NCBI GenBank assembly: GCA_005406025.1
Contig: BGZK01001392.1
Location: 62,001-126,000 of the forward strand
Direction of reading: 5' to 3'
Length of the DNA: 64,000 bases
Origin: Eumeta japonica
Lineage: Eukaryota; Arthropoda; Insecta; Lepidoptera; Psychidae
The position numbers and the translations under genes were made by a program. Below, piece by piece: positions 1-64,000 of the stretch (the stretch's first letter is position 1; every line of letters begins with the position of its first letter). The notes under the pieces are model-generated. The model was not told the DNA's origin and made no database searches. It saw only the letters and a list, made by a program, of their open reading frames with translations.

Positions 1-347
1 AAATGAGCGTAAAGACGCTTTGCCTTCTCCCGGACCATTGGACCACTCAGGGGCATCCTTTTTTGGTTGCGGTCTTCGATCCATAATGACAACGCCACTT
101 CCATTTTTTCTACTGCTGGATCACGAACAATTTTAGCTGACAGTGAAGTTGAAGCTACAGATGACCTTATTTTATCTTCGGATTTTTTTATCGATCGTAC
201 AGTTGATTCGTTGACATTGAATGAGCGTGATATGGATGCAAATGACTCTCCAAGACGTAAACGATCAAGCATTTCTATTTTCACTTTAAGCGGTAACACA
301 GATTTTTTTCGTATCGAAACTCGTTTCTCATTTTTTTTAGTTGACAT
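1..347 (-). CDS. Tigger/pogo-type transposase, N-terminal part (cut by window edge)
   Basis: Reading leftwards from an ATG at 347, the frame stays open to base 1 (115 complete codons). It begins MSTKKNEKRVSIRKK. Residues about 16-55 form a first helix-turn-helix of the psq/CENP-B N-terminal type (key stretches KVKIEMLDRLRLGESF and FNVNESTVRSIKK). Residues about 84-115 look like the start of the CENP-B-type second DNA-binding domain (LSLWIEDRNQKR, then MVREKAKRLYAH). This order is typical of Tigger/pogo (Tc1-mariner superfamily) transposases; the DDE catalytic domain would lie outside the window. There is no stop or frameshift in the visible part, which is unusual among the decayed elements here. 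The start is the first ATG after an in-frame stop in the leader. An inverted terminal repeat at 772-837 fits the same element. A domesticated CENP-B-like gene is the alternative. Confidence 0.75.
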   Translation of the reverse strand, partial: MSTKKNEKRVSIRKKSVLPLKVKIEMLDRLRLGESFASISRSFNVNESTVRSIKKSEDKIRSSVASTSLSAKIVRDPAVEKMEVALSLWIEDRNQKRMPLSGPMVREKAKRLYAH

Positions 348-540
348 TATAAACTAGGAAGAGTGCAGTAGAGACGTGTTACTCGATCACTATTTTTGTA
401 ACGAATGTGAAAGACGAAACAATAAAACACGCAAAGCGGCTTTTACTATAAACGGAACAACAACATTTAAAAATATACTTTATTTTTGAGTTATAAGGTT
501 GCTTTCATTCTGTTTGTTTACATTCTCAAAAACCGATCGC

Positions 541-584
541 GGCGAAGGCGGCTTGTGTCAAAGGCGAAGGCGGCTTGTGTCAAA
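541..584. repeat. 22 bp perfect direct duplication
   Basis: Two back-to-back identical 22 bp units beginning ggcgaaggcggcttgtg. They lie in the untranslated leader of the Tigger element, so this is probably a local replication-slippage duplication within the transposon. Confidence 0.9.
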
Positions 585-839
585 GGCCTCGGCGATATCA
601 TTTAACAACATACTTTAGGCAAAGTTGTAATAAGATCTTTTTTACTTTTTTATAAGTCCATTTGACAAGGATATTGGGTTGGGTACCTATTGGAATAATT
701 TTATTATTATGTATGTACTTATTAAATCCGCGAATAAAAAAATTTTTAGTCCCGAATATAGGAATTGGGTCGCATTTTTTTAATCCGCGAATAGTGAAAA
801 CGCGAATAAAGGAAGCGCGAATAAGGAGGTTTTACTGTA

Positions 840-2400
840 TTGCAAATGGGGATTTTCATCAAAAACAGGAGGTGACACAACAGTGTTGTTAAACGAATGG
901 AGTTACAGCGGCGACTCTCGTAGCTTACGTGCACAGTGGGTTTACATGTATTCAGTGAATCAACAAGAAGTATTTAAAATTAAAAAGTCAATGTTACATT
1001 TTTGTATAGTTTTAATTATTTATTAGCGATTTTAGCGGCGGAGCAAAAACACCAGTTGCTAGAGCGGAATTGCATGCATTTAAGTATAACATCCTTTTGG
1101 TATTTAACATTAACATGCAGTTGATTTGACATAAGACGAAGTGTGCAAATTAAACTTTTTATTTTATAAATACAGTTATATATAATGAGTTACATTTTTT
1201 TACTCTTATTTATAGTATATAACGGGTATCTAAGAATTCTATTTATTACTTTCTAGTATATTTTTACGTTTTTCATAATTTACTCTAAATTAAATTTCTC
1301 AAGATCTACTATTGATTGAAGTATGTAGTTACCTAATAAAAAACACGTGTGGCACTCGGGGACTGCCGCGGTAAAGCTATTGCATAGTATTTTTTATCAA
1401 CTTATGCAATTATAATTATTTATTTATTTTATTTATACAGTATTTTTTTTCCTTTGTTTTTTTTTCTTTGATATTAATTCAAGTTACACTTTTTGAGCGT
1501 TGTGACCGATAAGAAAACAATTTTTTTTCTTTTATTAAATAAATGAGAAGTTAATATTGTTCAAAATATTTTTATTGTTTTACAATACATGTAGGTTATT
1601 CAGGAATATTTATCATTGAATATTATATATTGAATATATAATTTAATAAATGCATTTTGTTTATTCATATTTAAAACACTTTGTACACAAATTATACGAG
1701 TACAGACATTCACTGTTGTACTTAGATGATAAATAGCTATATACCTATATACTTTCTCACAAACAGCTCATTACGTATTCGTCCGATTTCGGAGCAGCTC
1801 GTCTCGATTCGTGCGAGCTTCGTAGAGTCGTACCATGAAGTAAATATAAAGAGGAGGTGCCCTAACGTCGAAACTCTAAGCAGGCATGAGTCAACAGATT
1901 GCGGGGCGAAGAGGGGGATTACGCATTAGCAGTAACGCCGATACAACCAATGCCACCTAGAGGCGAGTTGCTGAACTAAACAGACAAGCGTGATATTTCA
2001 AACAAGTCATTAAAAGTTCTGCTATTCATCGATAGATGGTAAAAAGTAAAAAGTATCACCACTGTGCCGGTCGGAGTGGGGAGTGTTAGGTTATTTTCGT
2101 TACGGAATTTCTGGATTCGGTCTCCACGCTCAAGGCCCGCGATAGAAGCTATGCAATAGCTTAACAGATATTTTTATTCATAAATTTTGTTGAATAAACT
2201 TCCCAATGGTTTTAGAAGACATTGTTGTTTAAAAGACCACGTATAAGAATGGAACAGAAGGGCACATCTTAATTGCGGGCGAATTAACAGACCAGTTTTT
2301 AACTTAAGTTAACTTATTCGCTCTGTACTTCAGAAAACATGAGCTGTCAGCCCCGGAGGTTAATGTCGCAATGGTAGCAACGGTCGTCAGCAGCTCCCGA
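840..2400. other. Intergenic, no gene recognised
   Basis: AT-rich sequence with homopolymer runs. Short open frames, for example at 1726-1929, show no family resemblance. A GC-richer patch at 2340-2430 is unassigned. No splice-site-framed exon of the local gene family was found here. Confidence 0.5.
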
Positions 2401-2552
2401 CCTCCATCGGGTCAGCGTGGGGGGCCCAGGGTATACTTTCAAATCTCTCAATCTGAATTAAGAAGATTGCAAACTTTTAAAATTCATTCCGTTTGACTGG
2501 ATTCCATAGTATCTGCTCGTTACGTAGCAATGTCGATTCGATCCATGGCAGA

Positions 2553-2990
2553 TTATTCCAGCACTACCCAGGCCTTGCCCACCAGAAGGGGTGATAAAGA
2601 CCGAGAATTATTATTAGATTTAAGAGGATTTGGGAATACAAGCCTCAGCAATAGGGTGATAGAACCTGACTCGACGAGCAGTTCGGGCGCCGCGCCGGCC
2701 TCGAAGCAGACGAGGCCACACCGGTCCGTTGCCACCTTCGGCAGTCCGTCGTCAGTTGCCGTGTCCACCGTCCGCGGAGGCGTCGCTGCATAAACGTTTC
2801 GAAACACGTCGACGTAGCTCGTGCCGCCTAGCGCACGGAGGTGTGTCCGCAGTAGCGCATTGCTAGCATGCATCTTCTCTTGTTTGTAACGATGCCATCC
2901 AGCAAGACGTTATTTTGACCTATCATTACCTTCGAAGGCGCCGACAACGCCGATCATATTGGACGTATGCATATTCGCCCCGTGCGCGAC
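2553..2990 (-). pseudogene. Possible Ty3/Gypsy gag relic
   Basis: On the minus strand a GC-rich, coding-looking frame runs from 2873 to 2553 (106 codons), and the sequence just upstream (about 2990-2880) continues in another frame with stops. The pieces resemble the start of an insect Gypsy capsid: an upstream G-x-F-E-G segment, then WHRYKQ, then LLRTHLRALGGTSYVDVF and NVYAATPP. These compare with the family pattern of F-x-G, W-x-x-Y-x-x-R, LLT-x-IG-x-x-Y and P-x-x-P. No protease, polymerase or LTR was seen nearby. The resemblance is short and from memory of the family pattern, so this is a weak call. A host exon on the minus strand is the alternative. Confidence 0.28.
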
Positions 2991-3201
2991 GGCAGCGCCA
3001 CTAAACGTATGAACTAAAGGAGGCTGTTTAAGGTGTTTTTAATACAAATTTGAATGAAACTTAGTGATAAGAAAAAATAAACACTGGTGTGAAAGAAACC
3101 TGTGCATGTTCAAAACAAATTACAAGTAATAATTATCCCTATTTTTATTTATACTAATTCACAAAAAAAAAAAATTCAATAAAAAGATAATTGAACTATT
3201 T

Positions 3202-3232
3202 TCTTATTGTATTTTATTGTATCTTATTGTAT
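3202..3232. repeat. Short tandem repeat, ~10 bp unit x3
   Basis: Three near-identical units of the form ttattgtatt in a row. A simple local expansion with no evident function. Confidence 0.7.
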
Positions 3233-3409
3233 TTCGATTTCTTGCCTTACTACTTAGGTTAAATAATGTCAAAGCATAACCAATGTTATATAGAATTGCA
3301 TTCGAACCACAAACATTTGCATCGAAGGCAAAAATTTCTTCTTCCCTGATCACTTAAGGTGTGCTGAGGAATAGGGACCATTCAGGTACAGCGAAAACAA
3401 CATTTGTGT

Positions 3410-4055
3410 AATATTTAAACCCCCCTCATCATCAACAAAAATGAGAAGAGCTCTTACACGCCTCCCCCCAACCCTATGCTTATCTAAACATTGATATATT
3501 TTTCGTTGTTATTCATGAGGAGCAATTATCTAGTGTACAAACAAAGAATTTAAAGTCTATAAAAGAATTTAAAGAATATTTAATATTTATTTAAGCACAT
3601 TATTATTTAAATATTACATTCTCAAACATATGAATTTTATTTATTTATTCTGTTACAATATATTAAAAATTTTGAAACCATTTCAACGGTTAAATATTAT
3701 ATACGCAAAGGGAAGATGCACAGTTGTTTAATTATTTTAACACCGATAAGCGACTCAAAGTGTACACAATATCTCTGTCTCACATTTTATAATACCATTT
3801 CACATTACCAGAGAAAAACCACCAATATATTATTATAAACAACCGCATGAGAGCGAGTAAACAATTAAGGGAATTTTTGAATATGCTTTTCTTTTTCTAG
3901 CATAGACAAGTAGGGGTGTCGTATGAATATCCTAAATTTTGCAGTAAAATCAGGTACTGAAAGTAAATAAATATAGCTGACGTAATCACCGTCTAGACTC
4001 CACGGTCACCACGTCATCGAAAGTAAACAGAGCGAAGACCCCCTTTGGTGTTCAA
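3410..4055. repeat. Dispersed repeat, copy 1 (partner at 14.27-16.45 kb)
   Basis: About 0.65 kb is recognisably the same as 14270-14700 plus 16250-16440. Shared landmarks in order are: a tttgcccc/cccctca-rich start, gttattcatg, ttatttaaatattacattct, gaagatgcacagttg, gcgac(t/c)caaagt, gacaagtag, ctaaattttgcag, and a CG-rich end near 4000. Copy 2 is interrupted by about 1.5 kb of other repeats. No coding frame is conserved, so this is probably a non-autonomous transposon family rather than a gene. Confidence 0.65.
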
Positions 4056-4984
4056 CTGTTCACGTAATACTTGAACGGTCTCACGTCGAAGTAATGACGA
4101 AGGTTATTTAATGTCACCAGATAAGCATCGGTTAATGCAACGCTAGATCGTTAAATGTGATTGAAAAATATGTTGCGAAATTTTTCAAAATTTATATATA
4201 AATAATATAATGTATTGCATTAGATAATTAAGTAGTTTGAGAATTACGTAATTAACAAAATTGTTTTTTTGTTTGCTAATCATGAGATGAATAGGTCGTA
4301 ATGTGTCTGATCTGCAATGTGATAGCTTTTTTCATTTTAATGCAGCCCCTTGTAAATGTTACAGATATCGAAGAATTTTTTAGCATCGAATAAGAATAAG
4401 AAAATTCACAATTAAAAAGAGTTGATTATTGAAAGTTTAAAGTATCTCAAAATGGATTTTTGAAAAATTGCAGTACAGAAATAATTGTTTATATAAAACT
4501 TATGAATTTTGTAATATCTATTATTGTCAGTTTTATTTTTAATATTGATATTAAATATATGGTTGTACCAGCTTTGGCCTTCTTACTACAGTAATTCATT
4601 TATTTTTTTGGTTAATCTTCTATTTGGCAACTGGACATTTCAGCTGATAACACAGCAGCTTTGGTGGGTCATTTTATTTCTAATTATTATTTTTAAAAAT
4701 ACATGAGTGTTCGATATTTCGAAAGCTTAAAACAACTTCTTAAAATGGGTAAACTTCCATAGCGAATGCTGGCGTCGATTCGGCTCTCCTCATAATAACT
4801 CCGCACGGAGCGAATAAAGAAATATCAATTGTAGATTGTTTACAGCTGCAGGGGAATTCACACAAGGTAGTACGTGTTTTTCATTTTACATTATGAATAA
4901 AAAACTACTTACTATAATTTACTGAAAAGTCCATTATTACTATTCATTTCCTAGTCTTAACGATATTTCTTTTACAAATCAACA

Positions 4985-5445
4985 CGACCAGGTCACTTAA
5001 GTAGTCCGGCGTATGCCACACGGGAAATTGAGGGTCATGAAGCGTCAGCGATGACGAATACGCGTCTACGGGCGACGCCGCCGTGGATAGTGGGCCGTAT
5101 GACTCCTCGGTAGACCGGCACTAGGCCGCTTCGTCTGAACCATAGTGTTATTAATAGTCACCAGACATCGGTCTACATCTATGTCACCATTGCGTCGATC
5201 GTTGTTTCATTCCATATCTACCGATCCGCAGTACGGCTCGGCGCGGCGTCGGGTGTACACGGGCGCTTCTGTCGGTTGTGCGTGAATGAAGTGAGTTAGC
5301 GATTTCATTAACGAATGTCAAATAACGGACGTGAATGTTCAACGAGAGTGCTTTGAGAGCACGTCGCACGGCCGTTAAGGGCATTTGACCGGAAATAGAA
5401 GGGCCGAGGGCGGCGCTTCTGCAGCAAGGTGACGAAAATCTGATA
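4985..5445. repeat. GC-rich duplicated block, copy 1 (partner at 41.95-42.37 kb)
   Basis: A CpG-rich island in AT-rich surroundings, similar to 41955-42370. Shared landmarks: ggcactaggccgcttcg versus ggcattaggcggttttc, then gtgttattaatagtcacca versus gtgttattaataagcacca, then cagtacggctcggcgcgg versus cagtccggttcggcgcgc. Frames open in one copy are not conserved in the other, so it is not protein-coding. It lies about 4.5 kb upstream of A1, and its partner lies about 6.4 kb upstream of A2. A regulatory or non-coding exon role is possible but unproven. Confidence 0.55.
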
Positions 5446-6404
5446 CAGCAACTTTTAAGATCAATAACACGTTATTTTAATTCGCAAAGGCTATGAAGGC
5501 TTAAAAAATACACAGTACATGCTTTTCAGAAAACTGATTTAGCAATTGTTGTATTTCAATGCTTACTTTCATTTAGAATCATAAGTTTTTAAATTATATA
5601 TCCAACATGCAGCTTTCATGACGTATGTTGCAGGCACGCGTCTAATTATGGATTTCTGCGAAATCCATAATTTCTCACACAACAGAATATATCCAATGAC
5701 GTCCTCGTCTCTTTAAAATAATGATCGTATTGTTCCTTATTGCCATTATTATTACTGATAATCTAGACAAACTGAGGCGCTCGGCCGTGTGAAATTACGA
5801 TTTTCAATTCACTAATTGTTTAAAATTGTTTAATAACTATTTACATTAAATATATTTTAATTTTTAATGAGTCAAGCTCTTTATACATGAGAATTAGAAC
5901 ATTATTTCTCGAAGTTCATCTCCGCAATTTAACAAAGTTGAATGTTTCAAATTGTCAGTTTCATACTTATTGAGAATTATTTTTAGAATATACGTATTTT
6001 TTTTAATTTCCCAAATCTTGCAAATTTCATTTAGTTCATTCAAACTGGAAGACAGGACACATTTATTTCTCTTGATTAGTATTAGAAACATGAAGGTTTT
6101 TTTTTTTTGTTTAACCGCTTACTCACACAAAAATAGAAAGTAAACTTTATTTTTCCGAATAGTTTCTATATTAGAGCATTTTATGAATTCTGAACAGTTC
6201 CCATTGTTTTCGTATGAACTGAAAGGTGGTTCATTACTTTGTTGTGTCAGATGTTTATCACCTCACTGCTAAGGTTCAATTTCCTGTACCTCTCCACAAT
6301 CATTATAATTTATACTGAAGGGTGGACGACGTAAAGTTCTTTAAATCGACCCAGTGCGCGTGGAGACTGCTAACGACTGTTGAAATCATATAGTGTCGAC
6401 AAGG

Positions 6405-6515
6405 TCCGGGATCAAAGCCTAACGCGCTTTTCGAGACACTATTTGCCCGTTATAGGGATTCGACCCTGTACCCTCCGGTTCGAAGGTTGCGCTTTCGACC
6501 ACTCGGCTATCACAG
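6405..6515 (-). repeat. tRNA-derived SINE head (Ser/Leu-like)
   Basis: On the minus strand the sequence contains an A-box-like stretch (gatagccgagtggtcgaaag, about 6514-6493) and a B-box-like stretch (gggtcgaatccc, about 6469-6455), spaced as in a tRNA with a long arm. The acceptor stem does not pair and there is no clean anticodon loop, so this is a tRNA-derived SINE head or tRNA pseudogene. Overlapping open frames in this stretch are incidental. Confidence 0.5.
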
Positions 6516-7009
6516 ATGTTAAGTGCATTCATTTACGATTCAGCGACCACGAGGCGGTCATACCGGACCATTATTACGTATTCAAATACACCAGGGAAAA
6601 TGTGCAAACTGAGCTATTTAGGCCGATTGGTATTTCCCAGTCCGCAAATAACTCGGGGTCGAGGCGCCGGATCGCTTTGAAGGAAATCCATAGTAAAGGA
6701 AAATTCATGTGAAATAGCGAGTCTTTTTCGACCGGTACTCGACAATAAACCGTTTTCGGTAGAAACAACTTATAGCCTAGTCGGGATCGCAAAATTTACT
6801 CAAAACGAAAGATCTAGCCAAATGTACAGTTTCAAACTATTTACAATAAAAAATTGAAATATAAGTACGCTTTCAATAGACTCGTGACGGGGATTTTTTT
6901 GAGCAGCAAAAGAACATTCGCATACATGTACGGCGGGCAAAATATAAAGTTCGTATTATTTCTGCTTCATTAAGGTCAAAAAAATTAATCTTTCGGTGCA
7001 TAGGACACA

Positions 7010-7905
7010 TACCGCACGTCCTAGATCATGCGTCTTTCCGCAAATATTCATGATCTCCTTTTTTTTTAGAACAACTTTTTCAAAGAAACAATAGTTCTTC
7101 AAGTAGCCGTTTCTGAGAAAATAGCTTAGAATGTTTTCGTGTAATGTACCAAGTATAAGCGTTAGTGCGATAATTAGTAACACGATGAGCCCGCTCACAC
7201 CGCCGTCACCTCGCAACGACGGGCGCCGACGCCCACCGTGCAGTTTGCCTTACGTGTGCGATTCAATGTCTACAAGGGTATGCACGTGAGCGCGCAGTTA
7301 ACGACCGGACGCACGGCTTTAGAGGTTTAGATATTTTGTTATACATATATTAACGTTTTCGAAATTAATATTGTGTGTGATTAATATTGAAGTATTTAAT
7401 AACAACGGCTTTCATTACTATCGAATATACAAACATGATTAATTGCGGAGTTTGCAGAGGTGGCATCGCTTTGCTCGAAAACTTTATAGTGAAACTACCC
7501 CAACAGTCGACAACCTGCGAGTCCACGAGTAATATTGCGTGCTGTTTATCGCTTATACGATAATTTTCCTATGTGTGGAAAATCGGAGACTATAATAATA
7601 CTGTCGGCAACCTTTACATAATTGACAACATTTGTAGGTAAGTGACTAGTTAAGTTGTTCAAAAATAATACATCGCATAGCCTGTTCGTTACGTGCTCGG
7701 GTGCGACGCGGGGCACGCGGAGTGTGAACGCCCGAGCACGTGACGTGTGGGCACTTCGTAGGGCTTTCTCTGTACTATATTTATATTAGTTATGAGCATA
7801 TTTTCAATGACATATTTTTGTTATAGTTACTTTGGCAAAGTTGTTCTAAATAGGAGGATAAAAATATTTGCGGAAAGATGCATGATCGATTCCATTCTGC
7901 ATACA
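7010..7905 (+). mobile_element. 0.9 kb inverted-repeat DNA transposon, copy 1
   Basis: The two ends are imperfect inverted repeats of about 60 bp. The left end has gatcatgcgtctttccg and caaatattcatgatctcc, then agaacaacttt. The right end, near 7830-7890, is its reverse complement (aaagttgttct ... cggaaagatgcatgatcg). Two more copies, at about 40.43-41.32 kb and 55.95-56.87 kb, share both ends and the interior. The interior holds the decayed version of a DUF4817-like mini-ORF (near 7400-7560), followed by a conserved donor-like gtaagtgactag at 7636 and an acceptor-like tttgttatag near 7825. This copy lacks the ATG (ACG in its place) and has shifted frame. An 11 bp-arm hairpin at 7691-7741 lies inside the putative intron. 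Confidence 0.65.
7691..7741. repeat. Hairpin, 11 bp GC-rich arms
   Basis: acgtgctcggg at 7691-7701 pairs with cccgagcacgt at 7731-7741. It sits at the same relative position in the 0.9 kb element as a different GC-rich hairpin in copy 2 (about 41108-41134). Confidence 0.8.
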
Positions 7906-8446
7906 CTTACACCACATGAAGTTCCCAAATAAAGCATCACGTGTTTAGTTTGTTATTGCTTCATCACCTGGTAATAGTTAAAAGCTCAAAGCACCAAACG
8001 GTAGTTTAGTCTCAGTCATCCCAGTGGATTAATAATGAATACGTGAGGTATTACTTCAAAAATACCCCTTCTTGGTGAGACTTAGTAAGATGCATACAGA
8101 TATCCTCCCTCTTACTTGATGCTTTCCACTTTCATAGTTTGTAATCATTTAAATTTATTCAACATTGGTAAGATATTGATAGGCACTCCCCATTCTTATC
8201 TCATGTAATTTCAGGATGATCTCCTCAGGGAGAGTTTTCATTGGATAAAAAGAATAACTAAAAAATTTAAAAAATGCCGACTACGGAAAAGTGAACTGAA
8301 AAGATGGAAACAAGATGATTTATAGAATCATCCAATCAAAAATGATACACATTTGCAGTCAGAGGCGTACATGTAGCAAAAGTAGCAGGATAAATGTAGA
8401 AATAACATGAATCTTATGCTTGCAAACATTTATCATATTTGGCTGA

Positions 8447-8749
8447 ATGGTTCTACATCATCTTATGCGTAGAGTTGGGTTTTTAAATTTTCTTTATTAT
8501 TTATTCCTTTTTAGTTCTGCTTTAAGAGCATTCCAGGCTTACTTTCTCGTCATTAGCTGTGTCGTTGCAATAATCGTGGTAAATTTATTTTATCAATATA
8601 TTGTTATCAATGAATTATTAATATTAAACCTTTTTTTTAATTTAGCGGCAGTTACTCGAACAGTAACTGCTGCTAAATTAACAAAAACAGTAGAAAAAAG
8701 CAGTAGAATTAGAGGTTTGTTACTTGAACTTAAGAATTGTATTGAATGA
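8447..8749 (+). other. Open frame of unknown nature, possible two-exon relic
   Basis: A 100-codon frame with strongly hydrophobic N-terminal two thirds and a polar end (KLTKTVEKSSRIRGLLLELK). Inside it, gtaaat at about 8579 and a pyrimidine-rich tract ending in ttag at about 8645 could bound a tiny intron of about 67 bp, which would leave a hydrophobic exon joined to the polar end. That arrangement is vaguely like the last exons of an insect chemoreceptor, but no diagnostic motif is visible. It may be chance in AT-rich DNA. Confidence 0.15.
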
Positions 8750-8837
8750 TACTATAACAATTATTTTGCACATTTATAAGATCTATTATACAATTGTATG
8801 AGAACTTGAAATGAACATGAAAAAACAACATGAAAAA

Positions 8838-8871
8838 TGAAAAATGTAATGGAGCTGCCATTACATTTTTT
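8838..8871. repeat. Hairpin
   Basis: aaaaatgtaatgg and ccattacattttt pair across a short loop. It is probably a decayed MITE core. Confidence 0.75.
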
Positions 8872-9268
8872 GGAAATTGAATTCAGTATAGTTGCTAACC
8901 AAATTTTAATTGTTATAGGATCTAAATTGTCATTCAGAATAGAAAACGACTAAATAACCTAAACATGATTTTCAAAAACCTATGCAATGATACCTCCCTT
9001 AACATAATTCGTCCATTTAATATGTTATGTCTTCAGTAACACTCACAAGATTAAGACAAATCAATTGATGCAACAATCATCAAAATCGGCTCACGCGTGT
9101 TGTCTCTAGAACGCCAATAAACAATTACCCGCCCTTGTGTCGCGCAGTCGATTAAAAATCCCACGTAATCCGGCCGAGTATCTTTCGTCTAAGAAGATGT
9201 GCTCCTTCTTCGCAATCGAACCGCAAACAGCGACCAGGTCTTCTTTTAGCGATCAGTGACTTAACAAA

Positions 9269-9311
9269 TATAAATTGCGTTCAAAGGAGAAGGGTTCTAG
9301 TCATTTCTCAG
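9269..9311 (+). promoter_or_regulatory. Candidate A1 promoter (distal): TATAAA plus initiator
   Basis: TATAAA at 9269-9274, with initiator-like TCATT (A at 9303) 34 bases on and TCAGT (A at 9310) 41 bases on. If used, a 5' untranslated intron would have to end at the acceptor at 9876-9877. I could not find a convincing donor, so this competes with the proximal candidate. Confidence 0.3.
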
Positions 9312-9693
9312 TCAGTTTTCGTGACAGTGATTTGGTTGACAACTTAAATATACACCTTCCATTTTTCATATAAATTTTCTTTGTTTCAAGCTCTTAGCCC
9401 CGTTTGTGGTAAAATATAGCATTATTGTGCAGTAGTTACCAGCATCCATGGGTGCGATAAACCTGTTTGGTACAAGTAACGGGTGAACGGAAGAAGACTG
9501 CAACATTCAAACACACAGGTGTGCGCGGGGAAACTGTATTGGTCCTTGATTCCTTATGAGCTATTTTTTCAATTTTTTTAAAACTATCATAGAGCGGACC
9601 GCGCGGTTTAACGTTTGTTTACAAAGAGGTATAAAATTCTCGTCAAATGTCGTACGTCGTATGGGGAAATATTGCTTACTGGCCACTACAAAG

Positions 9694-9726
9694 TATTTAT
9701 ACTATTTATAACGTTCGGTTCAGCAG
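9694..9726 (+). promoter_or_regulatory. Candidate A1 promoter (proximal): TATTTATA plus TTCAGC
   Basis: TATTTATA at 9694-9701 lies about 28 bases before an initiator-like ttcagc (A at 9722), 165 bases ahead of the A1 start codon. The same agtatttata stretch is present about 50 bases before the A2 start codon, in otherwise similar sequence, which favours real conservation. Confidence 0.35.
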
Positions 9727-9886
9727 ACATCGACAGTACAGCGCACGAAACTCTGTTGCTCTAAATTGGATGCGCATGCGCTGCGTTCTTATTTTGGGCC
9801 ATTGGAACGCTTTCCTGACCAACTTCACAGCGACAAAGTTTCGTGCGTTGTACTGAACTCATTTGTTTCCTTTCCAGTTCATTGCG

Positions 9887-12800
9887 ATGAGTGCGGCGTC
9901 GCGCACGCGCGTTCTTTACCTGGACGTGGCTTGTTTGATCTTCGGCTATTTACAGATCGTGAGTATTCGTTAATATCGCTGAAATAGCATTATGTGTATC
10001 CATGGTTTACTCACCGATCTGTTCTTGCTTCTATCTGCACTCCTAGATACTTTGGAAGTTATAAAGCTTGAAGACAATATGGTCTAGAACGAAAACCGAG
10101 TAGACATCGAAAAGTACGAATCCACATACAGACAATGCACTGACAGATTGGACACGTTAGATATAAAACCCTATTTTCATTTTCAGTTGGCAGCGATAGC
10201 ACTCACGGTGACGGCCATCTGGGTGGCCTGTGTGGAATCTGGATGCCGGTACCCAATTTTCTCTACGATTTCTCCACGATTGCCCATCAGGACCCTGTTC
10301 GTGAACATAGTCTGGGTATTCGCCGCTTTGTTGGTCACAGGAATACATAAGGTTAGTCCGATATTTTAGCAGACCACAATAACTATGACATATATCAGCA
10401 CCGATTATACTCCTATCGGCGGTATGACGCTATTGGCACGATTATAAAAACTATAAATTATTTTTCGCCAAGACTTACTTATAGTTGTATGTGCTGGTTG
10501 CTGAACGGAATTGTCCTTTATCCTCGAAACTTCACGTAGTGGCAAATCAAAGGGATAGAAGAGAGAGGAACTCACTCTTCTGTGTGATATTATCTTCACT
10601 CTCGGCGGCCATCGTGGTTTCGAGTTCAACCCAGAGTCTGTGCTGTTTTTTATACGGAACACATAGAATACGTTCGCGGTTCACATTATTGGAAAGCAAT
10701 AATTATAAAATATAATGAGCGATTTGCGGTTGCATTCTCGTTCGATGTACAGAAGAAAGCGAGCGCGAGTAGGAACAAATTGGGTTGCAGGCGTAAAGGA
10801 GGGGGCTATCTGGCACAGTATTTAATTATTATAATACGGCGTGAACAATAGTATAAGGCTTAAAATATGGAATCTTTTGCATATGTGTTATAGTGCTGAC
10901 TTAATTAATATTTTACATATTTAAGAAGAAACCAAGGGCTTAGGCATAGCCTAAGACAACACGAATGGTATTCCGATAATACAGTCCTGTATGAGCATAT
11001 TTTGAGTTTTAATTAAAACGTCCATCAATGAAATACGGCTATTCTAAATACGGAATTCAATGAATTGCTGTTTATATATTATTTATGAATGATTATATAC
11101 GATTAATACCAAGGTTGTTAGACCAAATTAAATAGGAATTTTACAGTTAAATTAATATAATTTAAAATTCAAAATTATTTTTGTGTATTACTTTATAGGT
11201 ACAGTATAAAAAGATTTTATCGATATAAAAGGAAAAATTTCGATCTTATAATTTGTCTGTCTATTGAGTATTCGCAAAATACGCAAACAGTATTAGACGA
11301 ATCATACCTAATGAAATATTATATGATAATAGTATGTACCTGGGAATAACATAACACAAATGTTTAATGACAGATATGAATATCTGTAACGGACAATAAC
11401 TGAACCGGAAAAAATAATATATTCCATTCCTTAATAGCTGAAAATATGCACTAAATTTTACTAATTAGGATAAAAGAGAGTTATAGGTATCAAGTGTAGG
11501 CTTAAATAATTCTACTGAAGAGATAGGTGACTGAAAATCAAATTCTTTATTTGAAGATAAAATAAAACCTGAATCTTATTGACAGATACTGTAAATTAAT
11601 CCCTATCCATGACGACTCGCAGATGCTCATGACGTGCGCTGTGGTCGGAAAAGGCTTGGTGCGAAAGAAAACCACCTCTATCGATTTGAGTAAAATTAAA
11701 TATGAAACAACTTTTTACAATTTAGCTAATAAGCTACATAAGATATTAACAAGCCTCGACAGCGGTCAGGACGTGTTCGAGGTCAAAGAAAAGCTCTTAG
11801 AACCTACTGATTGAAGAAAGAAATCAACTCACTGACTACAAAGACTACGTAATTACAGACGGACGACGAAATTAATAAGACCTTCACGTTCTTCCTTCGT
11901 TAGCATTCTTGTGGTATACAATACTGTGGTCGAGTAATACTTATGATGACCGCTCCTTGTCTACGCATTCCGTTTCAGCGTAAAGAAGGTTATGTGCTGA
12001 GCTACTTCGTCTTTGGGATCGTGGCGGCGGTAGGGCTGGTCATCGAGGGCACGTTGCTGGCCGCTTTCAAGGTGCACGCTCCGACTGCTTGCACAATTTT
12101 TCTACTGATCGGTGAGTTCGACCTGTCCTACATTACCATCGTTTTACTGTTATTAAAATATTGCAAAGCGTACCTTCTTATCTGTTTGCCGTTTAGTTAA
12201 ACAGCAAACAGATAGTTAGGCAGTCACAACTTTTAAAGCTTCAATTAAGAAATCGCTTTGAAACAAAGCTGCACACTGATCTATGCTGTTTACTTGTACA
12301 CGAACATTGTTATATGTAATATATGGTTTATATAGTTAATTATTAAAGCTCTTTACAAAAGTTTGGTAATTGGACTCTTTCGATACAAATAATTTTTATT
12401 AGACTAGATGTATTAAATGTCTAGTGACAATTTGTTATTTGAACGGATAAATTGGCTGGACAATGATTCCAAGGTTCGACTAGGCAATAAATCGTTCAAA
12501 TGTGCACAAAAATATCAAATGAGGAATAGACGTTGAGACAACTAAGATGTTTGAATAAACAACAACAATTTCGAATAATCTGTACTGTGTTTGAATTGAT
12601 ACTAAAGTGCGCAAATGAGCTGCAAGATGTCTGAAAGGATACTCAGATGTCTAAAGAGGAGGACTAAAGCGACTGAATGACCATCTGTAATCTAATATTA
12701 GCATAAATTATTGATGCAAAAAAAAATATGCATTTTTTTATTTTCTTTTTACAGTTTTATTGCAGTATTTTCGTGGATTGCAAGTTTAAGATTATTTATT

Positions 12801-12946
12801 TTTCCCCAGCGGTGTACGTGCTGTGCCTGTCCATGGTTTATGCTGTCTACTGCAACATAAAGCTGGAGAAGGGTTCCAAACAAAAGCCGTTTACGGTACT
12901 GCACGAGGATTGCGTCGATGGCATCAAACTAGAGGAGGCCGTATAA
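9887..12946 (+). CDS. A1: small four-pass membrane protein, subtype A
   Basis: Four coding exons, joined from splice signals and the paralogues: 9887-9958 (24 codons, phase 0), 10187-10351 (55 codons, phase 0), 11979-12111 (44 codons plus 1 base, phase 1) and 12810-12946 (ending TAA). All introns are GT-AG with good donors (GTGAGT, GTTAGT, GTGAGT). The 168-residue product starts MSAASRTRVLYLDVACL. Membrane segments lie at about 10-40 (possibly a long TM1), 60-79, 84-108 and 114-139. A charged tail of about 28 residues begins with the family motif YCNIKLEK. An acceptor just before the ATG (AG at 9876-9877) hints at an upstream untranslated exon, though a start of transcription at about 9722 is also possible. 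The likely poly(A) signal AATAAA is at 13516. Function is unknown; the layout resembles LAPTM/DUF4728-type tetraspan proteins. The separate open frames covering single exons are fragments of this model. Confidence 0.85.
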
Positions 12947-13515
12947 ATCACACTCCACTACTAATACCAAGGCCACTATCCTGCTAAGAGTGGACAGCGC
13001 GATAGCCCCCGCCGCCGCTGTCAGCTCCACTAGCGGGCTCTCCTGATCTCCCCGTGCTAAGACTGACTGCAACCGTCGTGTAACCGTATAGGCGTCTGAT
13101 TAGTAGCATTTTGGAAAGTTGTGATAGTGGGCTCCACCTTATCGCCGTTGTTTTTTTGATTAAATACTTTTATTAAATATTTGAATATTAAACGATCCAG
13201 GAATCGTTATTTACGATTATTCTAAATTATTTTTCGCGTATATAGATTAATTTTGATCACTGTCAGTTACATCGGCGCAGAGCCCGGCGGGTGCTCAGCC
13301 ATTTTTTATGCGTCATGTTTTCAAATGTTATTTTCTCCGCCATCTTCTCAGTCGACTTGTGTGTTCTCAACGATCTAGTGATGTTGTGTGGTTAGCTTAC
13401 ATGTTTGTAGTTTATGATAGACATGTTCGTACGATAATATGTAATCTGATATGTGTCATTTTAAAATTTTATGGGAAGCATCTCTCTAACTGTGATAATA
13501 TTTTAATTTTGATGA

Positions 13516-13521
13516 AATAAA
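13516..13521 (+). terminator. A1 polyadenylation signal
   Basis: AATAAA 570 bases after the A1 stop codon, followed by a T/G-rich stretch. It is the first canonical hexamer after the stop. Confidence 0.5.
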
Positions 13522-13549
13522 TATTTTCGTATGTAACATTTATTTCTTG

Positions 13550-14260
13550 AGGTTGGTCTTCTCCGAATACACAATCATACATTTCATGAGATTCAGTGTG
13601 CCAAAGCACAAGATAGTAAAATTTTCTTTTAGATCAATCTATAAGAATTATATGACCGTATTTATGCTGATGATTCTCTTATCTCATTAATTTTCAAAGG
13701 TATTCACTTTGTATTTGACGACTGGTGGGCTGTTCCTGGCCGGCCGTCTGCTGATGTATCTAATACTTGTCGAAGAGATTTCAGAAACATTGACAAGAAC
13801 TTATCGGGGTTCTAAACTTAAGACAAAAAACTAAATAATCAAAAACAGAAAATAAATATACAACTGTATTGTAACAAAAACGCACTACAGATCTTTTAGA
13901 AAATTTTTCACGGATGCAACTTCTTTTCTCAAGCGTTTGCCTCTGGTGTAAACAACGGAGTCTTATTTAATAAGAGATTTTTTTCGCTAATTTTGTCAAT
14001 ATAACACGCAGTAATATGATAGTTAGCCTTTCGAGCGAATGGCGTCTGTTTGAGATGCAGTTGGCGAATCAAATTCCAATCCAATACAACCTTGAAATAA
14101 CAACCTAAAGTTAAGATACATGTGAAATGTAATTTTATATCGATATCGGTCGTCGCGTAACAGCTATGAAGCCGACATTTTTAATAATGTCGTTTTATTA
14201 GAGTTGTCACAAATTATATTTTCAAATGGAGTTGGATATATCTAATCATGAAAACGTACT
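13550..14260. other. Intergenic between A1 and the 14.3 kb repeat, nothing recognised
   Basis: AT-rich sequence without conserved exons of the gene family, terminal repeats or long frames. Confidence 0.5.
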
Positions 14261-15099
14261 AACTGGCGTACATTAACCAAGTAAAAGTAAACAAAGCGTT
14301 TGCCCCTTTGCTTACGTAAACATTTGATATAGTTTTTAAACTTTTATTGTTATTCATGCATTCACTCATAAGCAAATATAGTTATTCATGAGTAGCTATA
14401 AAGCTATATGAGAAACTATAAAAAAATTAAAGTACATTTAATATTTATTAAAGCAATTTATTATTTAAATATTACATTCTTAACATATGAACGTTATTTA
14501 TTTATTTTGTTATATTAACATTTTTGGAAAGATTTTAACAGTGTCAAAATGGATCAATGGTAAAACAACATAGATACAAAGGAGAAGATGCACAGTTGCT
14601 TACTATTTTAATACCGAAAAGCGACCCAAAGTATACATGATATCTCTGACTCACCTTTTATAATACTATTTTATAGTACTAAAGAAAAACAAGAGAGGAA
14701 ATATTATTTATCATTTGATGTTTCATTTAAAAATCATAAGTAATGCCTACTTTTACTCTATTACTATTTTTGTACTCAAAAAACGATCGTTTTGTTATTG
14801 GAATATTATCTTATTCAATTTTTACAATTTGCACGTGTTACGCTAAAACAATGCACTGGTGAAGCGGTTTAATATCATCATCATCATCATCGCTCAATCC
14901 TGAGCCAGTCGCAATGACTGAAAGGGACAAGTCCCGATACACCGAAGGGAGCGTAAATATAGGGGGAGTGCTGGTTCTAGTCTGGATTAGGAGCGACGGG
15001 AGTGTAGAGCCAGCCGGTATTCGTGCACCCTTTAGCCAGAAACTGGAGTCTGGATAGGTAATAGGTATTATAGCGTGTCAATAAATATAATGTGAAAGA

Positions 15100-15990
15100 G
15101 AAAATTTCTTCCATTTATCTATGCGTTTATCTCTCGCTCCGTTTATCTATGTTTGCTCCGTGCTAATGTGGTTCATTCTTCTTAATTCCTATTGTAATAA
15201 TTTGTGTTTTATTTAAGAGGGTCTTCCAATTATAAATAGCTTTCTAATGTAGAAGATTTTAAAACAGAGTTATGTAAATGGTATCCACCTATTAATAGAT
15301 ATTTTTCTTATCCATTTTTTTTCCGCCAATCACATCTCAATTTATTTGCTTCACTTGATACAAAACTTTTAGTGTCCATCTAGGAGTTGGTGAAGTTCAA
15401 CCGCAGCATTTTTAACATGTACTTTATTATGAGCTAATGTTGTCCATTCTTGTTAGTTTATATTGTCATAGCCAGTGATCACAGTCTGAGTGGATCTCTC
15501 GAGTGTAAATAGCTTTCTGTTGTAGTAAATTTTAAATTGGAGTTAAGTAGTTAGTGTCGAGATCTTCTTAAAGTAAAGCTTTCTCACCTAATTTCTTTGT
15601 TCCGTCTATTTTCCATTCTTCATTTTCTTCGTTCCCAGAAACGGACATTGAAATTTGTTCAGTGTCCCTTTCTGGGAGTTGCTAAAATTCATTTACAGTC
15701 TTTCTAGTTTCGTTTGGCCCATTTGTCTTGGTTCCTATTGCAATAACTCATTCTTGTCTACACCAGTCTCCCATGTGTTACTAGGCCATGCAACTTTTCT
15801 TTCTGTTGTAGAAGATTTTAAAACAGTATTACTTATGTGGCGTCGAGATCTTTATAAGTGAAATAGTTATTTCCTAAATTTATTTCATCTGTTAATCTTT
15901 TTTTTCTCGTTTTCTTTGTTTAGTGCAGATTTACAGTGTCCATTTCTGGACTTTAGTTGAGTTCATCAGCAGCGTTTCCAATTTTGTGTA
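15100..15990. repeat. Degenerate tandem array, unit about 285 bp, ~3 copies
   Basis: Two anchors recur at about 285 base spacing. The first is tagctttct-t-tgtag with aaattttaaa, at about 15239, 15510 and 15797. The second is agtgtcc-t-tgg-gtt followed by a ttca-c-gc segment, at about 15370, 15660 and 15936. The copies are diverged and differ by indels. No coding frame is shared, so this looks like a small satellite or the internal array of a rolling-circle-type element. Confidence 0.7.
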
Positions 15991-16043
15991 ACCTATTATT
16001 TTTGTTTCTTATGATCTTAATAGGTATGCCACCTAATATGAGA

Positions 16044-16072
16044 TGCGGGCATCTTTAGGCGTAGATGCCCGA
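16044..16072. repeat. Hairpin between the array and the mariner fragment
   Basis: gcgggcatct and agatgcccg pair across an 8-10 base loop. It may be part of a transposon end. Confidence 0.7.
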
Positions 16073-16119
16073 CTAAAATTAATCTTACACAAACATTTGG
16101 GGATGAAAAAGTTGAGCTC

Positions 16120-16245
16120 GTGATGGATCCCACACAATTTGACTGAGGCTCAAAAGACGGACCACATTACTTGGTGCAATGCCATACCTAACAGATTCAA
16201 GGAAGGGGTGTTAAATTTGGTGTGGGACATAATAATGAAACCACC
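16120..16245 (+). pseudogene. Mariner transposase fragment
   Basis: Translation across 16120-16245 gives a short piece like the segment before the first catalytic aspartate of mariner transposases: VPHNLTEAQKTDHITWC, then a variable stretch with F-K-E-G, then V-W-D-I. The conserved pattern V-P-H-x-L-T-E-x-Q-K with a following W-C is characteristic. A stop interrupts the frame at the start and no catalytic residues remain. It is a dead fragment within the interrupted repeat. Confidence 0.6.
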
Positions 16246-17159
16246 CTGTGAACGCAATAAACAATTAGGAGATTTTCTCTATATGATTTTCGTTTTCGAG
16301 CATAGACAAGTAGACATTATACTAAATTTTGCAGAAAAAACAGGTACCTAAAATAAATAAATATTGCTGAGGTAAACACCATCCAGACTCCTTCGACCGT
16401 ATCATCAAAAATAAGCAAAGCCAGGATTCCCCTCCCCCCTTCGATCTTTTTGTAATATTTAAATGGCCCCTAGTGAGCGAAGAAGGCTGTTTTATAAAAT
16501 TCTTCTCGTCGGCTTGTCTGCAGATGATATTCTGGCGATCGTTCTTCATGTTGCCAACACATGCAAAAAAGTTTCCAATAAAGGTATAGCGAGAATGGTC
16601 AAGACGCTGTGGGATGAGGTAGTCCGGAGAGATATAACCTCGGTGTACAAGAGATGACTGACTTCGTTCAACACAGTGTCGTTCTTAGGACACGGGTTTG
16701 TTCCATGATCGATTTGGTTGCAATCCAGTTGACTGTAAACAACAATATAGCGATTAGGAATAACAATACATATCATTACTTGCTCGACTTGGTGAAATAT
16801 GTATATTAGATACTAAAAAAAGGGAACTTGGAGTTGAGCTATTATACGTGAACTAGTTTAAAAGTCACTGAAAACAAAAGAAAATGGAAAATTAGCTGAG
16901 TTTATCGCCTCGTCAGTTGACATCTACTAGTCGGTCTAGCACAGTGCGTGTCTTTTGTCTATGTGGAAACACGTGATCATATTTAGTTCTTCAGCGGCTC
17001 TATTTGGATACAAATTTTAATGTTATGTTGTAATAGCAATAGAGAATTAAAAAATTGGAATTAATTGTTGGAAATAGGACAAATAGCATTAAAAATATGT
17101 TTAATAGAACCTACGGGTCTTTTTGTATAAAAAAATAATTCTAATTAGCAATAATAAAA

Positions 17160-17702
17160 AACTAGCCAAATGCGAGTCAAGCTCGCCGACAAAGGGGGCC
17201 GCACCCCTGTAAAGAATTGATTATTAACTTTTTTCCAAAAGTATGTAGAGTTTTAAAAAATGTTAATGAAAAATAAGAAAAAACCTATTAAAACTGAACA
17301 AGAAACGCCGTTAAAAATGTATTTCTTGTATGGGAACCCCCATTTAATTTTCAATTTCCTATAATTTAATGTTTACTATTTGTATTCATAGTGACTATAA
17401 GTAATAAACACTTTGTGAACATTTCAAGCACTTACTTATTGCCACTATTAAAATCAAGGAAAAAATGGCAAAAAAATACGTTTCTTATATGGGTTTCTGT
17501 TAATTTACAATTTTATTTTATTTTTATTATTTGTTATTATAGCGGTAATAGAAGTACATAATCAGTGAATATTTCTACTGTCTACTCATTAGGGTTCATA
17601 AGAAACAGTCGGCTGAAAAATAGACAACCGGACGGACAAAGGGACTGTGTAGGCTTAGTAATAAGGTCCCGTTGACATCGTTTGGGTGTGGAATCTTAAA
17701 AA
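17160..17702 (+). repeat. Lepidopteran dispersed repeat (gcgagtc...ggtcccgtt type)
   Basis: Starts near ccaaatgcgagtcaagctcg with a ccgcaccc segment, and ends with the series acggacaaagg, cttagtaataaggtcccgtt and gtttgggtg. This is a diverged form of an abundant moth/butterfly repeat recognised by that end. No coding potential was seen. Confidence 0.5.
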
Positions 17703-18224
17703 TCAAATATATAAACAGTGTGACGCCATCTACTGGAGGCGAACCAGGAGCCGATCCCGTACACTGACAAACGAGTGATAGCGCCCGACAATGGAAAATT
17801 TCGTTGAATCTATTCATTAAAATAGACTCTGGGTGACATGTGAGCTTATGAAATTGTCGAATGAAGTAATAACAAAAAGTGTGTAATTAATAGGAATGGC
17901 AGTGTTGCGGGGCACATCTGTCAAGTACCCATGTAAGATCTTTTGAAAATGTTTTCAATTCGTGTTCTGCGATCATAACAGTTTTTGAAAAATTAACTAA
18001 GACCATATCGGACCACACTCATTGTAGCGCTCCAGTGCCATAATTACAAAGAAATTCAATACAGATGAAAAAGGTACGTTATTACACTTTTTCCATGTTT
18101 CGCGCACAAAATAGTTATAAGCATTTTAGTTGCCTATAACTTTAAAAACAAGTAGGTATTACTATTAAACTAGTGTAAACTAAAGTATAGAAAGAAAAGA
18201 GCGTATCTTCATGGAACTTACGTC

Positions 18225-18560
18225 CTTTTGTTGAGAAGCGCAGTTTTTCGGCGATAACTCAAGAACTGCAAATCCGACCATATTCAAAATATTTTTTGTT
18301 GAAAGTATTTATTAAGCGTTACCTTAGTTATTCTTTCCATATTTTTTGGAGTTATGATTTAGAAAATAGATTGGGGGAACACAATTTTTTTCAAATTTCG
18401 GAGCTATTATTTCCAAAATTATTCTCGTAATCAGAAAAATTGCTTAAAAACCTTAAAGTTTTTTAAAAGAACTGTCGAAATAGGTACCGCTCGTAGATGT
18501 TTTGCTGAAAAAAATTTTTTTAAGCTTCTGTTCCATGTATGGAATGCCATCAAATTAAAT
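18225..18560. repeat. Dispersed repeat, copy 1 (partner 26655-26870)
   Basis: Shares with 26655-26870 the series tttcggagc, a stretch like attattcacgtaatcagaaaa, ttgcttt/ttgctta, agttttttaaaag, and cagcttctgtttcacgtatg. Both are in the same orientation. It is probably a piece of one transposon family. Confidence 0.6.
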
Positions 18561-18837
18561 TTCTTTGTAGTTTTTGACTAAAATGCTTGTGACCATCCGT
18601 ATCCTAGACATCCTACACGGAAAAAAATGTTTAGTCAAAAAAGTAAAATATTGTTACAAATCACTTAACTCATACTCTTTCCATTATGATCTAAACTTGA
18701 TAGACTTGTGAAATATTTTTTTTGTTGCTTAGGATATTACGCAAGTGACAACCGCCGTGTTGGTTTTAATATGAATGTTACATGTTCATAACTTGCCACA
18801 TAAAGGCAATAAATAAAGTAATTAATAATAATAATAA

Positions 18838-19258
18838 ATGATAAAATTTCTTTTCGCTATAGATTTCTATTTAAGAATATATTTTTAAGTTTTTTTAAGT
18901 AATTGTTTTTGAGTTATTTGTAAAAAAAATAATAGTTCCCTCGTTAATATAATTTTCTAATATTGGCCGACCGCCTCCATTGTACGAGTTGAGCCTTCGC
19001 TTAGTAATAATTTACAATTTTATGAATATTAGCATAATTCGTTAATGAAAAAAACTCTCTCATCCCAGCGAGCCTATGAAGGATCTGCAAAACGACACAC
19101 GTAAATATTTATTAAAGATATTGTTTAGAACCTCGAAGAAAAATACTAATGAATAATAATGAAATTCGTGTGTATTTCCCGGTTACGACTACTTAAAAAC
19201 CGGTGACGCCATCACGGCGCAACGATGCATACGCCGATGCGGACGTAAAGGGTAGTGA
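18838..19258 (+). promoter_or_regulatory. B-gene upstream region, copy 1 (partner 31735-32212)
   Basis: Aligns over its length with the region before the orphan B first exon. Shared landmarks: tatttaagaatatattt, ggccgac with cgcctccat, taattcgt, gatctgc-aaacgaca-acgtaaatat, attgttt-gaac, aataataatgaaatt and a CRE-like TGACG(C/T)CA (19204-19211). A transposon-rich insert of about 0.9 kb separates it from the B1 TATA box in this copy, so the region was adjacent in the ancestor. Conservation suggests either regulatory importance or recent duplication. Confidence 0.6.
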
Positions 19259-19309
19259 ATAGGCGGCAGCTTCGTTCAAACAGCCAATGGGCTGCGTGTG
19301 TCCCTCAAT

Positions 19310-19478
19310 CAGGGCCGGATCTACCATATGGCTTTTTAGGCTTCAGCCCAGGGCCCCGTGGATTCAAGGGACCCCCAGCTAAGTCAAGTCAAAGTCAAAA
19401 ATAGATGATATGCGAAAAAATAGGTGGGCCCCTAAGTAGTATTAGCCCAGGGCCCCCTCAACTCACGGTCCGGCCCTG
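19310..19478. mobile_element. hAT-type MITE, 169 bp, with 8 bp target duplication
   Basis: Perfect inverted ends (cagggccgga at the left, tccggccctg at the right) are flanked by identical 8 bp copies CCCTCAAT at 19302-19309 and 19479-19486. The 8 bp duplication and CAGGG ends are hAT superfamily hallmarks. It is too short to code and is non-autonomous. It lies inside the insert that separates the B upstream region from the B1 promoter. Confidence 0.85.
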
Positions 19479-20093
19479 CCCTCAATAGGCGCACCGACCG
19501 TGGCGCGGCGCACTCCGCTCCTCAGTCGGAGGCGGCGCACTCCACTCAGTCAGATCTGTTACGAAGTTAACGATGAGATTACTAATAATAAAACCTTTAC
19601 AACAGTAAATGTTTGAAAACCTTACTAAGAACAGAATGCCTAACGTTTTGTCAAGTTTTCCGCTTCCGTTTTCCGCTTACAATTAGACTTTGACCGTTTA
19701 CATTTTATTTTTATTGAAATGTAGTATGCAGACATCAATCAGTGAAAGCAAGAACAAAAAAGAAATGAATTCGAGAAAAAAATATAGAATATTCCTCTCG
19801 TAGGCTGAAAGCAGAACTTATTTAGCTATGTGGATTACAAATGCCACGTTTTGGATCGTTTCAAAAAGTTATGAAACCGTAATCCTGAAAGTCCATTGAA
19901 TTTCGGAAAATGTACTTAAGAATTACAGTTGATTTGCTAAAAAGTAATCAAAGTTGAATTAAAATTAAAAGTTCTAAAATTTGTTGTGATTTTCTATATG
20001 TAATCTAAAAAGTTCACATTAATTTAGAAACTGCTCTTTATGTTGTCACGAAAATGCGGTCTCGATTTTATACACCGCGATATTCGGTTTTAT

Positions 20094-20172
20094 CACGTGA
20101 GGAACTTCACAAGCGGCCGGTTAGGTCGTGACCCGAGATTATACAAACATTGTGCGTAAAGAATTCATCTCA
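20094..20172 (+). promoter_or_regulatory. B1 core promoter: E-box, TATA, TCAGT initiator
   Basis: CACGTG at 20094-20099, TATACA at 20140-20145, and initiator TCAGT with A at 20172, 32 bases after the TATA start. The initiator region and the following 90 bases recur nearly unchanged at 32231-32325 and in diverged form at 61817-61913. That is strong comparative support for a real start site. Confidence 0.65.
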
Positions 20173-20259
20173 GTGCTCGGTCCCGATCGGGACGGTGGCG
20201 AGCGGTGTGGTCGCTGGCGCGCCGTTCAGGCCCGATAAACCGTACGTTACTGTTGGGCT
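20172..20259 (+). other. B1 non-coding first exon
   Basis: Bounded by the initiator A at 20172 and a GTAAGT donor at 20260-20265. It contains a 12 bp perfect palindrome (tcccgatcggga) and a cccgataa motif shared with the B2 first exon. It splices, by inference, to 21492, where acceptor ttgcag precedes the 16-base leader of the B1 start codon. The 1.2 kb intron contains an inverted LINE 3' end (20985-21135). Confidence 0.65.
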
Positions 20260-20984
20260 GTAAGTAGATCTATAAATTTAGTCTTATTTTTAAGTTTTAT
20301 TTTACTGATTGTCTTTTACATTTTGCTGTATTTATTATATCTCAGTATAAAAGTTTCAAAAGTGGGCAGAACGCCTACAAACTTAGCTGCTCGCAGACTG
20401 ACATATTGTATCGAATATAGTCATAGTTGGTCCCAATTTCCAAACCGCCTTTGGAAACAATGAAATTCATGTTTTAATATCACAAGTTATCATTAGACAG
20501 CATTCGGTGCTGGAATTTGTACCCAGTTCGTTATTAGCACATTAAAAGGCCGACGGCGGAGTGAGGCGCATTTGGACATCGTTACGTAAAGTCTTATACC
20601 GAGTACGACCCCAGCGATTGTTTATTGTATCACATCGACTACGATGTCCCTTCTGTCCTCCATCTCGACTCTGAAGACGTATGCTTCAAATTTAGATCAC
20701 TAGAGTCCATTAATTAGAAGCCAGCTAGAAGCGAGACGAGTAAGTATGTTATTTAAAATGGTCTAGTGTAACTGAAAGTCAATATGTCACGGATAAGCTT
20801 TGTGTCCATGACCGCCGTGAAACCAAAAGGGGAAGGTGGGTACAGATCCATGTGCGCGTGCGTCGTTCATCATCTGACCAGATCTCGCGCGGATCTTCTA
20901 TTATTTTCGTACACGTAATACCGGCCTAAGTGACCAGCCATCACGGCGGTGATCCTCGAGAGCCTATCCTCCTGACGTTTGTTA

Positions 20985-21135
20985 TATTCAAATTAAAATT
21001 CTAAATATCTCTATTTCATAAGTTATATAATAAAATTTGAAATACCTCATAATTTTTGCGAATTTACTCTTTACCACTCGTTCCGAATACAGTTTTCTTT
21101 GAAGAAGAACGAGCAAGAATTTTATGTGCAGTTCT
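20985..21135 (-). mobile_element. LINE 3' end, minus orientation, in B1 intron
   Basis: The reverse complement reads gctcgttcttctt, cgaacgagtggtaaagag, attcgcaaaaatta, then ggtatttcaa and tatgaaatagagatattt. The same series occurs in + orientation at 24535-24670. The gtatttcaag ... atgaaataaagatat ending also terminates the LINE at 51.6 kb. It is a 5'-truncated retrotransposon copy. Confidence 0.65.
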
Positions 21136-21507
21136 TTTCTACTTAAACAAAACAAACACAAAGACATTGCTGAACGAATCATTCCGGTAAGAAGACGAGT
21201 CGCGTGTGCCCATGAATATTTGCCTTCTAAGTATTCGGAAATTTGAAAACTTATTTTACTGAGTTAATGTTTAATAATGCTCTTCTATTTATACAAGGGC
21301 AAATCTTGTCTATTCACAGACACCTATTGAACAGCGCACGCAGGATTTCCCAAGTTAACTAGCGATATTGCATAGTCGACTAATAAGTAAACACGGTTCA
21401 TCAGTCGCTACGGGCATCGTGCGTTTCTATCGCTTTTTGGGAATGTGTGGTCACGACGTCTGTGACGACTCTCAAGATACGGCTGTTGCAGGTTCAAATC
21501 TTACGAG

Positions 21508-24500
21508 ATGAAGCTGCGCACGCGCTACCTGTACTGCATCCCCGTGGAAGAAGCGGTTACGGCGCTAGGCCATTTCCATGCCGTGAGTGTATATCGCTTA
21601 TACGAGCGGTTTCGTCGATTATATTCGACACATTACAAGACTTAGAAAGCTGTTTAAGTCATTTCAAATAAAAGGATGATGTGTACTATTGCCATGAAAA
21701 CGTTAATCACCTGCAATCACAGCTATCATGCAAATTATATTTTTCAATAATAGTTATTGGACAGTAAGTCGTGTTTTGCTGTCCATTGAGCGCACTAGAA
21801 AGTAGATTTAAGTTAAAATATTATGTGATTTGTGATTTTTATTTTACAAAGATAGGCATAGCTAAGCTTAGCGGAGTTCAATTACTTTTGATGACAATAG
21901 ACGAGTGCGCGTATTAGACAGCGGTCGTCCTATCATTTAGTATAAGTGCCTGTAGTCAACTAAATGTGTTTCATTCCAGAGTGTAACGTTCGTCGGTATC
22001 GTGTATTGCTTTAGGAAAATCGTGCACGACGCCTATTATTTACCTGACTTCTCTGCCAACTACAGAGATCGTTATCTTAAGTATGTAAAGGGCATGTGCT
22101 TGACGCTGCCGGTCCTGGGATTGTGCCTGACCTCGGCGGTCGCGCTCCTCGTCGGCGTGAAGAAGGTAATGAGTGATTAATATAATGTATGCAGAAATTC
22201 GACTTTGTCGCAGAACATGTAAAAACAATTAAATTGAGCAATTAAGAGAATAAGGATATTTTATCTCCAGCATATCTATTTGATAATATGGGTTTTTATA
22301 GTTTAATTTGGTACCATAGAGAAGGTATTGACTTGAATTTATGTGCTTTTTATGGCTTCATATATTTTTCGGAGATGGTTAATTTTCATTGTCACTTTTA
22401 TTTTTGACGGTCACATGGTGACCGTTGATATCTAGTATAAGTTACTTTACGCTTTTGACATACTAAATCGAAAGGAAGCCTTTGGTTAAATATAATCACA
22501 TTTGGGATATGAAAAAGACGATGGATGATCATAGACAGCTAAATGTTTGAAATTACATGTATTGTTAAGTTAATTTGATATGGTAGCAAACCGTTGCGAC
22601 CACTAGCGGCTCTCAGGGGTGTGCACAGAGATTCAGGCAGGGTATGCAAAGCTAAAAACAACTTACCAGTTTCGGCATTGTTTCGGTTATGCAAGGTAAA
22701 CAGATACTTAACGTCGCGTCGGTGGGCCACCTACCGGAACAATGCTGAAACCAGTAAGTTTTTTTACCTTTGCATATCCTGTCTGAATCTCGATGCATGC
22801 TCCTGGACTCTAGCAAGACGCTCTAGAGACAAGTCTCTCTTTAGGACTGTCTTTCGCGCGCAATCTAAGAAGAGAAAGAGTTAGTCATATAGAAACAGAC
22901 TCTTTTGTAGGGTCATGTTAATCCACAGGACGTGACGCGACGTGCTCGAGGAGGCGATAGTGCCACTGCTTAAAATTCTACGCTTTTGCTCCACTTAGCA
23001 AACTCCGATTTATTTCATATAGATGACGTAATGCCACCTGATGTGCATACGGTCTTCCGTAGCGCCGCCCGGGCTACGTGCTGACGTACTTCATATTGGG
23101 CGTGCTGGCCACTCTCGGCCTGGCCGTCTATTGGCTGGTGCAAGTGTATTACTCTTACTGCCAATGTTCGTACCCTTATTACATCTTCTACGAGGGCGGT
23201 ATAGAAGTACTTCTAGCATTATGTGAGTAGAGTTTGCTGTAGTTTAAAACTAAATACGTTACGATTATACGCTGCGCTGCTGTTGGCGTTACTGTGTCCG
23301 CACTTCTATTAGTCTACGATGCCGTTTTATGTAATAGATCCTTCATTCTTTTTCCAGGCGAAATATATTTTTTAACAAAGAAATATATTAACAAGCATGA
23401 CCCAAATTTGGGTCATGCTTGTTAATATATTTCTTTATATATGGGGGGTTATCGCCAAAAATTTGGTCCAGGTGGTATTTGGTGGTATTTGGTGGTATTT
23501 GGTATTTATAATTAATTTTTTTTATTGATTTTTTTTTAAATACAAGGACTTTTTTCCTGTGTCAACTTAGTATCAATTTAAAGTATAAGATTTAGAGAAT
23601 ATGCGATCGTACGGTTGATTCGAGCAATTCACTACTTCAATTTACCTATTTATACCTGGATTTCAGGTAATGGGGCTCCGAAAAAGGCCGACAACCGTAC
23701 GATGGCATATTTAATAAGACTTTTATTTTCAATTGAAACTAAGTTGTGAAAGAAAAACAGTTTATGAACTTAAAAAAAAATCAAAATTTTTAATTAAAAA
23801 TGGCCTGGACCAAATTTTTGGCGACAACCCTTGGGTCACGTTTGTTAATATGATTTATTGTTAAAAATATATACTTCGCCTGGTAAAAGAATGAGGAGTC
23901 TACCACACAGACCGGGATCTTCTATATTGGTATCTTAATTGGCAAATAAAACGAAAACAAAAATTAATTCTGAAGTTAACTTGCCATTATCGACGTGTTC
24001 GTTGACTTAATCCCGTCAGGCATTATTGCGTAATCTGTAGTAATATAATCCTGTCCCTATTTACGCTCTCGTTTGCTTTACATAGTATTATTTAAACACA
24101 TTGCTCATTTAGTAATTATGAGTGTGCAACGATCATGGAATTGAAATCAGTTCAACTGACGGACATTTCGCCAACGGCGACGTGTCGACTCGTGCGCCGA
24201 TTACTGTCGATTTCCCTTTTCGAATTGGAAGATCACGTCTTCCATTTTTTTAGACATATTGTGGTGTTTACAAATCTATGTTTAATAATTATTAAACATA
24301 GATAAACTACTAATTAGTAGTTCAACCATTTGAACACCACAAGTGTTCATATGGTACTGTAGCGATTTCTTGTAACTAACTCCCTATATCAAAATAAACG
24401 CTATCCGCTTGTCTGCGCGTTTTATTTTCATTTGATCTCAATTCTCCATCCTCCGTTAGGGGCATTACGCAACATTTTATACACGTATATTTAAGAGATT

Positions 24501-25069
24501 ATAAAAATTGTGCTAGAAAATTTCGTTTACTGTCGTGCAGTTTCTTGCTCGTTCTTCTTGAGGGAAAAGTGCCTTCCGAACGAGCGGTAAAGTGTAAATT
24601 CGCAAAAAGTTATGATGTATTTCAAGTGTTATTTTGTAGCCTGTGAAATAAAGATATTTTGAATTTGCATTTGCAAAAGAATTTACGAGTGTCACATAAA
24701 ATGTACAAATGTACAGACGGAAAGAATTTGCTATAAAGTATTTTTTCGTTTTCTATTCGACTCTACTCACAACATACGCAGATCGTAAACAATCTTATAA
24801 TACATACGTATAATAATTACTTTATACGAAATGTAATCAATATTATATTACGTAATAATTTTCTTCAAACAAATTCACGTAAACTATAACATAAACGAGG
24901 CCTCGACTAAATTGACAAATGCGTGTTCTTTGCTTCAGTCGCGTACGCGCTGTTCCTGCCGACGGTCTACTTCCAGTACTGCAACATAAGGCTGGAGAAG
25001 GACGGCAACGACATGATCTATAATACGTCGCAGGAGAGCAATAAGATTAAGGAGAAAGATGTAGTGTAG
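21508..25069 (+). CDS. B1: small four-pass membrane protein, subtype B
   Basis: Coding exons: 21508-21582 (25 codons, phase 0), 21980-22165 (62 codons, phase 0), 23063-23222 (53 codons plus 1 base, phase 1) and 24939-25069 (ending TAG). All introns are GT-AG. The 183-residue product begins MKLRTRYLYCIPVEEAV. Membrane segments lie at about 15-35, 64-86, 91-116 and 131-160. The second and third exon loops are tyrosine-rich (YYLPDF; YYSYCQCSYPYY). The family motif appears as YCNIRLEK after TM4, then a polar, charged tail of about 29 residues. The start is supported by the identical exon architecture in B2 and by acceptor ttgcag 16 bases upstream. Introns 2 and 3 hold foldback elements and a LINE end. 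Function is unknown. The overlapping open frames at 21447-21671 and 23041-23226 are in the wrong frame. Confidence 0.85.
22608..22812. mobile_element. Foldback element with ~60-70 bp arms in B1 intron 2
   Basis: The left arm (about 22627-22690: gagattcaggcaggg, tatgcaaa, cttaccagtttcggcattg) is mirrored by the right arm (about 22735-22797: caatgctgaaaccagtaag, tttgcatatcctgtctgaatct). The short centre holds an internal ggtgggccacc palindrome. Such folding could influence splicing of the intron. No target duplication was defined. Confidence 0.7.
23344..23895. mobile_element. Nested foldback element in B1 intron 3
   Basis: The outer arms begin tccttcattcttttt-ccaggcgaa and end with its reverse complement ttcgcctggtaaaagaatgagga. 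The inner parts (gccaaaaatttggtccagg at about 23453 and cctggaccaaatttttggc at about 23801) also mirror each other. Between them are a ggtggtattt tandem run (23472-23505) and A/T tracts. A perfect 60-base palindrome interrupts the left arm. Confidence 0.75.
23377..23436. repeat. Perfect 60-base palindrome
   Basis: The arms of 30 bases meet at cccaaatttggg with no loop (centre between 23406 and 23407). The left half alone continues the outer element, so the right half appears to be a local inverted duplication of the left. Confidence 0.9.
24276..24301. repeat. 26-base perfect palindrome
   Basis: ctatgtttaataa and ttattaaacatag meet directly. It is surrounded by further matching pieces (gtggtgttt at 24261 and aacaccac at 24337), which suggests a small foldback element at about 24258-24350. 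Confidence 0.8.
24535..24670 (+). mobile_element. LINE 3' end, plus orientation, in B1 intron 3
   Basis: Same sequence series as the minus-strand copy at 20985-21135, ending atgaaataaagatatttt-ga. The two copies are inverted relative to each other and bracket most of the B1 coding exons. Confidence 0.65.
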
Positions 25070-25226
25070 ATCTCGTCTAGAGTATAAATGTAGATTTGCA
25101 TTAAAATGTATATATACATTTTTTCTATGTTTTTTTTAAGTTTATACGGCCAATCATTGTAATTCTATAAATTGTATTTCAAGTTCGTTATTATGACATA
25201 CTTAAATTGAAATTTTCTCACTAAGT

Positions 25227-25232
25227 AATAAA
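25227..25232 (+). terminator. B1 polyadenylation signal candidate
   Basis: AATAAA 158 bases after the B1 stop codon. Confidence 0.45.
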
Positions 25233-25549
25233 AGTTAAAGCTACTCACATTAAACAATAATAAGTAAAAGTTTAAGTAGAAATTATTTCGAAAAACGTTA
25301 ACTTAAGGTGTTTATAAATTATTGGATGTAAATAATTTGACGTAAAATTAACGTACAGTTATTATCAATACATTGTTAATCTTTCTATGAGTTTCATTTA
25401 CTTATAATAACAGGAGTTAATATAAGCCCGAGTTTAACTTTGAGCTCTAGCTAACTTATTTGTAGTTAACATCGTAAGTTAGCAAACTTTTATGACTAAA
25501 AATGAATTCCATTGCATTGCATTGTATGTATATTATCACAAATAGAATG

Positions 25550-25741
25550 TGTTACTAGCAATCTAATATAATACTTAAAACAAATTGAGAGAAACTCTAT
25601 TTACCTCAATTTGCACGCACACCGTCGACGTCACCGCCACTGGGCGCTGTCTGAAAAGGAAACCGCAAAACCAGTATTTGGTGAGCACTCGACGGCGAAG
25701 CGTACGCGCATTGGAACGCTGAATTTGTGTAACTACCTACA
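25550..25741 (+). repeat. Putative 5' LTR
   Basis: Begins TGTTAC and ends CTACA immediately before a primer-binding site. The 192 base length is plausible for this LTR class. No 3' LTR was found in the window, so the boundary is inferred from the TG...CA ends and the primer site. Confidence 0.4.
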
Positions 25742-25743
25742 GC

Positions 25744-26640
25744 TGGTGACCCCGACGTGATAATATGATGCAAAACAAAACTAACACGAGCGGAAATTCT
25801 GTATTATTATAAGAAGAGGATAGTCGACAAAATATGATATCAGCTGTAGACAGCTACCACTACCACACAGAATACCACTTTTCTAGCCCGATAAGCCAGC
25901 ATTATGGTTTGCACAGGTGGAAGGTTCATTTCTTCTTTCTAATATAACCTCAAATTCGAAAATGAACTATATTATAAGCCAACTAGATTATAATATGCTG
26001 CAGAATTGAAAGACGTCATCACCTCTCTTCCTCCATCACAAATATGTGAGAAGTTAAAGACAGAACCAATCGAAAGGTTACCCGCCTCCTAAGAACAAAA
26101 AGTAAAACGATTACTTATGCATGAAGAGTTAAGTACTAGAAAACTTTTACAGTTTTACGACATTTGATCCAGCTTGTAGGCCTTAACGTACCTGAAATTT
26201 CATTCGGACTATTTAGACGAGCTAATTACCTCATAATATTTAAGCCATAATAAATTCTCATGCAGACACGCCACTGGATACACTCTCGGAATTAGCTGAC
26301 ACAATTAAAGATATTGTATCTGCTAGTTCGTAAATCGCAGAAACATCTCAATCCACACCAGAAAAAATCTATCATCGTTTTCTATACACGAATAACCGAG
26401 CTAACCGAGCAAGTAGCTGCACTGACGAAGCAAACTTACCGTCGTCAACGATCAATTTCCAGAAGCCGACGATATCCTCGCTCACGATTCCATTCACAAT
26501 CACAAAGTCAGGTGCGGTGGTATCACGGTAGATCCAAATGTAAAGCCAAAAAATGCGTTAATCCATGTAAGTACGCTTTCTTAAACTCAAAAGGCACTAA
26601 TGGCGGCTAACGACTGCCTTACTTGCAATGGCCGCTTGTT
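25744..26640 (+). pseudogene. CsRn1-type Ty3/Gypsy retrotransposon, gag relic
   Basis: The primer-binding site TGGTGACCCCGACGTGA at 25744-25760 matches the tRNA-Trp-primed CsRn1 group. Downstream, in shifting frames, are gag-like pieces: a basic-acidic stretch with ITSLPPSQICEKLK and KRLLMHEELSTRKLLQF (about 26010-26155), then ITELTEQVAALTKQ (about 26390-26430), an arginine/serine-rich run, and the nucleocapsid motif WYHGRSKCKAKKCVNPCKY (about 26517-26573). The last resembles the family pattern W-Y-H-x-x-F/R-x-x-x-A-x-K-C-x-x-P-C. Several stops interrupt it. A short piece like the start of the protease region follows, then the element is lost. It sits about 0.5 kb behind B1. Confidence 0.7.
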
Positions 26641-26654
26641 ACCTTTACTTTTAT

Positions 26655-26870
26655 TGTATTTTTTGAACATACGGTTTAGAAAAGAGAGGGGGTGTCCAAT
26701 TTCTGTAACTTTCGGAGCGATGATTTGAGAAATTATTCACGTAATCAGAAAAGTTGCTTTGAAAGTTTTTTTAAAAGAAAGATCGTAATATGTGCTACAT
26801 TTTGATGTTTCGTGAAAAAAAATTTTCAGCTTCTGTTTCACGTATGAAGTGCCCCCTAGAAACACTTATT
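26655..26870. repeat. Dispersed repeat, copy 2 (partner 18225-18560)
   Basis: See the shared series under the 18.2 kb copy. It follows directly on the truncated retrotransposon, so it may mark the insertion that removed pol. Confidence 0.55.
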
Positions 26871-26879
26871 TTATTATTT

Positions 26880-28060
26880 AAACGCCATAGTAAGTAGCGG
26901 CTTATACAAGACACCTAAACTATAAATTTCATCATTGTACTTCTTGTACTTTTTGAATTAAATGCCTGAGACATACGGACGTAACATAACAAATCTATAA
27001 TTATTCCGTTTTCGCCATTTTGGCTCAGAAACTTAAAAACGAGACGAATTTCGGTATACAGTAAACAGAGACAACATTTTCGGCTTCTTTGAATGCAGGT
27101 TGCGGGCTGACTTTTGTCTTTAATGTTTCCCGATAGTCAACACCCTATGAATAGTATTAGTTTGATCAGTCAAGGGTTTCCATATGAAAGTCGATAAATC
27201 GATTCTATTACCACCTTCACGACAGAATTGATAGTATAGATAAGAAGACTGCGACAATGTAATCAACAAAGTCGATGGTGTTGATACTATTGAATTGATT
27301 TCTGGCACCATCAATAACATTGGTAACCTAATTCAACGTAATATTATTGACGTTATCTTTTAATAAAATATTGAAAATTTTCAGATTGTGTATAAATGTT
27401 ATAAACGATTTAAAGAAGAAATAGAAGTGAGGGAAGGTCTCCCACAGTAAAATGATTTTTAAATAAAAGCCTCTTTTAAGGCTCTTAATCGATTAATTTA
27501 AATGAAATAAACCAATCACGAACTTTAAAAATGACAATTAGTTATTTTAATAAAAAAAAATAGGACAACAACCTAAGTAGCAAGAACTTAGAGGAAAAAA
27601 GAAATGAAAAATATTGTCGATAGACTAAAAAAATTGACGAAAGTCAAAAGTTATGTTTAAAAACTAAACAATACTGTCTAGAACGATAGCTTGTACTATT
27701 AGTAACAATGCTAACGCTTGTATAGGTGTGAACATCAATACTAAAATGTGAATCTTAACCCAATATTATCGATACTGTCGATAGTATTGTGACGTTACAA
27801 TAAAATCGGTAAACCTACTAAAACTATGTAATTTAATACTATTTTGTTAGATAAATTTAGATCGAGAACTTTGTCTAAAAATGAGGTTATTTTATTTAGA
27901 TACGAGAATTGAGAACGATACAAAGTTCTCACGAATTATTTGTTTACTTTTCACGATATCATTTTATTCTAACTATTATAGTCGCTAAAAGGGACTTGAT
28001 TTTTGTAAAATTATCTTTAATACTGTATAGTACATTTTTCTTCTTTTATAGGAAGTTTTA
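26880..28060. other. Intergenic, AT-rich, no gene recognised
   Basis: Contains clusters of cgatag/tcgat-like motifs (27120-27350 and 27760-27800) and short frames without family resemblance. No exon of the local gene family was seen. Confidence 0.45.
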
Positions 28061-28170
28061 ACTAAAAGAAGAAAAAAATGCTGTGCAGTATCGGTACCGC
28101 GTCGATAGAGGTGTTACTGCTCCGTATCACCCGTTCTTCTTTGTCCACCCCATCTGGAACTATAGGCGTG
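28053..28170 (+). other. Exon-like segment between acceptor and donor, unknown
   Basis: ttcttttatag at about 28043-28053 resembles an acceptor and ggcgtgagtc near 28165 a donor. One frame between them reads Q-Y-R-Y-R-V-D-R-G then PYHPFFFVHPIWNYRR. The frame is open and GC-richer than its surroundings. It does not match the first coding exon of either A or B subtype convincingly. It could be an exon of an unrecognised gene or a transposon remnant. Confidence 0.15.
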
Positions 28171-29324
28171 AGTCTATGTTTTGTTAAACAGGAAAAATAT
28201 TTTCAAGAGTTGATTTGATTTTACATTAGCCACATTTCATGTCCAATTACTACATGGATAATTTGAGCGGTGCGGTTGTCCGCGCGGACAACCTCGCGTG
28301 GCCTTATCTGCAGCCTACCCGTACCGGTTCCGCGTAACATGGCTTTCAATAAAAATGTTTACGAGCGCATATAAACTGTGTATGCAAACAACATTCTTGT
28401 AAACTAAAGTGGAATATACCGCATTAATTGAATCAAATCATATCACTAAATAGCGTGAGTGAAAGATATTGTAAAGTTGAGAAAACTGTACGTTCACGAG
28501 AGTTCACGAGATGTAAACGAAATTCACGAAGAAAGTGACTATTTAAACTGTCAAAAAAGACAATTAAAAGCATTTTAAAATTACACAAAACTACAATGTT
28601 ATTTTCAGATTCGCCTTTCTTTACTTAAAAATGTCATCGGTATATTTATAGCTAATTTAGGTTATCTCTAGTATAGATGTGTTAGAATAGTTATTTTCTA
28701 GACGGTAATTGTAAAAATACAAAAGTCGGGATTTTATCGGTTTTATAATAATTTTACCTAAAAGGAAATGATAAAATATTACTGAAAAATGAAATTTGAA
28801 TTTCGTATTTTGAGTCTGTTGATAATGAAACAGCTTTAGCTACAAGTGGTACAGCATGGCAGTGCCGCGCTCCAGCAAAGCCGCTGCACGTAATCTTATT
28901 TTGACAGCGGTCGACAATGAAATCTCGTGGTAGAAGATTTCGAAAGTAGAAGCTCGAGTCATAGAACACAGTTGATGCTGATGAACGTGTTTACGACGAA
29001 TTGTAATCGTACCAGTCAAATGTTAAAACTTCGTCATCAAATCTCTTTCAGATGTATACCTAAAGATTGTCACTCAGTTAAAATGCATTATCGAAATAGA
29101 TTGGTTCTCCTAAAAAGTCTTAAATAGCGTAGAATTAATAGCCGGTAGCAAAACGTAATACAGCACGCAAAAAATTACTTCAATTGTAATCTTAGGGAAC
29201 GGCTACTGATATAGCTTAAAACTCGAAAGCGATTTGGAGCCGCATAGGCGTGCGCGAGTTGTACGGTGTTCGGTGCTGCGGCCGCGCGATAACCCGCGAA
29301 CGAGGAACGTTGATGTGTAGGTCT

Positions 29325-30840
29325 TTGGAAGAAGAGTGTGAACTAAAAGTATTCATTCGTAGTATTCCTATAAATTTACGGACGGATGACACACGACTGA
29401 CTTAGTCAATCAAGAATATCCTGTGCACGCGGTGTATAGAATCCATCGTAGAGATGGAGCCGCTGTAGGCCTGGTCCTGGCAGTCTTGTCTAAGACTGAC
29501 GAGTTTTCAGGACGCTCGAAACCTTAGGTCATGTAGGAGCGGAGAGGACGAAGTCTGTGTGCTTGTGAAATTTTACAACCTGGTAGTAAGATTAAAGTCT
29601 ATTTAAAATTAGGTAATATCTAATGCACCTGAATGTCCTACTCCCCGTTCAGTTCGATGCCAAAAGCCTAAACATATATCCCTTTTATCTTTTAACACCC
29701 GCGAATAAAAATAATATTTTAGAACTTAAAAAATATACGAAAAAGTACGGAATCGACTTAATAAGCCCCAATATTGATGGCGGGATATATACAATTACGA
29801 ACTGATAGAATTAACATTCCACTAGATATTGCGGCAATTTTGTACAAACATATTCACTACACTGCTTTCCGATCGACATACTTACTCATACCAATATAGA
29901 GGCGGCAGGATGTAAACTTGCTATGACAGGACATGCTACACTTATCATAATCTCGATTTATTGACCGCCCTCTAAAACTTTGCTCCTCAGCAACTTGGAA
30001 GTCCTCCTCGCCCGAGGTTATATCGTTGTCCTTTTCGGCGACTTCAATAGTAAAAATATAAATTTTAGATGCCCGGTTTCCAATACTAACGGCGTTCAAT
30101 TACCCCGACTATCCAAAAAACTAGATTTTGAGATCATCGCGTCCCTCACCCCAACACATTATCCTGTTACCGTTACATCAAGATCTTTCAGGTTAGACAT
30201 CGCTCATACAAAGAGCTTATTAATGTGGGCTGTATCGATCTGCTTCATTGTCTCGATGAAGATCACCGTCCGGTCTCTGAAGAATGAAACTTCCCGCCAA
30301 CGGTTATTCAAAACCGACGTCAAAAGTAATTGAAAAATAAAAAATATTTGAAAAGGGAGTCGAATGTGTTTTAGGAAGTCCACATTGTCAAAGTCAATAA
30401 TATTCTAGATGACATAGAAACAACTAATTTCGACGCTATTATAGGAGCTCTTGCCAAGAATGTTAAGATGGAGGTCAAGAGTAGGTTGTGGATGGCTCTG
30501 ACATCCGTGGATCGCCAAAAGCTGTCGGCGAATGACATCGAATTGCTGAAAGCCAAGAACAAAGCCTTATGTCAAGCGTATGCGTATCCTACTGTAGAAA
30601 ATAGGTCTAGAGCGCGGGCCCTCCAATATCGAGGCTTCGCATGATGGAAGTTCGAAATAACAAATGGAATAACCTCATAGAAAATATCAAATTTACAAAC
30701 AAAGATTTTTGGATAGTAACCAAAGCTTTGAAGTCAGAAGGGTATCTTTTCACAGTACTCTTGAAGAGATCCGACAACTCTCACGCTCTTGACGATCGAG
30801 AGAAAGCGGGTTGCATAATGGATAGTATAGAAATCTAGTA
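29325..30840 (+). pseudogene. Jockey-clade LINE relic (ORF1 pre-C2HC plus endonuclease)
   Basis: 29340-29520 encodes, across one frameshift, the pre-C2HC region of a Jockey-type ORF1 (IRSIPINLRTDD; YPVHAVYRIHRRDGAAVG; LVLAVLSKTDE). The zinc knuckles are missing. From about 29620 the second protein begins: NVLLPVQFDAKSLNIYPF, then ATLIIISIYRPPSK and VVLFGDFNSKN (about 30020-30060), the AP-endonuclease motif with its G-D-F-N core. Further pieces at 30430-30840 match the linker ahead of the reverse transcriptase. The RT itself is absent. Several stops and frameshifts and the missing middle of ORF1 show a dead, internally deleted copy. Confidence 0.7.
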
Positions 30841-30989
30841 CTCTACTCCAGAATATCAGGTTTACTTATTTTTCGTTTAGAAAGAGAAGAAATGAGAATA
30901 CCATTAATACTTTCTAAACTCTTCCTTCGTTTAAAAATTACAACGTTGTTTGAACTCAATATATTAAATGAGTGTAGGAATGGCTCCAT

Positions 30990-31375
30990 TTTAGTCCATG
31001 TTTGGGATTAAGATGAACGAGAAAGATGACTTTGTAATACCAAAATTCTGAAAAAAGAACATGGAAATGAATTTGTGAACAGACAATCTGAAATGAAAAT
31101 GGAAGCGCAAAAACAAATTATGAAAGTACATAAAAACCAGAAGAATATACAACAAAAAGAGGCGATCATCTATAAGCTTAAAGACTTGGTAGTTTTGCAA
31201 CGGAATCAATATGGACAATGAACGAAGATTTATCCAAAATTCATGGTACCCTAATGAAATTACAAAAATAAAAGGAAAGAATCGATACTCGCTGGAAAAA
31301 ATCGCGGATGAAGAAGGTGCCATTCGAACAACAGCCAGTGCTGACATGTTAGATGTCACTTAGGACTTACTCGGG
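30990..31375 (+). pseudogene. Decayed coding relic, coiled-coil-like
   Basis: In the + frames with shifts this stretch reads as charged, heptad-like sequence (NRQSEMKMEAQKQIMKVHK; QQKEAIIYKLKDLVV) and ends with RYSLEKIADEEGAIRTT then a stop. The minus-strand open frame over the same interval is hydrophobic and is probably the shadow. It could be the gag or ORF1 of an unidentified retroelement. No family assignment is made. Confidence 0.3.
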
Positions 31376-31734
31376 CGGACGAGTCACGGGATGGCCGGTG
31401 GTATGAGGTCGCGACCGCGAGATGACGTCTCCCCAAAGCACGCGTGTTACTGCTGCATACGACGAAAAGAGGTTGTTGCGCGATTGTCGGTGACAAGACA
31501 ATAAAGACGTTGATGTCTGTACCATAATAATATTAAAGAGTAAATCAATACATAGTTCTTTAAATTGAAAGAGTACCTACATACATATATCTGTCGAATC
31601 ATGAATGAATTGTAAGATATTTAATTCATTTTCTTACGGAGCCATAACTTGGAATATAACGGTTTAGTGCTCGTCGTTTGACGATTTATTTTGAGCATTA
31701 AATTAAAACTGATTATTCATTAAATATAATATTG

Positions 31735-32212
31735 TAATAAATTTCTTTTTGAAAGTATATTCGTATTTAAGAATATATTTCTTAAACTTTTTTATAAGCG
31801 ATCGTGTTTGAATCATTCGTAAAAAATATAAATAATCTTCTTATAATCTTCATTTGTCAATAATGTTTTGCATTTGATTATTTTTGGGTTTTTGCTTTAG
31901 CAGAATCGAGTGGATGGCCGACCCGATCGCCTCCATAATAGCGGCTGAGTCTTAACTTGAAGATTTAGCAATTCTATGAACATTAATATAATTCGTAAAG
32001 AACGAAATCACCTGTATCCCGTCTAGACTGTGAAAGATCTGCGAAACGACATACGTAAATATTAATTAAGAATATTGTTTGGAACTAATATTATAGATAG
32101 TAAATAATAATGAAATTTGTGCATATTTCCCTGTTGCAATTGCGCAAAACCGCGTGACGTCATCTCGTCGGCGACAATGCGCACGCCGATAACGCAAAAG
32201 ATAGCGACTAGT
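31735..32212 (+). promoter_or_regulatory. B-gene upstream region, copy 2 (orphan)
   Basis: Aligned with 18838-19258 (landmarks given there). This copy has a perfect CRE, TGACGTCA, at 32155-32162 and a nearby ttgcgcaa. It lies immediately before the orphan first exon, without the insert seen at B1. Divergence from copy 1 is clearly greater here than in the exon itself. Confidence 0.6.
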
Positions 32213-32238
32213 TAGGGAATCGTCGAAGAATTCATCTC

Positions 32239-32330
32239 AGTGCTCGGTCCCGATCGGGACGGTGGCCAGTGGTGTGGTCGCTGGCGCGCCGTTCAGGCCC
32301 GATAAACTGTACGTTACTGTTGAAGCAAGT
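32239..32330 (+). pseudogene. Orphan copy of the B first exon and initiator
   Basis: From attcatctcagtgctcgg through gttactgttg (about 92 bases), only about three bases differ from 20164-20255. After that, about 29 bases are inserted and the equivalent of the B1 donor GTAAGT reads ATAAGT, so the normal splice donor is lost. The TATA box seen at B1 is also absent. No B coding exons were found between here and A2. This is best explained as the promoter of a lost duplicate B gene. Confidence 0.65.
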
Positions 32331-32399
32331 ATACTGTTGAAAGAGGAAGATAATAAGTAGATCTTTTTTAAGAAGGCGTGTATTGAGGCTGACGGTAAA

Positions 32400-33980
32400 C
32401 AATTTGAACATTTGTTGTAATAAACTATGTCATTTCCCTATCTGACTTTTATGCCAATAAACCTAGGTTAAGATTTTTCATTATTTTATTGATTTTACTT
32501 ACTTTTGTTGACTTTCGTAAAAATGCCATCACTATCTGTCTCGCTCACTCATGGCAAACATGTCCCGTATCCATCTCTCTCATCATTTTACCGTAAAATT
32601 AAGAACCTACCAAGAACTTGCGTGAATCAAAAACATTTTAACTGAGTAAAATGGGTTAGCAAAAATCGGGAAACTTGAGGTTTTTATTATTTTACTCGTT
32701 TTTTTTTAGTATGAAATTAACAAGTATTGTACCATTTTAAATTCCTGATGCGCTAACTTTTAATGGCACTTGCTAAAGAACTCTAGTACATTTTTTTAAA
32801 GGAGGGCCCTTTCAAATTCGACAAATTTTGAAAATTTTAAATTCATAGTTTAACAAATTAATCTTAATTCTAGGAAACTTGGGGCAATTGTGTCATTATT
32901 TTTGACTGTCATTCAGATATGTTATTTAGAGTTATGGTTCCAAAGTTTAAATTAACAAACATATTAAAAATTAACCACAATAACTGAAAAATGGTTACAG
33001 TTTGACCAAATTTCTAGGTTTTTCTTAAAATGCCCATAATTTTCAAACTGCATGGGATAGATTTTTTTTTCTGATTTTTCTCATGATGGTTACGATCAAT
33101 ACTCTCACCCCGTTTCGGCTTGACGTTGAGTTCTGGGATACCTTGTAGATTGAAAACAACAATTTAAAAAAATTTTGTCTTTGTTTTTCGAGCACACCTC
33201 TGAAATTACAATCGAATGTTAATATGATTTTTACAGGTAGATAGAGCTTATTTTGGAATAAAATACTGACTTTATTTCATTTAAATCGGATATAAGGAAA
33301 AAAATTTATCCATTTAAAAATCTAGTTTTGAGAAGTTGCAAGGCAAGTGATAATTGCTAGCGTCGAAGATTTATAGAAGTTACAATACGAACGAACAACA
33401 ACGATCAAAAGGAAAAAAAACTATTCGACTGATCAGGATGCACACGGCTTATTGAAAAACGGGGAGAAACAGAAAATAGAAAGGAGACCGGGGTTGAAAT
33501 CGGGCGTGAGACCCGAGACTTTTGATTCTATAAGATCGTGACTAGAACCGAAATGAGAAATAGTACCGGGACCACAATTAAAAGCGGGAACGACAGCATC
33601 CAACACAAAAGGTGAAGGACAATTCTAAAATTACGTCGACGAAGCTGTGGGTGGTGAGCTTATTTCTTATAAAACTACGTGGAATAGCATAAGGTACAAA
33701 TCGACTTATCCATACTAATATATAAATTTACAGAGGTTTTTGTGATTGTACTAGAATATTATTTTGAATACTAAAATTAAATTCAATTTCCTCAAAATAT
33801 GTCTTTGACTGCCAGGTTGAAAAGTAAAATGTGACAATGACCTGCTGCTATTGTAAATGTGTAAATATATTTCTTTGAATGTTTATACTTCAATAATGTT
33901 CGAACGACTAAAGCAAATATGGTGAAATCTTATGTAGATATAAAAATGTCTTGAAATATGACTTAGGAAAAAATCAGCAA
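32400..33980. other. Intergenic, AT-rich, no gene recognised
   Basis: Poly-T tracts and short frames only. 32700-33350 has the low-complexity look of old repeats, but no partner was found in the window. Confidence 0.4.
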
Positions 33981-34044
33981 GGAGATTCGGTTTGGAGTCA
34001 ATAGTCATGGATCCCCATGCATTGTATATGTTTGTCTACTATTT

Positions 34045-34650
34045 TATAACCGGCTTAAAAAAAAAGAAGAAGGTTCTCAATTCGACGATATTTTTTTATG
34101 TTTGTTACCTCAGAACTTTCGACTGGGTGAACTGATTTTGGGTGATTTGGTCCAGTTCTGACAATGGCATCCATGAGAAAACCATACAAGTCTTAAATTT
34201 GAATTAAGAATGGGCGCGACAAATGGACGAATAACTCAATGTCACGACAACTGATTTCGATGATATTTTTTTTTATTAGCAAGGATATACTTCAAGGGTA
34301 GTTTGATGAGAGTTTAATTAGGTTCTGATCATGGGATCCATGACAAAGTAAAGGAACTCTTCAATTCTTTGGAGCAAATCAACAATACTCGCCCGAATCT
34401 TTAATAGGCTATCCGAATATTTGAGTGGCCTACCGTAACGTCGTTATGGTCAAGTAATTGTTGTAGTTGAATATGATGATCAATGGAATTCCATAACGGC
34501 TTACAGTAAGGGTGCGATTTATCAGCAGCACGTTTAGTAGGTCCACCCATATTCAGACAAATTAGTGAGTTTTCTGCAGATTCACTAAAACTCATAAAAT
34601 AAACGAAAATTTTAACAAAAAAACCGACTTCAAAACAAATTCCAAAACAA
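34045..34650. repeat. Lepidopteran dispersed repeat (accgacttcaaaa type)
   Basis: The start (ccggcttaaaaa, aagaaggttctcaattcga, tgtttgttacctcagaac, tttcgactgggtgaac) and the end (aaaaaaccgacttcaaaac) correspond to a repeat very common in moths and butterflies. No coding frame is supported. Confidence 0.5.
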
Positions 34651-37600
34651 ATTAATATGCACTAAAAAGAAAAAAACATAATTGCGTATTCTTCTACAAC
34701 TTAAAAATCAACTTACTTGCTCTACTCATATCAATATGTAGGTGCGATCTATGCGTTTATCAGCAAGAAGGTAGGTAGGTCCCTACCTACTTCAAATTTA
34801 ACTCAACACATACCTATGAATAACAAACAATGATCAAAATATTTTCTTGAATTCTCCTAAGTAAAATGAAATGAAAAATATTAGACAATTTGATTGACTT
34901 AAAAATCAATCAAATTATTACAATAATGTAATGTATTGATTAATAATTACAATGATTGTTATTTTTGGAGTCGGTGTCGGTCAAGGAAACACTATAATAT
35001 ACCTAGCAATAGACGCCGACTACGCAGTTGAGCACTCGAAAACATTACGCCGGAAGCCGAGTTTCTAGGAACCGGCGCAGGCGCGGCGTAGACGGGCCGC
35101 GCGCCGAAATGAAAATGGCGTCCGATAAAAACATTAGCATAGCAACTTTGACATTAATTACTTTCTTTGTTTACACAAATAAAATACTACGTTTTATTCT
35201 AGCCGTTTAAAGGTTTCAAATGTTATTCTTATTAGATACGTCATTTTAAATATTAAATAGTTTCAAATATCATAATATGAAAGTTATATAATATGATAGT
35301 ATGAAAAGTATTTCAGAAGCAAATATTTCGTAAATTATATATATTTAATATCTATGTGGTTCACAAAATTTGGCTATTGCAAAACTGGGATGCATTTTGA
35401 AATGTGCATACATATGTTATTTTAGATTTTACCGAGTTCAAATGTTTTATAATATTCATGTTATATATACGACGAACACAAAGATAAACAGTTTACGAGT
35501 TTTAAATATTACTAACTATTAGTTTAAAATATTATTAACAAATGAATTCTTATTTAAAAAAGTGGATAAATACTAGTTGAACTCGCGTGGGAATGCCTCT
35601 GCACGATAAATATGTTATCTACCACGTTTTCTTTAATCTCACCTAAATTGATTGTGGTAACTAAAACAACTGCATTAGTAAGTGTACGCGCACGCGCTGT
35701 ATTAAGAGAACCATCATGTTATTGTAAGACTTTTGTAGTTTGTTTTAGGTTTTTATATAGATAAAGAACTATTTTCTATAGTATTTTTTCTAAATTTTAA
35801 TCTTAGTAGTTATGTAGATAAGGGGGGAATGGTCATTTTTTTATCTATTTTCTTAATAAAATAAAACTATCCATTTCACACTTATGAAGTATAAAAGAGA
35901 TACAACATAACGTGCACCATTAACGTTCCGGGCTAGTGTTCAGCACGCGCGACCTTGTTTTGACGGCCTTCGATAAGTAGAATTTCGCCGAACGTGTGCG
36001 CTAACTCGTAGACCGACTGGCGTTTTCAGGAAGCGATAAACGAACAGCGACACAAACAATAACAGGCAATGATAATGGACTATATTTGTATGTAATCGTG
36101 AACGTCCAGATGCATCGAACTTTTTAAGATTTGTACTTTAATACTGTTTTTCAGCGGAGGTGCAACATAAAAAAGTGTCGATTTTGCGGAAATCATATTA
36201 TACGAAAGGGATCAATAGCTGACGACTATGTGATTTTTGGTTTTCAACCACTGGGCAGGAAAAGTGGTAGATTACAGCTAAGGTAACTGAATTTACCAAC
36301 AAATAATTTTATTAGTTAAGAAAGTACTGCAGCTTGAAGTTACAATAGTTCTAAACACGCGAACGCGTCTGCGCTGGCCGTGACTCGGCGCGAAGAAAGC
36401 GCTTACGAAGTTATATTTTAGGCGAAAACCTGCCGAATGAAGAACGAAACGTAACCGAAGTGATAAATAAGCATTTAGATTCAATACATTCTCGCAATCT
36501 CACAGCGGGTAGTTGTTGCGCTTTGCTTCAGAGAATTTAAAGACACTCGACGGATCATGTCACTATTCTTATTCAAGTTCCAACTACCAAATTACACACG
36601 TTGATAACCCACGCCGGCACGTACTCCATTGCGCCCGCGTCTACGCAGACGAACCGGCCACCGACCGCGTGCGCGCCGGCTTCAAGGCCAAGACTGTTTA
36701 CTGTGTGTTGTGACGCGATAACCTAATCGATGCATCGATTTATACTGTTTTGAAATTTATTGCGTCGATGATACAGATTATAGAACATTTAGTTACGCAT
36801 ACGCATACTATCAGATTGATAGAAATTGTGAAAAATGGGCGTAAATTTAATGACAGTTGTGCAAAGTGACCACGTCTCTACGTGGCGCTTCGATCGCATC
36901 GTTCGTTTTTTTATATTAATTTTATTTTTGAATCTTTTATCCTGCGTTATTTAAATATGTTTCAATTTATTCGTATTCATATAGAGGTGATGTTCTTGTA
37001 ATTTTTTTTTGTATATCATTTAGTTACACATAATGCTTTTCCTTATAATACGTTGTACCCTAAGAGTGGCTAGAGGCCACTGATCTTAAACTTGTTTCGC
37101 AAATAGTTTTAATTTTCAATTTCTAGAATCATAAAATAATTTTTAATATCAAATAAACGTTATTCGAGAAAAGCCTATCAAATAATCGCATTGCAAACGG
37201 TTTAAGGTTATAGAGATTGGTGCATTCAAGGAGACTGACAACCGCGCATCGGGGACTGTTTTATACTGTAATAGCTTTCGCCTGTAGTTTTGCCCGGACG
37301 GGCCTACATAAAATTATTCATCTTTTACATCGAACAATCTCCGTTTAGTTACATTTACAACTGAGATGTATTCTTTAACTACCACGTTCGTCTTCAACGT
37401 ATCCTAAGTTCTCGAATTCAATCACCACTCAAAGACACGTAATGTAGAACTTTTACTCTTACGTATTACGGAGTATAACGTAAATTTTGGTAAGCGTTCT
37501 CACGTTGAACATCTTCGTTTCGCCCGTATTTAGGCCTAAATACATGACCATACGAACGAAATCTCCAAGTAAAACACAGATGAGTCCAAATTTGAAATTA

Positions 37601-37660
37601 AATAAGATGTGTTGTTATTTACTTTCAAATTCTCAACGTCACACTTCAAAACCAATATAA
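34650..37660. other. Intergenic, no gene recognised
   Basis: Small hairpins occur (ggtaggtaggt/acctacctac near 34768-34790; gattga/tcaatc near 34892-34915). GC-richer patches at 35030-35115 and 36600-36720 carry open frames (35028-35210, 36513-36713) with no recognisable similarity and no paralogue in the window. Confidence 0.4.
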
Positions 37661-37673
37661 AAATGTGTAAATT

Positions 37674-37721
37674 ATAAACGATAGTTATAAGAACGAGTAA
37701 ATTCTTATAACTATCGTTTAT
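37674..37721. repeat. Perfect 20 bp-arm hairpin with 8-base loop
   Basis: ataaacgatagttataagaa (37674-37693) pairs fully with 37702-37721. AT-rich flanks (tatata follows) suggest a short MITE; a hairpin RNA precursor is conceivable but the stem is very AT-rich. Confidence 0.85.
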
Positions 37722-39104
37722 ATATAAGTATCGATTTTGCGACTGTGGGTATCGCTTACTACGACCAGGCCTTCGCCTAGAACATCACTATCGATTCTCT
37801 AGTTCCCGCCGGCCACGGCCAAGGTTCATTCATTCAGTCCGACTCACTGAGTCCGACTGTGAATGTCGTAATTTGAACGTCGTCGTGAGCGCGCTGTTTC
37901 TGATAAACTGCCACTTCGTGCCACACTTCTGTACGTGTAGTACGTGTCGTGGACGATCTCTTTACTGATTTTTGCTTACTTTTCATTTGAAGTTTATAGA
38001 ATGTATTTAATTTAGTATGAATGTAATAATTCCAATTGCGGAAAGTTTTGTCAAAATAAATATTAATTATTATTTGTGTGGTAATTATACGTATATATTT
38101 TATGTACTTTTTTTAATGGTTCATTTTTCGTGATTGAAATTAATAGTGTAATTTATTCTCTGGTACAATTTATATATTTAAACTACTTATAAAAATAGAT
38201 ATGAAAGCTAATTATTAGTCACCTAGCATTATTTATATCTATTTAAAATCATATTCATTTTGCGAAGAAAACGCCTATTTTATGTAAATGGAGGTGCTCC
38301 TTTTTGTAAATAACTTTACAACGGCTACTTCCCATTTTAAGGGCGGTTCCGCTCGCGCGCATGTAACTAATCATTCCTATCCCTATATCGGTTTCAACGC
38401 TGAGCTTCAAAGTGGGAAAGCTCAACACAAACAGTAGGTATGAAAATGGTGAAATCGTTGAGAGAAAAAATTTACAGTGCGTAAAATTTAGAAAATTTTT
38501 ATAAGATACATTATGTATTATGCGATGTTGCACTTTTGAATTAAAATGGTAAAAGACAAATTGGATTTGATAAAAAAAATGGAATCGATAGCCGCATTAG
38601 GGGTTTGGTTAGCCAGTTCACATCTCGAAAGAATTTAAAAATTGCAACATATCATTTATAGCAAACGTAATATTTTAGTTTTAGGCCGTACTTTGTAGGT
38701 GCTTGGAAAAGGATATGACACCTGTATAAATTCGCAAAAGAGAAGCTAAATGGCAATAAATATTTTTGGCATAGAGTTTAGCAAAATGTTTGAACATCAT
38801 TGGAATATTTGCATAGTCTTTGCAGAGATCGTTTAGAACAGAAAACTGCTATATTAAATTAAATTAAAATGAGGTGTTAAATATAATACTCACAGTAGGA
38901 AAAGTGATCCGGTACAACTGCAGAATATTTTTTTATGTGTCACGGAAATCTACTAAGTAATTGACAGATTAACCAATGTAATTAATTTCTATACGAAAAT
39001 TTATTATTTGTGAAAGAAATAGGATTAAAAGAAATACCAGTAGGCTGAACATAAACTCGATACCAGAAATAAAAATAAACGTGTTTACATGTTAGTCGAC
39101 TATG

Positions 39105-39773
39105 CAGAAGCGTAGCGTACAAAAAAAAATGCATAAAATTAAAAGAAATGTTCATTCATTATAATTATCTATCTGTCACTTTTCCCAAATTTTTTACAAA
39201 CAATACAAATTTATATATATAAGAAAGTTGTGTTAGTTACACGATTTATAACTCGAGAACGCCTAGAGCGATTTTTGGAATTTTTTATGGATTCGTCTGT
39301 GCTCCGGATAACAAAATAACCATTAAAAAATTGAAAAACTTCATTAAAAAATAAGTTATGACCTTATTATTTTTATTCATACATTAAGTACTAAAGGGCT
39401 TTGTACGCCATCTTCATCGTTGCCATAGCAACCGTAATTATTTATGTGAGGCGGATTACATTAATATTAATTTTTTTTTCACTGTCAAATAGATCATAGT
39501 ACGTCTTTCATTTATTGCCAAAAGGTTCAAACTTCAACCTTATCACTTCAACGTGCTTTCTTAGTTCATGATTGTTGTTAGGGAATGCTGCCAACTTTTG
39601 AACACACGCTTTACGCGGGAAAAAAGTAAATTGCTTTTTTTGACTTTTGTCATTTGTGAAATAAAAAAAATTGGGAATTTTTTATTAATTGTTGCTTACG
39701 CACGTTGAGGACCCCCGTAGTACCGGGGCCCCGTATAATTGATACGGCAGATACGGCGGTAGCTACGCCCCTG
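39105..39773. mobile_element. hAT-type MITE, 669 bp, with 8 bp target duplication
   Basis: The left end CAGAAGCGTAGCGTAC and right end (reverse complement CAGGGGCGTAGCTACC) are imperfect inverted repeats. They are flanked by identical CGACTATG at 39097-39104 and 39774-39781. This 8 bp duplication with CAG...CTG ends defines a hAT insertion. No transposase frame is present, so it is non-autonomous. The interior includes a stretch (gttgtgttagttacac, ataactcgagaacg) resembling another common lepidopteran repeat. Confidence 0.85.
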
Positions 39774-40431
39774 CGACTATGCAAAGTTTAACAGAAAACA
39801 CATTGTTAATTCTTCTATTGTATACGGTGTTATTTCGCGGCATTTCATTATTACACGTTTGCCTGCAACATGTAGCAACATGCAGCATACAATCCACCGC
39901 TGACCCTTGGATCTGTTCTTCCACTATTTATGCTCATTCAACAAATTGAATTAACTCGAGAGGATGGATAGATATCGAACATTGAAGCGAATGTTAGTTT
40001 TCTATTTATCTTAACCGGCAATTGATTAGTTAAAAATTATGCTTACGTTTCATGTTAATTAAGCACATTTTACACAGCACAGACAATCATGTCCACCAGG
40101 ATGTCAGGAATGTTAAAACTACCAACAGATGCAATCCCAACTACCTTGTCTGCAAGCAGCAATTTATGATCCTCTACTATTATAAAAGAACAATTACAAA
40201 TAAAACAATTTAAAACGATTATCTCAATAGGGTATAAAGTAATCTCTATATTTTAATACAGAAATACGCATAAGCTTCCACAAATATCTGGAGAATTCGA
40301 ATTATGAAAATAGGAGCCAAAAGAAATACTTTAAAGATTAAGTGTCACCTATAAATATAATACATTCATAAGCAATCCAATTCTGTACATTAATTTTTTT
40401 TTTAAAACAGTAAGTGGTACGTACTAACCCG

Positions 40432-41316
40432 TATGGAATTGATCATGCATCTTTTCGTAAATATTCATGATCTCCTTCCTTTCCAGAACAACTTTGTATG
40501 TACTTCTGAGTACAATAGCTTAGAATATATAAATACGAGTTTCGTTTCGAAAATCCTATGATAAAAACACTTGCGTGATGCCGCGCCTTCCGCCCCCTGG
40601 TCCTAGTTCTATGTTGCGGCCTAAGACGCCGAAATAATGACGCAGGCGATCGCGTAACCCAGCGTGCGCAGTGGGCGGACGCATGTGAGTTCGTGCTTGT
40701 CTTTAAACTGCATGAAGTTCAACGACAAGGTATTTTATTAGTATAAGTATTACGTTTACGACATTGATATTTTTGAAATTAAGTTGTGCGTGATTCATAT
40801 TCAAGTGCTTAATGACAAAGGCTTTCGCTGTTATCGCATATGCAAACATGATTTATTGTTGGGCAGTTTGCAGAGGCGACATTGTTAGGGCTTTCCTAGC
40901 GAAATTTACTCTGACAATGAACAATCTGTGAGTCCGCATTTAATTTTGAATGTTGTGTATCGTTCAAGCAATAAATTGCCTTAGTTTGCCTTGTTTGTTT
41001 AGAGATGAGTGGAACACATGTGGAAAATCAGAGATTAATTTCATAATACCTATCGCTACTTTTATATCACTGACACATCAAGTGTCATTCGTAGGTAAAT
41101 GACTAGACGCCGCCACCCGTCGGGGGGTGGCGGCGGCGTGCGGCGCTCACGTTATAGGCTACTCGCTTATTTAGTCTTTATTCTTTTATAATATTTATAA
41201 GCATATTTTCAGTGACATATTTTTGTTATAGTCACTTTGGTAAAGTTGTTGTAAAGGAGGAAAATATAAATAGTTGCGAAAAGACGCATAATCGGTTCCA
41301 TTCTGTATACATAATA
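40432..41316 (+). mobile_element. 0.9 kb inverted-repeat DNA transposon, copy 2
   Basis: Ends: gatcatgcatcttttcg, aaatattcatgatctcc, agaacaacttt at the left; aaagttgt, aaaggagg, gcgaaaagacgcataatcgg at the right. The interior matches copies 1 and 3, including the mini-ORF region (about 40820-40990), which here lacks the ATG and has an early stop (N-N-L then TGA). The putative donor reads gtaaatgactag at 41094, and the acceptor tttgttatag is near 41230. A GC hairpin (gccgccaccc/ggggtggcggc, about 41108-41134) replaces the unrelated hairpin of copy 1. Confidence 0.65.
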
Positions 41317-41954
41317 CAGATCCCAAAACAACTGTTTTTAATATTTTTGTCTGTTTCCTGTATATTTTTTTTGTTTGTTTGTTTAGGTATCATTAAAAAG
41401 TAATGGATCAATCTGGACACATATTATTCTGTTTTATCAGGTAATCTACTGCTTAACTTAGGGTACAATTTTTCACATGGTAGTACATAGGGGCTAGGCA
41501 GTCTTTCGTTTCTCCTTAAAATGTTATTATGTTTTATAACAAAAATATAAACTAATTAGCGGGCAACATATAGTATGGAATATGGAGGGAGGAGGATTAT
41601 AGGGAGTTTCAAATGTACCATTGGATTTTTTCCCTATAGAATTTCAATCTAAGTTCTGTTTACGCGATTTGAAAACCAATAACACCAGTTACAGACAATA
41701 GCTAAAAACGAATTACAATGTGCCTATGACAAAACAAACAGCTTAAAACTTTTTAATATCTGACTGCAGATTCTAGTCAGCATCAAAAATCGTTTGGTGT
41801 ATTATACTTCTTTACCTGTATACACTTTACACATTATCGTCCAGAGCGCAGGCGCGCTTCCGTCACGACTCAACATGTTTTCCCATTTTCATGCTTACGT
41901 AAAATTATACTTATTAGCCTCACTTTTTTTATTTAATGGCAAACGTTCGTGAGA

Positions 41955-42370
41955 TTAATTCCCTAGGCTCGACTCGCAACGTCTATTGAACATCTGGCGG
42001 TAGACGCTGCGGCCGTCTCGCCTCGGGGAAGGTCACACAGACGACTACGCTGCCGAGGACGGCACCACGGCCGCTCGCCGTGTACCGCGATTCCCCAGCG
42101 CCGAATTACCGCGACGAATCGAGCCTCGTGGATCGGCATTAGGCGGTTTTCACTGCGCGACCGTGTTATTAATAAGCACCACGTGTCGTTACCGACATGA
42201 CCAGACATACAGTCCGGTTCGGCGCGCGTCGACAGCGGACGGCTCCCGTCGGGACTGACCGTGTGCACCGCAAACGTGAGCTGGCGACTGCCTAGCGCCT
42301 GGCCTGTGTGGTCGTCTGGTGGTGGTGACCGATCGGGCGGCGCGTCACTTTTGCAGAGGGAGTAACGGGT
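41955..42370. repeat. GC-rich duplicated block, copy 2 (partner 4985-5445)
   Basis: CpG-rich, with the shared landmarks listed for copy 1. The 101-codon minus-strand frame at 41963-42268 is not preserved in copy 1 and is therefore not taken as a gene. The block ends near gcgagcgaggtaaac, where a donor-like site could end a non-coding exon. Confidence 0.55.
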
Positions 42371-42850
42371 GTGAATTTTGACTGCGAGCGAGGTAAACTT
42401 AATAAGAAAACATGAGTTCTTAACATAACTGAGCTAATCGCTCCTTGCTCCGATAAGGCTCGTCATGTCGTCGAGTGCAGACGCTGTCGGCACTTTGGTG
42501 CAAGTCCTTTGAAAAATCTGAAACGAGAACCCGCACCATCGATGGATGTAGGTGCGGTTCGGCGATTTCCTTTTTTGAGCAAACATTGTCTAAAAACAGT
42601 TGCACTCCGGGAGTGCCGACAGAAGTGAAAACTTGAACAATTACCTGCGCAATTTTTGAATCGTCAGGAAATATTTTATTATGCAGGAAATACTTTTAAA
42701 TTAAGTGTTCTTTTATTCATTATTATAAACTACTACTACCAAAATTATATTACAATTTTCATTTAATGCTCTATTGTACATGAAAAATAATGCATATTAA
42801 CTTACATACATAAATTGCTATCTATTGCTTATGAAATATGAAATTTAATT

Positions 42851-42880
42851 AATTGGTATTCTTTGAAATGAATACCAATT
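42851..42880. repeat. Hairpin
   Basis: aattggtattc pairs with gaataccaatt across 8 bases. It lies just before the endonuclease relic. Confidence 0.8.
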
Positions 42881-42884
42881 AAAC

Positions 42885-43300
42885 TTATGAATTTTCATCT
42901 GTAATTTCACCAACTCTTCCATCATCATCATTGTATTTCAAAACTGAAACTATAGGTTTGTGGTAAGTAAAATTGAAAACAAACAATTTGGATTTGAATC
43001 TATTTAAATATCTTGTAAAGACGGCATCGATTGTGGTTTTATATCTCATTGTGCTAGGGTTGTGATCATTGGTCATCGTTAAATCAAATTTTCTAGTTAA
43101 AAAATTCAATTAATTCCAGATTTTTATGATCTGCAAAGTTGATGTTGAAATCTCCACTCAAAATCATTGGAAAATCATCAAATCTCTTTCCAATTTTATC
43201 TTGAAGTAATGGAGAAGCGTCTTTAAAATAAATAAATATTTTTTTATACAAAAATTCCCGTATTGCAGACTTTTCTTACAAATTTCCAAAAATCTTTTCT
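42885..43300 (-). pseudogene. Endonuclease relic of a mobile element (EEP fold)
   Basis: On the minus strand, 43220-43110 reads LLQDKIGKRF, then PMILSGDFNINFADHKN, the G-D-F-N motif of exonuclease-endonuclease-phosphatase nucleases. After a frameshift in a run of T bases at about 43105-43111, the frame continues (43109-42885) with LTMTNDHNPSTMRYKTTIDA and FNFTYHKPIVSVLKY. These match the C-terminal pattern of this fold (T-T-I-D-A-V-F and S-Y-H-x-P). The arrangement resembles endonucleases linked to Helentron/PIF1-helicase elements of insects. The helicase is not present. It is dead because of the frameshift and missing N-terminal part. Confidence 0.55.
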
Positions 43301-43803
43301 TAGCGGGCACCAAAATTACTCAAACACAAATTCCAAATTACACACATCTGGCCAATTTGATGATCCTAGCTTTAGTAATAAAGAATAATGGTGTCGGTGT
43401 CGCGAGTTTAATGGTTTTTCCTCCACCTTAAAAAATGTTGAACGTGCTCAACGCGCCTAAGGAAGTTTTCACTTCAAAATTTTACTTTTTTTATTTTCCT
43501 TTGAGGAAGTATAGACTAATTTATGAAACTGAATTCAATATTTTTGTACTCCAATACTTAATTTAACTTTATTTTAAGTTGTAAACTTCTATACGTAGTG
43601 ACTATATGGTAGTCATTAAATAAATAGAGGCGAGGGGGCATGATGATATACTTAACGTTTATCCAATGAAACTAACAATGTTATTCTTTTTCTAGGATTT
43701 TTATTTTAGTAAACAAATTTAGTAATTAGTTTTCTATAAATTAACACTTATTAGGTACTTTTGTTTGGTAATTAAACTAAAAACAATGAGAATATGATTG
43801 AAA

Positions 43804-44180
43804 TCCCATCTTCCCATCTTACCCCTGGTAGGGCGAGATGGGGAGATGGGACTTTATGCATTTTTTGAGAATTTTACAAGTACTGATATGTGAAAAACCG
43901 TCAACTTATGGTCACTGGTGAACTTCACATGCGAATGCCTATCTTCGTCTGAGGGACGGAAAATGTTTTTGCTGTTACCATGTAACTCCATCTTTTTCTC
44001 TATTACAGCATCCACCGCATTTTTCATGATTTCTTCTCATCTCTTGTCTCTATTTATCGTTCTTTTATAATGCTTCATCATTCTGATAGAAAAAAAACAG
44101 AGACAGTTAAGTCCATATGGCATCAAACATTTTAAATCTTCGGAGAGGCAAGATGCGGGACACCGTTTCCCATCTTATCC
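43804..44180. repeat. Repeat with catctt/agatgg hairpin ends
   Basis: ccatcttcccatcttaccc (43805 on) pairs with gggcgagatggggagatgg across a 4-5 base loop. Related pieces (gaggcaagatgcggga and ttcccatcttatcc) recur at about 44141-44180, so this may be a MITE whose ends carry this motif. Confidence 0.5.
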
Positions 44181-44439
44181 ACGTAAGCCTAACGAATTTT
44201 AACGAATTATTAATAAAAAAAAATGGCCTTTATGAAAACAAAAAACTCCTAAACTGTTGGCGTGATTGTTGACACATAGGAATAACTTTACACCATCTCT
44301 TATATATGTCACACTACCTATATATATGTGTGTGTGATATTTGTGTAGCAAATGTAAACCAAGTGTAATGCAAAAATGTACAAACATTTCAGAAAAATCA
44401 ATTTTTGTGACAGTTTTAAATAACAAGTCTCGTCGCTTC

Positions 44440-45550
44440 TCGCGTCAGTCATTGTGTTTACCTGATTGACATCCAAATGGCGCTTCGGCGTGCGCCAGCG
44501 GTATCCTGATCGTAGATGGCTCGCTACACAGAGCCGCTACTCCGTCTCGCTCCCTCTCCTATAATTGCTTATCAATAAGTAGAAAAGAACTGTGAAGCAG
44601 AAAAAGCGAGGGGCCGGTTTAAAAAAAAAATGCGAGTTTATTATTCTTCATTTACTTTACATCATGACTCGTTTACTATTTTAGTTGAGTATCTTGCAAA
44701 TCTTATATGAATCAAGCTCTTAATATACAAATATTAGTGACAAGCTTGACAAATTCATTCTCACAACTCATACAAAATTGAGTTTAATTATAAATTTCCC
44801 GTGGAAAGTTTGCAAAGGCAATCTTATGCGTGATTTTAAGTGAAAGAAGGGCCAAATTCCTTCTCCAAAAATATTGAAAGTGCAAAAAATTTTGTTTTTG
44901 AATTACGTGCATTAAAATAGTAAAGGACACTATCCCTCGGTACACCTTTTAAAGAGGTTTTTATTATGAATATTGGACGACAACAATCGTTAAAGTTATA
45001 AGTTATTCGAGCCACATCCTCCCATAATCGTCTTATTAAAGATCGAGATATTTAGATCGTGAGCCCTGGATGTAGTCCCGATATGGATCCGGGGCTGCCA
45101 TAGCCCGTCGTCTCCTCTCCGGTGACAAAGACACGAAGACAGTGATTTTAGTTTGACTTAATTTAAAAATTCATTGGCCGATTCGCCTGTATTTAGACTC
45201 TCGATACATTGTACTGTTTACAATATATTGTTTTGTAAACATATACTGTCCGTAAGTAAGGTCGTTAACCACTCGCCTACCGTCGCTTCATTTATGACTC
45301 AGGGCCGATGCATGGCAAGCGCCCAAAGAATTCGCTACATATTGCTGTTTTTTTAGTGATAAGACGCATCTTACAACAAATGCTGTGGAAATATGTTACG
45401 AATCTGAACGCCCTTCTACAGTTATTATGCAGTAAACTCGTTGACATCGATTCGTAAACAATCATTATATATCAGTGGTCTAGAACTTCTATTTGAAATA
45501 AAAAGATTGTTGGAAATGATAACTCCCAACAAGCACTGCATCAGTAGACC
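44440..45550. other. Intergenic, no gene recognised
   Basis: A GC-richer stretch at 44475-44560 and a cattaggcccgt-like stretch at 45080-45120 have no partner in the window. Short frames only. Confidence 0.4.
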
Positions 45551-45554
45551 TGGA

Positions 45555-46155
45555 GATAGTGGTACAAAATTCCAGGTTATTTGTACCGGTATGGTCACTC
45601 TTCAGGGGGTCTAATTACCTAATGACTAAAAGGAAAGTGATGATCATAACGCTGTCTGCTACCGGCGGCCCATCGCGTGGGCGTTCATCGAACGTGTCGT
45701 ATAAATTACGAGTGTCAAACGATTTGTTACAAAAATTCTTGTTTTTTCCGATAGTCGATGAAAAAAAGAATTATACGGTAGCGTAAGACCATACTTCTCC
45801 GGTGTGACTTACAACCCGCCATACCGACGAGAACACACTAATTTAAGATAAACAATTCACCTATTTGTACCAGGCTATTTTTTGCACAGCTATTTTTTAA
45901 TCGACGTCGAGTAGCCACTCACGAAAATCACCATGCCGTACTTTTCCGACGGCTCCAAATGGCCGCCATACCGCTGCAAAAAAAATATTTTTTTTTTGTA
46001 AAACGATTTGTATCAACCTATAATTTTTTTTCCAGCTCTTTGTATGATCATAAATAGAAGTCTAATAATGCCATACGCGTGAGAGGTGGCGAATAAGTAC
46101 AATATTTTTTCAAAATAGTAAGATCTTATACGTATTTCGAACGATTTGTACCAGT
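45555..46155. repeat. Two pieces sharing cgatttgtaccagtatggcact-like sequence
   Basis: Landmarks such as atttgtaccggtatggtcac (45580) and cgatttgtacc-agtatggcac (46143), with acgatttgt-acaa pieces between, suggest two ends or copies of one repeat. Confidence 0.35.
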
Positions 46156-46159
46156 ATGG

Positions 46160-48280
46160 CACTAATTTTTGCTGTACGTTTGAGGCTCAAGGAACATAAA
46201 TACAAAATTTCATACATATATGTGGCGGCAATTTTGTTTTATAACCAAATATTATGTTGTAAAATATTCTACGACTACCATCGCTCGAACGATTCCTCGA
46301 GTTGTAGAAATCTCGACTGCTCTCTTCTCGGCTATCTTCGATGAAGAAGATAAAGGAAAGAACAATTAAAACGAAAGTAAATATTGATGAAAAGAAATGT
46401 ATGTTAGTACGTATTTGCTATTGTGTATTACACTTGTGTGATTAAAGTCAATATTTATAGATACTGGTGCAGTAAACAGCGACGGGTCGAAGGATACAAT
46501 CTCGAATATGCCGAGGATGCCGGTTCAGATAACCTGTCACCGTCTCCCAGTTTACAGTGTGTAGAGTGAAAAGTGTTCAAAGGACTTTGTTATTCAAAGG
46601 ACAGCTGGTAAACGGTCCTTTGAATACTTTTACTTGTCCCTATGCTACATAGTTCTGCCTTTTGACAAAATTTCCTACCTAAGTCTCCTCCCGAGCGCTT
46701 CTTAAACTGCGTTCTTGAAATTTGTATACAATCACTCTCAGAAAAGGATTACTAATAAACTATTTCTTAGCTGTTTGCAGCCGCCTCTTAATCAAACAAA
46801 TTCCACCGAAATATTCTCTAAGTTAACGTTTCAGTCGCTGTTATCTTTTCTAACGATAGAGTTGTCAAATGTTGATTTGTATAAACTTATTGAATTACGT
46901 TGGTGTCTGTTTTATCACTTGCCAAATTTCATATAACTGGTGATTTCCATTATTTTTTGTCATGAAGATATACGTTTTTATCGTTTATTCCGTTCCTAAA
47001 TTAACTCTAGCCAAAAGAGGTGTTCTAAATATCTGCCACCACAACATATGTACATGTTAGTAAAATTTTCTGATATATAAAACAAGACAAATATAAAGTG
47101 CACCGTGCAAGATTAGTCCTTGGGAGTAATGATGTCCCTCAACAATTTCAGCTATTATTCGGAGAAAAGGTCACTTCGAAGCTTATTCCTAAGGGCAGTA
47201 TCTCTCTCTATCTTATTTCTCGACTGTATTTCGTCACTCACCTGGTAGTTATAACAAACGTCTATCGACTCAAGAGATCAATTTTCCGGGACAAAAATTT
47301 TAAAATTTGCTGAACTGATGCACCGTAATCATTGTCCAAGGATTGATGTTTTTTTTATTTAAATAATTACGCAAAAACTGTAGTCGAGGATGTAATTCTT
47401 GAAAAAGTAAATAGACAAATGACACCCATTGAATAAACTAGCAAAAAGACAAATTTATTTATATTCTTATTATGTCGTAACCGCCATGTTACTTTTTTCT
47501 TATAACATTTATGACCTCTGCCATCATTTTAATTTAAACTGGCTTATAACAAAAAATGACTACTAGAATTAATTTTGGGTTCCACGTATTTCTTTTAACG
47601 GGTTGTATCTCAAACAACCATTAAAAGGAAAACGTGGTTAGTAAAATTAATTTTAAAAGTGACTTTTGTTAAATATCGTTTTAAAAGGAGATGGTGGAAG
47701 ATGTTATTAATACCAGTAAATTAATATCGTTGATTTTCGCTACTAGTAACTACTTATTCTATACGCATAATTATATAATTATCATTCTTGTTGTGATGCA
47801 TAAATTCTATCTAATTGTGTTTGTTCTATAATACACTACTTTATTAAATATTAAACTATTACTCTTTCCAGTTATTGTGTTTGCTGGGAAATATTATTTT
47901 TTGTATCAGTAGATTATTTTAATAGTCCACAACCGATTGAGTGAAAGATAGGTTTCGGGAATTAGTGATTTGGTGTCGTAGACGGGATTGCCAGAACAGC
48001 CCGGGAAATCCTAAAGCGTCCGCTCTTGGAAACGGGCCAGCGCAATTAAAGAAGTTTATACAATTACTAGATAAAAGAGAATTCTACGTGCGGTATTGGC
48101 GTGGTCGCTCGCTCTTCTTCAGTTGCAACTTTGTCCCGCAGTAACAAATCTATTAGTAGGTGGGTACCACCGTCCGTGTATCTCGATTACTTGAACCTAG
48201 CATGACGGTTTGCCGAGTTCCGTACCATCTACACATTTAAGAAATTTGATCTTAAAGCCCTTTACGTCGTCATGGTAGAA
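46160..48280. other. Intergenic, no gene recognised
   Basis: Contains a hairpin (gttcaaaggac ... gtcctttgaatac, about 46566-46628) and short frames at 46715-46936, 47098-47313 and 47941-48144 with no recognisable similarity. Confidence 0.4.
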
Positions 48281-48756
48281 GTTAAAGGTTGTTAACATTA
48301 GTTGTTACCGTTCCAGTGACAAGTATTATTATTAACCTTCTTATTCATATTGTAACATGATTTTTTCTCGTACCTGTATAAGTCGTGCCAAAGTCTGTTG
48401 TGAGTACTCACCGAACGACCGCCAAAATGAAATCTATGCTTTTGGAACAGTTGATTTTTCTCTGATAAAGGTGACGATGTTGACACGTGCTGGGCATCAT
48501 ACTGACCCATAAAAATGGGACCAGTGACCAGCGAGGCACACGTGCGATGTGACGGCTCGAGGTGTGGAGGCGAGCGGGACGTAGTAGGAGTACGCGGGTA
48601 CAAGGCGGTGAAACACGCTCGTCGAATATCGGGCAACCGAGCGATAGTGGAAATAGTGCTTTAGAAAAAGATGTATTTAGTTGGTGTATTTTGTAACTTA
48701 CAGCAAAGTTAGCCATCTGAGCTTAGTTTATGGAAATATCTTTGGATCACTGCAAA

Positions 48757-48800
48757 AGTATTTATAATACCCAGCCCTCCACACTTCGTTTCCTTTCCAG
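48757..48800 (+). promoter_or_regulatory. Candidate A2 promoter/acceptor region
   Basis: agtatttataata at about 48756 matches the A1 proximal TATA candidate (9691 on), and cgtttcctttccag up to 48800 matches the A1 acceptor-like tract. Either transcription starts close to the ATG or an upstream untranslated exon splices to 48801. Confidence 0.3.
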
Positions 48801-48809
48801 CCGCTGACT

Positions 48810-51800
48810 ATGGTCACACGGTTGCGCGCGCCATTGTCCTGGCTGGATGTGGCCTGTTTGACATTTGGCTATTTACAAATAGTGAGTATTGTTTCTCGCT
48901 GCGCTTGCTCGACTCTTCTGTTTGTGCGCGACTTACCGATCTGTTCCCGTCTAATACATTGCATTTTCCATTTCTAGTTAGTAGCGATGGCGCTTACGAT
49001 AGTGGCAATTTGGGTAGCCTGTGTGGAATCGGTAAGGCCGCACCCGGTTTCTACCGACGTTTGTTCGCGCTTGGCCATCAAGATCCTGCTTACGACCACC
49101 ATCTTAATGTTCGCCGCCACGCTGGTCAAAGGAGTCCACACACAGTAAGCCATGATTTTTAGAAAATAGCGATGACTTCCGCCATGCGTCAACACCTATA
49201 GAACTTCTACGAATGACTTGCGCTACATCACCATATATACTATTTGAATTTATCAATTTTGAAGATAGCAATGTTCACTTTATCACTAGAAAGTTCTTGT
49301 TATTAATTTTAAGTACCAACGAGGTGTTACCTGCAAACAGTGCCATCTCATAAAGATGTGCAACCAGGCTGTATAAGCCGTTCATACTAAAGCAGAAAGT
49401 AGTAATAAATTACTTTTAATTTTGTTGGAGATGCAGTACAAGCATATTTATATATTAAAAATAAAATAAAACATAGCGCCTCTTTAACGGTAATAGTTTA
49501 TGTCTCAGAGCAACAGAATGTTTCTTTATTCCCTCAGTGCTTTTTTAACATTTATTCGATAAGTGTTTATAATCAACAATGTATCAATATTTATAAAGAA
49601 CAAGAGCGAAAATGGGAAAAGGAATATATTGTATTCGACGATGATTTGAGACGAAAATATGAGTATTGAATTTCGAATAAAAATAGACGATAAAACTTTG
49701 AACAAAGATATAGACGTAGCTTTCGCTATTAAAAAAAATCTTTACCAATATTCCAGTTATAACTACACAACTTTTAAGGTCTTTGCTTACTCTCACTGAA
49801 ACTTTGTTGAAGTGTAACGTCGATGTTTACACATGTCAAATATAATATAAATATAATAATATTCTTAAAGCTTTCAAATATATAAATATGAAAAACTACT
49901 GATCTTGAGATCCACTCTAAAAATAATTAATTTAATAATAGACTTCATTACTCCATTTTTAGAATTGATTTTTAAATGCTTGTACTGATAGTGCAGCATT
50001 TTCAGGTCTAATGAAACAAAGTAATATAATTTTAATTTTTAAATTCGGTAGCATATTCGACCTTTCGAACTTCAGACCGATATCAATACTATCGACACTC
50101 AGGAAAATTTTTAAAAACTTATCGTTAATCTACTACCGCGGTATATTTATAAAAAATATTTGATGAACAGTTTAGATTTACAGAGGGTCACTCAACAACT
50201 GAAGCCGGTATCTTGTTGAATTTTAAGCTCATTTACTAGATTTTTGGTGCCTGGGAGGAGTGACGGGATTTCAATAGTATTTTCTGTGATTTATCCACGG
50301 TATTTGATTTCGTTCATCATGAAAAATTGATCAGGAAATAACGTCACTGCCGCGTCAGGAGTCGATCACTTGGATTTTTGTAGTCATATTTGTGTGTCAG
50401 AGTTCAGAATGTTGATATCAATGGTGTGAGGTGTCGGGATTTGCAATCAATGTGGGTGTGCTACAGGGTTCAGTTTTTGCACCATTCTATTTCTAGTTTA
50501 TATTAATGATCTACAACATCATGTGAAAAACGAGTATGAGATTGCACAGTTTTTTGACAATACTTCTTTATTTTTTAAGGTTAATAAAGAAGAACCAGCT
50601 TTTGACGAAGTAAATAGTACTATCTCAGAAGTAACTGAGTGGTTTACTGTTAATAATCTTTTATTCAATGGGAAGAATATAAAACTCGTTAAATTTTCGT
50701 TGTCTAATACTAAACCGGACGACACAAACATAGCAGTCAAGGACGATACACGGGATATTGTGGACACGTTTCTATTTCGTGGTCTCACTTGTGATATTAA
50801 GATAGAGTAGAATTTCCTTATAACAAAATTGGCGAAAAAACTTAGTTCTACAGCATACGCCGTAGAAAGAGTTCGGTGACTTATAAATAAAAGCACCGGG
50901 TTACTTTAAGCAAAGGTTGCTTTAGTTTTTTTGGTAGTCTCTTCAACTATGGAGTTTTATTATGGGGTCATGCAGCCTATATACACACGATCTTTGTGCT
51001 TCAGAAGCGAGCTATCCGTGTCATTTATAACTTGAGACTAAAAGTATCTCTTACACAAAAAATTATGAAATTAATCTTTTAACTGTACCATCACAATACA
51101 TATACGAAAGCCTGGCACATGCCAAGAGAAATATAAATTCATTCCTAAAAATGAACGACATTCTTATTATTAAGACTAGATCTAAGAATGACTTTGCTGT
51201 TCATAAAACCTGACTCAGAAAAGTTAACGATAATGTGTGCCCTTTTATAATAAGATCCTTCAATATATTCTATCTCATAAATTTATAACTACCATTAAAA
51301 AAAGTTATACGGTCAGGGCTATCATGCTGTATATGAATGTATTAACGATTAAGGCCCATGAGATTGAACTGCTTGGCTATCAGGTTGTTTCATGTCGTTT
51401 TCAATTTTTTTACTAGTTTTATGGAACATCTATCCTCTATCTTTTCGAAAAAAAAATAAACCTTGAGTTCCTGCCCATTTTTTCAAGATGAATCATCATT
51501 TGGAATGGGTGGTAATGTCAACGCCAAATAATAAAATAATGACGTATTTCAAGTATAATTTTACTACCTATGAAATAAAGATATATTTGATTTGATTTTA
51601 TTTATGAAGTAGATTTTACTCATTTTGAGGTAAAGGAATGTTAAAAGTAACAAAATTATACGGTAGTTTATATCGAACTTAGTAAACATCACTTTCAACA
51701 AATTTATTACCAGTTGGACTTTTGCTTGTTACTAGTTACTGGATTGTAAAGTAACAATAATTTTTTTATTTCAAAATTGGATAACATGTTTGTCGATACT

Positions 51801-54045
51801 TATTTATACATTGCATTAATGCTTATCCATGATGGTGTGGTGTGGATGTTTAATACACATGATATGACCAACCGGTTGAGGGGCAAAAAACCACCTCTCT
51901 ATTGTTTTCGATAACATTAAATAAGATTTTTGTTTTTACAACTTTGACAAACGATGAAACTTTAGAGTAGTTATTAACAAGAGACATCAGTTTACCGACT
52001 ATAATGCAAATTACACACCGACAACAAAATCTAATCCGCCTAGACGTTAATGATTTTTCTTTGTAAGCATTCCTGAAATAGTCAGGTTTACGACTCCCCG
52101 CCTACGCATTGTCATTCCGTTTCAGCGAAAGGAAGGTCACGTGCTGAGCTACTTCGTCTTCGGGGTCGTGGCGGCGGCGGGGCTGGTCGTCGAGGGCACG
52201 CTGCTGGCCGCCTTCGAGGTGGACTCCCTGATCGCCTGCACAATTTTTTTACTCATTGGTGAGTTCCATGTTTCTTCCCACTCCAACAGGTAATTAAAAT
52301 ATTACATAGAATTATTATGTATCGATGTAATTTCCTTTCATCTATTCAAAGCTTAAACTATAAAAAAATGGGCAAAACAACGTTGCACGTCGATCTGTAC
52401 TGTTAAGTAGGGCCACCAAACGTGGTTAATAATAATTTATACGCCTCAACTGTTTGAACATTTTTTATATAAACTAAAACTACTTGACAGGACGATGGAA
52501 ATGCAAAAGTGAATGCAAAACAGACATCCACAGCCTACCCTGCATTATCCTGTAAACGTCTTATTCCAAGTACAGTCCGTTCGAGTTCAGCTGCAACACA
52601 GCGGTTTGTAGAGCAACTGCAGTTGTATGTATAAGGGAATGGAAACGCAAATTTATGGCAAACACCCGCAGCCTGCGCCGCGTAGTCGTGCGAATGAATT
52701 AAACCAAATACAGTTGTTCGGACCAATATGTAAACAGTGGTTTTTAATACAAGCGCATTTGTTTGTATAAGGCATTGCATTTGTGTATATTAAAGAACGG
52801 AAACACAGATTACGGATATCGCATAGTATTGTGTTGCAAATCATTTAATGTGTTGTTATCAATTCGTTCGATCTCTGTTTCAATACAGTTATCTTGATCA
52901 CGTTTATTGCAAAAGGTAATCAAGGACTGACAGTTACGAATATAATAATATTTTACAGTTTTACAGCACTAAAATAATACTTTCTTAACAGCAGTAAAAA
53001 GAAACAGATGTAACATTACAGTTTCTTTTTTTTATATACGGAAATGCATCAGGAATATGCTTTGGGAATATGACAGTAAATATTAATCTTTAGTATCAGA
53101 ACGGTATCTATATCATTCCTGCCAAAATCGTCGCTCCTTTCCTTCGTCTTCACTTAAGAGTGACTCGGTAATGTCTACATCTTTATGACGAACAATAGTT
53201 AGATTTGGGTCCGTTTTGTCCTTGCGCCTTAATTTTTGTGCTTGCGAAATAGTAGGCCTATGATCTGGCCGTAGAGGCGCCTCTTTCGCACGACGTCGCC
53301 GAGCGCGACCGCCCTACAGACAGCGTCTAGCGATGTACACTGCAGCTGTGGTTGTTCAATGCGGTGGGCGAGTCGATGAGGCTGTTGGATATGCGTATCG
53401 GTTTGTATCACGGAACGAATAGAAACTGTATTGTATGTGTTTTGATTAAAAAAATGTCTTCAAAGCCGATCGCATTGCAGTCAGTTTTGTAATATCGCTT
53501 TTCCAATACTTTATTTATGTGGATGCAGCTGCCTTACAGAAAAATGACTGCATTGCAACTGCCTTTGTATTTGAACTGGATGCGTTAAATAAGTGTCCAG
53601 TAATTACGGTTTTGTTTGGGAGGTAATATGATCGAAAAATTATTTCAATGTCAGAAGCAAAATGCCCCGATGAACATTAAGACATCATAATCAGGAATAA
53701 AGTGACAGATCGGACATAAAATGTATAAATAGGCAGTGAAATATTCAAAAATATTTTGATTGTCCCAGAAATGTAGTCAATCCTACAAGTGGTAACTGGA
53801 AATTGATGAAAACTTAAATTGTTCATAATATTTTTAAGAAAATAAATATTTTTGATAAATCTGGTAAACTTTTATTTCTTAATAATAAGATGTACATATG
53901 CTACTTTAATATTCTATGTTTGTCCCCAGTGGTGTACGCGCTGTGTCTGTTGATGGTGTACGTCGTTTACAGAAACATAAAGCTAGAGAAGCGTCCCGAG
54001 CACGGGCACCAGAACACCCTGCACGAGCTGAAGGACTCCGTGTAG
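48810..54045 (+). CDS. A2: small four-pass membrane protein, subtype A, probably damaged
   Basis: Coding exons by homology with A1: 48810-48881 (24 codons, phase 0; MVTRLRAPLSWLDVACL), 48978-49144, 52126-52258 (44 codons plus 1 base, phase 1) and 53930-54045 (ending TAG). Exon 3 is nearly the same as in A1 (VLSYFVFG; VEGTLLAAF). After TM4 the motif reads YRNIKLEK, with Cys replaced by Arg, then a 22-residue tail. Problem: exon 2 ends ACACA followed by GTAAGC, giving phase 2, whereas exon 3 needs phase 0. Without splicing the frame stops after V-H-T-Q. One extra G (CAG then GTAAGC) would restore the A1 structure with about 162 residues. So it is either a pseudogenising deletion, a site using another donor, or an assembly error. 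Intron 2 holds a LINE. The poly(A) signal is at 54856. Confidence 0.7.
50030..51600 (+). pseudogene. LINE reverse-transcriptase relic in A2 intron 2
   Basis: Pieces in several frames follow the order of a Jockey/CR1-like RT: F-R-P-I-S-I-L-S-T-L-R-K (about 50070), FCDLSTVFDFVHHEKLI (about 50290), a decayed GVxQGS region, YINDL (about 50505), then F-F-D-N-T where the catalytic F-A-D-D is expected (about 50550), and WFTVNNLLFNGKN (about 50640). Downstream KLSSTAYAV, MEFYYGVMQP and FYNKI (about 50830-51260) match the C-terminal region. The 3' end is gtatttcaag ... aataaagatatatttgatttga, near 51545-51595. Many stops and loss of both catalytic aspartates' context show it is dead. Confidence 0.75.
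52563..52830. repeat. Two-copy degenerate tandem repeat, unit ~133 bp, in A2 intron 3
   Basis: ccaagtacagt, aacacagcggttt, gtatgtataag and gaatggaaacgcaa-ttatgg in the first unit correspond to ccaaatacagt, aaacagtggttt, gtttgtataag and gaacggaaacaca-gattacgg in the second. Origin is unknown. Confidence 0.5.
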
Positions 54046-54855
54046 ATCACTCCTCAGTAGTAGATAGCAGGATACCGGACTTAACTCAGTATCCTGCTAA
54101 ATGTTCCCGGCGTGATGGCTCTCGCGACATCCTTCAGTTCCTTCAGGTCCTCTCGACAACTGCACTGTGATCGAATGTCATCGTCGAGTGGCCATAAACT
54201 CGCCTGGTTGCAAACACCCAACGGTAGCAATGGGCCACCTCGCTATGGTTATTTGACTGGTTAGGTACGCAATTGAACTAGTAGTCGTTACTTAATAATA
54301 TTATTGTACTTTATAAGTATTATAAATTATATACAGTCGATAGCTACTTAGTAAAGTTATAGAATCATTTAAGCGAGAATGAAAATTTTGCATCAATTGT
54401 ATTACGTGTGTTTAGAAAAGTCGCGATAGTTGCACTCACGCCGCCAGCGGCGCGTGCGCTGTCCGTTCTCCACCCGTACACGTATTATGTCCATGTAGTC
54501 TTTTGACGCGTATATACTGGTTGACAAAGGTGTGGTCGTGTTTCATGAATAACCTTAGATGTATATAGTTTAAGATAGATGTATGCCGACGTGTTTAGAC
54601 AGCCGTAATCTAGCACTACATGTTTAGGCATGAACTTATTTACGGGGAAGATCTCTCCGATTGTGATAGTTATAAATCTCTTTAATGAACGTATTTTTAT
54701 TTAGTTTTATTTATTTTCTTATATTAAATCATCGTCGTGCGTTAAATATGAAATTTTATCTGGCGAACTTGTAATTGGCTTTGTTATCGTATATTTAGTA
54801 AGACTTCAATTTAAAATTTCTATAGCTATGAGTTTGCTTTGTCACATTAGGTATA

Positions 54856-54861
54856 AATAAA
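54856..54861 (+). terminator. A2 polyadenylation signal candidate
   Basis: AATAAA 811 bases after the A2 stop codon, followed by a TG-rich stretch. The 3' untranslated region would be longer than in A1 or B1. Confidence 0.4.
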
Positions 54862-55667
54862 TGAATTAATGTGTAATATGTCTTTTTCTTGAAGTTCAAC
54901 TTTCTCGAATTCGCAACAACAACTCACACGCCCTAGTGCGCAAGAGACGAAAAACCGCCGTTTAAAAGCATACGCTATTGATCGATTGTGATAATTAGAG
55001 AGTTGTTTTACAACGTAGTTTATTCCGATGATCCTTTAAGCGCCGCTTAGCGCGACAGCGCGCTTTATGTACTCCACGATCTGTGTATGGAGCGCCGACG
55101 TGGTTGACACAAACCAAAGATATTCTCAGAATACGTGATCAGATATCAGCGATATCGGACCGTTCATCGTCTGGCGTAGAAGTGTGGACTGATCTCAGGT
55201 GCAATGTTCATATAGTTGCACTGTGGTTTTCTAAAATAAGTTATCATTAATGTATCTAAGTTTTCTGTTATTCAAATGAAACCGAGTTTAAGCGGTTGTA
55301 AGTGTGGTAATATATGTAATGCCATTATTACATAACACATAGCATAATAAATAAATACAATAATTTTTATGTCCTTTTTAAACTGAGAACAGTTTCATGT
55401 AAAACATTAATTATCAATCCGCCGCGTTCGGTGTAAGGCAGCTCACGCCATGTTTTGTGTTCACTACGACGAGGTATCGTTATGGACCTCATTGACTTGG
55501 AGCGTCCACCGCCATCGTAATTGTCTCAACAGCACAGACGGGATGTTTTGCCAAAATACAACGCACGTTTTCTGATTGTTCCAAGGCAGACGCACCTGCA
55601 AAATCGCCATTGTGGGTTGTTACGCGGTAACCGAATCGAGTATTCGGTTCTATTAGATCGATTACTT

Positions 55668-55704
55668 TAAATGAGTTTTTCCTAGTGTAAGGAAAAACTT
55701 ATTT
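55668..55704. repeat. Hairpin, ~15 bp arms
   Basis: aaatgagtttttcct and aggaaaaacttattt pair across 6 bases (one mismatch). Confidence 0.75.
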
Positions 55705-55954
55705 GAAGTAATCTTCAAGATAAAATATCTAAACCGTAAATGTCTGTCTTACTAAAATACTAATTAAAATGTTGCGCATACAACATTGTATACATGATAG
55801 AGCAAAACTTCTTAAATAATATATTCTACTTTCATAAATAGTCACAAAACACATGGAAAGAATGAATATAAAAAGCATGTACAACACCTCTTCTATAAGT
55901 TAAAATAAAAACTCATTTTCGTAATAATACGTAGTTTCTGCGGATTGGTTTAGC

Positions 55955-56872
55955 GTATCGAATCGATCATGCATCTTTCCGAAAATATTCAAAATCACTT
56001 TCTTTTTTTAAACCAACTCTGCTAAAGAAATCATAGCCATTGAAGTAACCGTTTCTGAAAAAAAAAAAACGTTTAAAATGTGTTTTAAAAATTTACGAAC
56101 ATACAACCTTAGCTGACATTTGAAGATGATGCGGTAATACTCCGCCCCTTCTAGGTTGCCAAAGCGACGCGCGGCTAATCAATCACGGCCAATGTCTTAC
56201 CGCGTACGGTCTACTATTGTATTTTGTGGTCATTGAACTAGCAGGGAACTTAGGTTCCCTGTTAGTTAGTTTTACTATAAATGTTACGTTTACAATATTG
56301 ACGTTTTGGAAACTAAGATTGTGTGTGATTAATATTTAAGTGGTTAATAACAATGCATTTCGCTGCTTTTGAATATGCAAACATGATTTGTTATTGGGAA
56401 GTTTGCAGAGGTGACATTGTTGCGGCTCTAAAATTTTACAGTGAAACTTACCCTGATAGTCAACAATCTGCTAGTCCGCAAGAAATTTTGCGTGTAGTGT
56501 ATCGTCTACGCGGTAATTTGCCTTAGTTTGCCTTGTTTGTTTAGAGGTGAATGGGAACACATGAGGAAAATCAAAGACTAATGTGATACGAGTTTAACGA
56601 CCTTTACATCGCTGACAACATCAAATATTGTTTGCAGGTAAGTGACTAGATAAATTCTTTAAAACAAAACATCACATAGTCCGAGTGTGAGGCAGAATGT
56701 GAGTGAGTCCCCGTCTGGCTGAGCTTTTGTAAGGTTTTGTCTGTATTATTTTATATTATTTATAAGTTAAATTCCAATGATATATTTTGTTATAGTTACG
56801 TTAGCGAAGTTGGTGTAAAAAAAAAGTAGAGTATGATTGTTTGCGAAAAGGTGCACGATCGATTCTATCTTG
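55955..56872 (+). mobile_element. 0.9 kb inverted-repeat DNA transposon, copy 3 (best preserved ORF)
   Basis: The left end (gaatcgatcatgcatctttccg, aaccaactctgctaaag) and right end (gtttgcgaaaaggtgcacgatcgattc) are inverted repeats. The interior is colinear with copies 1 and 2. The donor-like site gtaagtgactag at 56640 and the acceptor-like ttttgttatag near 56795 are conserved. It holds the only copy of the mini-ORF with start and uninterrupted frame. Confidence 0.65.
56353..56526 (+). CDS. 57-residue DUF4817-like mini-protein in the 0.9 kb element
   Basis: The ATG at 56353 opens a 57-codon frame ending TAG at 56524-56526. It starts MHFAAFEYANMICYWEVCRG and continues D-I-V-A-A-L-K-F-Y-S-E-T-Y-P-D, then EILRVVYRLRGNLP. 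The order, with an aromatic-rich N-terminus, C-R/N-G-D/N, A-A-L/V, Y, then a Y-P-D/N-R-R/Q segment and a R-x-x-R-L-R-x-x-G end, fits the DUF4817 helix-turn-helix found at the N-terminus of insect transposon-linked proteins. A donor-like GTAATT inside the Gly codon before N-L-P and an acceptor-like tttgtttag just downstream could splice it onto more sequence. Copies 1 and 2 of the element have lost this frame. The role is probably DNA binding by inference. Confidence 0.5.
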   Translation: MHFAAFEYANMICYWEVCRGDIVAALKFYSETYPDSQQSASPQEILRVVYRLRGNLP

Positions 56873-57658
56873 TATATTTTAGAATTTTATAAATTTCTTT
56901 TTGTATTTCAGCAATTTCGGTTATTTACAAAGTAAATACAAATCGAATTCAATTTTAAAAAATAAATAATATAATGTAACACAAATTTTATTGAATAAAA
57001 TACTTATTAAATTTATTAAGTAGGTATATAATTTTTTAGACGCAATAAAGTTGACGTTGTTTCTAAGAACCACGTATATTTTACCATAATTCAACCTCGA
57101 TCTATCGATTGTGCGCATCGTCACACTTACTGTGCAATGTGTACTCACTATTGACTGCGCGGTCTCAGTTTCGTGAGTAGTTCTTGGGCTGCGTACGCCG
57201 CCAAACCTCAGTCACGACCTGAGCAGTTCAATGCGCAGTGTGCTCACTATCGTGCTGTGACTACTGCTGATGAACTACTCTGAAACCCACGCACTCTTGT
57301 TAGTTTAGTTTTCCTTTTGAACTGTTATTTCATTGAATATTTTTCGTCTTTTATTAAAGTTTTACCATATCCATAACAGTTACTCAATTAGTCAAAATGA
57401 TTATGACCGTGGCTGCTCATATAGTGCATCACAGTTACATCGGTGGTCGAATTAAATGTGTATATGAACTTAGTACACCTGCTGCCTCTGACTTTACTTA
57501 TATACTGAGTACTACTGAGTATATATTATTACTAAACAACTTTAATTATATAATGAGAAAAAAAAATACATTTTCGATATTACACTATCACAGGATGTTT
57601 AGTGCTTTTTAAATAATGGTCTGGAATTAGAAACTTTTATCAAATCGTTATATAATTG

Positions 57659-57708
57659 ATTTGTGTTGGTAATTGCCAATTGATACATTGGTAATTACTA
57701 ACACAAAA
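57659..57708. repeat. Hairpin, ~20 bp arms
   Basis: tttgtgttggtaattgccaat and attggtaattactaacacaaa pair across 6 bases with two mismatches, typical of a tiny MITE. Confidence 0.75.
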
Positions 57709-57729
57709 GTTACTATTGTGCAGATCTTT

Positions 57730-59300
57730 CGTCGAAAACACACTCCTTATCGTCGGCTTTTTGTGTCGGGGAACCGTTTACACTTCAGTTATTGGCAAAT
57801 TCACATTCAGTTTTGAGAATACCTAGTCCTTATGAGTTATAAGGACTCTCGGTGAGTACCCTAATCTACATCCAGGGCTAATAATAAATACAATAATTCA
57901 GTTCACTTTGTACGTTGCACTAGATCATGAGGGTCTTTCGGGACCACGCAATTTGTAACTTTTAGGAAACTTATAAGATATTACAATAAATAGGTATCCC
58001 GAGCTCACCGCCCCCGTGCCCTACACGCTTCTTAAAAATACCTTACAGTAATCAGAGACCTCAACATTCAAAGAGCGTATTAGGATCCTCAAAACCTTAA
58101 TATCTGATAAACATATTTAAATTCACATGTTACTGTGGTCTAGTTAGGAGTTCAATCTCTACAGCAAGTTGCTATTCATCTCGTAAAATATGGTAGAGAA
58201 ATTATTCGATTCGGAATGAAAGCAGTTATTAACTTAGAGTTAATTCTTCTAATAAAATTATAATTTGTAGATTGGTTCTGGAAAATTAAAAAAGGCGTAC
58301 TTTGAGATATATTGCAAGAGAATCTCGTTAATGACATTAAAAAGAGCACATTCGAAAACTTTATCACACGATTGTGCTAGCTATAGCTAGTTTTATGTCC
58401 TTAAATGCGCTGTGAGAACATTCTCTAAAAAATTAAACTTTGTAAGGAAATTTAATTTTCTACCATTATTGAACAGATTTCTTTTAGCAAAGCCGAGTGT
58501 TGATGTTCCTTTTTATCTACATATTAGAAGGAATTTTCACGAGATGTACTGGGTTGTACTTAAATATAAAACTTTCTTCTTAGAAGCTGACCACGCCTTT
58601 TAGTGAGGCACAGTGAGATTATTACCGTATAAATAGAAGTATATAGTTAAAAGTTGATATTTATTTATTCAGAAATAATGTTAATTAAACTATTTATTTA
58701 CTATAGTTTACTTTCACTAGTTTACATACGTTTAGAAGGACTTAGTGTGAGATGGTTTTTTTTCGAAGGACAATATGAAATTTTAATTTTTTACTCTCTT
58801 TTATATCTTTGGGTATATACATTCTAGGTTACGTTCATGAAAACTAAAAACCTATGAGATATACCAAACTCACGACAGCCAAAGCTACATAAATTTTGTC
58901 AATATCTAACTTCAGATTCTGGTCAGCATTCAAAATTTGTCTTTATTCAAATTCCTTCAATCCTACATAACGATATGACCTGCGTTAGTTGAGAACGCGC
59001 TACCTCAGGGTCGAATGACGACTTGGCGAGGTGTACATTACGCTTTGGGAGTGTTTGACCAGCGCCGGGCCGGGCGTTCGTGCTCGAGACCAGCGGCCCC
59101 CGCGCCTCGCCCCGGCGAGACCTGCAGGCGGAGGCGGCGACGGAGGCACTCGTCGCTTAAACATTACTTATTTATTTTAACAATACTTACTTCGTCAATG
59201 AGGTGCGTCAGCATACCGGCAAGTCTGAGAAGGATTTCCAAATAAATACTAAATCAAAACAAAGTTTCTCGATATGCTGATAACAGGTGTCGCGTTTTTC
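57730..59300. other. Intergenic, no gene recognised
   Basis: 58880-58940 (cttcagattctggtcagcat) matches 41755-41785 (ctgcagattctagtcagcat) within loosely similar surroundings, a sign of old duplication. The GC-rich arginine-coding frame at 59015-59245 has no paralogue and is not called. Confidence 0.4.
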
Positions 59301-59314
59301 TCAATAAACGGTCT

Positions 59315-59385
59315 ACGTAAAAACCGCATGACGCAAGCGGCCGGCCACGACGTTCGCGCCGATAACCTGAGTGATAGCGCCGCGC
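59315..59385 (+). promoter_or_regulatory. Weak third copy of the B upstream element
   Basis: gtaaaaaccgcatgacgcaag, then cgcgccgataacctgagtgatagcg, parallels the ends of the upstream regions at 19190-19255 and 32140-32205 (aaccg-tgacg, cgccgat). It lies 2.4 kb before the B2 first exon. The match is short. Confidence 0.3.
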
Positions 59386-59399
59386 GCGCTTAGGAAAAC

Positions 59400-61780
59400 G
59401 CGTCGATCGATTAACCTAAACGGTCTGGGGCTGGCCCCGCGGTCTGTGGATACGGTGAATGAAATTATAATGTAGGGTGTGGTAATGGCAATGGATTTAT
59501 TAAGAGCTCTTGTTTAGATGATGGAGAAGATGGCGGAGGATTGTTTATGTCTTGAAGGTAAGAAATATGAGAAGAGCTTTATAAAAGATTATTATATACT
59601 TTTCATTATTCAGTTTATAAGCGTAATTCGTAATAATAGAGTGAAGCATTTTCTCGTAGAAAGTTTGAAAATATGTTCAACTGATTTTGTTTAAATAAAA
59701 CTTTTTAAAGAAAAATTATATTTAATTCGAGAACTCTTCCAATATGTTCTCAAATCTTAAATAAAATGAAGCTAACATTTCTTAAGTAACTCACTTAATT
59801 ATTAGCGTTGGTGTATTTACAGTTTCAATTTCTTGGCCAAAATTGGGTCAGAGGTTATAAATGTTTAATGCACTTGATACCATTATGACAAGCTATATTA
59901 AAACAAAAAAAAAATACAAAAAAATATTTGTCGTACTTTTTAGAATTTTAGCTGTTTAGAACAACATTTTAATAATTAATGTACCTTGTTCGATATAATG
60001 AAAACACACGTCATGTTTTGTTTATATTTATTACAGAGACATACAAAATATAAAGATTCTCGGATTTGCCACTGGCTTAGGCCACAAAAAATTTTGTGCG
60101 GCAACTTGGGATTTCTAATCGCTAATCTATTCTTCTCTATGCTGTAATTTCCAATAACAGACGGCGGGCGGTGGGCCGTCTCGCTGTGCGCGTTCACGCA
60201 GGCACACGGGCCGTAACGCGGACTTACTGCGAGTTTGACGCGGTAATCGTATCTGTAAATCGATTTTATTGGTAGGATCGATTCATCGATAACCGCGTAT
60301 AAATTATTAAAAAGTAAGTATTATATTTTCATTATTATTCACAAAATGCTTAAACTGTAATTGTTTAAAAACATCCTGAAAAATTAAACGATTATGCTCT
60401 GCCAATCACAGAGCTGAATATGTGTAACCAACTCAGTGTACCTACATTATAATTTAACACCAAACCGCTTTTTGTATCTCTATGATATTACATCAAATTA
60501 ACAATTTTCAGATTTATTTCTTTACTTGTGCTGTATGACCTTACATCTTATCAATTTCATTGTTGTAGGTTAACAGGATATACCTTATACGTTTTGAATT
60601 ATTTGAAAGCATTGCATATTAAAAAAAATATGGCCGTATTTTTTATAGTGTGTTCATATAGAACCTTGATTTTGTAAAGCTTCAAAAAGTTGTAGAGCTA
60701 AGAATTTGATATTAATATGAACTTGATACCTCCAAGCGTTTTTGCCAAAGTCTTGACAGATAAACAAACGGATAACGAAATGATTCTGTGAACATCTATT
60801 TTGAGATTCGAATTCTTAAAACAGCCCCGAGTAACCTCGACCTGGTAATTTGTAATTTACACACTTTGAGGTCTGATGAGAGTCCTGTCTCTTCCTGATT
60901 GAGGAGCTACAAGAAGCGATGTACAAATGGCGTTGTCACATTATACATATGAGGACACAATAATTCTGGTTGGGTACTCTATTTCACTACCATCTTTTCT
61001 ACTACAACTTCCATGGACTTTACACGAAGAATACACCTCGGCTGAGCAGTGTTCGGGAAATTACGAGTTTTACCACTGATGATATATGGACGCAGATTTT
61101 GGTCTCATACTGTCCGTGTTATAAACAAGCCTCAGAGCGAAACAATGTGCTATGAGAAAAGCCATGATTAGAGTTTCTATGCAAGATAAAATATGTAGTT
61201 AAAATATTCAAAGAAGAATTAAAGTGACTGAAGTAGCTTACATAGTCGGTAATTAATGTGGTAATGGGAAAGGTTACATTGCTCGTAGAACCGATAATTG
61301 CTGAAGAAAAAATATTCTAAAGTGGCGATCACGAACTGGGGGTATGATGGCCTGCCACACAACATGGTCAACAACCAGAAAACATGGTCAAGATGGGAGG
61401 TCAAGGGGAGCCTCCGTTGTTTACAGTTGATCCAGGACTTTATGTTGTGGAAATAGACGAGAAAAGTGTATATCCAATTAGTAGAGGCAAAAAGGTATTC
61501 CGGTCGTGCTATATATTAAAATATTAAGAAATTGCACTGCGATTTGCAAACGGACAAGTTGATTACGGTTTGTGTTTCAAAATTTTATAAAATCCAAATT
61601 CACATTAAATGCTTCTGGGAGTTGGTGTATATTACGTAGTTTCGATTTCGATAAATCGATCTTTGCGATATTCGATTTGCTTGCATCAGGAACGTCACTA
61701 TCGAATCTTCTTGTAAATATGTGATATATTAAGAATTGTTGTTGGGAGAATCGCGTGTTTTGCACCAGGCGTGCGTCGCA
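59400..61780. other. Intergenic, no gene recognised
   Basis: AT-rich with short frames (for example 60970-61155 and 61219-61404) of no recognisable family. A palindromic tcgatttcgataaatcga lies at about 61644. Confidence 0.4.
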
Positions 61781-61785
61781 CGCAC

Positions 61786-61913
61786 TATATTTATACGACT
61801 GCTAACGACGCAATTATCAGTCGCGACCCGAGCTTTGTAGTGAGTGGTGTTTGCTGTCGCGCTGTGCTTAGACCCGATAAGCTGTGAACTACTGCTGGAA
61901 CATAAGTATTTAG
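61786..61913 (+). promoter_or_regulatory. B2 core promoter and non-coding first exon
   Basis: TATATTTATA at 61786-61795 and TCAGT initiator with A at 61819, 33 bases on. The exon 61819-61913 ends at donor GTAAGT (61914). Shared with B1: tcgcgacccgag/gtgacccgag-like sequence, tggtgt-gctg-cgc, cccgataa and actactg/gttactg. At the place of the B1 donor this copy reads ATAAGT, as the orphan does, but it has a new GTAAGT 14 bases downstream. It splices by inference to 63728. Confidence 0.6.
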
Positions 61914-62584
61914 GTAAGTTTAATCTTAATGTAAAAGTGATATTTACTTAACTGATTGTCTTTATGTTTTGCATATGTGATTATAATAGTTTGTAAGGAG
62001 GTGTGATGCTTACGAGATCGGTATGCTGTAAGCAAAGTAGACCATATTTGGAAAGAGTATAGTACAGTATGGGTATCAGATGAAAATAACCAGATCGCAA
62101 GTCAATGCTGGGGTCCTTCAGCACACGGGCAGGTTTATTTTAGGTAGCTATTAGCAGTTAGACATTAGTGAGTATCTTGTACACAGACGACGCCGGCAAT
62201 CGGCGCCCCCCAGGCCGCGCCCGCGCGGTGGTGGAAACAAACGGCACAGTGTAGCCACTTAGTGGCCAGAGGTCTTACGTAGGAATCATAGCAATAATTA
62301 ATTCAATAATTAAGGAGATTTACTATGTTTTTGACATGGACTCAAATGTTTAAAATTATTTTTATATTTTAATTGTGAACTTTTGATAGGCATGAAACAT
62401 AAATTTATTATTAGTCGGCGGTGGCGTTTCAGAGCGTGAACCAATAATAAATCTAAAATAGTAATATTTAAAACAAAAAGAAACTGTGAGGTACCTGTAC
62501 TAATAATTACAATATTATCAGTCGGTATAACAATTTTAATTACAAATATCTAAGTAATTAGTATACTTAAAAGTGTTTTTTTAT

Positions 62585-62735
62585 ACCTTGACGATAAGGT
62601 TGCTTTTCGTCCCCGGGAGAAAAGTAGGACTTTTCCCATGGTGCGCATACGATTTTTTTTTCATACCTGGATAAGAAGTTCACTTTTCGTCCCCGGTATC
62701 GGGGCAAAAAGTCCCACATTCTCTCCCGGCGCTAC
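62585..62735. repeat. Repeat of ttttcgtccccgg units in B2 intron
   Basis: Two direct copies of aaggttgcttttcgtccccgg-like sequence (62597 and 62672), each followed by aaaag-cccac/ggactttt pieces in opposite sense, which allow hairpins. A known-looking dispersed repeat without coding frame. Confidence 0.5.
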
Positions 62736-63743
62736 TTCATATCGCCACAGCTGTCCGCCATAACTCACCAAAATAGATCTAAATGAGGTATTTTTTTCTT
62801 AAATTCTGTGTTGAATTACGTATTTAACCTATGAACTCATTATTTAATGGTCAATACCTACCGTTCCGCGCCGTCTAAATACTTGTGCAATAACTTATAA
62901 TAATTATGTAGATACATCGTTGTCGTCCCATCTGCCGGATAAATTAAGTACTAGGATATACCATTATAGTCACTTTGAAGATACCCTGACATAGTAAAAT
63001 GGATGTGAGACGCGACTACCCATCGATTCATATTAGAATTATTAAACGTCCGCTTCCAACTTCACCTCCCAATAGTTCATTGGCGGCTGTTTCGAAAAAA
63101 TAAATTGATAATGTCGTACAAGGTCGAAAGCGAGGCAGTGACGCGGGGTCTGAGCAGCGTTCTTTGTTTGCGGAAATGAAAGAAAGACTTGGACCAGGCG
63201 GTGTGAGGTTAGTCGCGGTACAGACACGGCGTCATCGGACCGACTGTGACGATGTGCCCTCCTAAGTAATTATCATTAATTCACAGTAGTCGTAGCTCTG
63301 TGTAAGGACACTCGACTTTTAGCTGAAGGTCGTGGGGTGGATCTAGTTTCTTCATTAGCGCGGAAGTATGTTCCACGTAATGTCTTGATCATTTTGATGC
63401 AGTATAAAGACAGATTAGTGTGCCGACAAATAACACCTTGAGAAATTATACGTAAAGTAACATTTTTGACTATCAATATAAGTAAGTTCTTGACTTGAAA
63501 GCATCTCCGGGACAGGACTCAAGAGAGGTCTTTCAAAAGGCACGAGGGATATCGCTGCCCCTAAGCTAATTCCGTCCAGAGTGTGACCGGTTGCACGACA
63601 CCGAGGCCCGTTGTCGTGACGTCTAACGCCTGTCACAGGCACGGCTAGAGTTTGTTACTTTTTGGGAACAACGTATGTCACATTTCGCATATGACTAGTT
63701 TTAGAATACAGCTTGTTGATATTGCAGGTGCAAGTCCCACAAG

Positions 63744-63824
63744 ATGACGCCGAGGCCGCGCACGCGCTTTCTGTGTTGCATCCCCGTGGAAGGAACGGCG
63801 AAAGCATTGGGCTACTTCCAGGCC
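63744..63824 (+). CDS. B2: first coding exon of a subtype B membrane protein (partial)
   Basis: The acceptor attgcag ends at 63727, the ATG is at 63744, and 27 codons run to a GTGAGT donor at 63825. The peptide starts MTPRPRTRFLCCIPVEGTAK and ends A-L-G-Y-F-Q-A. It is closely similar to the B1 first coding exon (R-T-R-Y/F-L-x-C-I-P-V-E, A-L-G-x-F-x-A) with two extra residues near the start. The remaining three coding exons lie beyond the window. The longer open frame at 63713-63961 is a different frame over the same exon. Confidence 0.75.
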
Positions 63825-64000
63825 GTGAGTACATAAACGTTTTAGATGAACGGTCTGGTCGGAACGTGTTAGACCTAGATGTAGTATTAGAAATATTATA
63901 CCCTCATCTGCTATTTGACGATTACAAAGATATGATTAAGACAAGAACTTTCGACAATTAAATGACTGATGGGGGTATGTTAAATACGCTTATTCACCTG

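What the first reader, a model, noticed from the sequence alone, without database searches (positions are those of the whole stretch)
9887..63824. Alternating tandem cluster of two subtypes of a small four-pass membrane protein
The window shows four family members in the order A1, B1, A2, B2, all on the + strand, with the same four coding exons and intron phases 0, 0, 1 and the Y-C/R-N-I-K/R-L-E-K signature. A and B differ mainly in exon 1 and in the loop lengths of exons 2 and 3. Alternation with about 39-42 kb between like subtypes suggests that an A+B pair was duplicated as a unit. None of the exons is visible as a full gene in simple open-frame scans, so such clusters are easily missed by annotation. 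Function is unknown. The layout resembles LAPTM/DUF4728-type proteins, by inference only.
Basis: partly seen in the sequence, partly recalled or inferred. Interest (0 to 1): 0.75.

Follow-up and report, generated by a model that had tools for sequence, protein, structure and literature searches.

The report
Bagworm cluster of four-pass membrane genes
A bagworm moth carries a fast-changing cluster of small genes for proteins that cross the membrane four times, perhaps distant relatives of insect cell-junction proteins; the genes look real and are poorly annotated, but they resemble a known kind of gene family.

Summary
The window is Eumeta japonica (bagworm) DNA, bases 62,001-126,000 of a 160,481-base contig. 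It holds all four coding exons of A1, B1 and A2 (phases 0,0,1) and exon 1 of B2, whose other exons lie past the window edge. A2's second donor is two bases out of frame.

A-B-A-B is only what the window shows: the contig reads B B B A B A B B, with further copies on two other contigs. A genes group together, not with neighbouring B (weaker with all rows). A1-B1 and A2-B2 share no intergenic sequence, so that pair duplication is not shown; A2-B2 is collinear with an A3-B remnant pair elsewhere.

The proteins match Pfam DUF4728 weakly: 10 of 12, none at cut-off; reversed controls 0 of 10. I recall DUF4728 as the Pasiflora/Fire exit type, but that family's PW motif is in 0 of 15. The deposited annotation splits A1 into two genes. 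Function is inferred only.

The parts
9887..9958 (+). A1 coding exon 1 (MSAASRTRVLYLDVACLIFGYLQI), phase 0 donor
   Evidence: deposited EVAR_55960
10187..10351 (+). A1 coding exon 2 (TM1, first outer loop, TM2)
   Evidence: EVAR_55960
11979..12111 (+). A1 coding exon 3 (TM3), phase 1 donor
   Evidence: EVAR_55961
12810..12946 (+). A1 coding exon 4 (TM4, YCNIKLEK, tail, stop)
   Evidence: EVAR_55961
20170..20259 (+). candidate non-coding 5' exon of B1, followed by GTAAGT; 5' end approximate
   Evidence: aligns with copies upstream of B2 and B3; no transcript seen
21508..21582 (+). B1 coding exon 1
21980..22165 (+). B1 coding exon 2
23063..23222 (+). B1 coding exon 3
24939..25069 (+). B1 coding exon 4 (YCNIRLEK, stop)
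32226..32322 (+). orphan copy of the B1 5' leader, 96.9% identical over 97 bases; no B coding exons found beside it
   Evidence: exon search
48810..48881 (+). A2 coding exon 1
48978..49142 (+). A2 coding exon 2 to its phase-0 boundary; the GT donor is two bases further on, so the frame breaks
52126..52258 (+). A2 coding exon 3; lies in a stretch 95-99% identical to A3 on C775
53930..54045 (+). A2 coding exon 4 (YRNIKLEK, stop)
61817..61913 (+). candidate non-coding 5' exon of B2, followed by GTAAGT; 5' end approximate
   Evidence: no transcript seen
63744..63824 (+). B2 coding exon 1; exons 2-4 lie beyond the window (C1381:127099-127293, 127584-127725, 128801-128940)
   Evidence: deposited EVAR_55969 contains this spliced protein

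Best explanation
The window shows the middle of a birth-and-death gene cluster in the bagworm Eumeta japonica. The genes encode proteins of 161-191 residues (Bc is longer) that cross the membrane four times. They form a fast-diverging branch, split into A and B types plus a third type, distantly related to DUF4728 proteins. Shown here: the gene structures, the copies, the A/B split, the hydrophobic segments, the weak DUF4728 profile match. Inferred: both ends lie in the cytoplasm; they act like Pasiflora-type proteins, side by side in the plasma membrane of epithelial or glial cells; the cytoplasmic tail (last residue V or I in 12 of 15) binds a scaffold such as a PDZ protein; copies diversify in the outer loops.
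For: Twelve in-frame models with 34 of 36 introns GT-AG (exceptions: A2 intron 2; Bd intron 2, GC-AG) and the same three intron positions and phases. Deposited models agree for whole B genes: EVAR_55969 contains the full spliced B2, and EVAR_41859 and EVAR_41869 are complete B-type proteins; the genome paper says genes were predicted with BRAKER2 guided by cDNA reads (passages). Whole-gene dN/dS is 0.36-0.76 in 11 of 11 chosen pairs. Four hydrophobic segments in 13 of 15, five in Bb and Bc. DUF4728 at E<=1 in 10 of 12, best E 5.1e-5, against 0 of 10 reversed sequences. Pasiflora layout: PMC4582180, abstract and passages and section 9.
Against: No DUF4728 match reaches the cut-off of 26.7 bits (best 24.3, Bd). 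B1 has none at E<=10, Bf and Ah none at E<=1. Of six deposited proteins, four match DUF4728 at E<=1 but it is the top family only in EVAR_41869; EVAR_41859 and EVAR_41856 score higher with DUF2975 (22.6 and 24.0 bits). PW motif 0 of 15. The first outer loop holds 0-6 basic residues, so the topology by charge is not clear-cut. Single-exon dN/dS reaches 0.8-1.4 in places. No expression data were available; the AlphaFold model is poor (pLDDT 51.5). A final V or I is shared by related copies, so it is not 12 independent events; Ba, Bc and Ah lack it.
Confidence: 0.55

Rival explanations
1. A lineage-specific four-pass family unrelated to DUF4728; the weak match reflects shared helix make-up only.
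For: All DUF4728 scores are below cut-off and PW is absent; two deposited B proteins score higher with DUF2975; the three protein searches returned only E. japonica proteins (2, 10 and 1 hits).
Against: DUF4728 is matched by the most members (10 of 12; next 3 of 12), over much the same profile stretch in the rows shown; reversed sequences 0 of 10. The protein search needs shared 5-residue words, and one search hit its candidate cap, so absence elsewhere is weak evidence.
Confidence: 0.25
2. LAPTM-type lysosomal four-pass proteins, as the first reader also suggested.
For: Four-pass layout only.
Against: No LAPTM family among the Pfam matches at E<=10 for A1 and B1, or among the 25 of 27 families shown at E<=1 for the 12 members.
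Confidence: 0.03
3. Much of the cluster is decaying: the genes in the window are mostly pseudogenes.
For: A2 frame break; Bg has a frame break and no AG at exon 3 (by eye); A4 shows only exons 1-2 in the 7,000 bases read, with a frame break; B4 shows only exons 3-4.
Against: A1, B1, B2 and B3 are open with standard splice sites, and whole-gene dN/dS is under 1 in the 11 pairs. The assembly is nanopore-based with Illumina polishing (PMC6488591, passages), so small indels may be errors.
Confidence: 0.12

Closest known systems
Pfam PF15860 (DUF4728)
   Same: 10 of 12 proteins match at E<=1; in the full-length rows shown the match covers most of the 91-position profile, over the second to fourth helices
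   Different: All scores are below the curated cut-off; no member of known function could be aligned here
Pasiflora1/Pasiflora2 and the wider nine-member Drosophila family with Fire exit (PMC4582180)
   Same: Similar length to Pasiflora1 (169 residues), four membrane passes, first outer loop the larger in most
   Different: No PW at the start of TM3 (10 of 15 read PGY, EGY or EGH there), no VxSQYQ; many tandem copies. That DUF4728 is this family is recalled, not from a call
Claudins
   Same: Small four-pass layout (passages)
   Different: No claudin family among the Pfam matches at E<=10 for A1 and B1

Membership tests
DUF4728 (PF15860) | Curated gathering score 26.7 bits | tested here: not met
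   best 24.3 bits, Bd; none of the rows shown reaches it
DUF4728 (PF15860) | Profile signal above control sequences | tested here: met
   10 of 12 at E<=1 against 0 of 10 reversed (Bc and Bf were not reversed)
Pasiflora/Fire exit family | PW motif at start of TM3 | tested here: not met
   0 of 15 proteins contain PW anywhere (Bc cut to 190 residues)
Pasiflora/Fire exit family | VxSQYQ (Pasiflora1) or VxS (Pasiflora2) at the TM4 boundary | tested here: not met
   by eye in the alignment of 12: VxSQYQ in none; a short VxS in Ba (VYS) and Bc (VHS) only
Pasiflora/Fire exit family | Four TM helices | tested here: met
   four segments in 13 of 15, five in Bb and Bc, by a simple hydropathy scale
Pasiflora/Fire exit family | Larger first outer loop | tested here: met
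   longer than the second in 11 of the 13 four-segment proteins, equal in A2 and A3
Pasiflora/Fire exit family | N-terminus and C-terminus inside the cell | tested here: inconclusive
   basic residues are few (0-2) in the second outer loop and 3-4 in the short middle loop, but the first outer loop holds 0-6 (the 13 four-segment proteins)
Pasiflora/Fire exit family | Location at septate junctions | not testable with these tools
   needs imaging
LAPTM | Pfam LAPTM match | tested here: not met
   none at E<=10 for A1 and B1

The most novel reading that the evidence does not exclude
A and B are two partner classes of a moth-specific four-pass system that assemble together in one membrane complex, with the B class diversifying fast in its outer loops to tune a barrier or contact surface peculiar to bagworms, such as that of the silk gland or gut.
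Probability: 0.1. Interest if true: 0.55.

Novelty: new variant of a known kind. Interest (0 to 1): 0.3.

Why it matters
[quoted passage not shown] It also shows how gene prediction splits or loses small genes made of short exons: A1 became two genes, and no deposited model for B1 appeared among the hits of the three protein searches. Beyond that it is ordinary gene-cluster evolution.

Tried and rejected
Considered and rejected: chance similarity (shuffled control); LAPTM; A1+B1 as sister genes; the A1-B1 to A2-B2 pair duplication. PDB sequence searches: nothing better than E 1.2 for B1, nothing at E<=10 for the alignment. The AlphaFold model was too poor to search with, so no fold search was made. 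No Rfam family at gathering score and no tRNA in the window. The two mechanical ORFs of 120 codons or more (30991-31359, 50519-50896) have no Pfam match better than E 0.13.

Papers. Searches. Five deposited locus names gave 0 papers; Psychidae with gene family expansion and tandem gave 0; DUF4728 gave one paper, PMC5531438, seen in the listing only; one search was too broad to use. Only openly licensed full texts are held.

Not done: a genome-wide search with a B protein. C775:100001-220000, 227001-250000 and the last 568 bases, and most of C3273, were not read, so copy numbers are lower bounds. Other moths were searched only through the three protein searches.
Full report
What was checked. 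The window lies at C1381:62001-126000 of genome G000. The first protein search returned two deposited proteins, 99% and 100% identical to parts of A1 and named EVAR_55961 and EVAR_55960 of Eumeta japonica, from a contig of 160,481 bases, which is the length of C1381. I take the assembly to be that of PMC6488591, which calls the species Eumeta variegata; its totals (724-732 Mb, about 12,720 contigs) differ from those of G000 (701.7 Mb, 5,067 contigs).

Gene structure. A comparison of translated open stretches already pairs exons of A1 with A2 and exon 1 of B1 with B2. I read the DNA, fetched the rest of C1381 and parts of C775 and C3273, and located exons with tblastn. Exon boundaries were set by hand and translated. 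Twelve models result: Ba, Bb, Bc, A1, B1, A2, B2, B3 on C1381, Bd on C3273, Be, A3 and Bf on C775. All 12 have four coding exons with introns in phases 0, 0 and 1. Of 36 introns, 34 are GT-AG; Bd intron 2 is GC-AG, and A2 intron 2 is described below. A third-type gene, Ah (C775, minus strand), has the same layout, read by eye. Bg on C775 looks broken. Shuffled exon peptides give no hit where real ones give 71.

Deposited models bear on this independently. EVAR_55969 contains the whole spliced B2; EVAR_55973 holds B3 exons 2-4; EVAR_41859 and EVAR_41869 are complete B-type proteins on the 284,568-base contig, C775. EVAR_55960 holds A1 exons 1-2 with other sequence after them, and EVAR_55961 holds exons 3-4. 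EVAR_55967 holds A2 exon 3 and then reads exon 4 in another frame. No B1 protein was among the 2, 10 and 1 hits returned.

A2. In A3 the second donor is in phase; in A2 the GT lies two bases later. With the ordinary exon 3 acceptor this shifts the frame. A2 also has an AG 40 bases upstream of exon 3 that A3 lacks; the frame is open from there, but nothing shows that it is used. The assembly is nanopore-based with Illumina polishing, so an assembly error is possible. I leave A2 open: broken, misassembled or spliced differently.

The cluster. On C1381 the order is B B B A B A B B, all plus strand. B2 and B3 sit in a long tandem duplication, pieces 73-88% alike. A2, A3 and A4 regions align over two kilobases or more. 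The block from A2 to B2 is collinear, in pieces of 67-92% identity, with the block from A3 to a B remnant, B4, on C775. B4's part also matches the B3 block (72-89%), as B2 and B3 are near copies; the link to A2-B2 rests on the A gene and the stretch just after it. B4 shows exons 3-4 only. A pair was thus duplicated there. Between A1-B1 and A2-B2 there is no intergenic match at E<=1e-3, and A1 and A2 regions align only at exons, apart from a 66-79% stretch near C1381:69.0-69.9k. So the alternation in the window does not by itself show a pair duplication.

Phylogeny. With 15 rows the A split has support 70/60 and B 77/94, with long branches for Ah, Bf and Bc. Without those three rows A is a 100/100 split, and a tree with A1 and B1 together is rejected (AU p = 9.7e-5).

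Selection and exchange. Whole-gene dN/dS lies between 0.36 and 0.76 in 11 of 11 pairs chosen; single exons run from 0.07 to 1.44, with one dS out of range. A2 and A3 differ little in exon 3 (dS 0.03, one synonymous change in about 36 sites) but more in exons 1, 2 and 4 (0.26, 0.31, 0.37). Identity is also high upstream of exon 1 and in parts of intron 3. Gene conversion or strong local constraint could explain it; I did not test between them.

Proteins. A simple hydropathy scale gives four segments in 13 of 15 and five in two. Among the 13, the first outer loop is longer than the second in 11 and equal in 2. Basic residues are few in the second outer loop (0-2) and present in the middle loop (3-4), but the first outer loop holds 0-6, so inside ends are likely, not shown. 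The last residue is V or I in 12 of 15; I read this as a possible PDZ ligand, from recall. Pfam DUF4728 matches 10 of 12 at E<=1 and none shown reaches the cut-off; B1, Bf and Ah do not match; 10 of the 12 reversed give none. Among six deposited proteins DUF4728 is matched by four and is top in one; two score higher with DUF2975. The Pasiflora paper (abstract, passages and section 9) gives PW and VxSQYQ as marks; PW is in 0 of 15. I therefore do not file these as members; they look like a divergent relative that may work like one.

5' leaders. Leaders upstream of B1, B2 and B3 and an orphan copy at window 32.2k align; a further copy lies at C775:220851-220686. GTAAGT follows those of B1 and B2, though not in the same alignment column. 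All ten genes printed have an AG before the ATG, 9 bases away in A and 16 in B. A non-coding first exon is likely, unproven.

Function. What is said of function is inference from the layout and from Pasiflora. This is a moderately interesting, ordinary example of gene-cluster growth, not a new kind of system.

Noticed in passing
window 32226-32322: Orphan copy of the B1 5' leader, 96.9% identical over 97 bases; the stretch just before it is 71% like sequence about 1 kb before the B1 leader; no B coding exons found nearby.
   Followed up: partly
window 49143-52125 (A2 intron 2): Frame off by two bases at the donor, and an AG 40 bases upstream of exon 3 that A3 lacks.
   Followed up: partly
window 48478-48852, 52078-52302 and 53136-53435: Patches of 93-99% identity between A2 and A3, against 49-91% in most other segments of the two blocks compared; one patch is inside intron 3.
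   Followed up: partly
window 1-353 (C1381:60689-62353, minus): Edge of a 555-codon open frame; its 437-residue part outside the window matches Pfam DDE_1, E 3.2e-40, so probably a transposase.
   Followed up: partly
L033 and L034 (C775:264001-284000): A3 followed by a B remnant with exons 3-4 only, collinear with A2-B2.
   Followed up: yes
window 50327-51601, inside A2 intron 2: Stretch 71% like C775:62861-61564, where a long frame reads like a reverse transcriptase by eye; perhaps a retroelement.
   Followed up: no
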